This document shows, piece by piece, positions 1 to 64,000 of a stretch of 64,000 nucleotides of DNA; position 1 is the first letter of the stretch, and each line of letters opens with the position of its first letter. The DNA comes from Rufibacter roseus (GTDB taxonomy: Bacteria > Bacteroidota > Bacteroidia > Cytophagales > Hymenobacteraceae). The stretch is from contig NZ_LRML01000005.1 of NCBI RefSeq assembly GCF_001647285.1, positions 1-64,000 on the forward strand, written 5' to 3'. The translations under genes were made by a program, and so were the position numbers. The notes below the pieces were generated by a model, which had not been told where the DNA came from, did not search any database, and saw only the letters and a program-made list of their open reading frames with translations.

Positions 1-11
1 ACAGCTACCGC

Positions 12-47
12 GTTTTAAGCCTCTTTTCCGGAAATCGGCGCCAAAAC
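12..47. repeat. Family A palindrome, copy 1
   Basis: A 36-nt imperfect palindrome runs from GTTTT to AAAAC with a short A/T-rich centre. It lies beyond the 3' end of the DUF2480 gene. The right arm is more diverged than the left. Confidence 0.75.
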
Positions 48-66
48 ACACCCTCTCCATATGCAA

Positions 67-101
67 GAAGGGGAGGCAAGCTTTCGCCTGCCTCCCCTTC
101 C
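67..101 (-). terminator. Hairpin terminator after the DUF2480 gene
   Basis: A 12-bp perfect stem (GAAGGGGAGGCA / TGCCTCCCCTTC) with a 10-nt loop sits just past the minus-strand stop at 124. The U-tract is weak. Confidence 0.6.
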
Positions 102-123
102 TAATCTTTGATTGAATATTTGT

Positions 124-648
124 TTACGCTGTGGCTGCTTTATCCTTTGGCTTTTTATATATAGGTACAGTAGAACAAGGCTCTCCATACATTATACTGC
201 TCGCCACTGGTAAAAGCTTCTGCATAATTTCTACGTAAGCAAAGGTGGGTATTGGTATTTGCCCGCACCCTTTAATCACCAGTTTTGCGTCTTTATAGTC
301 TTCAGGGTTAATATTGGCAATGGCATCTTGCATTAATGCCTGTTCTAACGCCTCTAAATCTCCAAAAACGAAGCGATTCACGTAAGGCTGCATCTTACTT
401 GCTAATAACATATATGCCCATGTTGGCACAATGGCATCGGTGGAGCAGATAATGGCAACGTTCTTTCCTTCATACTGCGACCAGTCGTGCTCCTTTACAA
501 ACGCTCTAAAGTCTTTCTCTCTCAACATGAGCCCGTGAAAGAGATTATCTTTTATATCGTAGACTATTCTCTCCCCTGGGTGCAGGTACTCTTCCAAGTT
601 CAATGTAATAAGTCCGCTGTTGGCTACTCTGTTTACAAACTCTTCCAT
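124..648 (-). CDS. DUF2480 family protein
   Basis: A 174-residue soluble protein that I recognise as DUF2480, a Bacteroidota family of unknown function. Typical segments are visible: an N-terminal VNRVANSGLITLNLEEY, then LREKDFRAFV.EHDWSQYEGK, then CSTDAIVPTWAYMLL. There is no signal peptide or membrane segment. The ATG at 648 lies 4 nt after the tsaB stop, so the two genes should be co-transcribed from the tsaB promoter, with a hairpin at 67-101 ending the unit. The pairing with a tRNA-modification gene suggests a housekeeping role, but no function can be assigned. Confidence 0.85.
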   Translation of the reverse strand: MEEFVNRVANSGLITLNLEEYLHPGERIVYDIKDNLFHGLMLREKDFRAFVKEHDWSQYEGKNVAIICSTDAIVPTWAYMLLASKMQPYVNRFVFGDLEALEQALMQDAIANINPEDYKDAKLVIKGCGQIPIPTFAYVEIMQKLLPVASSIMYGEPCSTVPIYKKPKDKAATA

Positions 649-652
649 ATTC

Positions 653-1342
653 TTATTTGCCTGATGGCTTTGTGATATGCACTTCTTTTAAATAGAACGG
701 CTCATAGTAAGCCACATCTTCAAACTCTTTGTTTTGCCATTTATTCCAAGCCAGCTCGCCTATGGCTTTGGCTGTAGGCATAACATTATCTATATAGTAT
801 GCGTTCGGGTGGTCGGTTAGAATTTTTTGGGCTTTAGTGGCGCCACTTCCAAAAAAAATAACGGCCTGCTTTTCCAACTCCTCCGCAAAAGCGGCGGAAG
901 TTAAAATCCTAGGCTCCGTTGGGAGCACTACATTTAAATTCTCATCTACAAGACAGGTGTACACTTCGTCACGGCGCGCGTCTACCATAGGGCAGAACAA
1001 GAATTGCTGAGGATTAGGGGTAGCTGAAATTACCTGCTGGGCCATGGCTGCCAAGGTATCTACGGCTATGAGCGGCAAATCCAGAGAAAAGCAAAAGCCT
1101 TTTGCTGTTCCGGAACCAATTCGTAAGCCGGTGTAGGATCCTGGCCCACCTGAAACAGCCACCGCCGATATGTCTTCTATTGCCACCTTAGCATTGTCAA
1201 GCACCTGCTTCACCATTACGGTTATGTGCGAAGAATGCGACTTCTCCATCTGCAACTCTGCGTATGACTGCAGATGCTGGTCTTTATGCAAAGCCACTGA
1301 GCAAACCGTGGAGGATGTTTCTATAGATAAAATTAGCGCCAT
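653..1342 (-). CDS. tsaB: tRNA threonylcarbamoyladenosine biosynthesis protein TsaB
   Basis: A 229-residue TsaB (YeaZ) protein, a non-catalytic ASKHA-fold partner of TsaD in making t6A37 on ANN-decoding tRNAs. The N-terminal ILSIETSSTVCSVAL strand-turn and the SGGPGSYTGLRIG loop at about residues 64-76 are diagnostic. Length is normal for the family. A likely -7 box, TAGCTTTG on the minus strand at 1375-1382, lies about 33 nt upstream of the ATG. The DUF2480 gene follows after 4 nt. Confidence 0.95.
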   Translation of the reverse strand: MALILSIETSSTVCSVALHKDQHLQSYAELQMEKSHSSHITVMVKQVLDNAKVAIEDISAVAVSGGPGSYTGLRIGSGTAKGFCFSLDLPLIAVDTLAAMAQQVISATPNPQQFLFCPMVDARRDEVYTCLVDENLNVVLPTEPRILTSAAFAEELEKQAVIFFGSGATKAQKILTDHPNAYYIDNVMPTAKAIGELAWNKWQNKEFEDVAYYEPFYLKEVHITKPSGK

Positions 1343-1374
1343 GCTTTCAGGTACAGGTAATCAGCATTTTCACA

Positions 1375-1382
1375 CAAAGCTA
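1375..1382 (-). promoter_or_regulatory. Bacteroidota -7 box for tsaB
   Basis: The minus strand reads TAGCTTTG, matching TAnnTTTG, with a TTG 21 nt further upstream. It lies between the ctpA terminator and the tsaB start. Confidence 0.55.
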
Positions 1383-1394
1383 CGTTATTCTAAT

Positions 1395-1429
1395 GCAAAA
1401 GGGCAACTGCTGTGCAGTTGCCCTTTTGC
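1395..1429 (-). terminator. Terminator after the S41 protease gene
   Basis: A perfect 15-16-bp stem (GCAAAAGGGCAACTGC and its complement) with a very short loop. The stem ends in a T-rich flank in both directions. It lies 22 nt past the protease stop. Confidence 0.8.
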
Positions 1430-1450
1430 TCACTACTATATATAGGTATA

Positions 1451-3109
1451 CTACTTCTTAGCGCTAGCGCTCAACAGGCTGTTATACTTGGTTGTGTTGT
1501 TCAGCACCTCTACCGCAGCCAGAATATTTTTGTCATCATTGAAGGTAGCCTCTACCAGACCTTTCTGCAGGTAATAGCGTGAGGCAATCTCCTGCTCTAA
1601 CAACTCAACAATTTCAGGCTTGAAGCGCATGAGGTCATTGCCTTTGTTAGAGGCTACTTTCTTCTTTATTTGCTCAATCTCAGTCTTTATCTCCTCATAG
1701 TGTTTGTCTTCTTTGGCCTTTTTGAGCATGTTGTCTAACGTTTTCTCCACATCGGTAGAGTAAGAGATATCTTTCCCGTTCAAGAAAGTCACAAACTTTT
1801 GGTATTCGGCATCTGAAAGTTTAAAATCTTTAGCCGCCGGAATGCTAGGATTCTCCGCTTTGTACCTCGTGGCATAGTCAAAGAGATAGTTCTTCATCAT
1901 CAGCACCCTAATAATTTCCGGCATTTTCTTATTGTCAATTGCCAAGTCGGGGCTTATGCCACCGCCGTCATACACCACCCGCCCGTTAGCAGTCTTGAAA
2001 GCCACACGCAAAGAATCCGGAATCTTATTTAAAGAGCCGTCGGCATTGCGGTGGGCATAGTCAATTGCCTGAATACAGCGTCCGCTCGGGATGTAGTATT
2101 TGGCGGTAGTTACTTTCAATTGCGAGTTATAAGAAAGCGGACGCGTCATTTGAACCAAGCCTTTGCCAAAGGTTTTCTCGCCAATTAGTACTGCGCGGTC
2201 ATAGTCTTGCAAGGCGCCAGACACAATCTCTGCTGCCGAGGCACTGTTAGAGCTGGTCAAAACAGCCAAAGGCATTTGCACATCTAGCGGCTCGTCTAGC
2301 GCCTTGTACATTTTGTTCCAGTCAGAGACCTTGCTCTTGGTGCTCACTATGTCTTTTCCGCGGGGCAGGAACAGGTTGGAAATGTTCACCGCCTCGTTCA
2401 GCAATCCGCCTGGGTTATCACGCAGGTCAAGAATTACTTTCTGTGCTCCCATTTCCTTCAGCTTCGCTACAGCTGCCCGCACTTCACGGCCAGCCTCCAT
2501 GGTAAAGCCGCTCAATTGCAGGTACCCAATGTCTGAGGTGACCATGCCGTAATAAGGCACGTTAGGGATGTGAATGTTGGCACGGGTAACTTTAACCAGC
2601 ATGGGTTTGTCTACACCATAACGCTTAATCTCCAGTTCTACTACAGAACCTGCCTGGCCTTTCAAGAGCTTGCTCACTTCGCCATCATTTTTCTTGGCTA
2701 AGTCTACGCCGTCTATTTTCAGTATTTCGTCTCCAATCTGAATGCCTGCTTTCTCGGCTGGAGAGCCTTCATGCGGCAACGAAACAATAGTTCTGTCACC
2801 GCGCTTGCCCACCAAAGCACCAATACCACCGTAGTTGCCGGAGGTCATGGTGCGGAAATCTTCAATATCGTCTTCGGGAATGTAGTTGGTATATGGGTCC
2901 AGCGACTTGAGCATGGCGTCAATGCCCACGCGCACCATTTTAGAAGGAGCCACGTCATCTACGTAATAGGTGTTCACCTCTTTGAAGAGCGTAGCGAAAA
3001 TATCAAGGTTTTTGGCGATATCGAAGTAACGCTCTGAGCCCGAAGAGAAGGAGAAAAGGCCCCAAGATGCGCCTACCAACGCAAGACCGGCAATAGATTT
3101 CTTCAGCAT
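1451..3109 (-). CDS. C-terminal processing peptidase, S41 family (CtpA/Prc-like)
   Basis: A 552-residue periplasmic serine protease. Residues 1-22 form an uncleaved or signal-type hydrophobic segment. A PDZ domain covers roughly 90-175 and contains GSPAEKAGIQIGDEILKIDG. The S41 core covers about 190-360. The catalytic set is visible: Ser291 in NSASAAEIV, Lys316 in EKTFGKG, and Gln320; the 25-residue Ser-Lys spacing and the Gln four residues later match Prc. The C-terminal 180 residues are charged and helical. The family trims or degrades periplasmic proteins with exposed C-termini. The gene follows rnpA by 33 nt, so rpmH-rnpA-protease probably form one unit ending at the 1395-1429 hairpin. 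Confidence 0.93.
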   Translation of the reverse strand: MLKKSIAGLALVGASWGLFSFSSGSERYFDIAKNLDIFATLFKEVNTYYVDDVAPSKMVRVGIDAMLKSLDPYTNYIPEDDIEDFRTMTSGNYGGIGALVGKRGDRTIVSLPHEGSPAEKAGIQIGDEILKIDGVDLAKKNDGEVSKLLKGQAGSVVELEIKRYGVDKPMLVKVTRANIHIPNVPYYGMVTSDIGYLQLSGFTMEAGREVRAAVAKLKEMGAQKVILDLRDNPGGLLNEAVNISNLFLPRGKDIVSTKSKVSDWNKMYKALDEPLDVQMPLAVLTSSNSASAAEIVSGALQDYDRAVLIGEKTFGKGLVQMTRPLSYNSQLKVTTAKYYIPSGRCIQAIDYAHRNADGSLNKIPDSLRVAFKTANGRVVYDGGGISPDLAIDNKKMPEIIRVLMMKNYLFDYATRYKAENPSIPAAKDFKLSDAEYQKFVTFLNGKDISYSTDVEKTLDNMLKKAKEDKHYEEIKTEIEQIKKKVASNKGNDLMRFKPEIVELLEQEIASRYYLQKGLVEATFNDDKNILAAVEVLNNTTKYNSLLSASAKK

Positions 3110-3142
3110 ATCAGCAGTAATAAAAACAAAAAAGGGAGGAGA

Positions 3143-3553
3143 CTATTTAGTTAACAAACGCTCCAATCCTGAATTTAGTTTTTTACTGACAATATTGAAA
3201 GGATTTTTTTCTTTGCCGATGTATAAAATGGCAATAATCCACGTTCCGCCCTGGGTATTGAGCTGCGGAATGAGGTGTTTGTTCAAGCGGTACGCCTCAC
3301 GGATCTGGCGTTTGAGGCGGTTGCGGTCTACGGCTTTCTTGAAGTAGCGCTTAGAAACCGACACCAGCACTTGCACCGGAGGCTGGCTCTCTTGCGGCAA
3401 GTGAAGCGCCACAAAACGGAGCGGATATGAATTAAAAGAAGAACCCTCACGGAACAGCTGATCAATCAGCTTTTTGCTCCGTAAGCGTTCTTCTTTTTGA
3501 AATCTATGGGAAAGCGGTTGCTCTTCTGCAGAATGTTCAGTGAAGGTACCCAT
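3143..3553 (-). CDS. rnpA: Ribonuclease P protein component
   Basis: A 136-residue basic protein, the protein cofactor of RNase P that helps the catalytic RNA mature tRNA 5' ends. The signature RNRLKRQIREAYR is at about residues 79-91, preceded by a conserved VSVSKRYFKKAV strand-helix. The N-terminal ERLRSKKLIDQLF helix is typical. The ATG at 3553 lies 35 nt after the rpmH stop, the usual rpmH-rnpA order. Confidence 0.96.
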   Translation of the reverse strand: MGTFTEHSAEEQPLSHRFQKEERLRSKKLIDQLFREGSSFNSYPLRFVALHLPQESQPPVQVLVSVSKRYFKKAVDRNRLKRQIREAYRLNKHLIPQLNTQGGTWIIAILYIGKEKNPFNIVSKKLNSGLERLLTK

Positions 3554-3588
3554 TCGCGAGGCGCCTTGCAGCGAGCTACTCAGAAAAA

Positions 3589-3747
3589 TTAGGCTTTGTG
3601 TCTTCTCTCGTCAGAAACGGTCAGTTTATGACGGCCTTTAGCTCTTCTGCTAGCTAATACTCTTCTACCATTGGCAGTTTCCATTCTTGAGCGGAAACCA
3701 TGCTTATTTCTTCTTTTGCGTTGCGAAGGTTGGAATGTTCTTTTCAT
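3589..3747 (-). CDS. rpmH: 50S ribosomal protein L34
   Basis: A 52-residue protein read directly from the minus strand. It begins [19 protein letters not shown], continues [20 protein letters not shown], and ends DERRHKA. This is the classic L34 sequence, with the extra C-terminal segment common in Bacteroidota. It is the first gene of the rpmH-rnpA-protease unit and has a good -7/-33 promoter at 3776-3806. Confidence 0.97.
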
Positions 3748-3775
3748 CTTACACTAAACATTTTATTAAGGGTTG

Positions 3776-3806
3776 CAAAATTAGGAAATCAATTTTGATA
3801 AATCAA
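3776..3806 (-). promoter_or_regulatory. Promoter of rpmH-rnpA operon
   Basis: The minus strand carries TAATTTTG (3776-3783) as a -7 box and TTG (3804-3806) as a -33 box, separated by 20 nt. This is the standard Bacteroidota arrangement. The predicted start of transcription is about 20-25 nt before the rpmH ATG. Confidence 0.65.
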
Positions 3807-3892
3807 ACCCTGCTCCACATTTTAATTTGATTATTTGCACGTTACCCCATTCCGCTGAAAGCGAAGGTATACGTTTATTGATTACTAAAGGC

Positions 3893-3928
3893 GTTTTTAA
3901 CCAGTTTTTCTGAAAATAGGACGAAAAC
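3893..3928. repeat. Family A palindrome, copy 2
   Basis: A 36-nt copy from GTTTT to AAAAC in a head-to-head gap. Its arms are more degenerate than average. Confidence 0.7.
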
Positions 3929-4147
3929 AGAAGTAGCATTAAAATAGCTCTTTATATCTCAATCCAGCAGGAACAGGCCACAACTACTCCTATACGGCAG
4001 CTTATGTGAGACCATTGTCTACAGTAAAGAAACGTTGGCTTGAAACTGACTGACTCTTATTCACAGGCGCTGAGGATGCCAACGCAGCGGACATACCGCG
4101 AGCTGCCCCTACCAAATCTGACATGTGACGTTCCCTTATTTAATGTT

Positions 4148-4183
4148 GTTTTTAACCTGTTTTTCGGAAAAGAGGCCTAAAAC
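4148..4183. repeat. Family A palindrome, copy 3
   Basis: A 36-nt copy, 220 bp from copy 2 in the same divergent gap. It contains AACCTG and the partner AGGCCT arms. Confidence 0.78.
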
Positions 4184-4239
4184 GCTCTACCTTGCAGGTA
4201 ATTCTCGTTATACTAAAGAGACAGTAAAGACAGAGCGCC

Positions 4240-5964
4240 GTGCCACAGTATTATATCTCCTGCCAAAACCCGCTCTCGGGCTACCTGCAAATTAAGACAG
4301 TTATAGAAAACATCTCCGCCCCTGAGCTTTACCTTCAGCTGCCGGCTTGGCGCCCAGGGCGGTATGAACTACAGAACTTCGCACAGAAGCTGCAAGGCTT
4401 TAGGGTAACTGGCTCAGACGGCTCTCCGCTGACTTTCCGCAAGGTAACCAAAGACAGGTGGCAGGTTCAAACGCAAGACCACCAGAAAATAGAGGTTCAT
4501 TATAATTTTCATGCCCGCCAAATGGACGCCGGGGGTTCGTGGGTTGCTTCTGATTTTTTGTACGTGAACCCGGTCAACTGCTTATTGACCGCCGAAGGCC
4601 AGGAGCAGGAACCCTGCACCCTCTCCTTGGAAATTCCGGATGATTGGCAGATTGCCTGCGGCTTACCCGTAACAGACAAAGCTACGCTACGGGCGCTGAA
4701 CTATGACCATTTGGTAGATTCACCGTTTATAGCCAGTGCCACGCTGCAACATCAGGTGTTTGAAGAGCAGGGCATTCCGTTCCATATCTGGTTTCAAGGT
4801 GAATGCCAGCCTGATTGGGAGCAGGTTATTTCACATTTCAGGGCCTACACCCAAGAACAACTGGCCTTATTCCAGACTTTTCCGGTACCTGACTACCACT
4901 ACCTGAACATCATTCTACCCTACCCGCACTACCACGGGGTAGAGCACCTGAATTCTACGGTTATCACCTTGGGGCCAGGGGAACAGCTCATGTCACAGAA
5001 TTTATATAAAGAGCTACTGGGTGTGAGCTGCCATGAACTTTTTCACACGTGGAACATCAAGCAAATTCGGCCTGAGGAGATGCTGCCCTATGACTTTAGC
5101 CAGGAAAATTACTTCCGGACCGGCTATGTGGCCGAGGGCGTGACTACTTATTACGGTGATTACCTGTTGGCCCGTAGCGGCGTTTTCACGGCAGAGCAGT
5201 ATTTCCAAGAGCTGACCACCACCATCAAACGCCACGCAGTTGACCAAGGCGAACAGAATCTATCCGTAGCCGACTCTTCTTTTGACACTTGGTTAGACGG
5301 CTACAAGGCCAGTATTCCGGACCGGCGGGTGAGCATTTACCACAAAGGCTGTATTGCGGCGCTTGTGCTGGATCTGGAAATAAGACGTGCCACCCAAAAC
5401 AAAAAATCACTTGACGATGTCATGTGCCGAATGTGGCAGGAGTTTGGCCAAACCGGCATTGGCTATTCAGACCAAGATTACAAAATTATAGCCGAACAGA
5501 CGGCAGGCGTTTCTTTGGAAAAGTATTTTCAGGAGATGATTTTCGGTACTGCCCCTTTTGAGGAATGGCTAGCCCCGGCGCTGGAATATGTGGGATGCGC
5601 TTTGGAAAAACTTCCTGCCACCGCTGCACATGAGAGCCTTTTCGGGTTTAGGCTTAGTGCCGCCTCTACAGCATCCCCTACCGTTGGGTATATTTCCCCT
5701 AACTCACCGGCCGCCGCCGTACTCTCTGTGGAGGATGAGTTGATTGCACTAAACGGCCGAAAACTGGAGAACAACAACTTGCCGGGGCTGCTTTCTGACA
5801 AGAAAGAAGTAGAGATAACACTATTCCGGCAGCGCAAACTGCATACAGTAAAGCTTGTTACAAACGGTCCACTACACTTGCCACAGTACCGGGTCAGCAA
5901 AACCACATCGGCTACAGAAGAACAGAAGCAAAACTTTAAACTTTGGCTGAAGCAGGATTTTTAA
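4240..5964 (+). CDS. M61 family metallopeptidase (glycyl aminopeptidase type) with PDZ domain
   Basis: A 574-residue zinc peptidase of family M61. An all-beta N-terminal domain covers about 1-160. The thermolysin-like core carries the zinc motif H265-E-L-F-H269 (CHELFHTWNIKQIRP) and a third ligand, Glu299, in GYVAEGVTTYYGDYLL. A C-terminal PDZ-like domain covers about 475-555 (SLFGFRLS...VGYISPNSPAAAVLSVEDELIALNG, given in parts). Family members release N-terminal Gly or Ala. The reading frame opens with GTG at 4240 and no ATG is nearby. There is no obvious signal peptide, so a cytoplasmic location is possible. It stands alone, with family A copies on both sides. Confidence 0.9.
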   Translation: MPQYYISCQNPLSGYLQIKTVIENISAPELYLQLPAWRPGRYELQNFAQKLQGFRVTGSDGSPLTFRKVTKDRWQVQTQDHQKIEVHYNFHARQMDAGGSWVASDFLYVNPVNCLLTAEGQEQEPCTLSLEIPDDWQIACGLPVTDKATLRALNYDHLVDSPFIASATLQHQVFEEQGIPFHIWFQGECQPDWEQVISHFRAYTQEQLALFQTFPVPDYHYLNIILPYPHYHGVEHLNSTVITLGPGEQLMSQNLYKELLGVSCHELFHTWNIKQIRPEEMLPYDFSQENYFRTGYVAEGVTTYYGDYLLARSGVFTAEQYFQELTTTIKRHAVDQGEQNLSVADSSFDTWLDGYKASIPDRRVSIYHKGCIAALVLDLEIRRATQNKKSLDDVMCRMWQEFGQTGIGYSDQDYKIIAEQTAGVSLEKYFQEMIFGTAPFEEWLAPALEYVGCALEKLPATAAHESLFGFRLSAASTASPTVGYISPNSPAAAVLSVEDELIALNGRKLENNNLPGLLSDKKEVEITLFRQRKLHTVKLVTNGPLHLPQYRVSKTTSATEEQKQNFKLWLKQDF

Positions 5965-6019
5965 CTAGTACGGACTGGCCAAACCCTGCCCGTACTAGAA
6001 TCTGAGAATTTAGAAACTC

Positions 6020-6055
6020 GTTTTGGGTCTGTTTTCTGAAAAGTAGCCCCAAAAC
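6020..6055. repeat. Family A palindrome, copy 4
   Basis: A 36-nt copy, 56 nt past the M61 stop and 62 nt before the next start, in a tandem gap. Confidence 0.8.
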
Positions 6056-6116
6056 AGCTGCATGTGGCCTGATAGATTTCCCCGAACTTCTATAACTTGG
6101 GCAAAACTTGAATTGT

Positions 6117-7019
6117 ATGCGCTCCTCCTATCTTCTGTTACCCATCATTTTGTTGCTCATGGGCTGTACTGTATCTAAACCCATCAAAAACGACTTGGCT
6201 CCGCTTAGGGAACAAATAACCACAGAATTGAACAAAGAGGCAGGCACCTTTGCCGTGGCTTTTAAAGATTTGCAGACGGGGCAGGAACTGCTAATCAATG
6301 AGCATGAAACTTTTCACGCGGCCAGCACCATGAAAACGCCGGTACTCATTGAAGCTTACAAACAAGCCGCCGAGGGCGTATTTTCATTACAAGATAGTAT
6401 TTTGCTCAAGAATGAGTTCAAAAGCATTGTAGACGGCAGCGCTTACACCATTGGCGCCGAAGACGATAGTGAGCAGGAACTTTACGCTAACCTGGGCAAA
6501 AAATGGCCGCTCGCCGATGTGCTGTACAAAATGATCATACATAGCAGCAACCTGGGCACCAATCTGGTTATTGAAAAGCTAGACGCTAAAAAAGTCACCC
6601 AAACCATGCGTGACCTTGGTGCGAAAGACATTCAGGTGCTGCGCGGCGTGGAAGATGGCAAGGCATACGAACAGGGTCTTAACAACACTACCACCGCCTA
6701 TGACTTAATGCTGATTTTTGAAAAAATAGCAAAGGGAGAGGCTGCTAACGCAAAGGCTTCAGAAGAGATGGTTAAGATTTTACTGGACCAGAAACATAAA
6801 AACATTATCCCGGCCAATCTCCCGAAAGAAGTTAAAGTTGCCCACAAAACCGGCTGGATTACCGGCGTTCGCCATGATTCAGGAATCGTGTTCCTGCCCG
6901 ACGGCCGCAAATATGTGTTGGTGCTACTATCCAAGGGCCTGAAAGATGACAAAGCTGGCATCAGTGCTATGGCCAACGTTTCTGAAATAATTTACCAGTT
7001 TATGATGGCTAACCAATAA
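6117..7019 (+). CDS. Lipoprotein serine hydrolase of class A beta-lactamase fold (PF13354-like)
   Basis: A 300-residue protein. I start it at the ATG 6117 rather than the in-frame TTG at 6108, because that gives a clean lipobox LLMGC (Cys17). The nucleophile motif S70-T-M-K73 and the triad H-K244-T-G-W are present. The SDN loop reads S143-S-N. The region RGVED...EQGLNNTTTA replaces the normal omega loop and is about nine residues shorter than in TEM-type enzymes, so the general-base Glu could be 179 or 185. This looks like the 'serine hydrolase' group related to class A beta-lactamases. Beta-lactam hydrolysis is possible but not shown. The product is probably anchored in the periplasm. Confidence 0.82.
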   Translation: MRSSYLLLPIILLLMGCTVSKPIKNDLAPLREQITTELNKEAGTFAVAFKDLQTGQELLINEHETFHAASTMKTPVLIEAYKQAAEGVFSLQDSILLKNEFKSIVDGSAYTIGAEDDSEQELYANLGKKWPLADVLYKMIIHSSNLGTNLVIEKLDAKKVTQTMRDLGAKDIQVLRGVEDGKAYEQGLNNTTTAYDLMLIFEKIAKGEAANAKASEEMVKILLDQKHKNIIPANLPKEVKVAHKTGWITGVRHDSGIVFLPDGRKYVLVLLSKGLKDDKAGISAMANVSEIIYQFMMANQ

Positions 7020-7053
7020 GCCATCATGAAACCGCCTTTACAAAAACCATTGA

Positions 7054-7232
7054 TGGCGCAAGCGTCCGCTTGTGTCCGCACGCTTATCTGATGTTAAAAC
7101 TCTGAAATTACTCTTGTTCTGGCAACCGCAGTTTTAGTTGTTGGTGAGAACACACAACAACGGCAGAGGACAAAGCTGGCGCAGTCGATAATCTTTTGCA
7201 ATGCTTACGGACACAAGCGTCTGCTTGCGCCA
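7054..7232. repeat. Family G element with 25-nt inverted arms
   Basis: The left arm 7054-7078 (TGGCGCAAGC...GCTTGTGTCCG) and right arm 7208-7232 are inverted copies differing at only a few central positions. They enclose about 130 bp that includes a family C unit. The structure resembles a small non-autonomous element, but no target-site duplication is obvious. Confidence 0.65.
7133..7195. repeat. Family C repeat (TTGTTGGTG...), copy 1
   Basis: TTGTTGGTGAGAACACACAA and the following CGGCAGAGGACAAAGC align along about 60 nt with 49813-49880. The core is palindromic (TTGTTGGTG / CACACAACAA). Confidence 0.6.
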
Positions 7233-7265
7233 GTATAAAAGATCAATACATGTAAAGTATAACCT

Positions 7266-7301
7266 GTTTTCGGCCTATTTTTGAGAATAGAGCCTGAAAA
7301 C
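7266..7301. repeat. Family A palindrome, copy 5
   Basis: A 36-nt copy with CTG/CAG outer flanks, in a tail-to-tail gap beside the 7322-7347 hairpin. Confidence 0.8.
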
Positions 7302-7321
7302 AGTACACTATCTAAAACAGA

Positions 7322-7347
7322 AAAGGCAGCCTTACGGGGCTGCCTTT
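7322..7347. terminator. Bidirectional terminator
   Basis: A 10-bp stem AAAGGCAGCC / GGCTGCCTTT between convergent genes, flanked by A and T runs. Confidence 0.7.
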
Positions 7348-7371
7348 CTAATTATCAAATAGGAGTTGATT

Positions 7372-7656
7372 TTATTTACCTCTGTCTGATTGGTTATCGC
7401 TTGGGTTGCTACGCGGGCGGTCGCCGCCATCGCCGTAGGCCGCATTTACACCTTCACGGTTGCGGTTACCGCCTCTTGAGAGATTGTCTTCGCTCTGAAT
7501 ACTGGTACCGTTGCTGTTGGTGAAATACTTGCTTTCTGGGTCAGTTTGGGTAGGGGGCACCAAGGAGTTGGGGTCAGTGTTATCCTGAAAGCCGCCTTTT
7601 TTCTTAGTTTCCTCGTTTTGACCTTTCTGGTTTCTATCATTTGTGCTTGCGCTCAT
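7372..7656 (-). CDS. Small hydrophilic, probably disordered protein
   Basis: A 94-residue protein rich in Asn, Asp, Gly, Ser, Arg and Gln, with no hydrophobic core and no recognisable domain. It should be intrinsically disordered. Unusually for this lineage the start is preceded by a Shine-Dalgarno-like AAAAGGAGGA about 10 nt before the ATG at 7656, which supports translation. A 72-nt gap separates it from the membrane protein gene upstream on the same strand. I cannot assign a function; stress-related hydrophilic proteins of similar composition are known, but that is only an analogy. Confidence 0.65.
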   Translation of the reverse strand: MSASTNDRNQKGQNEETKKKGGFQDNTDPNSLVPPTQTDPESKYFTNSNGTSIQSEDNLSRGGNRNREGVNAAYGDGGDRPRSNPSDNQSDRGK

Positions 7657-7728
7657 ATCTATATCCTCCTTTTAAATTTACGTGATATAAGACTATACGG
7701 GCAATTGGGGCAAAAGTATACTGTTTTC

Positions 7729-8061
7729 TTAACTAAAGGCCAGCAACAACACCACCAGCAGCGTGGGCAAAGACAGGTAAAACCAGAACATAACGTGCCG
7801 CCGGTACTCGCGGGGCACCTGAGAACTTGCAATGAGTAAAGCAGATACTACTATGGCAATGTAGGCCAGGGTAAAGTACATCACCTTGTTCCAGCTCCGG
7901 ACAATGGTTCCGCCTTCCTCCTCTAACTTAGGATCTGTAGGCACTAGCCAGGTAGACAATACGTAGTACACCGCCAGCTCCAGCGCCAGGAAAATGATGG
8001 CACCAATAAACATTGCCAGCGCCGTTTCTTTGGTTTTCTGCATAAAGAAGAAATAATCCAT
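7729..8061 (-). CDS. Small integral membrane protein
   Basis: A 110-residue protein with three hydrophobic segments at about 16-36, 61-80 and 91-108. Two charged loops (DPKLEEEGG and SSQVPREYRRH) lie between them. No family is recognised. It reads on the minus strand toward the disordered-protein gene and may share its transcript. Confidence 0.7.
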   Translation of the reverse strand: MDYFFFMQKTKETALAMFIGAIIFLALELAVYYVLSTWLVPTDPKLEEEGGTIVRSWNKVMYFTLAYIAIVVSALLIASSQVPREYRRHVMFWFYLSLPTLLVVLLLAFS

Positions 8062-8122
8062 TTAAAGGTACATAATTCCCGCTTGCCACTTTATTTTTCC
8101 GGCTTCAGAAAAGATACATAGA

Positions 8123-8130
8123 TACTTTTG
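8123..8130 (+). promoter_or_regulatory. -7 box for the STAS-like gene
   Basis: TACTTTTG matches TAnnTTTG. It overlaps an in-frame TTG, which argues against using that TTG as the start of the downstream gene. Confidence 0.5.
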
Positions 8131-8184
8131 AAATTTTTTCGTTTAAGTTTGAAGCAGGCAAAGAAGGCGTTGCTACTTAAAATA

Positions 8185-8559
8185 ATGCTCACAACCAGAT
8201 TAGACCAAGATTTACAGGCTGTCATCTCCACCTACAAAGGCTTTCTGAAGCATCAGGAGTTCATGGAAATCTCTTTGGCTACGCTAGACTTAGCCAAAGA
8301 ACATGGCCTGAGCAAGATTTTTGTGGATACAGTGCACTTGAAAGTAATGCTGCAGGAGAGCCAACAATGGATAAACCAGGTTTGGTTTGGGAAAGCCAAG
8401 CAAGTGGGAATTCGGCACATGGCCTTTCTAATACCAGAAGACATCTTCGGCAGAATGAGCATGGAAGCCACGAACAAACAAGCTTTGCAGGAGGGCGCTA
8501 TTGAGATTAAATACTTTGACAAGGTAGAAGAAGCACGCCAGTGGCTAAAAAGCGCGTAG
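8185..8559 (+). CDS. STAS/SpoIIAA-like domain protein (paralogue 1)
   Basis: A 124-residue protein from the ATG at 8185. An in-frame TTG at 8128 overlaps the -7 box and is rejected. The alternating beta-alpha pattern and the C-terminal 'FDKVEEARQWLK' helix resemble SpoIIAA/STAS-like proteins of Bacteroidota. The protein at 51523-51957 has the same layout (central HMAFLIPED versus HVAYLLTPA, and a C-terminal EALHWLKK). No catalytic motif is visible. A role as a small signalling or binding module is an inference. Confidence 0.65.
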   Translation: MLTTRLDQDLQAVISTYKGFLKHQEFMEISLATLDLAKEHGLSKIFVDTVHLKVMLQESQQWINQVWFGKAKQVGIRHMAFLIPEDIFGRMSMEATNKQALQEGAIEIKYFDKVEEARQWLKSA

Positions 8560-8574
8560 TCAATAAGCCATAAT

Positions 8575-8617
8575 AAAACAGAGAAGGCCACTGAATATCA
8601 GTGGCCTTCTCTGTTTT
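8575..8617. terminator. Bidirectional terminator between convergent genes
   Basis: A perfect 20-bp stem (AAAACAGAGAAGGCCACTGA and its complement) with a 3-nt loop. It serves the STAS-like gene and the PfkB kinase gene. Confidence 0.85.
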
Positions 8618-8626
8618 ATGCCTTCT

Positions 8627-8662
8627 GTTTTGAGCTTGTTTTCAGAAAAACAGGCTCAAAAT
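8627..8662. repeat. Family A palindrome, copy 6
   Basis: A 36-nt copy in a tail-to-tail gap, 10 nt past the minus-strand kinase stop. The arms share the compensated GAG/CTC variant. Confidence 0.8.
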
Positions 8663-8671
8663 GACTATAAA

Positions 8672-9595
8672 TTAACCGCGCTGTGGCTGAAAGTTCACCA
8701 ATTTCACAAACTCCAGTACGCGCTGTACCACCTCATCAGGCTGCAGGTCTACTAAACGCTCAGTTCCGAACTGCTCTACGCAGAAAGACGCCATGGCCGA
8801 ACCATGAATTACGGCGCGCTTCATGTTCTCAAAGCTAATGTCATCGGTAGAAGCCAGGTAGCCAATAAAGCCACCGGCAAAAGTGTCACCGGCACCGGTT
8901 GGGTCAAAAACTTCCTCTAGCGGCAAAGCCGGCGCGAAGAACACTTCTTCCCCGTGGAACAACAGCGCACCGTGTTCACCTTTTTTAATGATGAGGTACT
9001 TCGGCCCCATGGCCATGATTTTTTTGGCGGCTTTCACCAAAGAATATTCTTTACTCAGCTGGCGAGCTTCTTCGTCATTGATGCTGAGTACGTCTACCAT
9101 GCCAATGGTTTGCACCAACTCATCATAAGCAATGTCCATCCAGAAATTCATGGTATCCATTACCACCAGTTTAGGGCGGTTTTTCAGGCGCTCAATTACT
9201 TGGCGCTGTACCTTCGGGGCAAGGTTGCCCAGCATGAGGTATTGGCAGTCTTGGTAGCTTTCAGGAATAATCGGGTCGAAATCTCCTAGCACGTTCAGCT
9301 CAGTGACCAGCGTCTCGCGGCTGTTCATGTCATTGAAGTACCGGCCAGACCAGAAGAACGACTTTTCGTTTTCCTTTATCTGCAGCCCGTCTGTGTTGAT
9401 GCCTTTGCTCTGCATCATCTCAATGTCAGACTTCAGGAAGTCGCCGCCCACCACACTTACCAGATTCACTGGCTGCACAAAATTGGCCGCCGACAAGGAG
9501 ATGAACGTTCCGGCACCGCCGATGATTTTATCCCGTTTCCCGAACGGAGTTTCCAGGGCATCAAACGCCACCGACCCAATTACTAATAGACTCAT
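8672..9595 (-). CDS. PfkB family sugar/nucleoside kinase
   Basis: A 307-residue ribokinase-fold kinase that transfers the ATP gamma-phosphate to a sugar or nucleoside hydroxyl. The N-terminal substrate motif GGAGTF is at 26-31. The C-terminal signature DPTGAGDTFAGGF is at 231-243, with Asp237 as the expected base and GAGD as the anion hole. The lid strand SFFWSGRYF is typical. The substrate cannot be told from sequence. The gene is monocistronic, ending at the 8575-8617 hairpin and preceded by degenerate TATCAAGTAGC-type repeats. Confidence 0.88.
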   Translation of the reverse strand: MSLLVIGSVAFDALETPFGKRDKIIGGAGTFISLSAANFVQPVNLVSVVGGDFLKSDIEMMQSKGINTDGLQIKENEKSFFWSGRYFNDMNSRETLVTELNVLGDFDPIIPESYQDCQYLMLGNLAPKVQRQVIERLKNRPKLVVMDTMNFWMDIAYDELVQTIGMVDVLSINDEEARQLSKEYSLVKAAKKIMAMGPKYLIIKKGEHGALLFHGEEVFFAPALPLEEVFDPTGAGDTFAGGFIGYLASTDDISFENMKRAVIHGSAMASFCVEQFGTERLVDLQPDEVVQRVLEFVKLVNFQPQRG

Positions 9596-9615
9596 GTTCT
9601 TTCAATTATGTGTGA

Positions 9616-9750
9616 CCTGTATCAAGTAGCAGGTATCACGTAGCACGACATATTTTACTTTACTCAAAGGTAAAAGTACCTATTCTATACAAGTATTGTT
9701 TCTCCTGGCTTAAATCTTGAAACCTGATATGCGCTACTTGATACTGACAA
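9616..9750. repeat. Inverted arms TATCAAGTAGC / GCTACTTGATA
   Basis: The left arm at 9616-9651 and right arm at about 9722-9750 are short, partly inverted copies (ATCAAGTAGC against GCTACTTGAT). They sit between the kinase gene and tRNA-His. Confidence 0.5.
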
Positions 9751-9762
9751 CTGTCCGAAAAC

Positions 9763-9794
9763 AAAAAAAGCCCCTGAAAAATCAGGAGCTTTTT
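9763..9794 (-). terminator. Terminator of tRNA-His
   Basis: A stem AAAAAGCTCCTGA / TCAGGGGCTTTTT on the minus strand starts directly after the tRNA 3' end and ends in a run of seven T. Confidence 0.8.
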
Positions 9795-9796
9795 GG

Positions 9797-9869
9797 GTGG
9801 CCGATGGGGCTCGAACCCACGACTTCCAGAATCACAATCTGGTGCTCTAACCAACTGAACTACGGCCAC
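9797..9869 (-). tRNA. tRNA-His (GTG anticodon)
   Basis: The minus strand folds as a complete cloverleaf. The acceptor is GTGGCCG / CGGCCAC, the anticodon stem CCAGA / TCTGG carries a TTGTGAT loop (anticodon GTG), and the T-arm contains GTTCGAGC. The bases just outside (G at 9870, C at 9796) give the G-1:C73 pair that marks tRNA-His. CCA is not encoded. A -7 box lies at 9885-9892. Confidence 0.97.
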
Positions 9870-9884
9870 CGTGTAATTGGAGAG

Positions 9885-9915
9885 CAAAAGTAGTGGGTTT
9901 GGATATTCAATGCAA
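9885..9915 (-). promoter_or_regulatory. Promoter of tRNA-His
   Basis: The minus strand reads TACTTTTG at 9885-9892 and TTG at 9913-9915, spaced 20 nt, matching the Bacteroidota -7/-33 consensus. Transcription would start about 10 nt before the tRNA. Confidence 0.6.
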
Positions 9916-9976
9916 GTGTAAGAGCGGAATTTTTATATGTTTTTTTCACCTTTTACATAATCCCCTGACGATGTAC

Positions 9977-10384
9977 TCATTTTAACTGCTCCTCCAAATT
10001 CACTTCGTCTACTTTCATATCTACTGGACAATAATGACCATATGCCCGCTTCCGATGAAGCTCTACAGCCTCTTGCTCTTGGTCTGATAAAGTTCTCCAG
10101 AGCCGCTTTGCTTCTGACACATGCCAATTGTAGAGCGTTTTACCTGAATCAATGTCATGAATTTTCTTGAAATCATTGGGCAGAAGCTTCCATTTTACAA
10201 AGTAAGAGAAAGACGAATGTGGTTCGTAAAAAGCATGAACCCACATTGTACTGCACTCAGGGCATTGTTCTAGATTGATAAAATTGCCTGCCTCCAGCAC
10301 ATTTAACTCCAACTGAGAGCTGCCCGGCCCCCAAATGCTTCTTTTATCTGATTCGCAGGTAGTACAGCAAATATCTATCATCAA
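9977..10384 (-). CDS. Hypothetical protein with two Cys pairs (possible zinc site)
   Basis: A 135-residue soluble protein. CCTTCESD near the N-terminus and QCPECSTMWVHAFY at about 41-54 form two CxxC knuckles, suggesting a zinc ribbon. The rest is charged and aromatic, with a helical segment near 90-115. No family is recognised. There is no signal peptide. The next upstream gene on this strand is a small membrane protein 59 nt away, so they may be co-transcribed. Confidence 0.6.
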   Translation of the reverse strand: MMIDICCTTCESDKRSIWGPGSSQLELNVLEAGNFINLEQCPECSTMWVHAFYEPHSSFSYFVKWKLLPNDFKKIHDIDSGKTLYNWHVSEAKRLWRTLSDQEQEAVELHRKRAYGHYCPVDMKVDEVNLEEQLK

Positions 10385-10443
10385 AGGATTCTAGCCTATT
10401 AAGGTCTAAATTAACAATACCTGCGCCACCTGAATCAAAACAG

Positions 10444-10656
10444 TTAATTTGATACAAAATAAATGACTAAATAATCAAGCAACATCAGGAAAATCACACC
10501 ACCTGCAGTCCAAAAGAAATATAAAAAAGATTTTGCTTTCAAATTAGGAGTTCCTTTCACAAGACCTGAGATTGAAGACCAAAAAATAAACCCAAACCCA
10601 ATCAGAAATACTAAAACTTTTAAAAAGGTTAAAGTAGCAAGTAACTCCGCTCTCAT
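10444..10656 (-). CDS. Small membrane protein, two transmembrane segments
   Basis: A 70-residue protein with hydrophobic stretches at about 8-28 and 45-67 separated by a short basic loop (KGTPNLKAKS). It begins only 10 nt after the dihydroorotase stop on the same strand, so it is probably in that transcript. No family is recognised. Confidence 0.6.
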   Translation of the reverse strand: MRAELLATLTFLKVLVFLIGFGFIFWSSISGLVKGTPNLKAKSFLYFFWTAGGVIFLMLLDYLVIYFVSN

Positions 10657-10666
10657 CTTTAATTTA

Positions 10667-12007
10667 CTACCTGCTAAACATCACTCGCTCTCCACGCTTA
10701 CTCTCATCAAACTGGCCATTCTTATAAGCCAAGTGCCCAGATACAATAGTATGTGTCACCACGCCCGGCAACTCCTGCCCTTCCAGCGGAGACCAGCCGC
10801 ACTTGTAGTGAATATTATTCTTGGCAACAGCTTGAGTTTGCTCCAGGTCTACCAACACCAAGTCAGCCCAGTAGCCTTCTCTAATGAACCCACGCTTTTC
10901 TACCTGAAAACAGATGGCCGGAGCATGACACATTTTCTCCACCACCCTTTCCAAAGGAATTTTGCCTTGCTTGTAAAACGCCAGCATGACCTGCAGTGAG
11001 TGCTGAACCAGCGGTAAGCCTGATGGAGCTCCTTTGTAAGTATTGGCCTGCTTTTCCTCCCAGGTGTGAGGGGCATGGTCGGTGGCAATGATGTCTAGTC
11101 TATTGTCTAGCAACCCCTGAAACAGCGCCTGTTTGTGCCTTGCCTCTTTAATGGCCGGGTTACATTTAATCTGGCTGCCCAGCGTTTCATATTGAGCAGC
11201 GTCAAACCAAAGATGGTGCACGCACACTTCGGCGGTGATTCGTTTCTGCTCTAGTGGAACATCGTTCCGGAACAGGGCCAGTTCTTCTTCGGTGCTGATG
11301 TGCAGAATGTGCAGGCGCGTGTTGTGTTTTTTGGCCAGCTCCACCGCCATGCTGGATGATTTGTAGCAAGCCTCCACATTCCGGATAAGCGGGTGCGCAC
11401 TCATAGGAATATTGCCCTCGCCGTACTCTTCGGTAAACCGCTGGGTAGTGGCTCTAATAGTGGCCTCGTCCTCGCAGTGCGTGGCAATAAGCATAGGCGA
11501 CTGCTTGTAAATAGCCTCCAGCGTTTCTGGGTTATCTACCAGCATGTTGCCTGTGCTGGAGCCCATAAACAACTTTATGCCACAAACAGTACGCGGGTCG
11601 GTCTTCAGGATTTCCTCCAGATTGTCATTGGTGCCACCCATGAAGAACGAGTAATTGGCCAACGATTTTTGCGCCGCTGTGTCATATTTTTGCTGCAGCA
11701 GCTCCTGCGTAGTAGCGTTGGGCACCGTGTTCGGCATCTCCATAAACGTAGTCACGCCACCGGCCACGGCTGCTCTGGGCTCTGTGTACAAATCAGCTTT
11801 GTGGGTAAGGCCTGGGTCACGGAAATGAACCTGATCATCAATAATACCCGGCAGCAGGTACTGACCTTGAGCATCTATTACCGTGTCGGCAACTGAGTTC
11901 AGGTTTTGACCAATGGTGTGGATGAGGCCATCTTTGACAAACACATCAGAAGTGGTGATCTGACCTTCGTTGACTAGTTGGGCGTTTTTGATGAGGATGC
12001 TGTTCAT
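10667..12007 (-). CDS. pyrC: Dihydroorotase
   Basis: A 446-residue amidohydrolase that cyclises carbamoyl-aspartate to dihydroorotate in pyrimidine synthesis. I start at ATG 12007 (MNSILIKNAQ); the longer frame has no homologous N-terminus. Metal-site motifs are GIIDDQVHFRDPG at 54-66, GIKLFMGSSTG (carbamylated Lys candidate), THCEDE, HILHIST and ATDHAPH. The first His of the usual HxH motif is Gln59 here, while His61 is kept. This may be typical of the Bacteroidota enzyme. A tail near the C-terminus (GQELPGVV) is normal for the family. Confidence 0.9.
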   Translation of the reverse strand: MNSILIKNAQLVNEGQITTSDVFVKDGLIHTIGQNLNSVADTVIDAQGQYLLPGIIDDQVHFRDPGLTHKADLYTEPRAAVAGGVTTFMEMPNTVPNATTQELLQQKYDTAAQKSLANYSFFMGGTNDNLEEILKTDPRTVCGIKLFMGSSTGNMLVDNPETLEAIYKQSPMLIATHCEDEATIRATTQRFTEEYGEGNIPMSAHPLIRNVEACYKSSSMAVELAKKHNTRLHILHISTEEELALFRNDVPLEQKRITAEVCVHHLWFDAAQYETLGSQIKCNPAIKEARHKQALFQGLLDNRLDIIATDHAPHTWEEKQANTYKGAPSGLPLVQHSLQVMLAFYKQGKIPLERVVEKMCHAPAICFQVEKRGFIREGYWADLVLVDLEQTQAVAKNNIHYKCGWSPLEGQELPGVVTHTIVSGHLAYKNGQFDESKRGERVMFSR

Positions 12008-12043
12008 GGGGCTAAGATAAAACCGGCGAGTGGAAAGTTTTTT

Positions 12044-12079
12044 GTTTTTGTGCTGATTTTCTGGAAACAGGTTAAAAAC
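12044..12079. repeat. Family A palindrome, copy 7 (degenerate)
   Basis: Exactly 36 nt from GTTTT to AAAAC with the inner TTTTCTGGAAACAGG intact but a worn left arm. It sits in the head-to-head pyrC / helicase gap. Confidence 0.6.
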
Positions 12080-12091
12080 GGATGTTGGCAT

Positions 12092-12127
12092 AGACACTCG
12101 CAGGACTGGAAGACACTGCGAGGTCTT
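12092..12127. repeat. Family I repeat, copy 1 (AGACAC...GGTCTT)
   Basis: A 36-nt unit with AGACAC repeated twice and the pair TCGCAG / CTGCGA. It matches 49401-49436, where the pair is TAGCAG / CTGCTA, so the base change is compensated. Confidence 0.65.
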
Positions 12128-12217
12128 TTGAGCAGGCGGTAAGACTGTAGCATTTCTAACTTGCTTTCACAAAACCAGCACAAAAACGTAAAAGAGAAAG
12201 ACCAACATTCAATTACG

Positions 12218-12225
12218 TACCTTTG
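12218..12225 (+). promoter_or_regulatory. -7 box TACCTTTG abutting the helicase start
   Basis: TACCTTTG ends 5 nt before the ATG at 12231. With the usual 5-7-nt spacing, transcription would begin at or next to the start codon, giving a leaderless mRNA. No clear -33 TTG is seen. Confidence 0.55.
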
Positions 12226-12230
12226 CTGTA

Positions 12231-13688
12231 ATGATAGAAGAAGAAAACGAAAATCTTGCCCCTGAGCAGGACGAAACTATACCCGCAGAACCAACTGCAG
12301 AAACAGAATCAGCCGAGACAGAAGAGCTTGAAAGTGAACCTCAGCCCAGCTTTGACGATTTCAAGCTAAACAAGCAGTTACTAAACGCCATTGCGGAACT
12401 AGGTTTTGAGAAACCTACGCCGGTGCAGACCCAGACTATTCCGCTGGCGCTGGCGGGGCATGACGTGATGGGCATTGCGCAGACAGGCACTGGCAAAACA
12501 GCCGCCTATGTATTGCCACTGCTCATGAAAGTAAAATACGCGCAGGGTCACCACCCTAGAGCCTTGATATTGGCCCCTACCCGCGAGCTGGTACTACAGA
12601 TTGAGGAGAACATCCAGAAGTTCAGCGCCTATCTAGACGTACGCATCGTGGGTATATTTGGCGGCGTGGGACCAAAATCCCAGATTGAGCGCATTCAGGC
12701 AGGGGTTGATATTCTGGTGGCCACCCCCGGACGCCTCATGGACATTTACCGTAAAGGCGAACTCATTTTGAAAGAACTGAAAACGCTGGTGCTGGACGAG
12801 GCCGACAAGATGATGGACATGGGCTTTATGCCGCAGATCCGCCAGTTACTTGAAATCATTCCGCGCAAGCGACAGAACCTACTTTTCTCGGCTACCATGC
12901 ATGAGCGGGTACATACTCTGTCTGAGGAGTTTCTGGAATTCCCGATGGTGATTGAAGTAACCCCGCAGGCTACGCCCGTGACCACCGTGAGCCAGAAGCT
13001 GTACCGCGTGCCTAACCTCCGCACTAAAATTGGCCTGCTGGAACATCTGTTTCATGACAAGGAGGCATTTAACCGCGTGCTTATTTTCACCCGCTCCAAA
13101 ACCAACGCAGACAATGTTAGCTCGTTCCTGGACCGTAAAGGCGAGGGAGGCGTGCGGGTGGTGCATGGCAACAAGGGCCAGAATACACGCATTAACGCCG
13201 TAGAGGCCTTTAGAGAAGGCGAGGTTCGTTATTTGGTTGCCACCGATGTAGCCGCCCGTGGCATTGACATCAGCGGGGTGAGCCACGTGATTAATTTTGA
13301 TGTGCCTATTATTTACGAGGACTACGTGCACCGCATAGGCCGTACGGGCAGGGCCGAGCAGACTGGCGCTTCTATCACTTTCGCCAATGAGGCAGAGATA
13401 TACCACATCCGGCGCATTGAGAAGCTGATCAAGATGCAGATTCCGGAAGACCCTCTGCCTGAGGAGGTGGAAGTATTCAAAACGCCTTATGAGGAACAGC
13501 AGGAAATAGACAAAGAAATAGACAACCAAAAGAAGAGGGCGAACCCAGAATTCAAAGGCGCTTTCCATGAGAAGAAGTCACTTCCGCCACGTGAGAATAT
13601 TGGCAAAGGCGCCAAAACTCGTGACAGAAAGAAAGCTGGCTGGAAAAAGACTAAATCTGGCGGTGCCAGCAAGCGCAAAAGCAGATAA
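12231..13688 (+). CDS. DEAD-box ATP-dependent RNA helicase (RhlE-like)
   Basis: A 485-residue RNA helicase. After an acidic N-terminal extension of about 40 residues rich in Glu, the core shows all motifs: the Q motif KPTPVQTQTIP, motif I AQTGTGKT, Ia PTRELVLQ, Ib TPGRL, DEAD, SAT, ARGIDI and HRIGRTGRA. The C-terminal tail (about 425-485) is Lys/Arg-rich, as in cold-shock or ribosome-assembly helicases, and could bind RNA. It has a -7 box directly before the ATG. A family A palindrome and a strong hairpin follow. Confidence 0.93.
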   Translation: MIEEENENLAPEQDETIPAEPTAETESAETEELESEPQPSFDDFKLNKQLLNAIAELGFEKPTPVQTQTIPLALAGHDVMGIAQTGTGKTAAYVLPLLMKVKYAQGHHPRALILAPTRELVLQIEENIQKFSAYLDVRIVGIFGGVGPKSQIERIQAGVDILVATPGRLMDIYRKGELILKELKTLVLDEADKMMDMGFMPQIRQLLEIIPRKRQNLLFSATMHERVHTLSEEFLEFPMVIEVTPQATPVTTVSQKLYRVPNLRTKIGLLEHLFHDKEAFNRVLIFTRSKTNADNVSSFLDRKGEGGVRVVHGNKGQNTRINAVEAFREGEVRYLVATDVAARGIDISGVSHVINFDVPIIYEDYVHRIGRTGRAEQTGASITFANEAEIYHIRRIEKLIKMQIPEDPLPEEVEVFKTPYEEQQEIDKEIDNQKKRANPEFKGAFHEKKSLPPRENIGKGAKTRDRKKAGWKKTKSGGASKRKSR

Positions 13689-13690
13689 TT

Positions 13691-13720
13691 TGATTGGTGA
13701 TTGTTAGTTGTTGATTGTTT
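13691..13720. repeat. Family E repeat (TTGATTGTTGATTG type), single arm
   Basis: A low-complexity TTGATTGGTGATTGTTAG-like stretch just past the helicase stop. Relatives are at 20329-20440 and 49344-49384. Confidence 0.5.
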
Positions 13721-13729
13721 AGGAAATGT

Positions 13730-13765
13730 ATTTTTGGCCTCTTTTCATAAAAATAGGCCAAAAAC
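13730..13765. repeat. Family A palindrome, copy 8
   Basis: A 36-nt copy whose arms read TTTTTGGCCT / AGGCCAAAAA, a fully compensated variant. It overlaps the outer edge of the next terminator hairpin. Confidence 0.78.
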
Positions 13766-13804
13766 AACAAGAGCCGCGGGTCTTCTCTCGCGGCTCTTGT
13801 TGTT
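13763..13804. terminator. Bidirectional terminator, helicase / SH3 gene
   Basis: A perfect 16-bp stem AACAACAAGAGCCGCG and its complement with a 10-nt loop, T-rich on both sides, between convergent genes. Confidence 0.85.
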
Positions 13805-13808
13805 TTTG

Positions 13809-14324
13809 CTAATTACAAGTAGTGTACGGGTTGGAACATTGCGCCTCGGGCGATAGCCAACCTTGTATGACCCGGCCATTCATATTCAACTTCACCCGCA
13901 CCCATCCTTCATTGATAGAGGTTACTTCTAAAAAATTGCTTACCCGTTCAGATGCCACAACGCTCACCCCAGCATAGGTACTTGGCTCTTTATATAATGT
14001 CAATGGAGTGGCTGCATCATAGTCTCTGGCGTATGTTCCAATATGCTTTCCCTTCTTTATCCAGCCTTTATAAGATTTGCCAGATACTGCAAAAGAAACA
14101 GCGGCAAAATAAAAGTTAGAGGTTTGCTGAGTGACAGACAACAATATAAAATCTTCAGCCTCTACATCATGCGCAACAGTAGTTACCAAGTTTCCTTCTG
14201 GCTTCTCATAAACGCGAATAGTTTCTGTATAATCCGGATTAACCAGTAACTCGCAAGGCTTCTGAATGATAGCAGTCCTGAAAGGAAGAAAACTGAGAAC
14301 TAAGAGGAAGTAGAAGATATTCAT
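13809..14324 (-). CDS. Secreted protein with bacterial SH3-like repeats
   Basis: A 171-residue protein with a signal peptide at about 1-20. Two SH3b-like units follow: about 30-90, with VYEKPEGNLVTTV and KGWIKKGKHIG, and about 100-165, with LTLYKEPSTYAGVSVV and QGWLSPEAQC. Each pairs a 'short strand plus Pro' start with a Gly-Trp-(I/L) end, the SH3b pattern used to bind cell-wall peptides. Cys25 and the C-terminal Cys residues could form a disulphide. The role is unknown. It lies 17 nt from the next minus-strand gene. Confidence 0.65.
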   Translation of the reverse strand: MNIFYFLLVLSFLPFRTAIIQKPCELLVNPDYTETIRVYEKPEGNLVTTVAHDVEAEDFILLSVTQQTSNFYFAAVSFAVSGKSYKGWIKKGKHIGTYARDYDAATPLTLYKEPSTYAGVSVVASERVSNFLEVTSINEGWVRVKLNMNGRVIQGWLSPEAQCSNPYTTCN

Positions 14325-14340
14325 GATACTTGTGCCTACT

Positions 14341-14799
14341 TTACTTTAAAAACTCCAGGAAAGGCAGGTGCTTTAGCTGGAATACTATTAGGGTTAAGGC
14401 GAAACCCCAGAAAAGGGCGCTCCAGAGCATATGCCCCATAATCCGGGTTTTGGCTACTCCAAACACAGTGGCCAGCACCGTGCCCCCAATAGGTGTTAAA
14501 ATCAACGGCGTTAGAAAAGCAATACCAGGCATACCAAACCGGCGCCACACCTTTACTACTCTACGCGTTTTCTTACTGAAGATGGGTTTGTTTTTGGCTC
14601 TCCGCCTGCGCACATAATAGCGGTGCGCGGTATTACCCAGCAAAGAGAAAACAACGACACTGCTCATCATGCCAGCAACGGTGAGTCCAAAAGTCTCCAG
14701 AAAAGATAGCCCTGTGGAAATGCCGGCCAAAGGACCTCCAATGAATTTGATTGTACTCAGCAGATAAACCGAAAAGTATTTTAGTAACTCACCGCCCAT
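14341..14799 (-). CDS. Multi-spanning membrane protein (PF06695-like small exporter family?)
   Basis: A 152-residue protein with three to four hydrophobic segments (about 10-30, 36-58, 90-115 and 122-142). A basic loop RRRRAKNKPIFSKKTRR separates the halves, followed by WRRFGMPGIAFLTPLILTPI. The FG.PG..F..P..P.GG pattern recalls SNARE-associated/VTT and small multidrug-export families, but the assignment is weak. It is followed after 16 nt by the SH3 protein gene on the same strand. Confidence 0.55.
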   Translation of the reverse strand: MGGELLKYFSVYLLSTIKFIGGPLAGISTGLSFLETFGLTVAGMMSSVVVFSLLGNTAHRYYVRRRRAKNKPIFSKKTRRVVKVWRRFGMPGIAFLTPLILTPIGGTVLATVFGVAKTRIMGHMLWSALFWGFALTLIVFQLKHLPFLEFLK

Positions 14800-14864
14800 A
14801 TTTTCTTTTCTTCCTGAGTAACGTGCTTATCAATACGGAATTTGCTGAGAGGGCGATAAGACAA

Positions 14865-15524
14865 TTATTTCTTCGCGCCGAAGGCCAGATCACCGGCGTC
14901 ACCAAGTCCTGGTACAATATAGGCGTTCTCATTCAGGCGTTCATCTAAGGCGCCCACCCATAGTTCTGCCTCCGGTATTTCCTGTTGTAAATGCGCCGCT
15001 CCCTCAGGGCTGGCAATAATGGCGGCAATAATAATTCGCTTGGGGGTACCAAATCTCAGCATGTCTCGGTACGTGAGCACCAAAGACTTACCAGTGGCCA
15101 GCATGGGGTCTACCAGAATGAGCACTTTGTCTTGCAGGTTGGGGGCGGCCATGTAATCTAAGTGCACCGCCAGCTGCCGTTCACCATCTCCTTCTACTCT
15201 ATAGGCACCCACGAAGGCGCAGGTGGCTTGGTCAAAGTAATTCATGAACCCCTGATGGAAAGGCAAGCCCGCCCGTAGCACCGTGGCTAGCACCGGAAAT
15301 TCGGTGAGCAGCGTTTGCTGCGTCTGGGCCAGGGGCGTCTGGATAGTCTTTTCGGCAAACTCCAGCGTTTCAGAGATTTTATACGCCATCACTTCGCCCA
15401 AACGCTCCAGGTTGCGCCGGAACCGCAGACTATCTTTCTGCACCGTAACATCGCGCAGCTCAGATATAAAATGATTGGCTAACGAAGGCGTTTGCGTAAG
15501 GATGTGAAGACGTTTCGGGTCCAT
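14865..15524 (-). CDS. upp: Uracil phosphoribosyltransferase
   Basis: A 219-residue salvage enzyme that makes UMP from uracil and PRPP. The PRPP loop ILVDPMLATGKS is at about 138-149. TVLRAGLPFHQGF and the C-terminal uracil-binding YIVPGLGDAGD are both present. The ATG at 15524 lies inside the upstream FemAB-like gene, whose stop is at 15479, so the two overlap by 46 nt in different frames. No internal ATG would restore a full-length enzyme, so the overlap looks real and suggests coupled translation. Confidence 0.95.
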   Translation of the reverse strand: MDPKRLHILTQTPSLANHFISELRDVTVQKDSLRFRRNLERLGEVMAYKISETLEFAEKTIQTPLAQTQQTLLTEFPVLATVLRAGLPFHQGFMNYFDQATCAFVGAYRVEGDGERQLAVHLDYMAAPNLQDKVLILVDPMLATGKSLVLTYRDMLRFGTPKRIIIAAIIASPEGAAHLQQEIPEAELWVGALDERLNENAYIVPGLGDAGDLAFGAKK

Positions 15525-16438
15525 AGGTAGGCGGCAGGTAAGTTTTGGAAACTTAAAGATAGATATGGAACGGGTTGCGCGCCAAAGTTGGCGTAAAATT
15601 TCGCCACGCCCGGCACTTCGCTTCCCTCAAAATCAAAGGTTTTTCCAGAGCCAGCCTCTTGCTGAATCAGCTGGTCCATGAGAAAAGCCATAGCATTTAG
15701 TTGCCTACCTTTTTCAGAACTTGCCCCAAACAAATAAGTGATACGGGTACCGTCGTGCAGAAAAAAACCGATGCAGAGCACCTCTTGCTGCTGCCTTACC
15801 TCCCACAACTGCCCCACTCCCGCCTGCTGCGCATTATGGAATAACTGGCTAAGCCGTTTATATTCTTTCGCCTTCAGTTCACCCAGCTCTTTGCCTTTGG
15901 TATTCTGGAACAGTTGCAGCAGCTTATCAAAAGAGGCTGCTCTACCAATGTTTAGCTGAGCAGCCTGCGCCTTTTTCAGGTTCCGTTTCAGGTTAGTGGC
16001 ACAAGCACGGTACAGCTCAGGGTAAGTAGGCGCTAAAGAAAGCTCATAATTTGGCCTTAACCTGGCGCTCCAGTTTTTGGGCAGATGTAGTTCTACCTCT
16101 GGCTGCGGCAACTGGTACTGCACCTGGGCAAAGTGCGGCGGAAGTAAAGAGAGGTATTCTGAAACAGAACGGTGTTGGCTGGCTTGGGTGCAGAACAAGC
16201 CAAGCTGCTGCGTGAACAAGGGCTGAAACACCATCTGCTTCCCCAGTACTTTCTTGATAGGCAACGGAAAAACAGACACATACGCGTCCTTCTGCACTTC
16301 CACCAAAGCCTGCCAGTTTGGTCCGCAAACAGCATCTAAATACCACGCATGGGCATATACCAGCGGCCTCTCCGCCTTTTGCAGGCAAGTTTCCCAAAGG
16401 GCTTTGTCTATGTCTTGATAGCGAAGCAGCTGTATCAT
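15479..16438 (-). CDS. FemAB/GNAT-fold acyltransferase-like protein
   Basis: A 319-residue protein with the tandem GNAT layout of FemAB/peptidoglycan-bridge or CelD-like proteins. The N-terminal half has VYAHAWYLDAVCG, and the central ARLRPNYELSL...ATNLKRNLKKA segment is typical. The second half has ITYLFGASSEKGRQLNAM and FDFEGSEVPGVAKFYANFGA, the common end of the fold. The substrate is unknown. Its 3' end overlaps upp by 46 nt. A family A palindrome lies in the divergent gap upstream. Confidence 0.7.
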   Translation of the reverse strand: MIQLLRYQDIDKALWETCLQKAERPLVYAHAWYLDAVCGPNWQALVEVQKDAYVSVFPLPIKKVLGKQMVFQPLFTQQLGLFCTQASQHRSVSEYLSLLPPHFAQVQYQLPQPEVELHLPKNWSARLRPNYELSLAPTYPELYRACATNLKRNLKKAQAAQLNIGRAASFDKLLQLFQNTKGKELGELKAKEYKRLSQLFHNAQQAGVGQLWEVRQQQEVLCIGFFLHDGTRITYLFGASSEKGRQLNAMAFLMDQLIQQEAGSGKTFDFEGSEVPGVAKFYANFGAQPVPYLSLSFQNLPAAYLWTRNVFTSLRKRLR

Positions 16439-16510
16439 GCAGCGGCAAGATAAGAGTTTTGCGGCTACAAGTCAGGAAGAACAGATGACGAATGAACCTT
16501 GCCCTAGGCT

Positions 16511-16546
16511 GTTTTCGGCCTCTTTTTCTAAAAACACGGCTAAAAC
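16511..16546. repeat. Family A palindrome, copy 9
   Basis: A 36-nt copy with CTG/CAG flanks in a head-to-head gap (FemAB-like minus, Wzi-like plus). Neither gene ends here, so it cannot be a simple terminator. Confidence 0.8.
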
Positions 16547-16652
16547 AGACGTTAATCTTTCTGAACCCCGCCACTTATTTAGACAACCTATGCCCTAAAG
16601 CTGTAGTACACGCACAAAATTCTCTTAACTTAGTATATTCAATCTGCACTAT

Positions 16653-18320
16653 ATGAAAAAAATATACCTGCTGGCCCTCCTGACGGTATCTGCGTTTCTT
16701 CAGGCATATGCCCAAGACGCCACAGTACCATTAAATGAAGATGTGTACCGGCTCATTGACCGCTATCATATTAAATACAATACAGAAAATCTGCACACCT
16801 CCTTCAAGCCTTACGGCAGAGCTCGGGTAGCCACCCTAGCCGAAACTGCTCAGCAGAACTTAGATGAAAAATCTCCGGAGGACCAGTACAATATTCAATA
16901 CCTGATCAACGACAACTGGAACTACACCCGCTATGACCGCGATAACCTGAGCCGCCGCCCATTTCTGAAGTATTTTTACGAAAACCAAACTGACTTTTAC
17001 CACTACGAGAGTCCTGAATTCAGCCTGCGGGTGAACCCCGTAATAGGTTTACTTGCCGGGGAAGATAACCAAACTGATGGTCTGCGGTCTATCAACTCCC
17101 GTGGTGTACAAGTGGAGGGTACCATAGATGAGCGGCTGGGTTTTTATACTTTCTTGGCTGAAAACCAAGTCTTCTTTCCGGGCTGGGTGAATAACCGCAT
17201 TGCCAGAGACACCATTGTGCCGCATGAGGCTTACTGGAAACCGTTCAAAGACGGAGGCTATGACTTCTTTTCGGCTCGTGGCTATGTAAACTACGCTGCC
17301 ACCAAGCACATAAGTGTCATGCTGGGGCACGATCGCCACTTTATAGGCAACGGCTTCCGTTCGCTCATTCTCTCTGATTACTCCGCCCCGTATTTTTTCC
17401 TGAAACTTCAGACACAAGTGTGGAAACTACAGTACACCAATCTTTTTGCAGAACTCACCGCCGACCATGAATCCCGAGATCAGCTGTACCCTAAAAAGTA
17501 CATGGCGCTGCACCACCTGAGCGTAAACCTTCTGCCCAACCTGAACGTGGGTGTGTTTGAGTCTACCATTTTTGGCCGTAACTACGGCCGCTTTGAGCTG
17601 CAGTACCTGAACCCTATTATTTTTTACCGTGCTATTGAGCAGGCTCTGGGGTCAGAAGACAATGCCATTTTGGGGGCAGACTTCAAATGGAACATCTACA
17701 ACAGAGTGCAGCTATACGGCCAGTTTGTGTTAGATGAATTTCTGCTGAGTGAAATAAAAGCCGGGAACGGCTGGTGGGGCAACAAGTACGCGTTACAAGG
17801 CGGTGCCAAATATATTGATGCCTTCAATGTGTCTAATTTAGACCTACAGGGCGAAATAAACATAGTTAGGCCCTTTACTTATCAGCACGAAAGCGCATCT
17901 ACTAACTTCCAGCATTACCAGCAGCCATTAGCTCACCCCATGGGTGCCAATTTAGCCGAGGCCATTGCTATTGTGAGATACCAGCCGCTGCCTAAGTTAA
18001 CCCTTACCGCAAAAGCCATTGCCACCCGCTACGGCCAAGACCCTGAGCCTAGAAACAACGAGAGCAACTTTGGCGGCAACGTGCTCAAGCCTTACACCAC
18101 CCGCAACGGCGAGTATGGCCACAACATTGGCAATGGGGTGAAGACAGACCAACTGTACGGCGAGGCGACTCTTTCTTACCAGCTCAAGTACAACATGTTC
18201 ATAGATGCTACCCAGATAGTGCGCAATGCCAAGGCTGAAGATCCTGCCTTTGACCACAATACCACGTTTACGGCCTTGTCTTTCCGCTGGAACATTCCGC
18301 AGCGGTCGCATGCCTTTTAG
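16653..18320 (+). CDS. Wzi/RemB-like outer-membrane beta-barrel protein
   Basis: A 555-residue exported protein with signal peptide MKKIYLLALLTVSAFLQAYA at 1-20. The remainder has many alternating aromatic strands, typical of a large barrel. LGHDRHFIGNGFRSLILSDY and FGRNYGRFELQYLNPIIFY are patterns I associate with the Wzi capsule-assembly family and with RemB-type gliding proteins of Bacteroidota. A surface-polysaccharide or adhesion role is therefore likely but not proven. It is monocistronic, ending at the hairpin 18369-18407. Confidence 0.72.
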   Translation: MKKIYLLALLTVSAFLQAYAQDATVPLNEDVYRLIDRYHIKYNTENLHTSFKPYGRARVATLAETAQQNLDEKSPEDQYNIQYLINDNWNYTRYDRDNLSRRPFLKYFYENQTDFYHYESPEFSLRVNPVIGLLAGEDNQTDGLRSINSRGVQVEGTIDERLGFYTFLAENQVFFPGWVNNRIARDTIVPHEAYWKPFKDGGYDFFSARGYVNYAATKHISVMLGHDRHFIGNGFRSLILSDYSAPYFFLKLQTQVWKLQYTNLFAELTADHESRDQLYPKKYMALHHLSVNLLPNLNVGVFESTIFGRNYGRFELQYLNPIIFYRAIEQALGSEDNAILGADFKWNIYNRVQLYGQFVLDEFLLSEIKAGNGWWGNKYALQGGAKYIDAFNVSNLDLQGEINIVRPFTYQHESASTNFQHYQQPLAHPMGANLAEAIAIVRYQPLPKLTLTAKAIATRYGQDPEPRNNESNFGGNVLKPYTTRNGEYGHNIGNGVKTDQLYGEATLSYQLKYNMFIDATQIVRNAKAEDPAFDHNTTFTALSFRWNIPQRSHAF

Positions 18321-18368
18321 CCAAAGCTGACAGCAAATCATATATACCTCTTTTACATCAGCCTAAAA

Positions 18369-18407
18369 CAGCACCGCCCCGTTTGACTATCAAGCGGGGC
18401 GGTGCTG
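18369..18407 (+). terminator. Terminator after the Wzi-like gene
   Basis: A 13-bp GC-rich stem CAGCACCGCCCCG and its complement with a 13-nt loop. A family A palindrome abuts it directly downstream. A possible half copy of family A (18346-18369) runs into its 5' side. Confidence 0.8.
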
Positions 18408-18441
18408 CTTTAGGCCTGTTTTTCAAAAAGTAAGCCTAAAC
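18407..18441. repeat. Family A palindrome, copy 10
   Basis: A 35-nt copy (one base short in the right arm) fused to the end of the preceding terminator stem. Confidence 0.75.
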
Positions 18442-18480
18442 GAGTAAACAACAGGTATGCTGTTTTAGCCAGTAAAGCCC

Positions 18481-18488
18481 TACCTTTG
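18481..18488 (+). promoter_or_regulatory. -7 box TACCTTTG abutting the ABC exporter start
   Basis: TACCTTTG ends 5 nt before the ATG at 18494, the same geometry as at the helicase gene, predicting a leaderless transcript. Confidence 0.55.
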
Positions 18489-18493
18489 CCAGA

Positions 18494-20326
18494 ATGAAAA
18501 CTTATTTCCGCATTCTTAATTTTGCGCGGCCCTTTAGTCAGTATGTTCCGTGGTATGCAATTGCAACTCTGCTAGCTACCATTTTCGGGATCATGAATTT
18601 CACTCTTCTGGTACCTTTGTTGTCAGTTCTTTTTGACGAGGTAAGTACGCAGGAGGCCTCCGTTATCACCACCAGGCCAGAATTCTCACTTTCGTTTGAT
18701 TGGGCCAAGCAATTCTTCTATTACTACTTTGGGCAGGTAATACAGTCCGAGGGTAAACTGGGCGCTCTCCGCTTCATCTGCCTTTTACTGGTTGCCTCTG
18801 TTTTACTGGCCAACCTGTTCCGCTACATTGGCCTCAGAATAGAGGGCGAAGTAAGAGCCAAGGTTGTGAAAAACTTACGCTTTCAGGTATATGAGCGCAT
18901 CACGCAGCTGCAGTTGGGCTTTTTCTCTAACCAGCGCAAAGGCAACATCATGTCTACCCTCACCAATGATGTGCAGGAAGTAGAAAACTCAGTGGCCAGC
19001 ACGCTGAATGTTCTGTTCCGCGAGCCTTTCCTGCTTTTCGGGTATTTTGGGGTGCTGTTTTACCTATCACCTAGCCTTACCCTTTTTAGCTTATTAGTAT
19101 TGCCTGCCTCTGGCTTGATCATCTCCAGCCTTGCCAAAAAACTGAAACGACAGTCAACGGAAGGACAAGATTCTTTGGGCTCCATTTTGGGCATTATTGA
19201 CGAAACCTTGGGCGGCCTTCGCGTGATCAAAGGATTTAACGCCCAGCCGTACGTGATCAATAAATTCAAGGAGAGCAACAACCGCTATGCCCGTATCATT
19301 ACTTCCATGAACAACAAGCGGAGCTTGGCTTCGCCTATGTCTGAGTTTATGGGCGTGACGGCCGTAGCAGGCATTTTATTCTACGGAGGTTCATTGGTTT
19401 TAAGTGGTCGTTCTGACCTTGAGGCCGCAGAATTAATTGGCTACCTGATTTTGTTCTCACAAGTATTGGTGCCGGTAAAAGCCATTTCCAATGCATTCAG
19501 CAATATACAGCGCGGCTTGGTGGCCGGTAACAGAGTATTGGCTCTTATAGACACTCCTCCACAAATCAGAGACAAGGCCCAGGCACAAGTGCTGCCCCCT
19601 TTCAGCCAACATATTGAGTTTAAAAATGTAGGCTTCCGCTACGCCGAAGACCCAATTCTACAAGACATCAACCTGCGCATTCCTAAAGGCAAAACTATTG
19701 CTTTGGTAGGCCCGTCTGGTGGGGGCAAGTCTACCCTAGCTGATTTGCTCCCACGCTTCTATGACCCAACCGAAGGCGCAATCTTTATTGATGGCCACGA
19801 CCTCCGCGACTGCACCCTGCACTCCATCCGAGACCAGATGGGCATAGTGACCCAAGAATCTATTTTGTTCAACGACACCATCTTCAACAACATCAAGTTC
19901 AACAAAACAGATGCCACCGAAGAAGAGGTAATGGCCGCCGCTAAAATTGCCAATGCCCACGAGTTCATTATGAACTCACCCGAAGGCTACCAAACCTTGA
20001 TTGGTGACCGGGGCGGAAAGCTATCTGGTGGACAGCGGCAGCGCCTGAGCATTGCCCGTGCCATTCTGAAGAATCCACCCATCTTGATCATGGATGAGGC
20101 CACTTCAGCGCTGGATACTGAGTCAGAAAAGCTGGTACAGGAAGCCTTGACGAACCTCATGAAAAATCGCACCTCCTTGGTTATTGCGCACCGCCTCAGC
20201 ACCATTCAGCACGCTGATGAAATTATTGTGCTACAGGCTGGTAGAATAGTAGAGCGCGGCAATCATGCGGAGTTAGTGCAGCATGGGGGGCTTTACTACA
20301 AACTCACCCAAATGCAGACGGCGTAA
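18494..20326 (+). CDS. ABC exporter, fused permease and ATPase (MsbA-like)
   Basis: A 610-residue half-transporter. Six transmembrane helices occupy about 18-335 with long intracellular helices. The ATPase domain (about 365-605) has Walker A GPSGGGKST, Q-loop VTQES, signature LSGGQRQR, Walker B ILIMDEATSALD and switch IAHRLSTI. It should dimerise. Lipid A-core or another amphipathic lipid is the usual substrate in this clade, but the substrate is not shown here. The nearby gmhA gene fits a lipopolysaccharide theme. Confidence 0.9.
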   Translation: MKTYFRILNFARPFSQYVPWYAIATLLATIFGIMNFTLLVPLLSVLFDEVSTQEASVITTRPEFSLSFDWAKQFFYYYFGQVIQSEGKLGALRFICLLLVASVLLANLFRYIGLRIEGEVRAKVVKNLRFQVYERITQLQLGFFSNQRKGNIMSTLTNDVQEVENSVASTLNVLFREPFLLFGYFGVLFYLSPSLTLFSLLVLPASGLIISSLAKKLKRQSTEGQDSLGSILGIIDETLGGLRVIKGFNAQPYVINKFKESNNRYARIITSMNNKRSLASPMSEFMGVTAVAGILFYGGSLVLSGRSDLEAAELIGYLILFSQVLVPVKAISNAFSNIQRGLVAGNRVLALIDTPPQIRDKAQAQVLPPFSQHIEFKNVGFRYAEDPILQDINLRIPKGKTIALVGPSGGGKSTLADLLPRFYDPTEGAIFIDGHDLRDCTLHSIRDQMGIVTQESILFNDTIFNNIKFNKTDATEEEVMAAAKIANAHEFIMNSPEGYQTLIGDRGGKLSGGQRQRLSIARAILKNPPILIMDEATSALDTESEKLVQEALTNLMKNRTSLVIAHRLSTIQHADEIIVLQAGRIVERGNHAELVQHGGLYYKLTQMQTA

Positions 20327-20328
20327 TA

Positions 20329-20440
20329 ATTGTTGATTGCTGGTGGTTGATTGATATTTCCCTTATTTCGAACTCCTCTCCTTGGAAGAGGTGGGTCTTC
20401 TTTTGCCGATCATAACAATCAACAACAAACAATCAGCAAC
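20329..20440. repeat. Family E inverted pair (TTGATTG / CAATCAA arms)
   Basis: The left arm 20329-20354 and right arm 20409-20440 are imperfect inverted copies built from GTTGATTG and CAATCAAC. They enclose about 55 bp. It begins 2 nt past the exporter stop. Confidence 0.6.
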
Positions 20441-20518
20441 CCTAAGAACAGCTATTTTAAAGCTTTTGCGTAAGCATTAGAATATATAGTATATTTAATG
20501 TTCACGCGATCTCTCACT

Positions 20519-20971
20519 ATGGAAACTCTGAAGAAGGTTATCAACATCACTGCAATGGTTTATTTGATCGTTGCCTTTCTGTTTTTGCTGCGCATTTTAA
20601 GCGTGAGCAAGTTTGTGGCTCTTTTTGATTTGCCTCATGATGCTGCTTTTCTTAACCGCTTTCTGTGGGCTGGTGCCATTTTACTTCTGGCAGAACTGTT
20701 GATAGAAAACGCGTATATTGCCACCCTAAAACGTGGTTTAGAGCGCGAACATCGGCAGATTACCGAGCTAAAAGCGCAGTTGTATGACCAACGCATGAAA
20801 GATTCTGTAGCTGCACCTGTTGTTCCTCAGCCTGACCCAACCAGACCAGTTAATTCTACCCCGCAGAATGGAACGTTCTGGGCTTCGGCTGACCGCACCA
20901 TACCACCTACCACTGGCCCAACTGACGAATCTGATCTACCACCGCGGCCAGATCAAAGACCATTACCTTAA
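20519..20971 (+). CDS. Membrane protein with C-terminal coiled coil and Pro-rich tail
   Basis: A 150-residue protein from ATG 20519; an upstream ATG at 20498 directly abuts a TATATTTA box and is less likely. Two hydrophobic helices cover about 9-30 and 45-66. A charged coiled coil follows ([19 protein letters not shown]), then a Pro/Thr-rich tail. The layout resembles LapA-type envelope proteins. Its TAA overlaps the gmhA ATG by one base, so the two are translationally coupled. Confidence 0.65.
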
Positions 20972-21555
20972 TGAATCCAACTACTGAACTTATATTAGCT
21001 GAGCTGCAAGAAGCACAACAGGTACTCTCTAATTTTTTAGCGCTTCCTTCCACTGTTTCTTCCATAGAAGCTGCAGTACACCTCATGGCAGACAGCCTGA
21101 AGAACGGAGGCAAAATTCTTTCTTGCGGAAATGGCGGTTCTATGTGTGACGCCATGCACTTTGCCGAAGAGTTAACCGGCCGCTACCGCAATGATCGCCC
21201 AGCCATGGCTGCTATTGCCATCTCAGACCCTACGCACATGAGCTGCGTGTCTAATGACTATGGGTATGATCAGGTTTTCTCAAGATATGTGGAGGCCATG
21301 GCCCGCCCCGGCGATGTGTTGCTGGCTATTAGCACCAGCGGCAACTCAGGCAATGCTTTAAAAGCAGCTGAGGCGGCCAAAAAGAATGGCGTGAAAGTAG
21401 TAAGCCTTACTGGAAAAGACGGCGGTAAACTCGCAGCTTTAAGCGATGCAGAAGTCAGAGTGCCACACTTCGGCTACGCCGATAGAATTCAGGAAATCCA
21501 CATTAAGGTTATTCATATTTTCATTTTGCTCTTAGAAAAGCACATGGGCTACTAA
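20971..21555 (+). CDS. gmhA: Phosphoheptose isomerase (SIS domain)
   Basis: A 194-residue SIS-fold isomerase that converts sedoheptulose 7-phosphate to heptose 7-phosphate for lipopolysaccharide or S-layer heptose. Conserved stretches are [18 protein letters not shown], the SIS loop [11 protein letters not shown] at about 120-130, and the C-terminal [10 protein letters not shown] helix with the expected Glu and His. Length is normal. It overlaps the upstream membrane-protein gene by one base. Confidence 0.93.
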
Positions 21556-21871
21556 AGCTTCGCCAAATTAGGAACTTGGTATGGAGCAATACCCGCCCCA
21601 AATGCATGGTAGCCACGGAAGGCGCTCTAAAGCTCTGCAAGTCTGCTGGATTGTGTACCATCAGTCCACTCCTTTATATCTGTTGCCTACTGTCGCAGAT
21701 TTTCTTTGATGAGGGCTAACTTTAGTTCTGGTTATACAAAGGGCAGTTCTGTTTTAGCCTTATTTTTCTAAAATCAAGCTAAAAACAAAGAGCACCTTTC
21801 CATCTGGAATTAATTGCAGCAGCTTAATGTTGGCGTACTCAAGATAAAGCACCCTTGCATTATAAGATATT
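21556..21871. other. Intergenic gap, 316 bp
   Basis: Holds one family A palindrome (21751-21786). No hairpin terminator, promoter or open reading frame is convincing in the rest. Confidence 0.6.
21751..21786. repeat. Family A palindrome, copy 11
   Basis: A 36-nt copy in a tandem gap, 195 nt past gmhA. It is the last copy before a 9.4-kb stretch with none. Confidence 0.8.
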
Positions 21872-23410
21872 ATGCTTGTTAAAACCTTTGGCAGCGCGGT
21901 ACAGGGCGTAAATGCCTATACCATTACCATTGAAGTAAATGTTAGCCCCGGCACAAAGTATTTTTTAGTTGGTCTGCCCGACAATGCTGTTAAAGAAAGT
22001 GAGCAGCGCATAAAGTCGGCTTTAAAACAATATAACTACCGCTTCCCCAGGCAGAATGTAGTCATCAACATGGCGCCCGCTGACGTTAAGAAGGAAGGCT
22101 CCGCTTATGACTTGCCTATTGCCATTGGCCTGCTGGCCGGCTCTGAACAGCTACCCACAGAAGACATTGACAAGTACATCATGATGGGTGAGTTGGCTTT
22201 AGACGGAGAGCTAAGACCCATCAAAGGTGTGCTCCCCATTGCCATTCAGGCCCGCAAAGAAGGCTATAAAGGTTTTATTCTACCAAAAGAAAATGCCCAG
22301 GAGGCAGCCATTGTCAATAACCTGGAGGTGATTGGAGTGTCCACCTTAAAAGAGGCGGTTGATTTCCTGAGTGGAAACCTTTCCATCTCTCCCCTTAAAG
22401 TTGACACCCGCGATATCTTCCAGACAACCGTACACCAATACACCGCCGATTTTGCCGATGTGCAGGGGCAGGAAAACATAAAGCGGGCGCTGGAGATCGC
22501 CGCAGCCGGTGGCCACAACGCCATCATGATTGGGCCTCCGGGAGCCGGTAAAACTATGTTAGCCAAGCGACTACCTTCCATTCTGCCGCCGCTTACTTTG
22601 CATGAAGCCCTTGAAACAACCAAGATTCATTCCGTAGCGGGCAAACTGGGCACTAACAGTTCCTTAATGGCGCAACGTCCCTTCCGGGCACCGCACCACA
22701 CTATTTCAGACGTAGCGCTGGTAGGTGGCGGCGGCAATCCTCAGCCTGGTGAAATCTCGTTAGCCCATAACGGCGTCTTATTTTTAGATGAATTACCTGA
22801 GTTTAAACGGACGGTTTTGGAAGTAATGCGCCAACCTTTGGAAGAGCGACGGGTAACTATTTCCAGAGCCAAGCTTACCATTGATTTTCCGGCTAACTTC
22901 ATGCTGGTGGCCAGCATGAACCCTTGCCCCTGCGGATTCTATAATGACCCCAATAAAGACTGTGTGTGCGGACCAGGCGTGGTACAGCGGTATCTGAACA
23001 AGGTAAGTGGCCCGTTATTAGACCGGATTGATTTGCATGTGGAAGTAACTCCGGTGTCTTTTGACCAGATGACTTCTACCCGAAGAGCTGAAACCAGCGC
23101 TGACATACGCGAGCGGGTAGAGAAGGCTCGTCAATGGCAGGCTGACCGCTTCAAAGACTTTCCAGAGATACATTCTAATGCCATGATGCCCCCACAAATG
23201 GTAAAAGACCTTTGCCGTATTAATGAAGCCGGCCGTTTGTTATTGAAAGCCGCCATGGAAAAACTGGGACTCTCCGCCCGTGCCTACGACCGCATTTTAA
23301 AAGTAAGCCGCACCATAGCCGACTTGGCCGCCTCTGAAGAAATAAAAATTGAACACTTAGCCGAAGCTATTCAGTACCGCAGCCTCGACCGCGAAGGTTG
23401 GGCAGGATAA
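21872..23410 (+). CDS. YifB/ComM family Mg-chelatase-like AAA+ ATPase
   Basis: A 512-residue protein. The N-terminal Lon-protease-like fold (about 1-170) contains [18 protein letters not shown]-type sequence. The AAA+ core has Walker [15 protein letters not shown] at about 220-233 and Walker [10 protein letters not shown], then MNPCPCGFY and a Cys cluster (CPCGFY...DCVCGPG). ComM homologues are hexameric helicases that extend branch migration during recombination of transforming DNA. It is followed by a strong terminator. Confidence 0.9.
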
Positions 23411-23433
23411 AATTAAAGTCAAAAAAATCATGT

Positions 23434-23469
23434 AAGAGGGGCCAGCTTTGAATAAAGCTGGCCCCTCTT
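23434..23469 (+). terminator. Terminator after yifB
   Basis: A perfect 16-bp stem AAGAGGGGCCAGCTTT and its complement with a 4-nt loop, then TTTTTG. Confidence 0.9.
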
Positions 23470-23663
23470 TTTGTAGAAAATATTTTTAACGACTTATAGG
23501 GGTAAACAACACACCTGCTGTCTACAATTACAGAAACAATATAATTATGTAACGTTTTATTAAAACTTATCTTACATTAGAATCATAATTTCACTTGTTC
23601 AAAAACATAGGCTATTCTTTTACCAATATCACTCTTTATTCACCTGAGCACACATAACTCTTA

Positions 23664-24353
23664 ATGAAAAAACTTTTACTTCTGGCTGTCTTTAGTTTGT
23701 CTTGTGTGTGTGGGCATGCGCAAACTGGTTTCTCCCTAGGCGTTAAAGCCGGCGGTAATTACACTGGGTTTACTGGTGAAGATGTACCCGCAGAAGCAAA
23801 ATATAAATTCGGTTTTCATGCAGGCGCCATTATTGAATATGCCCTTACACCGTCTCTCTCTATCAGACCAGAAATGCTGTATTCGCTCAAAGGCACCAGT
23901 ATGAAATTTATGGGCCCAGACTGGGAAAGCATTAACTGGGAAACGGTTAATTGGGAAGAGTACATGGCAGACCCAGAAGGCTACGAATTTGAAGTTGGCG
24001 AGAAAGAGTATCATTTTAAAGAAACTCTACATTACATTGACGTACCGGTTCTGGCTCATTATAAAGTAGGAAATCTTTTCTTACAGGCTGGTCCTACCGC
24101 TTCCTTTTTCATTTCTTCTAAATCAGAACTTGATGGTGACTCTACCCCTGACGATGAAGAAACCGCCGGAGGCAACGATTATAGAAAAGTTGATTTTGGT
24201 TATGCCTTAGGGATTGGCTATCAATTAAGCCATGGACTAGAAGTTAGCGCCAGGTATAACGGCGGAATAACCAACGTAGACAAAAACAACAACTACAAAG
24301 CTAAAAACTCAGTGTTTCAGCTTTCTTTAGCTTACATAGTTGGCAAAAATTAG
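23664..24353 (+). CDS. Outer-membrane beta-barrel protein, tandem paralogue 1 of 6
   Basis: A 229-residue member of the PF13568-type outer-membrane barrel group. The signal peptide ends at HAQ (about residue 20). The barrel opens with FSLGVKAGGNYTGFTGED and includes the shared strands SIRPEMLYSLKGT, HYIDVPVLAHYKVGNLFLQAGP and VDFGYALGIGYQLSHGLEVSARYNGGI. A unique acidic insertion with repeated W-E pairs (about 93-110) is absent from the others. No terminator follows it, unlike its neighbours. Confidence 0.82.
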   Translation: MKKLLLLAVFSLSCVCGHAQTGFSLGVKAGGNYTGFTGEDVPAEAKYKFGFHAGAIIEYALTPSLSIRPEMLYSLKGTSMKFMGPDWESINWETVNWEEYMADPEGYEFEVGEKEYHFKETLHYIDVPVLAHYKVGNLFLQAGPTASFFISSKSELDGDSTPDDEETAGGNDYRKVDFGYALGIGYQLSHGLEVSARYNGGITNVDKNNNYKAKNSVFQLSLAYIVGKN

Positions 24354-24510
24354 TAGATTCAGTTACTGCATACGTGTTAAGGAAAGCAACACAGTCACTA
24401 TCACCTGAGCACTAACTTTATGGCACCAGCCAATATAGGAGTAGTCAATATTATTTATTATATCGCAGCCCAATCATCACTCAACCCAACCCTTTTCAAA
24501 CACTTACTTC

Positions 24511-25092
24511 ATGAAAAAATTATTATTCTTTGTTGCAACTCTGTTTACAGTTTCACTTGCCCAAGCGCAGGATGGTATCAAACTTGGCTTAAAAGCTGGT
24601 GTTAACATAGCCTCTATGGCCGGTGATGATGCTGACGATATCACTAATAAATTCGGTTTCCATATTGGAGGTTTTGCAGATTACGGTATATCTGAAATGG
24701 TGTCAATCCGTCCAGAACTCCTGTACTCAACAAAGGGCGCGACATCTGAAGAAAATGATGATGCAAGCTTCAACCTAAACTACATTGACGTTCCTGTATT
24801 AGCTCGTATCAAAGCAGATAAACTTTTCTTTGAGTTTGGCCCTACATTTTCTTTTTTGGTGAAAGCAGAGGTATCAGATGGAGATGTTTCTATAAATGTG
24901 AAAGATGCAACTAGAGGTTTTGATTTTGGTTATGCTGCCGGACTCGGGTACCAATTCACAGAGCAAATTGGCTTAGGCCTGAGATACAACGGTGGTTTAA
25001 CAAACATCTTTGAAGAAGAAGATGGTGAATCGCTTGCGGAAGTTCGTAATTCTGTTTTCCAAGTCTCTTTAAGCTACTCTTTTGGGAGATAA
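24511..25092 (+). CDS. Outer-membrane beta-barrel protein, tandem paralogue 2 of 6
   Basis: A 193-residue protein, the shortest and most AT-rich type, closely related to paralogue 3. The signal peptide is MKKLLFFVATLFTVSLAQAQ. Shared strands are GIKLGLKAGVNIASM, KFGFHIGGFADYG, MVSIRPELLYSTKGA, NYIDVPVLARIKADKLFFEFGP and GLGLRYNGGL. It ends SFGR with the usual aromatic-rich final strand (VFQVSLSYSFG) for barrel insertion. Confidence 0.85.
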   Translation: MKKLLFFVATLFTVSLAQAQDGIKLGLKAGVNIASMAGDDADDITNKFGFHIGGFADYGISEMVSIRPELLYSTKGATSEENDDASFNLNYIDVPVLARIKADKLFFEFGPTFSFLVKAEVSDGDVSINVKDATRGFDFGYAAGLGYQFTEQIGLGLRYNGGLTNIFEEEDGESLAEVRNSVFQVSLSYSFGR

Positions 25093-25098
25093 TTATGA

Positions 25099-25142
25099 AA
25101 CACTCTGCTAGGGTGCTATATGGGTATTCCTAGCAGAGTGTT
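25099..25142 (+). terminator. Terminator after barrel paralogue 2
   Basis: A perfect 14-bp stem AACACTCTGCTAGG and its complement with a 16-nt loop. The T-tract is short. Confidence 0.7.
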
Positions 25143-25334
25143 ACATTAGCGACAGCTCCTATAAACTGCGGCTACTCACTTTTCTTTCTTTTAGCAGCAT
25201 TTCTTTTAGGCCACCTTACATGTATATTTTATGACATGTGTAGTACTTACAAGTAGGTATAGGAGCAGACCAAAAAAAATTAAAAATTAGCAACTGAAAT
25301 ATTTCAAACTTTTAACCCTTAAAACCCTTTATTT

Positions 25335-25925
25335 ATGAAAAAACTACTTCTTTTTGTTGTAGCACTATTTACCATATCTTTTGCCCAAGCGCAAGGTGGT
25401 ATTAAGTTAGGCTTGAAAGCCGGTGGAAACTTAAGCAATATTACTGGAGATGACACTGAAGACTCCAAAAACAAATTTGGTTTTCATGTAGGCGGATTCG
25501 TTGATTTTGGCGTTTCTGACATGGTTTCTATTCGCCCCGAAGTTTTATACTCTATGAAGGGAGCTACCGGAGAAGGAGATGGAGATAGCGACATGAGCCT
25601 TAACTTAAACTATATTGATGTTCCGATTATGGCTCGCATCAATGCTGATAAGCTTTTCTTTGAATTTGGTCCTACCATCTCTTTCTTAGTTAAATCAGAA
25701 GCAGAAATGGGAGATTTGTCTGTAGACTTCAAAGATTACACTAATACTGTTGATTTTGGATATGCTGCTGGACTAGGTTATAACATCAGTGATAATATTG
25801 GTCTAGGGCTGAGATACAATGGCGGATTATCGAAAGTCTTCAAAGATAATGAAGATGCAGATTTTGGAGATGTTCGTAACTCAGTATTCCAACTTTCTTT
25901 GAGCTTCTCATTAGGTGGCAGATAA
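25335..25925 (+). CDS. Outer-membrane beta-barrel protein, tandem paralogue 3 of 6
   Basis: A 196-residue sister of paralogue 2, with the same signal peptide form (SFAQAQ) and matching strands (GIKLGLKAGGNLSNI, KFGFHVGGFVDFG, SIRPEVLYSMKGA, KLFFEFGPTISFLVKSE). The differences are mainly in acidic loops (EGDGDSD, EDSKN), as expected for surface-exposed turns. Confidence 0.85.
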   Translation: MKKLLLFVVALFTISFAQAQGGIKLGLKAGGNLSNITGDDTEDSKNKFGFHVGGFVDFGVSDMVSIRPEVLYSMKGATGEGDGDSDMSLNLNYIDVPIMARINADKLFFEFGPTISFLVKSEAEMGDLSVDFKDYTNTVDFGYAAGLGYNISDNIGLGLRYNGGLSKVFKDNEDADFGDVRNSVFQLSLSFSLGGR

Positions 25926-25936
25926 GAAATATTAAC

Positions 25937-25988
25937 CACATTCAACAAAAAAGGGGTGCTAAAATTAGCACCCTTTTTGTTGAATGTG
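25937..25988 (+). terminator. Terminator after barrel paralogue 3
   Basis: A long stem of more than 20 bp (CACATTCAACAAAAA..GGGTGCTAA, written in parts) with a minimal loop. The descending side includes TTTTTGTT. Confidence 0.85.
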
Positions 25989-26183
25989 CACTAGTAGTCA
26001 GCGGTTTGTATTAAAAGAAAATTTAAAAGAGACATAATTGTAGTTTTCCTATTCTGCACAGCCACAAGTCTTTCATTACTCCACTACAAGTAAAATACCA
26101 ACTTTTTTATCAGAAAGCGTATAAAGAAGCATTTTACATGGTAGCCACTTTTTGCTACATGAATAACTTTAATGCGTAACACT

Positions 26184-26837
26184 ATGAAAAAGATTGTATT
26201 ATTCTTAGCAGCAGCTTTATCCTTTTCGGTTGCACAGGCACAAAACGGTCCACGTATTGGTCTTAAAGCAGGTGTAAACTACTCTAATTTATCTGGCGAT
26301 TTAAAAGAGGACAGGTATGAAAACAAAATTGGTTTTGTGGGGGGTATCACCGCTAACTTTCCTCTAACGAGTGACAACTTCTTGTCTATTCAGCCTGAAC
26401 TGCTCTTCTCTCAAAAAGGGTATAAGTATCGGGACATAGAATACAAAAACGCCATGAACCAAACCATTAAAAACAAAGGTGAAGTAAGCTATAATTACCT
26501 TGATCTGCCTATTTTATTACGTGTAAATGCGGGTGGTTTATTTTTTGAGGGAGGTCCCCAGGTTTCTTACCTGTTAGGAATTAAGGATAATACAGAAGTA
26601 AGTGTAGATGGAGACACGTTTAGAGAAACATCCACCAAAATAGACAAAGATAATCTAGCCGAAATAGAAATAGGTTACGCCGCCGGTATTGGGTACCAAA
26701 CCGGCAATGGACTTAGCCTTGGCTTGCGCTACAACGGCAGCATCAACTCTTTAGCTAAAAACGACGGTGATGAACTGGCCAATGCCCGTCACTCCGTTTT
26801 CCAGCTAACTTTAGGATTTATGATTCCTAGAAAATAA
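26184..26837 (+). CDS. Outer-membrane beta-barrel protein, tandem paralogue 4 of 6
   Basis: A 217-residue barrel. I use ATG 26184, which gives the same signal peptide start as its siblings; an ATG at 26172 is possible. It forms a second subgroup with paralogues 5 and 6: GPRIGLKAGVNYSNLSGDL, NKIGFVGGITANFPL, LSIQPELLFSQKGY, NYLDLPILLRVNAGGLFFEGGP and GLRYNGSINSLAKNDGDEL. Confidence 0.85.
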   Translation: MKKIVLFLAAALSFSVAQAQNGPRIGLKAGVNYSNLSGDLKEDRYENKIGFVGGITANFPLTSDNFLSIQPELLFSQKGYKYRDIEYKNAMNQTIKNKGEVSYNYLDLPILLRVNAGGLFFEGGPQVSYLLGIKDNTEVSVDGDTFRETSTKIDKDNLAEIEIGYAAGIGYQTGNGLSLGLRYNGSINSLAKNDGDELANARHSVFQLTLGFMIPRK

Positions 26838-26854
26838 AGTCTATGCCTTAAATG

Positions 26855-26896
26855 AAAACAATAAATGCTCTGCTAGTGCGGGGCATTTGTTGTTTT
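26855..26896 (+). terminator. Terminator after barrel paralogue 4
   Basis: An imperfect 14-19-bp stem built on AAAACAATAAATGC and GCATTTGTTGTTTT. Confidence 0.65.
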
Positions 26897-27029
26897 ATGG
26901 ACGCACTTTTAATTTTTGAAAACAAGCAAAGTTGATCGTCACAACTAACTTTTTCGCTTCAAACCGTATATAGGAGCATTTTAACCTTGTACGCCTAACA
27001 CAAGGCTCCCTTACCTAATCGATACTACT

Positions 27030-27686
27030 ATGAAGAAGAATGTATTATTTTTAGCATTAGCAGCAGCTTTATCTTTTTCGGTTGCTCAAGCACAAACCGG
27101 ACCACGCATTGGTCTTAAAGCAGGGGTTACTTATTCAAATCTTGCTGGCAATTTAGAAAACGAAGATATCTATAAGAATAGGCTTGGGTTTGTAGGAGGT
27201 CTTACAGCTAACCTGCCTTTAGCTGCCGACGGCTTTCTTTCCATTCAACCAGAACTGTTATACACACAGAAAGGATACACCTACCGTGATCAAGCCTTTA
27301 CTCTGGGTACAGAAAACATAACCCGCCAGGGAGACGTCATCTTCAATTATGTAGAGCTACCGGTGTTCTTGAGAGTTAACACAGGAGTACTTTATTTTGA
27401 GGCTGGTCCACAAGTATCTTATCTCGTGCATATCACCAATGAATCTGAAGAACGCATAGGCAACAGCAGCTTTGAGCAGTCTAACAGAATAAACAAAGAC
27501 AACATGGCGGAGTTTGAAATAGGCTATGGAGCAGGTTTAGGACTGCAAACTCCAGGTGGCTTCAACTTAAACTTGCGCTACAACGGCAGCATTAACTCAT
27601 TAGCTAAAGAAAATAACGATGAGCTGACCAATGGTCGTCATTCAGCATTTCTGCTTACTATTGGCTACATGTTCCCGGGCAGATAA
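27030..27686 (+). CDS. Outer-membrane beta-barrel protein, tandem paralogue 5 of 6
   Basis: A 218-residue close relative of paralogue 4: same signal peptide ending SVAQAQTGPRIGLKAG and the shared GFVGGLTANLPL, FLSIQPELLYTQKGY, LNLRYNGSINSLAKENNDEL and a final LLTIGYMFPGR. The extended loops between strands are where it differs most. Confidence 0.85.
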   Translation: MKKNVLFLALAAALSFSVAQAQTGPRIGLKAGVTYSNLAGNLENEDIYKNRLGFVGGLTANLPLAADGFLSIQPELLYTQKGYTYRDQAFTLGTENITRQGDVIFNYVELPVFLRVNTGVLYFEAGPQVSYLVHITNESEERIGNSSFEQSNRINKDNMAEFEIGYGAGLGLQTPGGFNLNLRYNGSINSLAKENNDELTNGRHSAFLLTIGYMFPGR

Positions 27687-27715
27687 TATCAATTCTGCAG
27701 TAACTTCAAGTTTTT

Positions 27716-27748
27716 CACAAATGCTCTGCCAAACGCAGAGCATTTGTG
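27716..27748 (+). terminator. Terminator after barrel paralogue 5
   Basis: A perfect 14-bp stem CACAAATGCTCTGC and its complement with a 5-nt loop. Confidence 0.8.
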
Positions 27749-27863
27749 TTTAATGAGCTAGTCCAAAATAAAACAGCCTCGTATACTTATCCTAAAGCAA
27801 AACAGGCACAGTGTTTGAGTAAGTATTTCCAGTGAATGGAACTTTTATCTTAATTTTTGAACC

Positions 27864-28538
27864 ATGAAAAAATTACTTTTTCTATTTGCGGCGGTGGTTG
27901 TGTCTTATACAACACAGGCCCAAGCAACTTTCGGACTTAAAGGCGGGCTAAACTACTCTAACCTTTCTGGCGATTTAAAAGACGAAGAGCGTTTTAACAA
28001 CAAGATAGGCTATAATGCCGGTATTTTTTTAAATGCTCCCATTGTTGGTGATTTCTTCTCTATTCAGCCAGAAGTACTGTATTCTAACAAAGGGTACAGG
28101 TACGATGACAAGGTAGTTAGCACTGTTCAGACACCTGTAGTAGGAGCCGGTGAAGAATATAGATATGAGGGCTCAGCCAACTTTAACTATATTGATGTAC
28201 CAGTGCTAGCTCGCGTAAAAGCGGGTCCTATCTTTTTTGAGGCTGGTCCGCAAGTATCTTACCTGGTTAGTGTGAACGATAAAACCAAACAGTACAACAA
28301 CAGAACCGGAGAATTGATAACAAGAAATACCAGTGAGAAAAGCAAAGAAGGCTACTCTGATTTTGAAGTAGGGTATGCGGCTGGTATTGGTTTTGCCACC
28401 CAAGGCGGTATTAGCTTAGGCCTCCGTTATACCGGCGCATTTACCGAACTTACCGACGATTCCCCTACCCGCGGAGATTTCAAAAATGCCCGTCATTCTG
28501 TGTTTCAGCTACAAGTAGGTTTCCCAATTAGCAGATAG
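27864..28538 (+). CDS. Outer-membrane beta-barrel protein, tandem paralogue 6 of 6
   Basis: A 224-residue barrel with signal peptide ending TQAQA. Strands ATFGLKGGLNYSNLSGDL, FSIQPEVLYSNKGYRY, NFNYIDVPVLARVKAGPIFF and GISLGLRYTGAFTEL place it between the two subgroups. Long polar loops carry NNRTGEL and SPTRGDFKN. It ends with a strong terminator and is the last of the six. Confidence 0.85.
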   Translation: MKKLLFLFAAVVVSYTTQAQATFGLKGGLNYSNLSGDLKDEERFNNKIGYNAGIFLNAPIVGDFFSIQPEVLYSNKGYRYDDKVVSTVQTPVVGAGEEYRYEGSANFNYIDVPVLARVKAGPIFFEAGPQVSYLVSVNDKTKQYNNRTGELITRNTSEKSKEGYSDFEVGYAAGIGFATQGGISLGLRYTGAFTELTDDSPTRGDFKNARHSVFQLQVGFPISR

Positions 28539-28542
28539 CTTT

Positions 28543-28686
28543 AAGACACAAGATGTAAGACGCAAGACATATCCCTTCATAAAAATGCCTGCACAATTAC
28601 TGTGCAGGCATTTTTATTTTTTACCGTTGTCCAAAACATCGAAGAAAGAGTCTTACATCTTATGTCTTGAGTCTTGTGTCTAAGAC
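28543..28686. repeat. Family F inverted pair (AAGACACAAGA... arms) around a terminator
   Basis: The left arm 28543-28570 and right arm 28650-28686 are imperfect inverted copies built of AGACACAAGA and GTCTTGTGTCT words. The terminator hairpin lies between them. The right arm reaches over the stop codon of the M20 peptidase gene. Confidence 0.6.
28581..28615. terminator. Terminator after barrel paralogue 6
   Basis: A perfect 15-bp stem AAAAATGCCTGCACA and its complement with a 5-nt loop, T-rich on both sides. It may serve both convergent genes. Confidence 0.85.
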
Positions 28687-30047
28687 CTTCCGTGCAATTG
28701 GGCAAAATGCTTGTAGAACAACGGAATAGTCTCAATACCTTTCATGAAATTAAATACCCCAAAATGCTCGTTTGGAGAGTGAATAGCGTCTGAGTCTAAC
28801 CCAAAGCCCATAAGCACCGTGTCTATTCCTAATTCAGATTTAAACATGGCCACTATAGGAATGCTGCCGCCACTGCGTACGGGCACTGGTTTCTTCCCAA
28901 AGGTATCTTCCATGGCCTTGGCTGCTGCCTGATAACCCGCCGAAGTTGTTGGTGTTACCACTGGCTCCCCTCCATGGTGAGGCTTAACCACTACCTTTAC
29001 ACTTGGTGGGGCAATAGATTCAAAGTGCTTCTGAAACAACTCACTTATTTCTTCAGAAGTTTGGTGAGGTACCAGGCGCATAGAAATTTTAGCGTAGGCT
29101 TTAGAAGGAATCACAGTTTTGGCTCCCTCGCCAGTATAACCGCCCCAAATGCCGTTCACATCTAAGGTAGGCCTGATGGAATTTCGCTCCATGGTGCTGT
29201 ATCCGGCTTCGCCATGCACGTCTGGCAGATCTAGAGCTGCTTTATAGGCATCAAGGCTAAAAGGGGCTCGTGCCATTTCTACCCGCTCTTCCTGGCTTAG
29301 CTCTTCTACTTTGTCATAAAAGCCAGGTATAGTAATGTGGTTGTTTTCATCATGCAATGAGGCAATCAACTTGCACAGAATGTTAATTGGGTTTGCCACT
29401 GCACCGCCGTACAAGCCTGAATGCAGGTCTCTGTTGGGTCCGGTTACTTCTACCTCATGGTAGCTCAACCCACGCAAGCCACTGGTAACAGACGGTATAT
29501 CATTTGCCAGCATACCCGTGTCTGATATCACAATTATGTCTGCCTGTAAGCGGGCTTTATTCTCCTTCACAAAGGTGGCTAGATTTACTGAACCTACTTC
29601 TTCCTCGCCTTCAATCATGAACTTCACGTTGCAGGGCAAAGAGTTTTGCTGCATCATGGTTTCAAAGGCTTTTACGTGCATGTAGGTCTGACCTTTGTCA
29701 TCACAGGCGCCACGGGCGTAAATGTTTCCGTCTTTGATTACGGGCTCAAACGGAGGCGAATCCCACAGCTCATAGGGGTCGGCGGGTTGTACATCATAGT
29801 GACCGTACACCAACACCGTAGGTAAGGCAGGGTCAATAATTTTGTCGGCGTACACAATAGGATTACCCGCTGTCTCAAACAGTTGGGCATTGTCGGCACC
29901 GGCTTCGGCAAGCTTTTCTTTAAGATACTCAGCTGCTTTTACCACGTCGCCCTTAAAAGCCGCATCAGCACTTACCGACGGTATCCGGAGCAACTCCAGT
30001 AATTCGTTTATAAACCTATCCTTATGTTGTTCTATATAGTTTTTCAT
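28680..30047 (-). CDS. M20 family dipeptidase
   Basis: A 455-residue dinuclear zinc peptidase of the CNDP/PepV-like type. I start at ATG 30047 (MKNYIEQHKDRF), since the longer frame has no homologous N-terminus. Metal and catalytic motifs are YGHYDVQP, ARGACDDKGQ, IEGEEEVGS, ISDTGM and IHSPNEHFG near the C-terminus. A dimerisation lid covers about 200-330. There is no signal peptide, so it likely cleaves dipeptides in the cytoplasm. A hairpin-forming family B repeat lies upstream. Confidence 0.9.
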   Translation of the reverse strand: MKNYIEQHKDRFINELLELLRIPSVSADAAFKGDVVKAAEYLKEKLAEAGADNAQLFETAGNPIVYADKIIDPALPTVLVYGHYDVQPADPYELWDSPPFEPVIKDGNIYARGACDDKGQTYMHVKAFETMMQQNSLPCNVKFMIEGEEEVGSVNLATFVKENKARLQADIIVISDTGMLANDIPSVTSGLRGLSYHEVEVTGPNRDLHSGLYGGAVANPINILCKLIASLHDENNHITIPGFYDKVEELSQEERVEMARAPFSLDAYKAALDLPDVHGEAGYSTMERNSIRPTLDVNGIWGGYTGEGAKTVIPSKAYAKISMRLVPHQTSEEISELFQKHFESIAPPSVKVVVKPHHGGEPVVTPTTSAGYQAAAKAMEDTFGKKPVPVRSGGSIPIVAMFKSELGIDTVLMGFGLDSDAIHSPNEHFGVFNFMKGIETIPLFYKHFAQLHGRS

Positions 30048-30104
30048 GCTGAATAAGTGTTGAGATTTTAATAAGTAAGAAGGTAGAATCACACTACCTC
30101 ATTT

Positions 30105-30193
30105 TGTCATCTTGAAAAGATCTTGTGGGCGAACTAGAAAAGCACTTATTGCCCGCTACTGCCGTTCGTCACCAAGATCTTTTCAGGGTGACA
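30105..30193. repeat. Family B hairpin repeat, copy 1
   Basis: The inverted arms TGTCATCTTGAAAAGATCTT (30105-30124) and the complement of 30170-30193 enclose a loop beginning GTGGGCGAACT. The arms and loop start match 43469-43558. Confidence 0.7.
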
Positions 30194-30332
30194 ACAAAAA
30201 ACCGGCAAACTATTTTTGCCCACCCTTTTTGGGGGAGAACACCAGGATCATCCTCTGCCAATTATGCAGCTTTCCATGGCCTACTGCAAGACTGAGTTCC
30301 TGCTTTGGTCACAGCAGATCTAACAGAAGTAT

Positions 30333-30971
30333 TCAGCTTTTCTTGCCAAAGCTTATCTTGCTTTCTACTCCTTGCAAGAGGCGGGTTATGTTCTTTCGGT
30401 GTGTCAGCACCACCATTACGGCAATCAAGATTCCGAAAACCATTAGCAGGGGCTCATCTTGTCTAAAGACGGGCAGCAATAACAAAAGAGGGAAAGAGAT
30501 AGCGGCCAGCATAGAGCTCAAAGAAACATACTTTGTCAGTAACAGCACCACAATAAAGATTCCCAGACATACCAGTGCTACCTGCAGGTACACTGCCAGC
30601 ACCATGCCCATGAGGGTAGCCACTCCTTTGCCGCCTTTAAAACCTACGTAAACCGGAAAAATATGACCTATCACGGCAATGGTACCGAACAGAAGCTTAT
30701 ACATGATCAGCTGCTCTTCCGGAATGGCCTCAAAATATACCAACAGCCCAGCCAACGAGGTAGCGGCCCAGCCTTTGAAAATATCTACTGCCATTACAAT
30801 GGCGCCTGGCTTTTTGCCCAACACTCTAAATGTGTTGGTGGCACCAGCGTTACCGCTGCCATGCTGCCGAACATCTATACCATAATAAGACTTGCCCACC
30901 CACACTGCCGTAGGAACTGCCCCAATCAAATAGGCAGCCAGTAACATGCCTCCAATTATTAACCACTCCAT
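30333..30971 (-). CDS. plsY: Glycerol-3-phosphate acyltransferase PlsY
   Basis: A 212-residue inner-membrane acyltransferase that uses acyl-phosphate to make lysophosphatidic acid. About five hydrophobic helices are visible. The conserved loops HGSGNAGATNTFRVLGKKPG (about 37-56) and GFKGGKGVATLMG (about 108-120) are the diagnostic motifs. Its promoter is a TATATTTG -7 box (31045-31052) 73 nt upstream. Confidence 0.95.
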   Translation of the reverse strand: MEWLIIGGMLLAAYLIGAVPTAVWVGKSYYGIDVRQHGSGNAGATNTFRVLGKKPGAIVMAVDIFKGWAATSLAGLLVYFEAIPEEQLIMYKLLFGTIAVIGHIFPVYVGFKGGKGVATLMGMVLAVYLQVALVCLGIFIVVLLLTKYVSLSSMLAAISFPLLLLLPVFRQDEPLLMVFGILIAVMVVLTHRKNITRLLQGVESKISFGKKS

Positions 30972-31044
30972 ATTTTGGTCTTTCTCTTTTACCCAAGTTT
31001 CTGTTCCGCCACTCTTGACGCAGCCACAGAAATACTTGATTCTT

Positions 31045-31076
31045 CAAATATAGAAAAAGAGCCTTCTTTTGCCCAA
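31045..31076 (-). promoter_or_regulatory. Promoter of plsY
   Basis: The minus strand reads TATATTTG (31045-31052) with TTG at 31074-31076, 21 nt apart. Confidence 0.5.
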
Positions 31077-31175
31077 AATAAGTACTGGAGTAGAGAATTT
31101 ATACCTGCTTTCGTGAATAAAGTATGGTTATTCAGCCTGCCCTTAGTTAAAAGACGCTACTGAAGCCGAAAACAA

Positions 31176-31231
31176 AAAACCTTCTGTTTTAAGCCTCCTT
31201 TCGGAAAAACAGGCTCAAAACAGAAGGTTTT
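31176..31231. terminator. Extended family A hairpin acting as probable terminator of the giant gene
   Basis: The copy of family A at 31186-31221 is embedded in perfect 15-nt arms AAAACCTTCTGTTTT / AAAACAGAAGGTTTT. It lies 30 nt past the stop of the 1716-residue gene on the minus strand. The minus-strand side ends in a T-rich run. Confidence 0.6.
31186..31221. repeat. Family A palindrome, copy 12
   Basis: A 36-nt copy with CTG/CAG flanks and the most extended symmetry of any copy (see 31176-31231). Confidence 0.85.
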
Positions 31232-31261
31232 AACTTATAATAGATTAGCGGTTGCAGTGCC

Positions 31262-34200
31262 TTAGTTGCCAATAGGAATATCAGGTGGCGGCACTTCGGC
31301 TTCTTCCTCGCCTTTCTTCTTTTTCTTTTTATCTTTTTTAGAATCTTTGGCTGGTTCAGCCACCGGAATGTCAGGAGTTGATTCTGCCTCAGCCTCTTTT
31401 TGCTTTTTCTTTCTCTCCTTCTTAGACTCTTTGGCTGGAGTTTCCGCCTCTTCTGCTACCGGAATATCACCTGTCTCAGCCTGTTTAGCGTCAGTATTCT
31501 CTTCCTTGTTCTTCTTCTTAGACTTTTTAGAATCTGCAGGCGCGTCTGCTACCGGTATGTCAAAGCCCGCCGGAGCGGGTCCGTTTTCGTCGTCCTTACC
31601 TTTTTTCTTTTTGTCTTTCTTTGCCTTTTTCCCGCTAGCTTCTTCTTCATCTGCGCTTGCAAAAGTATCATACGTTGGCTGCGGTGGCGCCTCGGCAGGT
31701 CCTTTGCCTAAGTAATTCTTACGGAAGTAGTTTACAAACTCCATTTTATCTATCTGTTCTAATGGATAGAAACTGTAAGACCCCGGAGATTTGCCGTTTG
31801 ATTTTTTGGAGATAACGCTGTTGAATTCTCCATCAGAAGCTACCAGACCCAAGCCTCCTTCGTAGAAGTTGAGGTAGTACCACCCGTACGGATTTGGCTC
31901 CAGGTACACTGAAACCACATCGCCACTGGCACCACGTTTTATCTCAATGTACCCATTTATTTTAGCGTTCACATCGGTCTTATCAATACCAGCAATACTT
32001 AAAGGGCCTACACTGTACCAGGCATTAGTCACCGGTGACCATTTCAGCTGTACATTGTTCAGCACAAGGGAACGAACCAGTTTAGACGAAATCTTTGAGA
32101 AAGGAACGTAGCCATTGGCTGTTTTCGCTTTAAAGTCTTCTACTCCCTTATCGCCAATGAAAGCGGCCAATTTATAAGGCAAAGAAGCACTGTTCAAGTC
32201 TACTCCCTCTGGAGCGCCCTGCACGTTCTTGACTAGATTCTTCGCCATGTTCTCTATGGCTTGCGAAGGCACATCAAAGTCAAAAGCCATGAAAGTATCT
32301 AAGGCGTAAAGACTGCTATCGGTTCGGCCTGAACCATTGCCAGACACTTGCAGCTTAAACCCTTTTGCAGGTTGAATCAGATTAAAAGCTCCTTCATACT
32401 TAACTTCCTTCGTGGCGTTGTTGTAATGCAACACATTACCTGTGTAAGAACTGCCGAAAGCCCGATTCTCGTCGCCCAGTTTGTATTGTTTCGTCTCTTT
32501 GTCAAAAGAAAGAAGTCCTTCTACCTCAAACACGTCAAGGTCATCGTCATACTGTTTTTTAGACACAAAGGTGTTGTAAATTCTACCATCGCTGGCATTA
32601 ATATGGATTCCGGTTTTCAGCGGCGTCCCGTCTGCCAGCGCAGCCTTTCTGATCTCAAGCCGAACGTCTTCAGGATTTAGCTCATCACGTTTGAAAGGGA
32701 ACCAATCAGAACTTTCATTGCTGCTGAATTGCAGCTTTGCAAATCCGTCAAAGTTCATATACTGCTTGTTTGACGCCAAGCTTACGGTACCATAATACCT
32801 CACATTTGGTAAAATGAATACAGTATCTTCCTCAGCTACCTGGGCAGTAGCCAAAAAATGAGGAGTAGCCATTTCTCCTTTTCGCTCTTCTTTCTTGCTT
32901 AACTCTGGTGCGTTCCAGGCAAAATTATTAAACTTAATATCATAGCTATTGGAAGCGGAGTTAGTGAATTTATACACAGCGTTACCGGTAATACCAAAGG
33001 CATTGTCCAGGTGTAGTTCACCGCGCACCATCTGATGGTACTTCTGTACCGAGTCCATGGCCAGGGCTGCATTCTGGAAAGTTTTCAGCTTTGCGTCTTC
33101 CAAAATATGCACTCTATTACTGTCAGGAATAATGTAACTGTCACCTACTGGAATGTAAGGCACCCCGGTAGCTACTAAGGTGTAATTACTGAGGTCGTAC
33201 ACGGCATTTGAAGCTTTAAACCGCAACGAGTCCATACCGGTCTTCATAGAATAGAAGTACGATTCATTGTCACCGGCTTCACCTGAACTAAGGGTTAGCT
33301 TTTTCTCTTTGAAACTCCAGTGGCCGCCGCCTAAAGAAGATTTATACTGCGCAAGCGGAAACACGGTGCTGGCAAAACCTTTACGTTCTGGGGCATATTT
33401 GGCATACCCTTCATCTAAGAAGAAATCCAGGAAAACATCAAAAGTAGTCAGGGCTGGCTTAGTCTTATCAGAAGAACTGATTTCCATACTAGCCCGGTTG
33501 CCGTGAATTAACCCTTTTTTGAACGTAAACAAAGGCGACTTAATGGCAACATCTTTATTCTCTATCACGCCATCTCCAAAAAGTGCCGACGGCGTGAAAC
33601 CAAGCATTCCTTTGTAGGTAAACCGGTTGCTAAACATACTCATGAGCTCCTGGCCTTTGGTTTCAATTTGAAGTGTATCTCTGTAAGGCCACCACTCCAT
33701 GGTATACCCTTTGAAGGTCCCGCTTGGGTAAGACCCTTGCTGTACAGAACCGGCAGTAAAACTACCTTTAACACCCGAATCTGTTATGGCTGAATCTTTG
33801 AAGAACACAAAGCTTGGAGATTGCATTGTGGCCGTTTGGTAAGAAAGCGTCCCATTCCCCCGCAGACCTTTGGTATCAAGGGTAAGCGTATCAGAGAACT
33901 TGCCCTTGCCACCGTACACTTCTATACCCTTCGGAACAAAATATTGAAATCCTAAAGCTCCATCTGGTTGAACTGAGAGCTTTGTTTCAATGGGCGGGAA
34001 AATACCACCGGAATGGAAGGTGCCAGAAAGCCCAATCACACTTTCGCCCCCGTTACTCATACTGTCTACCTTAAACGGTGGAATACTGAAGAATACCGTA
34101 GTATCATACACTCCTCCAAGAATTTCAGGTTTATTGAAGTAAACCGTTGCTCCGGAAATGGCATCTAATGCGGGGTAACCACCATACTTCTTCTGACCCG

Positions 34201-36412
34201 ACTTATTGTCTGGCCGATTCAGGTATAGTTTTGCAACACCCTTCCCGCTACGGCTAACCAGAGTATAAGGGGTAGACTTTAGATTGCCGCTTTTGTCTTT
34301 GGTTTTAGTAGTTAATATGGTGGAGTCAATTTTAGCCAGATCAATAAAAAATCCGTCATAGTCAAACAGGAATTCCTTCCCTTTGAAGGTAAAATCAGCT
34401 GATTTTACCCGGCCATTAAATAGAATATTTCGGTTTTTCTTAATTCTTACAATCTGGCTATCTGGCTCAGCAGTAACGGTAGAATCTTTCGTGAACGTAA
34501 ACTTCTTAACTCCCCGAACAACCAAATCACCAGTTTCAAGATCTATAGTGGCATTACGGCCGCTAGGAGACAGAGCGTTCAGGTGAATAAAATCATAGTC
34601 TCGCCGGCCTCTTGACGCTTCTACAAAATGAATGGCCTTCTCTCGCAGCTGCACATGCCCAGTGGCAGGGTTATACCCCAAGAAGTTACCCCTTGCCAGG
34701 CTAGTGAGGGTGTTATGCAATACCTCTTTGTCCATTTTGGTATCGCGGACCATATCTGCCAAGTAATATTCTCTGGTTCCCTGCTGCTGCCCGTACCCTA
34801 CCGCTAAATACAGCGGATGAAAATTAGAGATAGATCTAATTTGATTAAATAATCCTTCAGTATAATATTCTCTAGAATTTACCTGAGCCGGCACCTGACT
34901 TTTGGCCGACAGGATGGTAAAATTAATTTGAGACTCTTTCAGGTTCCAAATGGCGGCATCGGCTAACAGTTCTACCTGATGGTAAGAGTCAAAATAAGGT
35001 GTAGGCCTGAAGACTCCATCTGAATAGGAGAGCACCAGCCGGCTGGTTTCTCTGTTAAAGTTGAAATTCACGCCGGGGTGAGCAATAGAGTCTTTCCCTT
35101 GGTACAAGGCAATACTTGCCTCTGGTGCTTTGATCAAACTGTCTGTAATTGTAAATGCTCGCGCCGATGCTCTAAACTTGGGCTCCCCTCCCTCTGATAC
35201 CACAATAGTGGAAGGGCTACCATCTAAAGCCGCGCTCATGAGTGCCTGACCGGCTATGGAAAGCCCGCCAACATATTTGAGACCAGCCCCAAACTTTTTG
35301 ATTTTGGCGTTGCTGGTACGTGAAATAAATTTAGGGAAATCTCTATCACCGTTCGCCTTTGGCTGACTCAGCCTGTACTCAAAGTCTCCCCTTATGTCAT
35401 TCTCTAACAAGGTTGGGTGTTTTAAAAGTACGTTTTCAGCCTTAAAACTTGGTTTATCGCGGTCAAACACCAGATTACCTAATTCAGCGGTAGCCTGAAC
35501 GCCCATGTGGCTCCAGGTAATTTTACCGCCTTTACCGGCGTACTTGCCCCCTTCTAAACTCATGGCTCCACTTACACCTTTAATGGTGATAGAGTCATAA
35601 GAAGAAGTAAATAACAGATTAGCATTCTGCAGCACCACTACCGGACCACTTAACTGAGGAAGCGGCTCTTCATAGAAAACAGGTTCTTCTTGCGGGGCGG
35701 GTTCTTGCACAGCGGGTTCAGGCTCAGCCTTTTTAGGCGCAGCAGCGGTTTTTCCTTTAGTTGACTTGGCAGGCGTTTTCTTTTTTGGCTTATCCCAGTC
35801 TCCCCACGGATCCTCTTCCTCTACTTTGTTTTGTGCAGGGGCCGCCGCAGGGGCTTTTACAGGTTTAGGTGCATTGTCCCAGCTGGCACCAGGGGCAGCG
35901 TCTGCGGTGGCATCTCTGTATTCAAAAGTGAAACTACCGCCAACGGCTTTCAAACCATTTGATTTACCCTGAAAAAGAGCTTTGGTACTTAAGAATTGAT
36001 GAGCGCTGTTCAGGTAGCGTTCATATACTTTATAATCGTGTTTCTGCAGTGTTTGCTCTGTAACTTTTAGCAACTGGTCTAACTTGTCACCAGTAAACTG
36101 ATGTACGTTCACGCTGCTACCCAAGGCACCAAAGAAATCTTCAAAATGCGGACGAGCCCTCAAACGCTTCTTCAGCATTTCCTGGGTTAGCTCCATAATC
36201 TTTTTTTGCTGAGACGAGCTGATTCTACCGCTGTTCCAGGCCGTTTCCCAACTAGAGCCCACTTTTGCAGCAACCTCATTTTGAGTTGCTGTAAACATGG
36301 TCTTCACATCCGTCAGGAATTGCTGTGGATTATCAGCACTGATGCTGTTGTTTTGAGCAAAACCTATGACGGTAATAAGTGAAAATATTAAGAATAAAGT
36401 AAGCTTCCTCAT
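31262..36412 (-). CDS. Giant exported protein of unknown function with Lys-rich C-terminal repeats
   Basis: A 1716-residue protein. I start at ATG 36412, which gives signal peptide MRKLTLFLIFSLITVIGFAQ; the longer frame opens with TTG inside the gap. Order: a helical region (about 21-150), a Pro/Ala/Lys-rich linker (about 180-250), then about 1300 residues of repetitive beta-strand sequence with Asp/Asn/Gly turns. The last 130 residues are low complexity and contain four DIPVA/DIPIGN-like motifs separated by Lys-rich blocks (SKKSKKKNKEE, SKKERKKKQK, SKKDKKKKKKGEEE). I recognise no named family, though similar very large proteins occur in Cytophagales. Its start lies 18 nt after the prmA stop. 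A periplasmic or outer-membrane location is likely. Confidence 0.8.
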   Translation of the reverse strand: MRKLTLFLIFSLITVIGFAQNNSISADNPQQFLTDVKTMFTATQNEVAAKVGSSWETAWNSGRISSSQQKKIMELTQEMLKKRLRARPHFEDFFGALGSSVNVHQFTGDKLDQLLKVTEQTLQKHDYKVYERYLNSAHQFLSTKALFQGKSNGLKAVGGSFTFEYRDATADAAPGASWDNAPKPVKAPAAAPAQNKVEEEDPWGDWDKPKKKTPAKSTKGKTAAAPKKAEPEPAVQEPAPQEEPVFYEEPLPQLSGPVVVLQNANLLFTSSYDSITIKGVSGAMSLEGGKYAGKGGKITWSHMGVQATAELGNLVFDRDKPSFKAENVLLKHPTLLENDIRGDFEYRLSQPKANGDRDFPKFISRTSNAKIKKFGAGLKYVGGLSIAGQALMSAALDGSPSTIVVSEGGEPKFRASARAFTITDSLIKAPEASIALYQGKDSIAHPGVNFNFNRETSRLVLSYSDGVFRPTPYFDSYHQVELLADAAIWNLKESQINFTILSAKSQVPAQVNSREYYTEGLFNQIRSISNFHPLYLAVGYGQQQGTREYYLADMVRDTKMDKEVLHNTLTSLARGNFLGYNPATGHVQLREKAIHFVEASRGRRDYDFIHLNALSPSGRNATIDLETGDLVVRGVKKFTFTKDSTVTAEPDSQIVRIKKNRNILFNGRVKSADFTFKGKEFLFDYDGFFIDLAKIDSTILTTKTKDKSGNLKSTPYTLVSRSGKGVAKLYLNRPDNKSGQKKYGGYPALDAISGATVYFNKPEILGGVYDTTVFFSIPPFKVDSMSNGGESVIGLSGTFHSGGIFPPIETKLSVQPDGALGFQYFVPKGIEVYGGKGKFSDTLTLDTKGLRGNGTLSYQTATMQSPSFVFFKDSAITDSGVKGSFTAGSVQQGSYPSGTFKGYTMEWWPYRDTLQIETKGQELMSMFSNRFTYKGMLGFTPSALFGDGVIENKDVAIKSPLFTFKKGLIHGNRASMEISSSDKTKPALTTFDVFLDFFLDEGYAKYAPERKGFASTVFPLAQYKSSLGGGHWSFKEKKLTLSSGEAGDNESYFYSMKTGMDSLRFKASNAVYDLSNYTLVATGVPYIPVGDSYIIPDSNRVHILEDAKLKTFQNAALAMDSVQKYHQMVRGELHLDNAFGITGNAVYKFTNSASNSYDIKFNNFAWNAPELSKKEERKGEMATPHFLATAQVAEEDTVFILPNVRYYGTVSLASNKQYMNFDGFAKLQFSSNESSDWFPFKRDELNPEDVRLEIRKAALADGTPLKTGIHINASDGRIYNTFVSKKQYDDDLDVFEVEGLLSFDKETKQYKLGDENRAFGSSYTGNVLHYNNATKEVKYEGAFNLIQPAKGFKLQVSGNGSGRTDSSLYALDTFMAFDFDVPSQAIENMAKNLVKNVQGAPEGVDLNSASLPYKLAAFIGDKGVEDFKAKTANGYVPFSKISSKLVRSLVLNNVQLKWSPVTNAWYSVGPLSIAGIDKTDVNAKINGYIEIKRGASGDVVSVYLEPNPYGWYYLNFYEGGLGLVASDGEFNSVISKKSNGKSPGSYSFYPLEQIDKMEFVNYFRKNYLGKGPAEAPPQPTYDTFASADEEEASGKKAKKDKKKKGKDDENGPAPAGFDIPVADAPADSKKSKKKNKEENTDAKQAETGDIPVAEEAETPAKESKKERKKKQKEAEAESTPDIPVAEPAKDSKKDKKKKKKGEEEAEVPPPDIPIGN

Positions 36413-36427
36413 AAGAAGATAAGATAC

Positions 36428-36463
36428 CAATTAATGGCCGTTTTTCCTAAAAATGGCTGAAAC
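36428..36463 (-). repeat. Family A-like palindrome over the 3' end of prmA
   Basis: A 36-nt segment whose minus strand reads GTTTCAGCCATTTTTAGGAA and continues AAAACGGCC. It keeps the inner palindrome but has a worn end. It encodes the last ten residues and the stop codon of PrmA. Confidence 0.5.
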
Positions 36464-37267
36464 CCAATTGTTTTTGGTTCGCATTGACTCATAAGTAAGC
36501 CCCTGCTCCGCTGCTTTTTCCTGCAGCATTGGAAGATCCTCGGTGTAAAAGCCGCTTAAAACTAAGGGACAGTTGGGGAGAAGAAGTTGGCTGTACACGG
36601 GCATGTCTGCTAAAAGAACATTGCGGTTGATGTTGGCCAGAATCAGGTCAAAAGGGGCTTCTCCTTCTAAAACTGAAGCATCGCCTAAGCGAACTTCTAA
36701 GGTGGTGCAACCATTGTATTCGGCATTTTCTTTTGCATTTTCCACCGTCCAGTCCTCAATATCAACTGCCAAAACATTCTCAGCACCAAGTTGTTTAGCC
36801 ATGATAGCCAGAATTCCGGTTCCGCACCCCATGTCCAACACCCGCTTGCCTACGTGGTTGAGCGTCAATTGGTTTTCTATCATGAGCGTGGTTGTCTCAT
36901 GATGTCCGGTACCAAAAGACATTTTAGGGGTAATAATGATGTCATATTCTACGCCCTCTGGTTTTGGGTGAAAATCTGCCCGTACTGATACCTTCTCTGA
37001 AATAAGCAGTGGCTCAAAGTTTTTCTCCCACTCTTCGTTCCAGTTCTGTTTGGCAATGGCTTTTACTTCATAAGGGAAACTGCCAGCAAAGCTGTACCGC
37101 TCCAGTAGTTCCTGCACCGCCTCTTCCGCAAAAAGGTCTTCGGTGATGTAGGCCTGAAAACCATTTTCGGTTTCCTGGAAAATATCATACCCCAGCTCAC
37201 CCAGTTCGGCAATGAGAATGTCTGAATAATCAGGAGAGGCAGTAACGGTTACTTCAATGTAGTTCAT
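36431..37267 (-). CDS. prmA: Ribosomal protein L11 methyltransferase
   Basis: A 278-residue SAM-dependent methyltransferase that trimethylates L11. An N-terminal ferredoxin-like substrate domain covers about 1-90. The Rossmann core contains SFGTGHHETTTLMI, VLDMGCGTGILAIMAKQLGA and the substrate loop DLILANINRNVL (an N-I-N variant of the NPP-like motif). The C-terminal residues are encoded by a family A-like palindrome. The giant exported gene follows 18 nt later on the same strand. Confidence 0.93.
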   Translation of the reverse strand: MNYIEVTVTASPDYSDILIAELGELGYDIFQETENGFQAYITEDLFAEEAVQELLERYSFAGSFPYEVKAIAKQNWNEEWEKNFEPLLISEKVSVRADFHPKPEGVEYDIIITPKMSFGTGHHETTTLMIENQLTLNHVGKRVLDMGCGTGILAIMAKQLGAENVLAVDIEDWTVENAKENAEYNGCTTLEVRLGDASVLEGEAPFDLILANINRNVLLADMPVYSQLLLPNCPLVLSGFYTEDLPMLQEKAAEQGLTYESMRTKNNWVSAIFRKNGH

Positions 37268-37480
37268 GATGGAAAAAAATTGCAGCCATTCTTTTAAGGT
37301 TACTGGCTGGTCTAGTTTATTTTAACGAAGTTACGACGGAAGAAGTGTGTATCTGCTTTATTTTCTAAAAACAGAAGCAGGATTTTCAGGTTTGAATGAA
37401 GGCAACAGAATTTGGGTTGTCCTTTAACGATAAAATCCAGCAGAAATGATGTTAGTCTTACCTACTGAATGTAAAAAAGC

Positions 37481-37515
37481 GTTTTAGACCTGTTTTATGA
37501 AAACATGCCCAAAAC
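37481..37515. repeat. Family A palindrome, copy 13
   Basis: A 35-nt copy of the GCG/CGC subfamily with extended flanks AAGC / GCTT. It lies 60 nt past the tpiA stop. Confidence 0.78.
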
Positions 37516-37536
37516 GCTTCTTTAACTATTAATTTT

Positions 37537-37573
37537 TTCCGACTCAAGACTCGCGACTCAGAACTCGCGACGC
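37537..37573. repeat. Family F repeat (ACTCAAGACTCGCGACTC type)
   Basis: A low-complexity unit of GACTC/GAGTC words next to the tpiA stop. It is related to 49441-49500. Confidence 0.5.
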
Positions 37574-37574
37574 A

Positions 37575-38339
37575 TTAAAAGGCCTTTATGATATCAGTGA
37601 AGTCTCTCGATTTTAAGGAGGCTCCACCAATGAGGCCGCCGTCTACGTCTGGCTGCGAGAACAATTCTTTAGCGTTGCCTGGGTTAGCGCTGCCGCCGTA
37701 CAAGATCGTTTTGTTATAGGCTGCCTCAGCGTCAAATATTCTGGAAAGTTCTTCCCTGATGCTGGCGTGCATTTCCTGCGCCTGTTGGCTGCTGGCGGTA
37801 CGGCCGGTGCCAATGGCCCAGATAGGCTCATAGGCGATCACAATCTGGTCAAACTCCTCGTTGCTTAAATGCGCCACGGTGTCGCGCAGCTGCTCATTCA
37901 CATATTTAAAATGGTCTTCGGCCTCGCGTACTTCCAAAGGCTCACCGCAGCAGAAAATAGGTTTTATTCCCTGCCCCAAGGCCGCCTTCATTTTCTTTAC
38001 GAGTAAATCAGCGTCTTCCTGGTGATACTGACGGCGCTCAGAGTGACCTACCAGCACGTACTCCACACCCACTGACTTGAGCATGGCGGCAGATACCTCA
38101 CCGGTGTAGGCGCCGCTTTCGTGGGCGCTCACATCTTGCGCGGCCAAATGCAGGCGCGGGTTGCCTTGTACTAACTTACCAACTGGCTGTAAAAACGGAA
38201 ATGGCGGCGTCACAATTACCTCTACATTATCTGCGGTGACCTCGTCTTTCACCATGTTGTCAATCTCGCTTACCAGCGCCAGAGCGTCTTGGTAGGTTTT
38301 GTTCATCTTCCAGTTGCCGGCAACAATGTTCTTTCTCAT
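37575..38339 (-). CDS. tpiA: Triosephosphate isomerase
   Basis: A 254-residue TIM-barrel enzyme interconverting dihydroxyacetone phosphate and glyceraldehyde 3-phosphate. I start at ATG 38339, giving the standard MRKNIVAGNWKMNKTY with Lys13-like active residue. The catalytic His sits in VGHSERRQ and the Glu in AYEPIWAIGTG. The phosphate loop near the end (YGGSANPGNAKE, DGGLIGGASLKS) is intact. Confidence 0.96.
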   Translation of the reverse strand: MRKNIVAGNWKMNKTYQDALALVSEIDNMVKDEVTADNVEVIVTPPFPFLQPVGKLVQGNPRLHLAAQDVSAHESGAYTGEVSAAMLKSVGVEYVLVGHSERRQYHQEDADLLVKKMKAALGQGIKPIFCCGEPLEVREAEDHFKYVNEQLRDTVAHLSNEEFDQIVIAYEPIWAIGTGRTASSQQAQEMHASIREELSRIFDAEAAYNKTILYGGSANPGNAKELFSQPDVDGGLIGGASLKSRDFTDIIKAF

Positions 38340-38385
38340 AGTATCTAGGTTTATCAAATAAAACGGCCACCTTTAAAGTAGCTGC

Positions 38386-38421
38386 GTTTTTAGGTTCTTT
38401 TCTGAAAAACAGGCCTAAAAC
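38386..38421. repeat. Family A palindrome, copy 14
   Basis: A 36-nt copy of the GCG/CGC subfamily, 47 nt upstream of tpiA and 84 nt past the YiiX-like gene. Confidence 0.8.
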
Positions 38422-38504
38422 GCGTTGGGTAAAAACTTAACCAATACGTTCAGTGGCCGCTAAGTTAGTGATTTCAGTTTTAAGTCTTTGCAAGACTAAA
38501 GCCG

Positions 38505-39176
38505 TTACTTCTCCATAACTGTCACCAGTAAATCAGAGGCAAACACACTGGCAGGTGAAATTACCTGCTCCTGGTATGGAATGTTGCTGCCGTACCGCTC
38601 TTTCATTTTCTGCTGCACCGGTCCAGCGTTTAGGTCAAAGTCTTTGAGTTGTTCCAACTTGCCAATCTCTAAGCCAGTGGCGCGCTGATAGACTTTCCAG
38701 ATAAGCTCCGAACAGTAAATCTTGTCGTCTGACCATTCAAAGGTTAAGTCATAGTCTTTGCCTTTAAATCCCTCGCCCACAGCCTTCATCTTGGACAATA
38801 CGGCTGGCGTGAGCACCCCATGGGCATTCTTCAGGCGCTTTACCACAAAATGGCCGCCCTTACCCCGAGCAATCCATTTGGCCAAGGGAGTGACCGATAC
38901 CGGCTGCACCGCCTCAAATACAAAGTAGTCACCACCGTTTTGGTAGATGATGCCGCAGTGGCTGTACTTAGATTTTGTGGCTAACTGAATGGCTTTGCTT
39001 TGGGCGGAGGTAGAGGTGTGGAAGATAAGGTCACCATTCTGCAGTTTGGCAGTGCTTTCAAGATCCATGGCTGCTGCCGGTTCTGCATGGGCAGCAGTGA
39101 AGTGTTTCTTGTATAGAAAAACTGCTGAAATAACGAAGAGCAGAAAAATGAGCAGTAGAAGCTTAGACTTTAGCAT
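38505..39176 (-). CDS. YiiX/YebB-like permuted papain-fold amidase
   Basis: A 223-residue protein from ATG 39176; the longer frame has no signal-like start. An N-terminal membrane or signal segment covers about 1-22. The circularly permuted NlpC/P60 fold (PF05708) shows LQNGDLIFHTS, the His in SKYSHCGIIY, and the nucleophile in KIYCSELIWKVY. Its likely role is envelope peptidoglycan or lipid-ester amidase activity, unproven. A TACCTTG box ends 4 nt before the ATG and a terminator hairpin lies 34 nt upstream. Confidence 0.8.
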   Translation of the reverse strand: MLKSKLLLLIFLLFVISAVFLYKKHFTAAHAEPAAAMDLESTAKLQNGDLIFHTSTSAQSKAIQLATKSKYSHCGIIYQNGGDYFVFEAVQPVSVTPLAKWIARGKGGHFVVKRLKNAHGVLTPAVLSKMKAVGEGFKGKDYDLTFEWSDDKIYCSELIWKVYQRATGLEIGKLEQLKDFDLNAGPVQQKMKERYGSNIPYQEQVISPASVFASDLLVTVMEK

Positions 39177-39180
39177 AACA

Positions 39181-39208
39181 CAAGGTACTGAAATGGCAGT
39201 GGAAACAA
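39181..39208 (-). promoter_or_regulatory. Promoter abutting the YiiX-like start
   Basis: The minus strand reads TACCTTG (39181-39187) and TTG at 39206-39208, spaced 18 nt. The box ends 4 nt before the ATG at 39176, predicting a leaderless mRNA. Confidence 0.5.
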
Positions 39209-39209
39209 A

Positions 39210-39240
39210 AAGCCCTGTGAGCTTTGAACTCACAGGGCTT
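39210..39240 (-). terminator. Terminator between uvrA and the YiiX-like gene
   Basis: A perfect 12-bp stem AAGCCCTGTGAG and its complement with a 7-nt loop, followed on the minus strand by TTTTGTTT. It ends just before the YiiX-like promoter. Confidence 0.75.
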
Positions 39241-39256
39241 GTCAACAACACTTTCT

Positions 39257-39292
39257 GTTTTCGGCCTACTTTTCAGCAAACAAGCCAAATCC
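39257..39292. repeat. Family A palindrome, copy 15
   Basis: A copy with an intact left arm (GTTTTCGGCCT) but a worn right end. It lies between uvrA and the YiiX-like gene. Confidence 0.65.
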
Positions 39293-39327
39293 AGCTTGCT
39301 TTAAATTATGCCGCCACTCGAGATTGT

Positions 39328-39462
39328 ATCCCTTTGAAGGGGGTAGGGGGATAACAAGGACGTTTGAATAACAAAAAGCACGCTTGAAAAGCGAAAAAGA
39401 ATAATACTCAGGAATGCTTGATCTACACGAGTAATCATCCCCCTCCCCCCTTCAAAGGGAGA
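39328..39462. repeat. Family D inverted pair (CCCTTTGAAGGGGG arms)
   Basis: The left arm 39328-39352 (ATCCCTTTGAAGGGGGTAGG and on) and right arm 39437-39462 are inverted copies. They enclose about 85 bp of unrelated sequence. A related unit is at 49953-50010. Confidence 0.65.
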
Positions 39463-39497
39463 CGACCAATTATTCCTATTTCATGCAGCTTTACTTG

Positions 39498-42311
39498 TTA
39501 CAACTTCGGCTTCAGATATTTGGCGGTATGGTTATCCTCCAACTTCACCAGGTTCTCCGGTGTGCCTTCAAAGAGCAGGTGTCCACCGTTAGTACCGCCT
39601 TCTGGACCGAGGTCAATGATCCAGTCAGCGCATTTCACGATGTCCATGTTGTGCTCAATCACCAGCACGGAGTTGCCGTTTTCTACCAGCGCGTTCAGGG
39701 CTTTCAGGAGCTTGCTGATGTCATGGAAGTGGAGGCCGGTGCTGGGTTCGTCAAAAATGAACAGGATATTGTCGTTGTGCGGCGTGGCGCCTTTAGTCAG
39801 GAACGACGCCAGTTTCACGCGCTGCGCCTCACCACCAGATAAGGTGTTGCTACTTTGGCCCAAGCGGATGTAACCGAGACCCACATCTTGCAACGGCTTC
39901 AGCTTCTCCAGAATCTTGGGCTGATCTTTGAAGAAGATCAAGCTGTCATCTATGGTCATGTCCAGCACTTCAGAGATGTTTCGCTCTTTGTACTGCACGT
40001 CCAGAATGTCTTGTTTGAATTTCTGACCACCGCAAGCCTCACAGGTCAGGTAGATATCAGCCATGAACTGCATCTCAATCTTCACCTGCCCCTCGCCCTG
40101 GCAAACTTCGCAGCGACCGCCCTCTATGTTGAACGAGAAGTGCGATGGTTTAAAACCGCGGGCTTTCGCCAATGCTTGATCAGCGTAGAGCGTCCGGATG
40201 GCGTCATAGGCTTTCACGTAGGTCACTGGGTTAGAGCGAGACGATTTCCCGATTGGATTCTGGTCTACGAACTCCACGTGCGCCACTTTATTGATGTCGC
40301 CGGAGAGGCGGTCAAACTTACCAGTGGCATCGGCGTGTCCGCCCAAGGCTTTGATGAGCGACGGAGCCAGAATCTTCTTAATCAGTGTAGACTTTCCTGA
40401 ACCACTCACACCTGTTACTACCGTCATCACGTTCAGCGGAACTTTCACGCTCACGTTTTTCAGGTTGTTCTCGCGGGCACCGTGTACTTCCACGCAGTTC
40501 CGCCACGGTCTGCGCTGCGCAGGTACCGGCACCTCCATGCGGCCACTTAAATAACGACCGGTGTAGGTGTCACTCTTCAGTAATTCATTAAAAGTGCCTT
40601 GAAATTGCAGGTTTCCACCACCAGACCCTGCTTCAGGGCCGATGTCCAGCACCTGGTCAGCCACTTCCATCATGCCCTCTTCGTGCTCCACCACAATCAC
40701 GGTGTTACCCATCTGCTGCAGAGAGCGCAGCACGCCAATGAGTTGGTCGGCGTCTTTGGGGTGCAGGCCAATGCTGGGCTCATCCAGAATGTACATGGAA
40801 CCAACCAGTGCACTACCTAAGGAAGTAGCCAAGTTGATGCGTTGGCTTTCGCCGCCAGAAAGAGTGTTAGAGAGGCGGTTCAGCGTCAGGTAACCTAAAC
40901 CAACGCGCACCAGATAGCTCAGGCGGTTGGTGATTTCCTTTACCAGACGCTCAGCTACGGCCTGGTCATGCGCGTTCAGCTGTAGATTCTCAAAGAACTC
41001 CAGCGCCTTTGTTACAGGCATGAGTACCAAGTCAGTGATGCTTTTCTCGCCCACTTTCACGTAGCTGGCATCTTTGCGCAGCCTGCTGCCTTTGCAGTCG
41101 GGGCAGGTGGTGCGACCGCGGTAGCGGCTCAACAACACGCGGTACTGAATCTTATGCGTTTGAGCCTGTACGTGCTTAAAGAAGTCGTTCAATCCTCCGA
41201 AGTATTTGTTACCCGTCCAGAGCAGTTCCTGCTGCTCCTCTGTGAGTTCGTTGTAGGGCCGGTGAATAGGGAAGTCAAACCGGATGCCGTTCTTGATTAA
41301 AGGCTGCAGCCACTCGTTCTGCTTCTCGGTGCGCCACGGTGCTATGGCTCCCTCGTACACCGTCAGGCTTTTGTCCGGAATAACCAAATCAGGGTCAATA
41401 CCCAGCACGCTGCCCCAACCCTCACAGGTTTGGCAAGCGCCGTAGGGGTTGTTGAAACTGAAGAAGTTCACGCTGGGCTCCTCAAACACAATACCGTCCA
41501 ACTCAAAGCGGTTAGAGAAGATATGCCGCTCCTCACCAATCTGTACCTGGCATTCGTCGTGGCCCTCATAGAAAGCGGTCTGCACTGAGTCTGCCAGGCG
41601 CATCTGCAGGTTTTCCGCTTCTTCGTCTTTTCTGACGGCGGCGCGGTCAATCAAAATAAATACTTCGCCCTTGGGCTCTGGTTTACCCTCGGCAATGAGT
41701 TCCTCAATAAAGAAAGGCTCGCCGTTAAGAATTACCCTTGAGTAGCCTTTCTGCAGCAGCAGGTCCAGTTCTTTGCTCAATTTGCGGTCTTTGGTTTGCT
41801 GCAGAGGCGCCAGAATCATCAGGCGAGTGCCGTCTTCTAGACTCATGAGGTAATCTACCACGCTGCTCACTGTGTCTTTCTTCACCTCCTGCCCCGACAC
41901 CGGCGAAATGGTCTTGCCAATGCGCGCGTACAGCAGCTTCAGGTAATCATAAATTTCGGTGCTGGTGCCTACGGTAGAGCGGTTGTTTCTAATACTTACC
42001 TTCTGCTCAATGGCAATGGCCGGACTGATGCCGCGGATGTAGTCTACATCAGGCTTGTCCATCCGGCCCAGGAACTGGCGGGCGTAGGAGCTTAAGCTCT
42101 CTACGTACATGCGCTGCCCCTCGGCATAGAGCGTATCAAAAGCCAATGATGATTTTCCGGAGCCGGAAAGGCCGGTCACTACTATGAACTTATTGCGCGG
42201 CAGCGCCACGCTCAGGTTCTTTAAATTATGGACGCGGGCCCGTTTGATGATGATATGCTCGCGGGCGTCTAATGCGTCTAGTTCGGTATCTTGAAAAGTA
42301 TCTTCTATCAT
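39498..42311 (-). CDS. uvrA: Excinuclease ABC subunit A
   Basis: A 937-residue DNA-damage recognition ATPase of nucleotide excision repair. I start at ATG 42311 (MIEDTF...); the longer frame lacks homologous sequence. Two ABC modules are present: Walker [13 protein letters not shown] and [13 protein letters not shown]; signatures [12 protein letters not shown] and [12 protein letters not shown]. Zinc-knuckle pairs are CQTCEGWG / CPDCKGSR and CEVCQGEG / CEACGGQK. A -7 box (TACCTTTG, minus, 42397-42404) is about 85 nt upstream. Confidence 0.96.
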
Positions 42312-42396
42312 AATGAATTGTAGCCTCTCTAGAACAACAACCGCAGCAGAAAAATTCTGTTTTGCCCAGTGTTTACCACAGCGCGAGGCCAAACCG

Positions 42397-42404
42397 CAAA
42401 GGTA
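42397..42404 (-). promoter_or_regulatory. -7 box for uvrA
   Basis: The minus strand reads TACCTTTG. It would give a leader of about 80 nt. Confidence 0.5.
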
Positions 42405-42444
42405 GAAATACGCAGCCGGATTAGGAAAGGTAAAAGCAGTTTGC

Positions 42445-42480
42445 GTTTTGGGGCTGGTTTCTGAAAATCAGGCTGAAAAC
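42445..42480. repeat. Family A palindrome, copy 16
   Basis: A 36-nt copy in the head-to-head uvrA / THX gap. Confidence 0.78.
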
Positions 42481-42588
42481 ACTCAGAAATTTGCGCTTAT
42501 TCCGCAAACCTTGTAACTTTCTCTCCTTCCTTCTCGGAAAAGATAATTCGTCAATTGATGTTTCACTTACAAATTAATCAGTACCACT

Positions 42589-42720
42589 ATGGGAAAAGGA
42601 GATTCAAAAAGCAGAAGAGGTAAAATCAGCAAAGGGTCGTTCGGCAACAGCCGTCCGCGCAAAGCAAAAAACGAAGCCACCAAAGCAGCTAAAGTAGCAG
42701 TGAATAAAGCCACCGCGTAA
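42589..42720 (+). CDS. 30S ribosomal protein THX
   Basis: A 43-residue basic protein: MGKGDSKSRRGKISKGSFGN then SRPRKAKNEA and an Ala/Lys tail. This is the THX family, a small ribosomal protein in Bacteroidota that sits in the 30S head. It is too short for a standard ORF scan but the sequence is unmistakable. A strong hairpin follows. Confidence 0.92.
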   Translation: MGKGDSKSRRGKISKGSFGNSRPRKAKNEATKAAKVAVNKATA

Positions 42721-42734
42721 TCACTTTCTTTGGT

Positions 42735-42778
42735 AAACCAGTGCGCACCAGATCTATTCCGGTGGGGCGCACTGGTTT
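42735..42778 (+). terminator. Terminator after THX
   Basis: A 12-bp perfect stem AAACCAGTGCGC and its complement with further partial pairing inside and a T-rich end. Confidence 0.8.
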
Positions 42779-42993
42779 ATAGGTCTTTGATATGGATAAA
42801 ATGCGGTTGATGTTCTTGTGCTTAACGTTAGCACCAGCGCTCTACGCACTGCCAGACAGCCAATTTCCTGATTGGCGTTGCTGCCTTAGCAAAGGCTAGG
42901 GGCCCAGACACTGTGATGTATTTTGAGCAGGCGGTACTACTGGAGCAGAATTTTCTACCTTTCCCATTTTCGTTCATTCCCTCATTAAATTCT

Positions 42994-43001
42994 TATCTTT
43001 G
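42994..43001 (+). promoter_or_regulatory. -7 box for the efflux-locus small protein
   Basis: TATCTTTG lies 19 nt before the TTG start at 43021. It supports that start over the longer frame. Confidence 0.55.
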
Positions 43002-43020
43002 CCGCAAAACCTCCCTTATC

Positions 43021-43404
43021 TTGAAAGTCAGAGTTATCTTTTTTGCGGTTTATCTGTTCTTGGGCTCTTTGCTGCCCAACTCTGATCTGCATGAGCTTTC
43101 TAAAATCACAGATTTGCTGCAGCATTACCAGACGCACGTAGCCTTGAACGGACAGCTGAGCTTTGCGGAGTTCCTGCACATGCACTACCAAGGCGTGGAA
43201 AACACTCCTTCTGAGAACCACGACCGGCTCCCACTCAAGCAGATGGGCAACTCCGCCTATGACTATTTTGTAGCCATGCCGCTGCTGCAACCTCCTTTCA
43301 GAATAAAAGAGGCCATGGAGCCACAGCAATTCACCCCGCTCACCCAACAACGCGTACCAGATGCCTTTACCGGCAGCATCTGGCAGCCTCCTCAATTCGC
43401 ATAA
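43021..43404 (+). CDS. Small exported protein of the heavy-metal efflux locus
   Basis: A 127-residue protein, starting with TTG at 43021 (MKVRVIFFAVYLFLGSLLP when translated as Met), 19 nt after a -7 box. It has a signal segment, then DLHELSKITDLLQHYQTH and FAEFLHMHYQG, a layout I recall for small proteins placed just before CusA/CzcA genes in Bacteroidota. No His-rich metal site is obvious, though single His residues are frequent. Function unknown; a role in sensing or chaperoning the efflux system is an inference from position. Confidence 0.65.
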   Translation: MKVRVIFFAVYLFLGSLLPNSDLHELSKITDLLQHYQTHVALNGQLSFAEFLHMHYQGVENTPSENHDRLPLKQMGNSAYDYFVAMPLLQPPFRIKEAMEPQQFTPLTQQRVPDAFTGSIWQPPQFA

Positions 43405-43468
43405 GCACACAATTCTTTGTTGGCATTAAGCAGTCTGGCTAATTTCAAAAGCTGGGACTTCTCCCTTA

Positions 43469-43558
43469 TGTCATTCTGATAGAACCTTGTGGGCGAACTT
43501 GGTTAGCGTTGCAGGAACGTTGCTACCGTGCGCAACCAAGATCCTTTCAGGATGATAA
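43469..43558. repeat. Family B hairpin repeat, copy 2
   Basis: Inverted arms around a loop starting GTGGGCGAACTT. Arms and loop start match 30105-30193, while the middle differs. Confidence 0.7.
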
Positions 43559-43603
43559 GAAAGGTCCGGTTCATGCAGTCCTACAGGCAAAGCGTAAAAT
43601 GCG

Positions 43604-43638
43604 CTTTTGACCTATTTCCTGAAAAAGAGGTCAAAAAT
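43604..43638. repeat. Family A palindrome, copy 17
   Basis: A 35-nt copy with compensated arms TTTTGACCT / AGGTCAAAA, a variant seen nowhere else in the window. Confidence 0.75.
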
Positions 43639-43763
43639 AGCAAACGCCAGCTCAAATGACCTCGTAGCGTCCGGAGAACCTGCGAGCGTCCTCGCCAACC
43701 ACCTATCCAACACCCAAACCAATTCCCCCAGAAACCTTAGCCGCAGCGCTGCGGCTTCTCTTG

Positions 43764-43800
43764 ACTTGCTACTTTTCTCTCAATAACAGAGAAAAGGCAG
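43764..43800. repeat. Family H hairpin (CTTTTCTC / GAGAAAAG)
   Basis: TACTTTTCTCTCAATAACAG then AGAAAAGG, a short hairpin. It is related to 49722-49758. Confidence 0.5.
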
Positions 43801-43819
43801 CTTCACTCTTTTCAACAAC

Positions 43820-46800
43820 ATGTTACAGAAGATAATAGCATTTTCCATTAAGAACAAGCTGGTGATAGGCTTGCTCACGGTGGCTTTGGTGGCGTGGGGC
43901 GTGTACAACGTGCAGCGCCTGCCCATTGATGCCGTGCCCGATATTACCAACAATCAGGTGCAGGTGATTACGGTGTCGCCGGCACTGGGGGCGCAGGATG
44001 TGGAGCGGTTTATTTCGTTCCCCGTGGAATTGGCGGTGGCCAGCGTGCCCGGCATTACAGAGATTAGGTCATTCTCCCGTTTTGGCCTCTCGCTGGTAAC
44101 GGTGGTGTTTGACGAAGACCGCGATATTTACTGGGCCAGACAGCAGATTACCGAGAAGCTGAAAGAAGCCGAAGAGCAGATTCCGGAGGGCATGGGGACA
44201 CCTACCCTGGCTCCGGTTTCCACGGGCTTAGGCGAGATTTACCAGTATGAGCTGCACCCCGCCCCCGGCTTTGAAGAACAATACAACGCCACGGAACTCC
44301 GTACCATTCAGGACTGGATTGTACGGCGGCAACTGCTGGGCACGGCGGGTGTAGCCGAAGTCAGCAGCTTTGGCGGAAACCTGAAACAGTACGAGGTAGC
44401 CATCAGCCCTGAGAAACTCCGCAGCTTCGACCTGACCATTTCAGAGGTGTACACTGCGCTGGAGCAGAACAACGCCAACGCGGGCGGCGCCTACATAGAA
44501 AAAGACCCCAATGCCTATTTTATCCGCACCGAGGGGCTGGTAAAAACCAAACAAGACATCGGTCAGATTGTGGTCACCACTACCGAAAGCGGCACTCCGG
44601 TGCTGGTTCGGGATTTGGCCGATGTTTGCGAAGGCTCCGCCATCCGCTACGGGGCTATGGTGAACGAAAACGGAGAGGTAGCCGGAGGAATTGTGATGAT
44701 GCTTAAAGGCGAGAATTCCTCCGAAGTCATTAATAGAGTAAAAGATAAGATTGCCGAAATCAGGAAAACCTTACCTGAAGGCGTGGTGCTGGAGCCGTTT
44801 CTGGACCGCTCTAAATTGGTGGACCGCGCCATTAACACCGTTGAGAAAAATTTGGCCGAGGGCGCGTTGATTGTGGTGTTCGTGCTGGTGTTGCTACTGG
44901 GCAACCTGCGGGCGGGGCTGCTGGTGGCATCTGTTATTCCGCTGGCCATGCTGTTTGCTATTTCGTTCATGAACGTGTTCGGCGTGTCGGGCAACCTCAT
45001 GAGCTTGGGCGCACTGGACTTCGGGCTGATTGTAGACGGGGCCGTGATTATTGTGGAGGCCGTAATTCACCGCATTCAGGTTAGTAATTACGCAGAGTCC
45101 GGTATTTATAAACTCAGCCGTGAGCAGATGGACGATGAGGTGCAGAACTCGGCGGGCAAAATGATGGGCTTCGCCTCGTTCGGGCAGATTATCATTTTAA
45201 TTGTGTACCTGCCCATTCTGGCGCTGGTGGGCATTGAGGGCAAGATGTTCAAGCCCATGGCCCAAACGGTGTCCTTTGCCATTCTGGGCGCGTTCCTGCT
45301 GTCGCTCACCTACGTGCCCATGATGGCTTCTTTGGTGCTAAGCCGCAAGACCGTCCACAAAGATAACATCTCTGACAAAATCATGAACGCCATTAACCGA
45401 GCCTATCAGCCGCTGCTCAACTTCGCACTTAAAGCTAAGGTGCTGGTGCTGACAGTAGCAGTGGGATTGTTCGCGCTGAGTTTGCTGCTCTTCACCCAAA
45501 TGGGCGGTGAATTTATTCCTTCCCTCACTGAAGGCGACTTTGCCATTGAAACCCGCGTGCTCACCGGCAGCTCCTTGAATGAAACTATTGAAGTAGTGCA
45601 AAAGGCTTCTAAAGTGCTGAAAGAGAATTTTCCGGAGGTAGAGAAAGTGGTGACTAAAATCGGCTCCGCCGAAATACCCACCGAGCCTAACCCCGTGGAA
45701 CTAGGCGATATGATTGTGGTGCTGAAAGACCAGAACGAGTGGACCAGCGCCAACAACCGTATTGATTTGGCCAATAAAGTTTCTGAGGTGCTGCATGAGA
45801 ACCTACCCATGGCCACCTTTGGCGTGCAGCAGCCTATTCAGATGCGTTTTAATGAGCTCATGACCGGCGCGCGCCAAGACGTGGTGCTCAAAATCTACGG
45901 CGAAGACGTGGCCCAACTGGTGCAGTATGCCGAGAAAGTGGGTCGCCTGATTCAGCCAATAAAAGGTGCGCAAGATTTGTACATTGAGGAAATGAGTGGA
46001 TTGCCGCAAGTGGTGGTGGAATATAACCGCGCTCAGATGGCCCGCTACGGTTTAAATGTGCAGGACGTAAACCGCACTGTCACTGCCGCTTTTGCCGGAC
46101 TGTCGGCGGGTCAGGTGTACGAGGGCGAGCGGCGCTTTGACCTGGTGGTGCGCCTGAACAAACAGAACCGGCAAGACCTTTCAGATGTGCAGCAGCTGTA
46201 CGTGAGCAACGCCGCCGGCCTCCAGATTCCGCTGAAGCATGTAGCCCAGGTGCAGATGAAAGAAGGCCCTAACCAAATTCAGCGCGATGGCACCCGCCGT
46301 CGCATCACCATTGGCTTTAACGTGCGGAACCGCGATGTGCAGAGCATTGTAGACGAGATTCAGCAGAAAATTGAAGGCCAAATAAAGCTACCGCCCGGTT
46401 ACACCATTACCTACGGCGGTGAATTCCAGAACCTGCTGGAGGCTAAGGAGCGGCTGAGTGTAGCGGTCCCGCTGGCACTGGCGCTCATTTTCATCTTGTT
46501 GTTCTTCGCCTTTAAATCTATTAAACAATCGGTGCTCATTTTCACGGCTATTCCACTATCGGCCATTGGCGGTGTGTTTGCCCTGCTCCTGCGCGACATG
46601 CCCTTCAGTATTTCCGCGGGCGTGGGCTTTATTGCGCTCTTCGGCGTGGCCGTGCTCAATGGCATTGTGATGATAGGCTATTTCAACCAATTGAAAGCCA
46701 GCGGCATGACCAATCTGGAACAAATAATACGCGAGGGAACAGCGGCTCGGTTGCGCCCCATCATCATGACGGCCACGGTGGCCTCGCTCGGCTTCTTGCC

Positions 46801-48184
46801 CATGGCCTTGTCTAACTCAGCGGGCGCCGAAGTGCAGAAACCTTTGGCCACGGTGGTAATAGGCGGATTGATTTCTGCCACGCTTCTTACGCTGGTGGTG
46901 CTGCCTGTTATCTATTACTACTCAGAAAAAGGCCTGGGCAGCTTACGGAAATCTGCTATGATCTGGCTACTGCCGTTCTTTTTTATGTTGCCGATGAGCA
47001 GCCAAGCGCAAACGCCGCAGCAGCTATCTTTAGAGCAAGTTCTGGAGCTGGCCAAGCAGCACAACCAGCAATTGAAAAGCGCTGCATTACAGGTAGAGGT
47101 ACGGGAGGCGCTGCAGAAAACGGCTGTGGATGTTCCTAAAACAGAGCTGACCTACGCCCAAGGCTACCTGAACAGCCCCGTCACGGATGACCGCATTGGC
47201 GTGAGCCAAACCATTCCGTTTCCTACGGTGTGGTCAGCGCAGAAGAAGCTGTTGCAGGAGCAGAAGAACCTGAGCCAGCAGAGACTGAGCCTGGAGCAGC
47301 ACGAGTTGGCGTTGCAGGTAAAACAAGCCTACGGGCGGCTGGCGTTCTTGCACGGCACCCAGCAACTGCTGCAACAGCAAGACAGCATTTATAAAGTACT
47401 AGAACATGCCGCTGAAGTACGTTTTAGAACAGGAGAAACTGGGCTACTGGAAAAAACCACCGCCACCACGCAACGGCTCGAGCTTTCTGACCGGCTCCGG
47501 CAAAACCAGGCAGCTCTGGTTATTGCCCAGACCCAGCTGAACGCCCTCATTCAAGCTCCGCAGCCGTTGCTTATCATTCCTGAGCCGCTGCAGCAAGCGC
47601 AAATATCCTCTGAAACCGATGTGCTTGCCAATCATCCGCTCCTGAGCGTGTACCAGCAGCAAATTACCGTGGCCGACCGTGAGCGGCAGGTTGAGAAAAG
47701 TAAACTGGCTCCAGACATCACCCTCGGGTACTTCAACCAAAGTCTGGTAGGCACATATGAGATTAACGGACAGGTGGAAACCGCACCAGATCGGAGTCAT
47801 CGGTTCCAAGGCGTGGAGGCCGGAGTGGCCATCCCGCTTTTCAGGGGCGCACAAAACAGCCGGGCCAAAGCCGCAGAATTAAACAGACAGGCTGCCGAAG
47901 CTACCCTACAGAACCAGCAGTACCTGTTGCAGAGCCAGTGGAACGCGGCCTATCAAGAACACCAGCGCCTGCGCCAGAGCCTGCAGTTTTACCAAGAGCA
48001 AGTGCTGGTGAACGCCCGCCTTGCCCTCACCCAAGCCGACAAAGCGTATCGCGCCGGCGAGGTAAGCTACCTGAGCTACCTGCAAGCCGCCGACCAACAA
48101 CTGCGCATCCGCCAAAACTACCTGCAACTGCTGCTGGACTATGAACAAAACGTGTATCAACTCCAATATTTAGGAGGAAATTAA
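43820..48184 (+). CDS. CusA/CzcA-family metal efflux RND pump fused to a TolC-like channel
   Basis: A 1454-residue fusion. Residues 1-1040 are a heavy-metal RND pump with 12 membrane helices and two periplasmic loops. DFGLIVDGAVIIVEA in TM4 carries the proton-relay acids of the metal (HME) subgroup, and SVIPLAMLF / FTAIPLSAIGGVFALLLRD are typical. Residues 1047-1454 are an outer-membrane efflux protein: helical hairpins such as LSLEQVLELAKQHNQQLKSA. A second signal-like segment, MIWLLPFFFMLPMSSQAQ, starts at Met1047 (ATG 46958) and could be a cleaved signal peptide. The fusion would export Cu+, Zn2+, Co2+ or similar ions; which one is not determinable. Confidence 0.88.
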   Translation: MLQKIIAFSIKNKLVIGLLTVALVAWGVYNVQRLPIDAVPDITNNQVQVITVSPALGAQDVERFISFPVELAVASVPGITEIRSFSRFGLSLVTVVFDEDRDIYWARQQITEKLKEAEEQIPEGMGTPTLAPVSTGLGEIYQYELHPAPGFEEQYNATELRTIQDWIVRRQLLGTAGVAEVSSFGGNLKQYEVAISPEKLRSFDLTISEVYTALEQNNANAGGAYIEKDPNAYFIRTEGLVKTKQDIGQIVVTTTESGTPVLVRDLADVCEGSAIRYGAMVNENGEVAGGIVMMLKGENSSEVINRVKDKIAEIRKTLPEGVVLEPFLDRSKLVDRAINTVEKNLAEGALIVVFVLVLLLGNLRAGLLVASVIPLAMLFAISFMNVFGVSGNLMSLGALDFGLIVDGAVIIVEAVIHRIQVSNYAESGIYKLSREQMDDEVQNSAGKMMGFASFGQIIILIVYLPILALVGIEGKMFKPMAQTVSFAILGAFLLSLTYVPMMASLVLSRKTVHKDNISDKIMNAINRAYQPLLNFALKAKVLVLTVAVGLFALSLLLFTQMGGEFIPSLTEGDFAIETRVLTGSSLNETIEVVQKASKVLKENFPEVEKVVTKIGSAEIPTEPNPVELGDMIVVLKDQNEWTSANNRIDLANKVSEVLHENLPMATFGVQQPIQMRFNELMTGARQDVVLKIYGEDVAQLVQYAEKVGRLIQPIKGAQDLYIEEMSGLPQVVVEYNRAQMARYGLNVQDVNRTVTAAFAGLSAGQVYEGERRFDLVVRLNKQNRQDLSDVQQLYVSNAAGLQIPLKHVAQVQMKEGPNQIQRDGTRRRITIGFNVRNRDVQSIVDEIQQKIEGQIKLPPGYTITYGGEFQNLLEAKERLSVAVPLALALIFILLFFAFKSIKQSVLIFTAIPLSAIGGVFALLLRDMPFSISAGVGFIALFGVAVLNGIVMIGYFNQLKASGMTNLEQIIREGTAARLRPIIMTATVASLGFLPMALSNSAGAEVQKPLATVVIGGLISATLLTLVVLPVIYYYSEKGLGSLRKSAMIWLLPFFFMLPMSSQAQTPQQLSLEQVLELAKQHNQQLKSAALQVEVREALQKTAVDVPKTELTYAQGYLNSPVTDDRIGVSQTIPFPTVWSAQKKLLQEQKNLSQQRLSLEQHELALQVKQAYGRLAFLHGTQQLLQQQDSIYKVLEHAAEVRFRTGETGLLEKTTATTQRLELSDRLRQNQAALVIAQTQLNALIQAPQPLLIIPEPLQQAQISSETDVLANHPLLSVYQQQITVADRERQVEKSKLAPDITLGYFNQSLVGTYEINGQVETAPDRSHRFQGVEAGVAIPLFRGAQNSRAKAAELNRQAAEATLQNQQYLLQSQWNAAYQEHQRLRQSLQFYQEQVLVNARLALTQADKAYRAGEVSYLSYLQAADQQLRIRQNYLQLLLDYEQNVYQLQYLGGN

Positions 48185-48186
48185 CC

Positions 48187-49338
48187 ATGAAAACATCATT
48201 CCTTACCTATAGCTTAGCCGGACTTTTTCTGTTTTCGGCCTGTTCTGAGAAAAACAGCCCGGAAACGGGAGACACCACACCATCTGAAGCGGCCACTACC
48301 GAGCAGCTCACGCTTACCCAACAGCAGCGGCAGAATGTGGGCATTGAACTAGGTGCCGCCTCGCAGCAGCGCCTGGGCAGCACCTTACAACTTTCCGGCG
48401 AAGTAGACGCTCCGCCCACCAGCGTGGTGAGCGTGTCGGTGCCCTACGGCGGTTTTGTGAAAACTATGAACCTGCTGCCGGGCCAGCACATCCGCAAGGG
48501 GCAAGTACTGGCCACCCTGCAGCACCAAGATTATGTGCAGCTGCAGCAGGATTACCTAGATACCCGCGCCCGTTTGGAATTGGCTAATCTTGAATATAAG
48601 CGCCAGCAGGAACTGACGGAGGAGAAAGTGAGTGCCCTGAAAAACCTGCAGCAAGTGCGTACCGAGCGTGAGGTGCTGCAGAACAGCCTGGCCGCCCTCC
48701 GCGAAAAACTGCTCATGATAAACATTAACCCCGCACGTCTGCAGAACGGCAACATCACCCGCACCATCAGAGTCACCTCACCCTTTAACGGTTTTGTGCG
48801 GAACACTTTTGCCAACGTAGGTAAAATGGTCAACGCCTCTGATGTGCTGTTTGAACTGGTGAACACCGATGACCTGCACCTGAAACTGAACGCGTTCCAG
48901 CAAGACGTACCCTACCTGCGCCCCGGCCAACACCTCACCTACACGTTACCTGATGACCCTAAAACCCGCACGGCTGAAATTATCTTAGTAGGCCACAGCG
49001 TAGAGGGCGACAACACCATCCCCGTCCATGCCCACCTTCAAAACCACGACGAGCACCGTTTGCTGCCGGGCATGTACGTCACCGCCACCGTTCAGCTGGA
49101 AGAAAGAGCCGTCACCGCGCTACCTGAGTCTGCCGTGGTGCAATTCAAAGGCAACTTTTTTGTTTTTGCTGAATCAGGAAGCGGTCAATTTGAGCGGATA
49201 GAAGTAAAAACCGGCCTTAAAGGCAACGGCTATGTAGAAGTGCAGCTGCCCGCGGAGTTGCAAAATTCTAACAGAATTGTGTTGAAAGGCGCCTATAATC
49301 TGCTGGCCATGCAGGAGAACAAGGAGGAGGAAGAGTAG
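48187..49338 (+). CDS. RND efflux periplasmic adaptor lipoprotein (CzcB/CusB-like)
   Basis: A 383-residue adaptor that links the pump to its channel. ATG 48187 lies 2 nt after the pump stop. The signal ends at a lipobox FSAC (Cys19). Next come a biotinyl-lipoyl half-motif (SVPYGGFVKTMNLLPGQHI), a helical hairpin (about 115-180), the second lipoyl half (IRVTSPFNGFVRNTFANVGK), a beta-barrel and a membrane-proximal domain with RLLPGMYVTATVQL. Bases 48231-48266, encoding residues 15-27 including the lipobox, match the intergenic family A palindrome. Confidence 0.92.
   Translation: MKTSFLTYSLAGLFLFSACSEKNSPETGDTTPSEAATTEQLTLTQQQRQNVGIELGAASQQRLGSTLQLSGEVDAPPTSVVSVSVPYGGFVKTMNLLPGQHIRKGQVLATLQHQDYVQLQQDYLDTRARLELANLEYKRQQELTEEKVSALKNLQQVRTEREVLQNSLAALREKLLMININPARLQNGNITRTIRVTSPFNGFVRNTFANVGKMVNASDVLFELVNTDDLHLKLNAFQQDVPYLRPGQHLTYTLPDDPKTRTAEIILVGHSVEGDNTIPVHAHLQNHDEHRLLPGMYVTATVQLEERAVTALPESAVVQFKGNFFVFAESGSGQFERIEVKTGLKGNGYVEVQLPAELQNSNRIVLKGAYNLLAMQENKEEEE
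48231..48266 (+). repeat. Family A palindrome inside the adaptor gene
   Basis: Exactly 36 nt, with left arm GTTTTCGGCCT as in copies 5 and 9 and a right arm ending GGAAAC. It is read as L-F-S-A-C-S-E-K-N-S-P-E-T and so supplies the lipobox of the adaptor lipoprotein. Confidence 0.7.
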
Positions 49339-49343
49339 TTTTA

Positions 49344-49384
49344 TTGCTGGTTGCTGGTTGCTTATTGCTGATTGTTGATTGTTG
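49344..49384. repeat. Family E repeat (TTGCTGATTGTTGATTG type)
   Basis: TTGCTGGTTGCTGGTTGCTT then ATTGCTGATTGTTGATTG, a low-complexity run directly after the adaptor stop. Confidence 0.55.
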
Positions 49385-49400
49385 AAACGGCTGAAGGCTC

Positions 49401-49436
49401 AGACACTAGCAGGTCTGCAAGACACTGCTAGGTCTT
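49401..49436. repeat. Family I repeat, copy 2
   Basis: A 36-nt unit homologous to 12092-12127, with the pairing words TAGCAG / CTGCTA in place of TCGCAG / CTGCGA. Confidence 0.65.
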
Positions 49437-49440
49437 GGGG

Positions 49441-49500
49441 AAGTCTTGAGTTCTGAGTCTTGAGTCACGAGTCGCGAGTCTGCGAGTCGCGAGTCTGCGA
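49441..49500. repeat. Family F tandem GAGTCGCGAGTC words
   Basis: Short words such as GAGTCACGAGTCGCGAGTC and GCGAGTC repeat across about 60 nt. Confidence 0.6.
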
Positions 49501-49721
49501 TAAAGTAATGAGTAGTAATTTCCTCCTTATCGTCTCCTGCGGGAGCGGGCAACGCAGAAGCCGTAGGCGCCGAGGCGCTTAGCGGGAGCACGAGATACAG
49601 GTTCAATTTAGTAGTAGCCGCAGTGGCTATGGAACAGCGCAAATGTGCCAGGTGGTAAATTGACTGAAACCCTTACTGTTTGAGCGGCAGCGAGTTTAAG
49701 GGCTTCTTGATTCTTTTGGTT

Positions 49722-49758
49722 ACTTTTCTCATCAAGGAGAAAAGTGACAAACCTCGGC
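49722..49758. repeat. Family H hairpin, copy 2
   Basis: GGTTACTTTTCTCATCAAGG then AGAAAAGTGAC, the same hairpin type as 43764-43800. Confidence 0.5.
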
Positions 49759-49812
49759 AGAAAGAGACGCAGCTAGAGGTTTAGCAAGAAGGGCAGTGGG
49801 AGCAGAGGCTTT

Positions 49813-49880
49813 TTAAGGTGTTGGTGAGAGCACTCAACAACGGCGGAGGGTAAAGCGAAAGTAGGGGCAATAGTCTTCGT
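49813..49880. repeat. Family C repeat, copy 2
   Basis: GTGTTGGTGAGAGCACTCAA and the following CGGCGGAGGGTAAAGC align with 7133-7195. Confidence 0.6.
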
Positions 49881-49952
49881 TAGATCCTTCGGCTAGCGCT
49901 CAGGATGACAGTAAAAGAGTAGAATCAAAAATTCGTGGACCGGCAGATGTAA

Positions 49953-50010
49953 ACATCCCCTTCGCCCCCTTCAAAGGGGGAATCTGCTTTCAAACAACGA
50001 CAGGGGGGAT
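49953..50010. repeat. Family D repeat, copy 2
   Basis: ATCCCCTTCGCCCCCTTCAA then AGGGGGAA and a final CAGGGGGGAT form a compact inverted unit. Related to 39328-39462. Confidence 0.6.
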
Positions 50011-50030
50011 TTGAAGCTTTTCTTGCTTCT

Positions 50031-50066
50031 GTTTTAAGGCTACTTTCTAAAAATCTGCCCGAAAAC
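50031..50066. repeat. Family A palindrome, copy 18
   Basis: A 36-nt copy with CTG/CAG flanks, 26 nt past the MFS stop, in a tail-to-tail gap. Confidence 0.8.
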
Positions 50067-50091
50067 AGCAGCTAAAAATAAGCCAGAACCG

Positions 50092-51351
50092 CTAGAAGCT
50101 CAGCTTCCGAAGTTTATCTGCTTTCCAGGCGGTGAAGCCAACAATTAGCAAGGTCATAGAACCACCAAACACCACCGAGGGTACCACGCCCATGAGTTTG
50201 GCAGCGAGGCCAGATTCAAAGGAGCCGATCTCATTGCTGGAGCCCACGAAGATGTTATTCACACTGGAGACGCGGCCTTTCATGTGCTCGGGTGTAAACG
50301 TATGGATGAGCGTAGACCGGATGATCATGGAAACACTGTCCAGTAAACCGCTCATGAGCAGCAAGAAGAACGACAGCCAGAACCAATTTGAAAGACCGAA
50401 ACCAATAATGCAAGCCCCGAAGCCCGCCACGCACCAAAGCATTTTCTTGCCCGCATTTTTGGTAATCGGCCGGTAGGCCAAATACACCGCCATGCCCACT
50501 GACCCGATGGCCGGTGCCGAACGCAAAGCCCCCAAGCCCTCGGGGCCGATGTGCAGAATATCAGAGGCGAACACGGGCAGCAGAATCACCGCCCCACCAA
50601 ACAGCACCGCAAACATATCCAGCGCCAAGGCACTCAGAATAATCTGGTTCCTGAACACAAAGCGCAGTCCTGTTTTCAGGCTTTCTTTGATGTTGAGTTT
50701 TGGCCCCTCACTCTCTGGCAACGGCCTTCCGGCAATAAGGCTATAGAACGTGAGGGAAAGCAAAACCAAAGCGGCATCTACGCCAAAGGCCATGGTCACG
50801 CCGCCAAAAGCATAGACCAAGCCACCTATGGCCGGCCCTGCCACCGAGGCCGCTTGCCAGGTGGTGCTGCTCCAGGTAATGGCATTGGAGTACAGCTTGC
50901 GGTCTTTTACCAGCTGGGGCATGAACGAGAAAACGGCAGGTCCCATAAATCCACGCGCCAGCCCGCTCAGGAAAATGATGGAATAAATAGGCACTGTACC
51001 CCATTCGCGCAGCACCTGCCCAATATCAGTAGTGTACGCCAGCAGGGCCAGCGAACAAAACAGCAACACGCTCAGCACAGAAATAATGATTCGCTTGCGC
51101 GGCACCACATCGGCTACATAGCCGGCGTACAAAGCTACCGTAATAGACGGAATGGCTTCGGCCAAGCCAATGAGTCCCAGTGAGAAAGGGTCTTTGGTGA
51201 TGTCATAGATTTGCCACCCCACCACCACCGCCTGAATTTGCATGGCCAAGGTAATGCAGAAGCGGGCGGAGACAAACAATCTGAATTCGGGCAGGCGCAA
51301 GACCGCGTATGGGTCGTGGCGTTCTTGAGGGGCTGGGGCAGGTGTGGTCAC
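50092..51351 (-). CDS. MFS transporter (EntS/MFS_3-like)
   Basis: A 419-residue permease with about 11-12 membrane helices and no signal peptide. Short loops between helices hold GYVADVVPRKRIII, a typical major-facilitator A-motif variant, and HMKGRVSSVNNIFVGSSNEIG, characteristic of the MFS_3/EntS group that exports siderophores or other small molecules. The substrate is not determinable. A -7 box at 51372-51379 (minus) lies about 20 nt upstream. Confidence 0.85.
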   Translation of the reverse strand: MTTPAPAPQERHDPYAVLRLPEFRLFVSARFCITLAMQIQAVVVGWQIYDITKDPFSLGLIGLAEAIPSITVALYAGYVADVVPRKRIIISVLSVLLFCSLALLAYTTDIGQVLREWGTVPIYSIIFLSGLARGFMGPAVFSFMPQLVKDRKLYSNAITWSSTTWQAASVAGPAIGGLVYAFGGVTMAFGVDAALVLLSLTFYSLIAGRPLPESEGPKLNIKESLKTGLRFVFRNQIILSALALDMFAVLFGGAVILLPVFASDILHIGPEGLGALRSAPAIGSVGMAVYLAYRPITKNAGKKMLWCVAGFGACIIGFGLSNWFWLSFFLLLMSGLLDSVSMIIRSTLIHTFTPEHMKGRVSSVNNIFVGSSNEIGSFESGLAAKLMGVVPSVVFGGSMTLLIVGFTAWKADKLRKLSF

Positions 51352-51371
51352 AGAATAAAATTCAATCGCCG

Positions 51372-51399
51372 CAAAGGTAGAGCAATTTTGCGCTTACAA
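51372..51399 (-). promoter_or_regulatory. Promoter of the MFS gene
   Basis: The minus strand has TACCTTTG at 51372-51379 and TTG at 51397-51399 (17 nt apart, slightly short). Confidence 0.5.
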
Positions 51400-51522
51400 A
51401 TAATTTGCACTGAAAGCGAACGATTTTGAAACATAGGTGTTGCCTATATAGAATTTCTTGCGAGGAACGTGCGGTGGTTCTCTACATTCTTTGTAAGTTT
51501 ACTTACTTTATTCAAATACCCT

Positions 51523-51957
51523 ATGTCTCCACTTTTTTTAGATGCCATAGCCCTTACTCACCGCCCAGATCTGGACGTGTTGTTTCTGCGCTGGCCTCAG
51601 CCCGTGTATGATTTTACGGTAAGAGAAGTGTACCAGCAGGTGCTTGAGCTAGCCGAAGCGACAAATGCCCGCTACTGGCTATTTGATATCCGGAGCCGGG
51701 GCCCTCTCTCAGACGCCGACAGCCACTGGGTTAGAAACGAGTTTTACCCAACGCTGCACGAGAAGTTTGATCATATTACCCATGTAGCATATCTACTTAC
51801 TCCCGCCCACGCCGAAGACCATTTCACCATAAAGGCGGCAGAAGAGTCAAGAAAGCAAAGCTGGTATGGCAAATGCGCCGATTTTGAAGGCTTCACCTCT
51901 GAGACGGAAGCGTTACACTGGCTTAAAAAATGTCAGTTGGCCGAAGTGGAAAAATAG
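51523..51957 (+). CDS. STAS/SpoIIAA-like domain protein (paralogue 2)
   Basis: A 144-residue protein from ATG 51523; the longer frame begins in unrelated sequence. Alternating strands and helices (LDVLFLRWPQPVYDF, ARYWLFDIRSRGPLSDAD, ITHVAYLLTPAHAED, TEALHWLKKCQ) match the layout of 8185-8559. There is no catalytic motif or membrane segment. It is followed by a GC-rich terminator and then the arsenic locus. Confidence 0.65.
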   Translation: MSPLFLDAIALTHRPDLDVLFLRWPQPVYDFTVREVYQQVLELAEATNARYWLFDIRSRGPLSDADSHWVRNEFYPTLHEKFDHITHVAYLLTPAHAEDHFTIKAAEESRKQSWYGKCADFEGFTSETEALHWLKKCQLAEVEK

Positions 51958-51982
51958 CCACCTCCTTTTTTAAGACACACCC

Positions 51983-52005
51983 GCCCGATGGTACCACCGT
52001 CGGGC
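51983..52005 (+). terminator. Terminator after STAS-like paralogue 2
   Basis: A stem GCCCGATGGT / ACCGTCGGGC with a minimal loop, then TTTTTTATTTTTT: a textbook intrinsic terminator. Confidence 0.88.
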
Positions 52006-52030
52006 TTTTTTATTTTTTAAGCCTACGGTT

Positions 52031-52059
52031 TTGCTTTTTCAATATCAATCGTATATTTG
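52031..52059 (+). promoter_or_regulatory. Promoter of the arsenic operon
   Basis: TTG (52031-52033) and TATATTTG (52052-52059), 18 nt apart, with transcription expected about 12-15 nt before arsR. ATCAATCGTATATTTGCGAT around the -7 box is a plausible ArsR operator (imperfect symmetry), which is an inference. Confidence 0.6.
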
Positions 52060-52077
52060 CGATAAACAATTACACCC

Positions 52078-52413
52078 ATGGCGTACACCAAAAAAGAAGC
52101 GTTTGATGTAGATACTGTAGCGCTGGCGAATTTAGCCAAAGCATTGAGCCACCCTGCGCGTATTGCCATTCTGCGGTTGCTGGCCCAGCGGCAGTCCTGC
52201 ATCTGCGGTGATATTGTGGCAGAACTGCCACTCTCGCAATCCACCGTATCGCAACACCTAAAGGAACTGAAGCAAGCCGGTTTGATCACCGGCGACATTG
52301 ACGGCCCTAGGGTTTGCTACTGCCTGAATGTAAAACAGTGGCAAATAGCCCGCACCTATTTCGAGAAGCTCTTTACTGATTTGAATTCCTGTACCTCTCA
52401 AAACTGTTGTTAA
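52078..52413 (+). CDS. arsR: ArsR-family metalloregulatory repressor
   Basis: A 111-residue winged-helix repressor. [16 protein letters not shown] precedes the metal-site motif SCICGDIV (Cys41, Cys43). The recognition helix is [19 protein letters not shown], and the wing follows. C-terminal Cys residues (NSCTSQNCC) could also bind As(III). Repression should lift on arsenite binding. arsI follows after 2 nt. Confidence 0.92.
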
Positions 52414-52415
52414 CT

Positions 52416-52967
52416 ATGCAAACCAATACAACTTTTCCGCGCATGCACGTGAGTTATTACGTGTCTGACATCACCAAAACCGTAGATTTCTACACCGCTT
52501 TCTTTGGACAAGCGCCTGCTAAGCAGAAAACTGATTATGCTAAATTTGTGCTGGACTCGCCCAGCCTGATTATTTCTTTTGTGCAGAACCCCGACCGGGT
52601 ACAGCCGCACTTTGGGCACCTGGGCTTTCAGGTAGAAAGCCAAGCTGAACTGCTCGCTCGTTTGGAGGATATAAAAGCCAATGGCTTACCTATTCTAGAA
52701 GAGATAGGTACCAACTGCTGCTATGCCACTCAAGACAAATTCTGGATAACCGACCCAGACGGAGTGCAGTGGGAGGTCTACTACTTCCACGCCGACGCCG
52801 AATTCAACGACCCACATTACCAAACCCAGGAAGCTACCGCCTGCTGCCTGCCACCCGCCCAGGAAGCCCCTGCCGCTCAAAAGGAGTTGACGTTTATTTC
52901 CCTCTCTTCATTAGGGGTAAATACAACCGAGGGTGAAACTTGTACGCCCGGCGGCGGTTGTTGCTAG
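52416..52967 (+). CDS. arsI: ArsI-type organoarsenical C-As lyase (glyoxalase fold)
   Basis: A 183-residue vicinal-oxygen-chelate protein. I use ATG 52416, not the TTG at 52407. Metal ligands expected for ArsI are visible: His11 (MHVSYYVSD), His68 (FGHLGF) and Glu120 (WEVYYF). The vicinal pair Cys101-Cys102 in GTNCCYATQDKFW matches the trivalent-arsenic site of ArsI. A Cys-rich tail (TACCLPP and CTPGGGCC) could add arsenic binding. ArsI cleaves methyl-As(III) or aromatic arsenicals. CadI-like binding proteins are an alternative. Confidence 0.85.
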   Translation: MQTNTTFPRMHVSYYVSDITKTVDFYTAFFGQAPAKQKTDYAKFVLDSPSLIISFVQNPDRVQPHFGHLGFQVESQAELLARLEDIKANGLPILEEIGTNCCYATQDKFWITDPDGVQWEVYYFHADAEFNDPHYQTQEATACCLPPAQEAPAAQKELTFISLSSLGVNTTEGETCTPGGGCC

Positions 52968-53009
52968 TTTTTATAATGATTAATGAACAATGAGTAATAA
53001 TTAGTGTCT

Positions 53010-53045
53010 GTTTTAGCCTTTTTTCTAAAAAAACAGGCCTAAAAC
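53010..53045. repeat. Family A palindrome, copy 19
   Basis: A 36-nt copy with CTG at the left flank, 43 nt past arsI, between arsI and acr3. Confidence 0.8.
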
Positions 53046-53056
53046 CTATACGCTGC

Positions 53057-53198
53057 CTTTGTTGGTGTTCTCACCAACAAACCATTTAGCGGCCCAAGTT
53101 GAAATTTCTCAGATTTCTGTTTTTCAGAAGAAAGCCTTATCTAATCTTTCGGCTTACAGACGGAGTTATACTTGTTGGTGATAACACCAACAAGGGCT
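53057..53198. repeat. Two family C-type cores (TTGTTGGTG... )
   Basis: TTTGTTGGTGTTCTCACCAA (53057 on) and CTTGTTGGTGATAACACCAA (53175 on) are short palindromes sharing the TTGTTGGTG core of families at 7133 and 49813. Confidence 0.6.
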
Positions 53199-53283
53199 AA
53201 AATGACAGCAGAAAATTTTACCCATTCTTCATTTCCAACTACACATTAATCATTGGTCATTACTCATTAATCATTTCAATAGA

Positions 53284-54312
53284 GTGGAACAGAAAAAGAC
53301 CATCCCTTTCTTTGACCGCTACCTCACCGTTTGGGTGGCATTATGCATAATGGGCGGAGTAGCCCTGGGCTATTTGGCTGGCGACAGCATTGAGGTATTG
53401 AGCAGCTGGGAAATAGCACGGGTAAATGTGCCGGTGGCTGTCTTGGTGTGGCTCATGATTTACCCCATGATGCTGCAAATTGACTTTGGGAGCCTGAAAA
53501 ACGTGGGCAGAAAACCAAAAGGACTGGTGCTGACGCTGGTGATCAACTGGCTGATTAAGCCCTTCACCATGGCTTTTTTTGCCTGGCTGTTCTTCTCTAA
53601 CTTATACCAAGCCTGGATTTCACCAGACGTGGCAGGGGAGTACATTGCCGGGGCTATCATTCTAGGTGCCGCCCCCTGTACCGCCATGGTGTTTGTATGG
53701 TCCTATCTCACCGACGGCGACCCTAACTACACCTTGGTGCAGGTATCGGTAAACGACCTTATAATCTTGGTTGCCTTCATACCTATTGTTGGGTTGCTGC
53801 TAGGCATAACGGATGTGGCTATTCCTTATGAAACACTGATTGCCAGTGTAGTCATTTTTGTAGTTATCCCTTTGGTTTCGGGGTATATCACCAACAGGGT
53901 GCTCATTAAATCAAAAGGCGAAGTATGGTTTAAAGGTAAGTTTCTGCCTAAGCTGAAACCTGTTAGTATTCTGGCTTTGCTCCTGACATTAGTGTTGTTG
54001 TTTGCTTTTCAGGGGCAGAACATACTTGACAATCCGTTCATCATCTTATTGGTGGCCATTCCTCTTACTATTCAGACCTATCTCATTTTCTTTTTAGCCT
54101 GGTACGGCGGCCGCTGGCTTAAACTGCCACACGCCATCTGCTCCCCCGCCGCTATGATAGGAGCCAGCAACTTCTTTGAATTGGCAGTGGCAGTGGCCAT
54201 TTCTTTGTTTGGACTGCAGAGTCCGGCAGCACTGGTGACGGTGGTGGGCGTATTGGTTGAGGTGCCTATTATGCTGTCATTGGTGGCGTTTGCCAACAGA
54301 AATAAGTTTTAA
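53284..54312 (+). CDS. arsB: ACR3-family arsenite efflux transporter
   Basis: A 342-residue permease with ten membrane helices that exports As(III) using the proton gradient. The start is GTG at 53284, since no nearby ATG is in frame. [20 protein letters not shown] is a typical ACR3 start. The essential Cys132 sits in [15 protein letters not shown] and the conserved Glu in [10 protein letters not shown]. The symbol arsB is used loosely here; acr3 is equally apt. It is followed after 21 nt by a metallophosphoesterase gene. Confidence 0.93.
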
Positions 54313-54333
54313 CTACGCTAAAAATACTGAACT

Positions 54334-55107
54334 ATGAAAATCGCGCTGTTCTCAGACATTCACGCCAACCTGCCGGCACTGGAGGCTTTTTTTCAAGATC
54401 TGGAAATCACTCAACCCGATGCCGTTTACTGCCTCGGAGATTTAGTGGGCTATAACGTGTGGCCCAACGAGGTTATTAACGAAATCCGGAAGAGAGGCAT
54501 TCCTACCATTGCCGGCAACTATGACTATGGCGTGGGCCGCTCCTCAGATGACTGCGGATGCGCTTACAAAACCGACCACGACAAAGACAACGGTGCCCAA
54601 TCTATTGCATACACCAACCATCTGGTAAAGCCCGAGGAGCGGCGTTATCTGCGCACTTTGCCTGCCCACCTGCAGCTGGAGTTCCAGCTGAATGACCACC
54701 CGCTGTTCCTGCTCATGGTGCACGGCAGCCCGCGCAAAATAAACGAGTACCTGTTTGAGGACCGCGAGGAGAAAAGCATGGTGCGCATCATGGAGAATGC
54801 CAATGCTGATTTGCTGTTCTTCGGACACACGCACAAGCCCTACCACCGCACGTTTGAATATGATCTGAACGGCCAAACAGCCTACCGCCATGCTATTAAT
54901 TTAGGCTCTATTGGCAAACCAAAAGACGGAGACCCCCGCGGCTGCTATGTACTCGTCACCCTGAACGACAACAGCAGCAAGTTTGACAAAGACAGCATTC
55001 AGGTAGAATTCAGGCGGGTGAGTTATGATGTGGAAAAAGCCGCGCAGGCCGTAGAGAACAGTCCCCTGCCCAATGACTTTGCCGACATGCTAAGAAAGGC
55101 TTACTAG
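54334..55107 (+). CDS. Calcineurin-like metallophosphoesterase (YfcE type)
   Basis: A 257-residue phosphoesterase. Metal-site motifs are FSDIHANLPAL (Asp, His), LGDLVGYNVWPNEV, AGNYDYGVG (a GNYD in place of GNHD), VHGSPRK, and FFGHTHKPYH. An acidic Cys-containing loop (SSDDCGCAYKTDHDKDNG) is unusual. It lies 21 nt after acr3, so it is probably in the arsenic transcript. It may act on phosphoesters related to arsenate stress, which is speculation. Confidence 0.88.
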   Translation: MKIALFSDIHANLPALEAFFQDLEITQPDAVYCLGDLVGYNVWPNEVINEIRKRGIPTIAGNYDYGVGRSSDDCGCAYKTDHDKDNGAQSIAYTNHLVKPEERRYLRTLPAHLQLEFQLNDHPLFLLMVHGSPRKINEYLFEDREEKSMVRIMENANADLLFFGHTHKPYHRTFEYDLNGQTAYRHAINLGSIGKPKDGDPRGCYVLVTLNDNSSKFDKDSIQVEFRRVSYDVEKAAQAVENSPLPNDFADMLRKAY

Positions 55108-55207
55108 CTTCCGTGAGGCAAAACACACCAATTTCAGCAAATCTAAAGGCTCATGGGCTTACAATAATGGGCAAACGAAAGATTCTCTTGGATGGGCTAT
55201 CTTAGCG

Positions 55208-55241
55208 CTTTTAGCCTGCTTTTCAAAAACAGCTTTAAAAC
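55208..55241. repeat. Family A palindrome, copy 20
   Basis: A 34-nt copy with two bases missing in the centre. It abuts the following terminator stem. Confidence 0.7.
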
Positions 55242-55278
55242 ACAAAAGCGGATGCTTGGCCGAACATCCGCTTTTTGT
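55242..55278 (+). terminator. Terminator after the arsenic operon
   Basis: A stem ACAAAAGCGGATG / CATCCGCTTTTTGT with a 10-nt loop and TTTTTGTT. It probably works in both directions. Confidence 0.8.
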
Positions 55279-55452
55279 TATGGAATAGTATATATTGCTA
55301 GATGGGAGCCTGCTTTACCGGTATAAGCTACTCACCATTCGGGAAGAGAACTCTAAAAGAAGTGGGCGGTTTTGCATTCCAACTACACTTTCACTTTCCC
55401 GCCGCCAACACTTCTTCTATATTTTATCCAATAATTAAATAAAGGATATATT

Positions 55453-55860
55453 TTATATAGACATGTCTCTATGGCTCACTTTCATTTCGGCGGCTTTCTC
55501 AGCCTTTAATATTGCCAGCATCTGTTTGGCTGGTACATACGCCTCACGCTTACGCTGTATAAGGGCACGTTTTTTTATGAATTTCCTAAACCCTATGTAA
55601 CCAATTCCTAACCCCAGTGGTATCAGTACCGCTGCTAAGTACATTGAAACGGTAGAATTAAAAAATTGATGCAATGAAATACCTACCACTATCAATGAGA
55701 GAGCGGTTCTTAGGTAGGCTAAAAAAGTACGCTCGTTGGAGAACTCAGTACGTTCAATGGCCAACGTGTCCTTTATTTCAGCATTTGCCTTTTGCTGTAT
55801 TTTGAGGTCTCTCTTTACCTCTTTTCTAAATTCCGGTGTCATGTAAATGTTATATTCCAT
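55453..55860 (-). CDS. DUF202/YidH family membrane protein
   Basis: A 135-residue protein. The diagnostic SNERTFLAYLRTALSLIVVG is at about 41-60, followed by two more hydrophobic segments (66-86 and 88-95). Basic/charged ends lie outside. Family function is unknown. An ATG 18 nt downstream (MTPEFRKEV) is a possible alternative start. Confidence 0.85.
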   Translation of the reverse strand: MEYNIYMTPEFRKEVKRDLKIQQKANAEIKDTLAIERTEFSNERTFLAYLRTALSLIVVGISLHQFFNSTVSMYLAAVLIPLGLGIGYIGFRKFIKKRALIQRKREAYVPAKQMLAILKAEKAAEMKVSHRDMSI

Positions 55861-56040
55861 AGTACACTTATATACGCCCCTATTTTGCTTTTGATATAGC
55901 TATAAATATAATTTTAAAAAGAACATAATTGCATATTTGAAATAAAACGTATAAGCAGAGAGAATTTATTTTAGTTTACGTTTTTTTGTTAGTTGAAAAA
56001 GCATCAACTGATTCAGTGCAGCTTGCTAAATCAAAGTGCT

Positions 56041-56691
56041 ATGAAAAATATTTATCTTGCTTTTTGTCTGTTATTAACTTTCTCTGTGTGTAGTGGAATA
56101 ACCGCTTCTGCCCAAGCTCAAACCTCCACCTCTTCTGACACTGTTCTTACCAAAACAACTATCAAAGACAACACTATTTTTTGGCAGCAAGACCATTTGG
56201 TACAGCACAAGGGCGGGCGCCTGCTGAAAGTGCAGGACCCTATACAATATGAGAATGGCACCATAGTTTTTGCAGACGGCCGCGTGCGCACCCCCGACGG
56301 CAAAACGCTTGTACTTGAAAAGAAGCATGCCATTAATCCGAAAGGACGAATTGTGCTGGTGGCAGACGATCTCTTCACGCATGACACAATAATTAAGCAT
56401 GAGCGCCAAACCGTGGGCGATACCGAAACCCGCATTGTGGTCATAGATGGTAAAATAGCCTCTGTGGCAAATAATAAAGAGCAGCAGGTATACAGCACAG
56501 GACTCAATGAGAAGGCACAGCTTCTGGAGAAAATGACAGAGTTACTGGAGCAGCGTTTAAAGTTGCTAGAAACCGCTCTTACCCCTGCCGAAATGAGAAA
56601 AATACAGGGCTATTACGACGGCCTTAATAAGCAGATTACCATTGTTGAGGAGGAAATAAAATCCCTGACGTCTAGTGTTAAAAACCCTTAG
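56041..56691 (+). CDS. Secreted protein with DUF6799-like repeats
   Basis: A 216-residue protein from ATG 56041; an in-frame TTG 48 nt upstream has no signal-like sequence. The signal peptide ends around ITASAQAQ. Two short repeated beta-hairpin units (LVQHKGGRLLKVQDPIQYENG and TIVFADGRVRTPDGKTLVL, each short) resemble DUF6799. The C-terminus is a coiled coil (about 160-210) rich in Leu and Glu. The YitT gene follows 12 nt later. Confidence 0.62.
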   Translation: MKNIYLAFCLLLTFSVCSGITASAQAQTSTSSDTVLTKTTIKDNTIFWQQDHLVQHKGGRLLKVQDPIQYENGTIVFADGRVRTPDGKTLVLEKKHAINPKGRIVLVADDLFTHDTIIKHERQTVGDTETRIVVIDGKIASVANNKEQQVYSTGLNEKAQLLEKMTELLEQRLKLLETALTPAEMRKIQGYYDGLNKQITIVEEEIKSLTSSVKNP

Positions 56692-56703
56692 TCTATTTAC
56701 GCT

Positions 56704-57591
56704 TTGAATACCCCAAACCCAATTCCGCCTGCCGAGTTAAAAACGAAACGCTTTTGGGGCCATTTCCGCGATGCCCTTTTAATCTGCATTGGCGTTTGCT
56801 CCGCAGGTTTAGGACTCAAGGGATTCCTGATCCCCAACCACTTTATAGACGGCGGGGTAACAGGGCTTTCCATGCTCTTGTCTAAAAGCACAGGCTTGCC
56901 TTTACCGCTGCTGATTTTGGTTATCAACGCGCCATTTCTCATTGCCGGCTACCGCCAGGTTAGCCGCACCTTTGCTTTTACCAGCTTATTAGCAGTTATG
57001 GGGCTGTCCCTGCTCCTGCTATTTATTGAGTTACCCTCCATTACAGATGATCTGCTGCTGACAGCGGTATTTGGAGGATTCTTTCTGGGCGCCGGCATTG
57101 GCCTTTCTATTAGGGGAGGCAGTGTGTTAGACGGCACCGAGATCCTTGCGCTACTAGTGAGCAAACGAACCAGCCTCACCATTGGCGACGTAATTTTGGT
57201 GATCAACCTTATTTTGTTCTTGGTAGCTGCCTTTTTGCTTGGGCCAGAACCTGCCATGTACTCGGTACTTACCTACCTCACTGCATCTAAAACCATTGAC
57301 TTTATTATTCATGGTATTGAAGAATACACCGGCGTTACCATAGTTTCAGTACATAGTGATGCCCTGCGCCAGAGCATTCTTACCCAGCTGGGCAGAGCGG
57401 TTACTATATACAAAGGCCAGCGCGGTTTCTCAGGCGACGAGGTAGATATTTTATACTGTGTGGTGACTCGCTTAGAAGTACAGCGCCTGAAGACGCTTAT
57501 CTCAGAGATGGATCCGTCTGCCTTCATGATCATGCACAGCATTAACGACACCTCTGGGGGCATGATCAAGAAAAGACCGCTTTCTCATTAA
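56704..57591 (+). CDS. YitT family membrane protein with DUF2179 domain
   Basis: A 295-residue protein. The start is TTG at 56704. The DUF161 (YitT) part has about five membrane helices (GLGLKGFLIPNHFIDGGVTG and FFLGAGIGLSIRGGSVLDGT are typical). The cytoplasmic DUF2179 domain (about 210-285) contains KGQRGFSGDEVDILYCVVTR. The transport function of the family is unclear. Confidence 0.88.
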   Translation: MNTPNPIPPAELKTKRFWGHFRDALLICIGVCSAGLGLKGFLIPNHFIDGGVTGLSMLLSKSTGLPLPLLILVINAPFLIAGYRQVSRTFAFTSLLAVMGLSLLLLFIELPSITDDLLLTAVFGGFFLGAGIGLSIRGGSVLDGTEILALLVSKRTSLTIGDVILVINLILFLVAAFLLGPEPAMYSVLTYLTASKTIDFIIHGIEEYTGVTIVSVHSDALRQSILTQLGRAVTIYKGQRGFSGDEVDILYCVVTRLEVQRLKTLISEMDPSAFMIMHSINDTSGGMIKKRPLSH

Positions 57592-57608
57592 CCCCCTTCA
57601 CTGATTCT

Positions 57609-57644
57609 GTTTTAGGCTTCTTTTTGAAAAATCAAGCTTAAAAC
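57609..57644. repeat. Family A palindrome, copy 21
   Basis: A 36-nt copy with extended flanks (TTCTG / CAGAA), 18 nt past the YitT stop. Confidence 0.82.
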
Positions 57645-57781
57645 AGAAGCTATACTTCTTATTGAACACTTTTGGTTCAGTTTTTGAGGCAAAAGCATAA
57701 GTATAGTTTTACTCTTCATCAGTCTGCGGGGCAGGCGTTTGAAAAAAGCTAAAAAAATATTTATACATAAACCTTTGCCCA

Positions 57782-57812
57782 TTGCATTTAGGCGCAAGGT
57801 TTTTTATATTTG
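57782..57812 (+). promoter_or_regulatory. Promoter of the ECF sigma gene
   Basis: TTG (57782-57784) and TATATTTG (57805-57812), 20 nt apart: a good housekeeping promoter giving a leader of about 75 nt. Confidence 0.6.
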
Positions 57813-57893
57813 ATACACTTAAAAAACTTATCTATTCACGTTAACCTTACAATATGGCTTAAACCTCTACGTTACCTTAATTGTAGATTTTAG

Positions 57894-58493
57894 ATGAACA
57901 TAGTACAGCTCAGCGATTCGGCACTAGTAACGTCATATATCGCAGGTAACGAGAGTGCGTTTGAGGAATTGGTTAACCGTCATAAAAGCAAGGTTTTTAC
58001 CACCATTCTGCTTATAGTAAAAGATACCTACACTGCTGAGGACCTCTTGCAGGAAACCTTTGTGAAGGCTATCCATACTATGAAAAGCGGCCGTTACAAC
58101 GAAGAAGGAAAATTTTCATCCTGGATCTGCCGTATCGCCCATAACTTGGCTATTGACTATTTCCGGCGGGAGAAGCGGAGCCCAATGATTACCCTGGAAG
58201 ACGGCAGCAACGTGTTTAACACGCTGAGTTTCTCTGAGGAGTCAGTGGAATCCATCAGGATCAAAGAGGAAACCCATGCCCGGCTGCGTGAGCTAATTCA
58301 GCTTTTGCCACCGGCTCAGAAAGAGGTGCTGATCATGCGCCACTACGCTGACATGAGTTTTCAGGAGATTGCAGAGGCTACCGGAGTTAGCATTAACACG
58401 GCATTGGGCAGAATGAGATACGCATTAATCAATTTGCGGAAAAAAATGTCCAATGATATAGCAGCCTATGACAAAAACCTTTACTCAGAATGA
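57894..58493 (+). CDS. ECF-type RNA polymerase sigma factor
   Basis: A 199-residue sigma-70 family protein with region 2 (YIAGNESAFEELVNRHKSK, AEDLLQETFVKAI, SWICRIAHNLAIDYFRR) and region 4 (LPPAQKEVLIMRHYADMSFQ, EIAEATGVSINTALGRMRY). Region 3 is absent, as expected. It carries a housekeeping promoter and overlaps the next small gene by 26 nt. The regulon is unknown. Confidence 0.93.
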   Translation: MNIVQLSDSALVTSYIAGNESAFEELVNRHKSKVFTTILLIVKDTYTAEDLLQETFVKAIHTMKSGRYNEEGKFSSWICRIAHNLAIDYFRREKRSPMITLEDGSNVFNTLSFSEESVESIRIKEETHARLRELIQLLPPAQKEVLIMRHYADMSFQEIAEATGVSINTALGRMRYALINLRKKMSNDIAAYDKNLYSE

Positions 58494-58698
58494 CCTGGTA
58501 CAATATCTTTACAACGAGCTGCCCAGACGGCAGCGCCTTCAACTGGAACAGGCCTTAATGGTAGACCAGGAGTTGGCGGAAAGCTGTACCGACTTACTCC
58601 TGGCCCAACTTAGCCTGGACAATGCCTTCCGGCAGCCCAGCGATAAGGTAACCAACGCTATCATTAGTTATTCCAAAACTGTAAGTTTGCATCCGTAA
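58468..58698 (+). CDS. Small protein overlapping the sigma gene (possible anti-sigma or partner)
   Basis: A 76-residue, mostly helical, soluble protein. It begins inside the sigma gene (26-nt overlap, different frame), so translation should be coupled. DLVQYLYNELPRRQRLQLEQ and QELAESCTDLLLAQLSL resemble the N-terminal helices of ZAS-type anti-sigma proteins. The usual zinc-binding His-Cys-Cys set is absent and there is no membrane anchor. It is therefore a partner by position only. Confidence 0.7.
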   Translation: MTKTFTQNDLVQYLYNELPRRQRLQLEQALMVDQELAESCTDLLLAQLSLDNAFRQPSDKVTNAIISYSKTVSLHP

Positions 58699-58710
58699 CC
58701 GGATGCTAGC

Positions 58711-58738
58711 AAAAGCACCAGTTAATAGCTGGTGCTTT
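58711..58738. terminator. Terminator after the sigma operon
   Basis: A stem AAAAGCACCAG / CTGGTGCTTTT with a 7-nt loop, then T-rich sequence. The minus-strand lipoprotein gene stops 9 nt away, so it may act both ways. Confidence 0.8.
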
Positions 58739-58746
58739 TTTTGTGC

Positions 58747-59301
58747 TTAGTCTATTCTGGTGATGGATTTGCCGTTGGGGAACAATAACTGGATGACACC
58801 ATGCTCTCTATTATAATACATGGTGGCTGTATCGCTTAAATATGGAGTGCCTGGTTTAAAAGCCCTTATAGAATAAACATCTTTATAGGTTATTCCATTT
58901 ATTACTTTTGAAGATAATCTTGGTGAGAAAACTGCAGACCCAGATACAGTATAGTTATTGAACTGAATATTAAGCCCCCCAGCACCTGGATAAGAAATTA
59001 CTTCTGCACCAAGCGCAACAAATAAATACCCAGCTCCAGAAAAAGTAACTCTGTATTTTTCCTGAAACGTGTTTGTTGGGCCCATCATACCATTAAACTC
59101 GTAAAAATATCTTTCGTATTCAGTTTGCTTATATATGCCAACAACATTGTTGGTGTCTATAAACTTAATACTTTGCCCCTCATGATAACTCACAAAATCC
59201 AGTTCTCCTTCTGTAAATTTATTATAATCAGCCGGAGGGGTAATGCAAGAGCATAAACCTAAGAGAACGAAAGCAATAATAACTTTGCAAACCTTTAACA
59301 T
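58747..59301 (-). CDS. Hypothetical lipoprotein
   Basis: A 184-residue protein. The N-terminal VIIAFVLLGLCSC is a lipobox (LGLC or LCSC), suggesting a lipid-anchored envelope protein. The mature part is beta-rich with many Tyr, Asn and Gly. No domain is recognised. It is transcribed convergently with the sigma operon. Confidence 0.7.
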   Translation of the reverse strand: MLKVCKVIIAFVLLGLCSCITPPADYNKFTEGELDFVSYHEGQSIKFIDTNNVVGIYKQTEYERYFYEFNGMMGPTNTFQEKYRVTFSGAGYLFVALGAEVISYPGAGGLNIQFNNYTVSGSAVFSPRLSSKVINGITYKDVYSIRAFKPGTPYLSDTATMYYNREHGVIQLLFPNGKSITRID

Positions 59302-59360
59302 GCCAGCTGTCTGTTTACTTTTTAAATAATCTCCTCTGATTCTATTTACAAAAAATTACC

Positions 59361-59387
59361 AAGAACAGCTATTTTAAAAGCCTTGCG
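59361..59387. repeat. Short dispersed repeat AAGAACAGCTATTTTAAA, copy 2
   Basis: An 18-nt exact match to 20444-20461, then partial similarity. It lies upstream of the lipoprotein and nth genes. Confidence 0.4.
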
Positions 59388-59513
59388 GTCAGAAACAACA
59401 TAAACCACCTTTGCATGAGAGGTTGCCAAAATTAAAATAGCAGATTAACATGTAAGTAAACTCAGTTCAACACTTTTACATAAGTTTGCTTATCTATTTA
59501 TTATAATTTACGC

Positions 59514-60188
59514 ATGCGCAAACCTGAACGCTATCTTCATTTAATCTCATATTTTACCCAAAACTTCCCTGAGCCTGAAACAGAACTGGCTTACCGCAAT
59601 CCTTATGAGTTGCTGATTGCCGTAGTACTCAGCGCCCAATGCACCGATAAGCGGGTGAACCTAGTAACTCCTGCGCTCTTTGAAGCTTATCCTTCGGCAG
59701 AGATCTTAGCAACAGCCACATCTGAAGATATCTTTCCATTCATCAAGAGCATCTCGTACCCCAACAACAAAGCCAAGCATTTGGCAGGACTGGGCAAAAT
59801 GCTGGTGGAACGGTTTGGTGGTGAAGTACCCAGTACCATAGAAGAATTACAGCAGTTGCCAGGAGTAGGAAGAAAAACGGCTAACGTAATTGCATCGGTT
59901 ATCTTTAACATGCCCGCCATGGCCGTAGACACCCACGTGTTTAGAGTGTCAAAACGTTTGGGCTTAGTAAGCGCCAAAGCCAAAACACCGCTGGAGGTAG
60001 AAAAGGAGCTGATGAAGAATACCCCTTTAGAACTAGTGCCAAAGGCGCACCACTGGCTTATTTTACATGGCCGCTACATCTGCACTGCCAGGGTTCCGCA
60101 GTGCGAGAAATGCCCCCTCACCCACTTCTGCCACTATTATGAAAAGAACTGGCCCAATAAGCCTGATGACCCGCAGAATAAATTGTAG
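59514..60188 (+). CDS. nth: Endonuclease III
   Basis: A 224-residue DNA glycosylase/AP lyase that removes oxidised pyrimidines. The helix-hairpin-helix LPGVGRKTANVIAS carries Lys121, and Asp139 in AVDTHVFRV is the second catalytic residue. The iron-sulphur motif CTARVPQCEKCPLTHFC has the expected C-x6-C-x2-C-x5-C spacing. A TAAGTTTG box at 59481-59488 may be its -7 element. Confidence 0.96.
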   Translation: MRKPERYLHLISYFTQNFPEPETELAYRNPYELLIAVVLSAQCTDKRVNLVTPALFEAYPSAEILATATSEDIFPFIKSISYPNNKAKHLAGLGKMLVERFGGEVPSTIEELQQLPGVGRKTANVIASVIFNMPAMAVDTHVFRVSKRLGLVSAKAKTPLEVEKELMKNTPLELVPKAHHWLILHGRYICTARVPQCEKCPLTHFCHYYEKNWPNKPDDPQNKL

Positions 60189-60191
60189 TAC

Positions 60192-60227
60192 GTTTTAGAG
60201 CTAGTTTTAAGAAAAGAGGCTGAAAAT
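60192..60227. repeat. Family A palindrome, copy 22
   Basis: A 36-nt copy only 4 nt past the nth stop and 71 nt before the next start. The arms carry several mismatches. Confidence 0.7.
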
Positions 60228-60297
60228 GGCAATCTAGAACATCCATTTTCTGTAGATCCAATTTCAATGTAAGCCAGTCAATTCAGAAAAGACAACT

Positions 60298-61293
60298 ATG
60301 TATTCTATGCAAATGCTTAACATAAAAGGTAGCTTTACATATTGGCTTTTCTTTGCGGCATTTCTTACTGGTTGCTCTGTTCTGGGGCGAGGGGAGGCGC
60401 AAAAGAAAGGCAAAACCATTTACGAGAAATTCTCTCCGCCTGGCACCGTTTACCTACGCGATAGTTTTTATGTGGATGAAACGGAGGTAGCGAACATACA
60501 CTACTTAGAATATCTCTATCATATCAACAAAGACTCTAGCGCTGAGTTTTACCTGTCACAGCTTCCCGATTCTACTACCTGGAAAGTTAGTCTACAGCCC
60601 AATGATGATTTCATGCGCCACTACTTCAGGTATCCAGGCTATCGGTATTTCCCTGTCATAGGGGTTTCTTTTGAGCAGGCAGTGAACTACTGCAAGTGGA
60701 GAAGTGACATGGTTAACAAGCTCTTACAGGACAAGACTAGCAAAATAGGTCGTGCCCTGAAAGGCTATGATGCGGTAGTGGAGTATAGGTTACCTACCAA
60801 AGAAGAGTGGGAATACGCAGCGGCTGGAGGATTAGACATCAACAATCATCCGTACGGTATAGTAAGACCTGCCCATGGAAAAGCAAATACGCTAAAAATT
60901 GGTCGAGGCTCATTATCTGAATGCCTTGATACGCTTGGCATAACGTACGGCAAGGATGATATTCTGCATAAGATGGAATTTACTGTGCTAGAAAACTATT
61001 ACCTCAGCATTGATAAACCTGGCTTCCGTTGTCCCTCACTAGAAACTCTGCGTCAAACCGCTAATTACATTGGGCCCGAATATTATTATTCAAACCCTCC
61101 AAACAACTTCCTGCTGTTCAACATGATAGGCAATGTGGCAGAAATAACCGCCACGGAGGGAGTAGCCAAAGGTGGCTCATTTAAACAAAGCCTTTCAGAA
61201 ATCTCCATTCCCAAAAACTTCCATTATAATGAGCCAGAAGAATGGCTAGGGTTTAGGTGCGTGGCAGTAATGCGTTTGAAAAAGAAGAAATGA
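60298..61293 (+). CDS. SUMF1/formylglycine-generating-enzyme-like lipoprotein
   Basis: A 331-residue protein. The lipobox AFLTGC gives Cys26 or so. A SUMF1 domain follows: VYLRDSFYVDETEVAN, FPVIGVSFEQAVNYCKWRS, YRLPTKEEWEYAAAGG and LGFRCVAVMR. The Cys pair used by true formylglycine-generating enzymes is not evident, so a structural role is more likely, as with GldJ/GldK gliding lipoproteins. Two further in-frame ATGs (60307, 60313) are possible starts. Confidence 0.78.
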   Translation: MYSMQMLNIKGSFTYWLFFAAFLTGCSVLGRGEAQKKGKTIYEKFSPPGTVYLRDSFYVDETEVANIHYLEYLYHINKDSSAEFYLSQLPDSTTWKVSLQPNDDFMRHYFRYPGYRYFPVIGVSFEQAVNYCKWRSDMVNKLLQDKTSKIGRALKGYDAVVEYRLPTKEEWEYAAAGGLDINNHPYGIVRPAHGKANTLKIGRGSLSECLDTLGITYGKDDILHKMEFTVLENYYLSIDKPGFRCPSLETLRQTANYIGPEYYYSNPPNNFLLFNMIGNVAEITATEGVAKGGSFKQSLSEISIPKNFHYNEPEEWLGFRCVAVMRLKKKK

Positions 61294-61398
61294 AATTAAT
61301 TATTAAACATCCTTCAACTCTAAAATTTTAAACAATTATATTTTCTGCTCTATACCTATAAATAAGTATATTGAGTTACCCCATGTGTAAAGAGCAAT

Positions 61399-62172
61399 AT
61401 GTCAAAAAGTAATTCAGGCACCGAAAAGAACAGAAGTTTGTCGCCTTCTCAGGTCTTCACTTATTTCCAGAACCAGGATTTTGAGCAGTTAATTGACCAA
61501 TATCAAGCCAGTCTTAGTCCTGAGGAAATGTTCTTCTTCATACCCATCATTGGCGAAGAATTTTATTATATCACCGATTTGGCTAAGGCCGAGATTATCT
61601 TTTTAAAAGGAAAAGTACAGGAAATCACGGGCATTGAACCAAGCAAATTACAGCTGAAGGATTTGTATGACATCATCCACCCTGAAGACAAGGAACCAAT
61701 GCTGGCAGCGGTAAAGCTGGCTTTTGAGTTTCTTTTCGAACATCCTGATCTGCCTAGCTTTGAAAACACCTTTTATTTAGACTGCCGGATTCTGCTGCCA
61801 GACAACACCGTGAAGCGGATTTTAAGAAGAACCACTGTTTTTAAAAGAGACGAGAAGGGCAACATCACCCACACGCTCGGCATCTGGACAAACATCAGCG
61901 CCCACAAAGAAGCAGGTCCATTGCGCGTGTCTGCGACAGGTCCTCTGAGCCATTTGTTCACCGAGAAATTTCATAACTGGCAGGCCTCCTCATTGGTGCT
62001 TACTAAACGAGAGTCTGAGATTCTGCAACTTGTTTCTGCGGGTAAGACAAGCCAGGAAATTGCCCAGCAACTAAACCTGAGCGTGCACACGGTAAACACG
62101 CACAGAAAAAATATGCTAGAGAAAACAAAACTTAAGAATACGGTAGAACTGGTACTAAGCCATAAGAACTGA
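61399..62172 (+). CDS. PAS-domain LuxR-family response regulator
   Basis: A 257-residue transcription factor. A PAS-like domain covers about 50-175 (KAEIIFLKGKVQEITGIEPS, DIIHPEDKEPMLAAV and VKRILRRTTVFKRDE are typical). The C-terminal LuxR helix-turn-helix includes LTKRESEILQLVSAGKTSQE and LNLSVHTVNTHRKNMLEKT. There is no signal peptide. Its 3' end overlaps the convergent hydrolase gene by 18 bp. Confidence 0.88.
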   Translation: MSKSNSGTEKNRSLSPSQVFTYFQNQDFEQLIDQYQASLSPEEMFFFIPIIGEEFYYITDLAKAEIIFLKGKVQEITGIEPSKLQLKDLYDIIHPEDKEPMLAAVKLAFEFLFEHPDLPSFENTFYLDCRILLPDNTVKRILRRTTVFKRDEKGNITHTLGIWTNISAHKEAGPLRVSATGPLSHLFTEKFHNWQASSLVLTKRESEILQLVSAGKTSQEIAQQLNLSVHTVNTHRKNMLEKTKLKNTVELVLSHKN

Positions 62173-63000
62173 TTCTTTCAGGCAAGCAACTACAAACTGA
62201 TCTAACAATTGGTTAAACTCTTCAGGCTGCTCCAGCATAGGGCTGTGCGAGGCCTTTTCCAGCACCTGCACTTCTCCTTTGTACAGGTTTTTGAACTGAA
62301 TGCTTTTGATATAGTCTTGTGACACCAACGGATCAGCTTTGCCATGAAGCACCATTACCGGCAAGTCTAGCTCCTCCACCACTTTTACTTCATTCTCAAG
62401 CTTACCAGCGGCAATAGAAGCGGCCATCTCTTCTCTGAAGGCAGCGTGAGTATTGGTAATGCTGGAGACTACCGTCTCAAAATAAGCAGAATCTTTTGGC
62501 AGAAAAGTAGCAGCCAACGTTTTCGTCTGTTCAGCAGACAAATCTTTCGTAAAAGCAAGGGCAACGTCAGGGTTCGGCAGAAATCCTTTTGCCACATCAG
62601 CGTTTGAGGACAACGGAGGCGTACCGCAGATGATAATGCCGAGCGCCTGCGGCAGGAACTCTAAAGCCTCCAGCAGCACATGCCCGCCTAAACTATGCCC
62701 AAAGAATACTGCTTTCTTTACCCCTAAGGCCTCTACCGTTTTTACCAAGATCTTCACCAAACCTGGTATGCTGTACACTTCGTCCTGCGGTTTAGCTGCC
62801 GGTGAAGCTCCATGCCCCGGAAAATCAAAAGCAATTAATCTGTACTTGTCTGCTAAAACAGAATCAAATTGCTCAACAAATACTTCTTTACTCAAAGAAT
62901 TCCCATGGATCAAAACCAAAGGCGTACCCTCTCCTTTTGTTTTAACAGAGATGGTTTGGTGACCAACGGTTACCGTGAAGTTTTGTAAAGAGGCAGACAT
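62155..63000 (-). CDS. Alpha/beta hydrolase
   Basis: A 281-residue hydrolase with the classic fold. The oxyanion strand is LVLIHGNSLSKE, the nucleophile elbow GHSLGGH has Ser103, the acid is in LHGKADPLV, and His sits in KASHSPMLEQPEEF. The cap domain is about 130-200. The substrate cannot be inferred. It overlaps the PAS-LuxR gene tail-to-tail by 18 bp, so no separate terminator lies between. Confidence 0.85.
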   Translation of the reverse strand: MSASLQNFTVTVGHQTISVKTKGEGTPLVLIHGNSLSKEVFVEQFDSVLADKYRLIAFDFPGHGASPAAKPQDEVYSIPGLVKILVKTVEALGVKKAVFFGHSLGGHVLLEALEFLPQALGIIICGTPPLSSNADVAKGFLPNPDVALAFTKDLSAEQTKTLAATFLPKDSAYFETVVSSITNTHAAFREEMAASIAAGKLENEVKVVEELDLPVMVLHGKADPLVSQDYIKSIQFKNLYKGEVQVLEKASHSPMLEQPEEFNQLLDQFVVACLKESVLMA

Positions 63001-63077
63001 GTAGTTAAGATAAATGTTCAGTAGCGTAATGTACTAAAATGACCTACAACTTACGCTCTATGCCTTAGTAAGAGTTG

Positions 63078-64000
63078 TTAAGTTTTGCTTTTGATAACAT
63101 CCAAAAAAATTTGCTCCAGTTCTGCCACCATCTGTACGCGGTCAAACTGTTCTTGCGCCACCTTACTGGCATTTTCTCGCATATTAGCTAACTCCGGCTC
63201 ATTCTTTAGTTTTTGAACCAAAGAAGAAGCTAAGGCTGCTGCGTCCCCGGCGGGAGAGTACCATCCGCAATTCCGCTCCTCTACCAACTGCTTGGTCCAA
63301 CCTGCATTAGTCACTACAACCGGAGTGCCTACCGCCATGCTGTCAAAGAACTTACCCGGTGAATTCGCTTTTAGCACGGGCAAATCAATAAATGAAACAA
63401 TAGAGACCGTAGCTATGGAGAATAACTTGAACACTTCATGGCGGGGCTGCGGGGGTAGCAAAACAATATTTGACTGATCGGCTGCTGCCTTTTGCAGCAA
63501 TGGTTCATCAAATCCTTGTCCGGTGAAGACAAAGCAGAGGGAGGTTTGATCTTGTAGAGACCGAGCGGCCTCAATGAGCATAGGAATATCGTTGGCTCGG
63601 CCGTAGGTACCGGCGTAGAGTACCACCTGCTTACCTGCCAAGCCTAACTCTGCCAAGAGCGCATTCTTCTCATTTTCCTCCAAAGGTGCTACTGGTATCT
63701 CGGTTCCATTTACCAGAGTAGTGATGTTAGCAGGAGAAATCCCTTTCTCTACTATATACTTCTCCATGTCCGGCGAGAGCGGAATGATGTGAGATGCCTG
63801 CCTGTACAATGATTTTTCCAGCCGGTACAGCTGGCGCTGCAGAGGTTTAAATGGAACAGCACCCATTTGAACTGGGAAAGCTGGCCACAAGTCCTGCACC
63901 TCAAATACAAAGGGCACACGGTGGTATTTTGCCACTTTTGCCGCCGCCCAAGCAGCTGTCAACGGTGTGGAAACTCCCCAAATTAAATCTGGCTTTTTGA
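63078..64000 (-). CDS. Glycosyltransferase family 4 (partial, cut by window end)
   Basis: The reading frame continues upstream past the window edge: before a TTG at 63962 it still reads PDLIWGVSTP, the conserved start of many GT4 enzymes. About 307 residues are visible. The nucleotide-sugar domain contains VLYAGTYGRANDIPMLIEA and FDSMAVGTPVVVTNAGWTKQ. The enzyme transfers a sugar in surface-polysaccharide or related synthesis. Confidence 0.87.
   Translation of the reverse strand, partial: KKPDLIWGVSTPLTAAWAAAKVAKYHRVPFVFEVQDLWPAFPVQMGAVPFKPLQRQLYRLEKSLYRQASHIIPLSPDMEKYIVEKGISPANITTLVNGTEIPVAPLEENEKNALLAELGLAGKQVVLYAGTYGRANDIPMLIEAARSLQDQTSLCFVFTGQGFDEPLLQKAAADQSNIVLLPPQPRHEVFKLFSIATVSIVSFIDLPVLKANSPGKFFDSMAVGTPVVVTNAGWTKQLVEERNCGWYSPAGDAAALASSLVQKLKNEPELANMRENASKVAQEQFDRVQMVAELEQIFLDVIKSKT

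What the first reader, a model, noticed from the sequence alone, without database searches (positions are those of the whole stretch)
12..60227. About 24 copies of a co-varying 36-nt palindrome (family A) in most larger gaps
Seen directly: copies at 12, 3893, 4148, 6020, 7266, 8627, 12044, 13730, 16511, 18407, 21751, 31186, 37481, 38386, 39257, 42445, 43604, 50031, 53010, 55208, 57609 and 60192, plus two in coding sequence (48231 and 36428). The pattern is GTTTT-nnn-CCT, a TTTTTCTGAAAAA-like centre, AGG-nnn-AAAAC. Eighteen of 22 intergenic copies are exactly 36 nt. Arm bases change in pairs (for example GACCT/AGGTC at 43604 and GGCCT/AGGCC at 13730), and outer flanks are either GCG...CGC or CTG...CAG. 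Compensated change indicates selection for symmetry (RNA hairpin or dimeric protein site) or spread of a palindromic element. Copies lie in convergent, tandem and divergent gaps, so a pure terminator role does not fit.
Basis: partly seen in the sequence, partly recalled or inferred. Interest (0 to 1): 0.75.

Follow-up and report, generated by a model that had tools for sequence, protein, structure and literature searches.

The report
Genus-wide palindromic DNA site between genes
A 40-base mirror-image DNA sequence recurs between genes in this bacterium and its 15 sampled relatives, is often kept in the same places by evolution, and looks more like a DNA landmark at the ends of gene units than like a wandering repeat or an RNA hairpin.

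Summary
An 881-kb sample implies about 1,850 per genome. 16 of 16 genus genomes carry it; 496 kb of five other genera gave 0.

Compensated arm changes are not above shuffles in the window and modest in 457 copies, though clear in 42 near-perfect ones. The half-site spacer is rigid (4 nt in 284 of 302) and T-boxes nearly invariant. Copies favour transcription-unit boundaries: convergent gaps of 100 nt or more 60/70, tandem 143/269, tandem under 50 nt 3/133. Offsets to neighbouring codons are often kept across species with 73-83% protein identity. Hairpins abut the stop side in 40/230 flanks, the start side in 3/203.

Best reading: a selected duplex-DNA dyad site, probably protein-bound, at gene-unit ends. 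It lacks the REP tag and clustering; a RAYT link is not shown. Protein and function are unproven.

The parts
10..49 (.). family A copy
   Evidence: 41.1 bits
3891..3930 (.). family A copy, divergent gap
   Evidence: 41.2 bits
4146..4185 (.). family A copy, divergent gap
   Evidence: 49.3 bits; strict pattern
6018..6057 (.). family A copy, tandem gap; copy in 4 of 4 other genomes where that gap was found
   Evidence: 45.4 bits
7264..7303 (.). family A copy, convergent gap; absent from 8 of 8 other genomes where that gap was found (the gap is also longer here)
   Evidence: 43.7 bits
8573..8619 (+). terminator-like hairpin directly before the family A copy at 8625
8625..8664 (.). family A copy, convergent gap; copy in 11 of 11 other genomes, 0-2 nt after the stop in 10 of them (7 nt here)
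   Evidence: 44.2 bits
12042..12081 (.). family A copy, divergent gap; 33-34 nt from the - gene start as called, in 9 genomes
   Evidence: 39.0 bits
   Evidence: 25.9 bits
13728..13767 (.). family A copy, convergent gap, abutting hairpin
   Evidence: 46.5 bits
16509..16548 (.). family A copy, upstream of the gene at 16653; copy in 13 of 13 other genomes where that gap was found
   Evidence: 49.7 bits
18405..18444 (.). family A copy, tandem gap; 49-53 nt before the next start codon in 13 of 13 genomes; hairpin just 5' of it that varies in pairs between species (by eye)
   Evidence: 39.0 bits
21749..21788 (.). family A copy, tandem gap; offsets not conserved
   Evidence: 44.7 bits
31184..31223 (.). 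family A copy inside an extended stem with A/T-rich ends (terminator-like)
   Evidence: 49.1 bits
37479..37517 (.). family A copy (39-nt variant), tandem gap; 53-58 nt from the neighbouring stop in 12 genomes
   Evidence: 22.3 bits in the 40-nt frame
38384..38423 (.). family A copy, tandem gap
   Evidence: 47.9 bits
39255..39294 (.). family A copy, tandem gap
   Evidence: 33.7 bits
42443..42482 (.). family A copy, divergent gap; copy in 4 of 4 other genomes where that gap was found
   Evidence: 44.8 bits
43601..43640 (.). family A copy, tandem gap; copy in 10 of 10 other genomes where that gap was found
   Evidence: 34.4 bits
48229..48268 (.). family A copy in coding sequence (about residue 14 of the 383-aa product); also in that gene in 9 of the 15 other genomes' regions
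   Evidence: 41.5 bits
50029..50068 (.). family A copy, convergent gap; 23 nt from the - gene stop in 6 genomes
   Evidence: 42.1 bits
53008..53047 (.). family A copy, tandem gap
   Evidence: 38.7 bits
55205..55243 (.). family A copy, 39-nt variant with a 3-nt centre
   Evidence: 7.6 bits in the 40-nt frame; aligned
57607..57646 (.). family A copy, tandem gap, 15 nt after a stop
   Evidence: 48.2 bits
60190..60229 (.). family A copy, tandem gap, 1 nt after a stop
   Evidence: 36.8 bits

Best explanation
Family A is a 40-bp dyad-symmetric duplex-DNA site, CTGTTTT n GGCCT n TTTT - 4 nt - and its mirror: two T-boxes 11 bp apart (about one helical turn) in each half. It marks many boundaries of transcription units throughout one genus. 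SHOWN: copy number, rigid geometry, base-specific conservation with little general pairing, near-restriction to the genus, boundary placement, conserved positions, and abutting hairpins almost only on the stop side. INFERRED: a dimeric or tetrameric DNA-binding protein, possibly a nucleoid or boundary protein, occupies the site and separates neighbouring units in both directions, by slowing or blocking RNA polymerase or by pinning local supercoiling. At a minority of sites the outer T-box also serves as the U-tract of an intrinsic terminator whose hairpin abuts the element. The symmetry would let one copy serve two converging units.
For: Density: 319 copies in 880,902 nt of the genome, about 1,850 per genome. 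Rigid spacer: 284 of 302 at 4 nt, 16 at 3 or 5, 2 others; in 15 other genomes 258 of 282 at 4 nt. Placement: convergent gaps of 100 nt or more 60/70, tandem 143/269, tandem under 50 nt 3/133, divergent of all lengths 25/100. Conserved presence: over 20 orthologous gaps it is far more gap-specific than chance (29.7 v null mean 3.5, maximum 9.9). Offsets: the largest cluster within 6 nt exceeds the uniform-null maximum in 10 of 13 gaps, equals it in 2 and is below it in 1; e.g. 13 of 13 genomes at 49-53 nt before a start codon. In 13 of 13 orthologous sets conserved columns (identity 0.75-0.93) exceed both adjacent 20-nt flanks (0.27-0.68). Hairpins within 10 nt: stop side 40/230, start side 3/203, shuffled 0.4 each.
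Against: No protein identified; no binding, RNA-seq or expression data. 25 of 100 divergent gaps and 31 of 319 copies called coding do not fit a pure end-of-unit role. Column pair 8/33 covaries and near-perfect palindromes are in excess, which a simple dimer site does not predict. The pairing excess is largest in tandem gaps (2997 v 2779), less in convergent (1264 v 1208) and divergent (925 v 903), absent in coding copies (362 v 385), the order an RNA role at 3' ends would give. Solitary half-sites, though few, exceed control at high scores (14 v 1 at 18 bits, 6 v 0 at 20; 29 v 27 at 14). Canonical terminators are no rarer in gaps with the element (31/76 v 7/19 convergent; 31/184 v 15/136 tandem). 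The tandem promoter-motif excess is not significant (31/118 v 19/118, p = 0.08).
Confidence: 0.5

Rival explanations
1. A REP-like or miniature mobile palindrome that spread in the ancestor of the genus and merely persists, with insertion tolerated only between transcription units.
For: REPs are also palindromic, often genus-restricted, mostly in convergent and unidirectional gaps, and some families number thousands (passages of PMC3733652). Near-perfect copies exist beside decayed ones. Gains and losses occur: gap 7020 1/9, gap 20327 15/16. A few genomes of two other genera hold isolated matches, perhaps transferred. Two of six Y1 transposase genes (L016, L017) have a copy on both sides within 260 nt.
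Against: No conserved tag next to the 40-mer. Closer to the Y1 genes lie other palindromes (by eye), themselves rare in the sample (0-2 hits for those counted). Variable columns are nearly as different between orthologs as between unrelated copies (0.477 v 0.427) while fixed columns are kept, which simple persistence does not explain.
Confidence: 0.2
2. An RNA hairpin at transcript 3' ends (terminator, or block to 3' exonucleases).
For: Stop-side preference with a peak 0-9 nt after stops; extended stems in 19 of 342 tandem and convergent copies v about 1 (orthologs counted apart); fully compensated arms in many of the gap 20327 orthologs; pairing excess largest in tandem gaps; hairpins abut the element; median folding energy about -12 kcal/mol.
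Against: Extended stem plus T-tract in only 10 of 342; G.T close to A.C in tandem copies; sense not significantly more stable than antisense (p = 0.076); T-box bases mostly fixed rather than exchanged in pairs; loop length rigid; copies also upstream of divergent genes at kept offsets; no Rfam family but tRNA matches the window.
Confidence: 0.2
3. A binding or cleavage site for gyrase or another type II topoisomerase, relieving supercoils where units end (a BIME-2 analogue).
For: Placement where positive supercoils collect, convergent above tandem above divergent; helically phased T/A tracts; a 4-bp centre. Gyrase binding of E. coli BIMEs is recalled; related papers were seen only as a listing with abstract starts.
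Against: Nothing tested here bears directly on gyrase; such strict 40-bp specificity would be unusual for a topoisomerase (recalled).
Confidence: 0.08
4. A DNA uptake sequence kept by competence, as in Neisseria or Haemophilus.
For: High genus-restricted copy number, some at terminators; phased T-tracts recall the Haemophilus signal (recalled).
Against: Uptake signals are short, non-palindromic and frequent in genes (recalled); here 31 of 319 copies are coding and offsets to codons are kept.
Confidence: 0.02

Closest known systems
REP / BIME (GTAG- and CGTC-tagged repetitive extragenic palindromes) with RAYT transposases
   Same: short palindromes, high copy, intergenic, convergent and tandem gaps preferred, genus-level families
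   Different: longer symmetric unit without a one-ended tag, mostly single per gap, no copies immediately on both sides of a RAYT-type gene, rigid half-site spacing, offsets kept across the genus
Bidirectional intrinsic terminators
   Same: lie between convergent genes; at some loci the element is the inner part or the T-tract of one
   Different: the element's own stem is followed by its AAAAC box, not a T-tract; roughly half of the copies are unpaired at each variable column pair (37-56%)
Nucleoid or boundary protein sites (general class)
   Same: rigid dyad with fixed boxes, mostly one site per boundary
   Different: about 1,850 sites of 40 bp; no protein known

Membership tests
REP (RAYT-associated) | tetranucleotide tag (GTAG or CGTC type) beside one end | tested here: not met
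   six positions on either side of 281 own-genome copies: no base above 0.42
REP (RAYT-associated) | RAYT gene flanked by copies (REPtron) | tested here: inconclusive
   6 PF01797 genes: within 150 nt a copy on one side of 2 (L020, L021), on both sides of 0; within 260 nt on both sides of 2 (L016 252/239 nt; L017 228/162 nt, one copy only 14.8 bits). About half of the longer tandem gaps are occupied anyway. Other palindromes lie closer (by eye)
REP (RAYT-associated) | clusters or head-to-head dimers (BIMEs) | tested here: not met
   113 occupied gaps in the contig: 100 with one copy, 12 with two, 1 with three
REP (RAYT-associated) | mostly intergenic, convergent and unidirectional gaps | tested here: met
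   REP statement from passages of PMC3733652
Intrinsic terminator | GC-rich RNA stem directly followed by a T-tract | tested here: not met
   extended stem with T-tract in 10 of 342 tandem and convergent copies; a separate abutting hairpin in 44 of 230 stop-side flanks
RNA hairpin element | compensatory change with G.U tolerated on the transcribed strand | tested here: inconclusive
   no excess in the window, clear in 42 near-perfect copies, modest in 457 copies, no clear strand bias
Dimeric protein-DNA site | rigid dyad spacing and base-specific boxes | tested here: met
Dimeric protein-DNA site | a cognate protein | not tested
MITE | target duplication and empty sites | tested here: inconclusive
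   two species pairs at 82-88% DNA identity; breaks near elements seen but no clean empty site
CRISPR repeat | regularly spaced array | tested here: not met
   dispersed, spacings of 108 nt to over 9 kb in the window

The most novel reading that the evidence does not exclude
The genus has evolved a general chromosome-wide boundary system: a dedicated DNA-binding protein occupies about 1,850 variants of one dyad site, at most of the longer convergent and about half of the longer tandem gene boundaries, and insulates or terminates transcription from both sides, comparable in logic to eukaryotic roadblock terminators (recalled). I know of no bacterial example on this scale; one literature search listed none.
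Probability: 0.3. Interest if true: 0.85.

Novelty: new variant of a known kind. Interest (0 to 1): 0.6.

Why it matters
Abundant extragenic palindromes are usually explained as by-products of a transposase (recalled; see also PMC3733652, passages). Here a similar look comes with strong signs of selection on position and sequence in 16 species, so it is a ready case for asking whether bacteria use dedicated DNA sites to separate neighbouring transcription units. It also shows that symmetry alone should not be read as RNA pairing: in the window the covariation claim fails its shuffle control while the site is clearly conserved.

Tried and rejected
Covariation as main evidence: not above shuffles for the 22 window copies; clear in 42 near-perfect copies; modest in the larger set.

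RAYT link: the strongest Y1_Tnp gene lies 252 nt from a strict copy, but copies occur about every 2.8 kb and about half of the longer tandem gaps hold one, so I do not count it. Other palindromes lie closer to these genes (by eye).

Promoter spacing: a peak of TAnnTTTG about 38 nt from the element came from a few orthologous loci counted many times. In the own genome alone it is spread out, so I dropped it.

Elsewhere: dyad counts in four other genera peaked at 10 or fewer, some above their shuffle, against 27 for the own genome, and none resembled family A. Among 80 loci of other taxa one chance-like 16.9-bit hit (L062). The plasmid search with the consensus gave 51 records, the 15 listed being Borreliella at E = 2. 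IMG/VR: one contig. Rfam: tRNA only.

Genus name: no tool named it. The anchor search named no member that I can recognise as one; its Pontibacter record L059 has no copy in 21 kb.

Limits: genes come from a simple caller of mine (80.6% coding in the contig). It misses some genes, e.g. 15479-16438, so some gap types and lengths are wrong. The five 20-kb own-genome stretches were picked because each holds a strong match. Model matches per genome were capped at 150 and 55 and count both strands of a palindrome, so they are not copy numbers. Orthologous copies were found by the matrix, which favours conserved ones, and the sets needed an offset cluster in at least 5 genomes. Searches count orthologs apart, so they are not independent. 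Copies near stretch ends or without a called neighbour were dropped; one search used only flanks of 25 nt or more. One search used 20 of the gaps (median 60 nt or more, at least 5 genomes) and ignores the species tree.

Mended on checking: the RAYT row is now inconclusive, offset counts restated, solitary half-sites, tandem pairing excess and one search added.


Full report
WHAT IS THERE. The window lies on contig C35 of a 5.12-Mb genome. A symmetric 40-column weight matrix, started from the window copies and refined on the contig, finds 140 sites at 12 bits or more in 380,902 nt, 136 of them at 20 bits or more, against 0-1 in six Markov shuffles and 0 in the reversed sequence. A second contig not used for training gives 142 in 400 kb. 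A sample of 880,902 nt of the own genome holds 319 copies, about 1,850 per genome. The unit reads CTGTTTT n GGCCT n TTTT nnnn AAAA n AGGCC n AAAACAG: T-boxes 11 bp apart, mirrored. No two of 139 copies compared are identical.

DISTRIBUTION. With a covariance model from the 22 window copies, 16 of 16 genomes of the genus give 110-150 matches each (both strands counted, 150 scored at most), while of 23 other genomes of the family and order 21 give none and two give 1 and 2. In 120 genomes of the family, the only matches outside the genus at E 0.001 are 1-6 per genome in 6 genomes of two genera; three of these hold two or three sites each. Direct scanning of 495,517 nt from five other genera gives 0. 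In the other 15 genus members two 20-kb regions, syntenic to parts of the window, together hold 16-25 copies per genome, 326 in all, a higher density than the own-genome sample.

PLACEMENT. In the own-genome sample, convergent gaps of 100 nt or more are occupied in 60 of 70 cases, tandem gaps of 100 nt or more in 143 of 269, tandem gaps under 50 nt in 3 of 133, divergent gaps in 25 of 100; 31 of 319 copies are called coding. The distance from a stop codon peaks at 0-9 nt. In the contig 100 gaps hold one copy, 12 two, 1 three. Where TAnnTTTG (recalled as the Bacteroidetes -7 motif) occurs in tandem gaps with a single copy, it lies between element and start 26 times and between stop and element 9 times.

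CONSERVATION. Matched proteins of the compared regions are 73-83% identical on average per genome. Presence of the element is a property of the gap: over 20 orthologous gaps the heterogeneity is 29.7 against a permutation mean of 3.5 and maximum of 9.9; for example 14/14, 14/14, 13/13 and 12/12 beside 0/14, 0/13 and 1/9. Offsets are often kept: 49-53 nt before the next start in 13 of 13 genomes, while the distance to the upstream stop runs from 56 to 475; 0-2 nt after a stop in 10; 33-34 nt in 9. Of 13 gaps tested, the offset cluster exceeds the null maximum in 10, equals it in two (5965, 43405) and falls below it in one (21556). In 13 of 13 orthologous sets the conserved columns (0.75-0.93) are more alike than both adjacent flanks, whereas variable columns are 0.477 alike within a gap and 0.427 between gaps. 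I read this as old sites under purifying selection. A coding copy at 48229, overlapping residues SACSEKN of the product, recurs in that gene in 9 of the 15 other genomes' regions.

DUPLEX DNA OR RNA. These results point to duplex DNA. The spacer is rigid (284 of 302 at 4 nt). T-box bases are mostly fixed rather than swapped in pairs. At 13 of 18 column pairs the pairing is within 0.03 of what independent half-sites would give, and the window copies show no covariation above shuffles. G.T and A.C mispairs are close on the transcript strand (95 v 89; 346 v 318), and sense and antisense energies do not differ significantly (p = 0.076). Against this, column pair 8/33 covaries, near-perfect palindromes are 88 against about 26 expected, and the pairing excess is largest in tandem gaps. 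The 42 strict copies show clear covariation. In one gap (20327) many of the orthologs have compensated arms embedded in a terminator-like stem. Copying between arms by template switching, or use of a minority of copies as RNA hairpins, could explain it; neither was tested.

TERMINATORS. Stems of at least 7 pairs begin within 10 nt of the element on the stop side in 40 of 230 flanks and on the start side in 3 of 203, 0.4 expected. In a number of them the hairpin's T-tract is the element's own CTGTTTT (compare window 8573-8664). Canonical terminators are about as frequent in gaps without the element, so the element goes with gene-unit ends but does not replace terminators.

WHAT IT IS NOT. The REP membership test fails on tag and clustering; the RAYT-flank row is inconclusive; the gap preference is REP-like (PMC3733652, passages only). 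PMC6006769 (passages) describes Bacteroidetes Y1 genes flanked by atypical secondary structures with copies elsewhere in the genome. I did not classify the Y1 genes here, so family A as such a structure is not fully excluded.

MECHANISM. Shown: a conserved, rigid dyad at transcription-unit boundaries in one genus. Inferred: a protein reads it and separates neighbouring units. Not shown: the protein, any effect on transcription, or how the family arose.

PRINT. Five library searches (Rufibacter with palindrom; RAYT with extragenic palindrom and Bacteroidetes; Hymenobacteraceae, intergenic repeat and palindrom, any two, 10 of 47 listed; Rufibacter with repeat and intergenic, none; genus-specific palindromic repeats with termination and Bacteroid, none) listed no description of this family by title or abstract start. 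The genus name is my guess and the library is open-access only, so this is weak evidence of absence.

Noticed in passing
window 53161-53187 and 7127-7153: A second palindrome family of the type CTTGTTGGTGATAACACCAACAAG; GTTGGTG...CACCAAC was counted 8 times in the 881-kb sample.
   Followed up: partly
window 13691, 20327, 49341: Stretches of TTGATTG-like repeats begin within a few bases after stop codons; at 20327 the window genome has this and no family A copy, while 15 of 15 other species have the copy.
   Followed up: partly
window 23664-28538: Six neighbouring related ORFs on the + strand (193-229 aa) sharing DNA segments, a local gene family.
   Followed up: no
L017-L021: Five Y1 transposase genes (181-185 aa) beside other palindromes, e.g. 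GGCGCGGAAGTTACTTCCGTGCC and its like on both sides in L018.
   Followed up: partly
L131 about 11472-11929: Between two family A copies in one species lies an insert of about 380 nt with long inverted repeats (CGTTTCGTCCCCCTTTGAAGGGGG...), absent from its closest sampled relative.
   Followed up: partly
L136 8437 v L139 11893 (gap orthologous to 18321): Two species about 88% identical keep the element and its right flank but have unrelated hairpins directly left of it, as if intergenic modules were exchanged at the element edge.
   Followed up: no
L181 1273-1312: An IMG/VR phage contig carries one near-perfect family A copy between two genes.
   Followed up: no
L208-L215: Two or three isolated sites in each of three genomes of another genus, perhaps horizontal transfer.
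   Followed up: no
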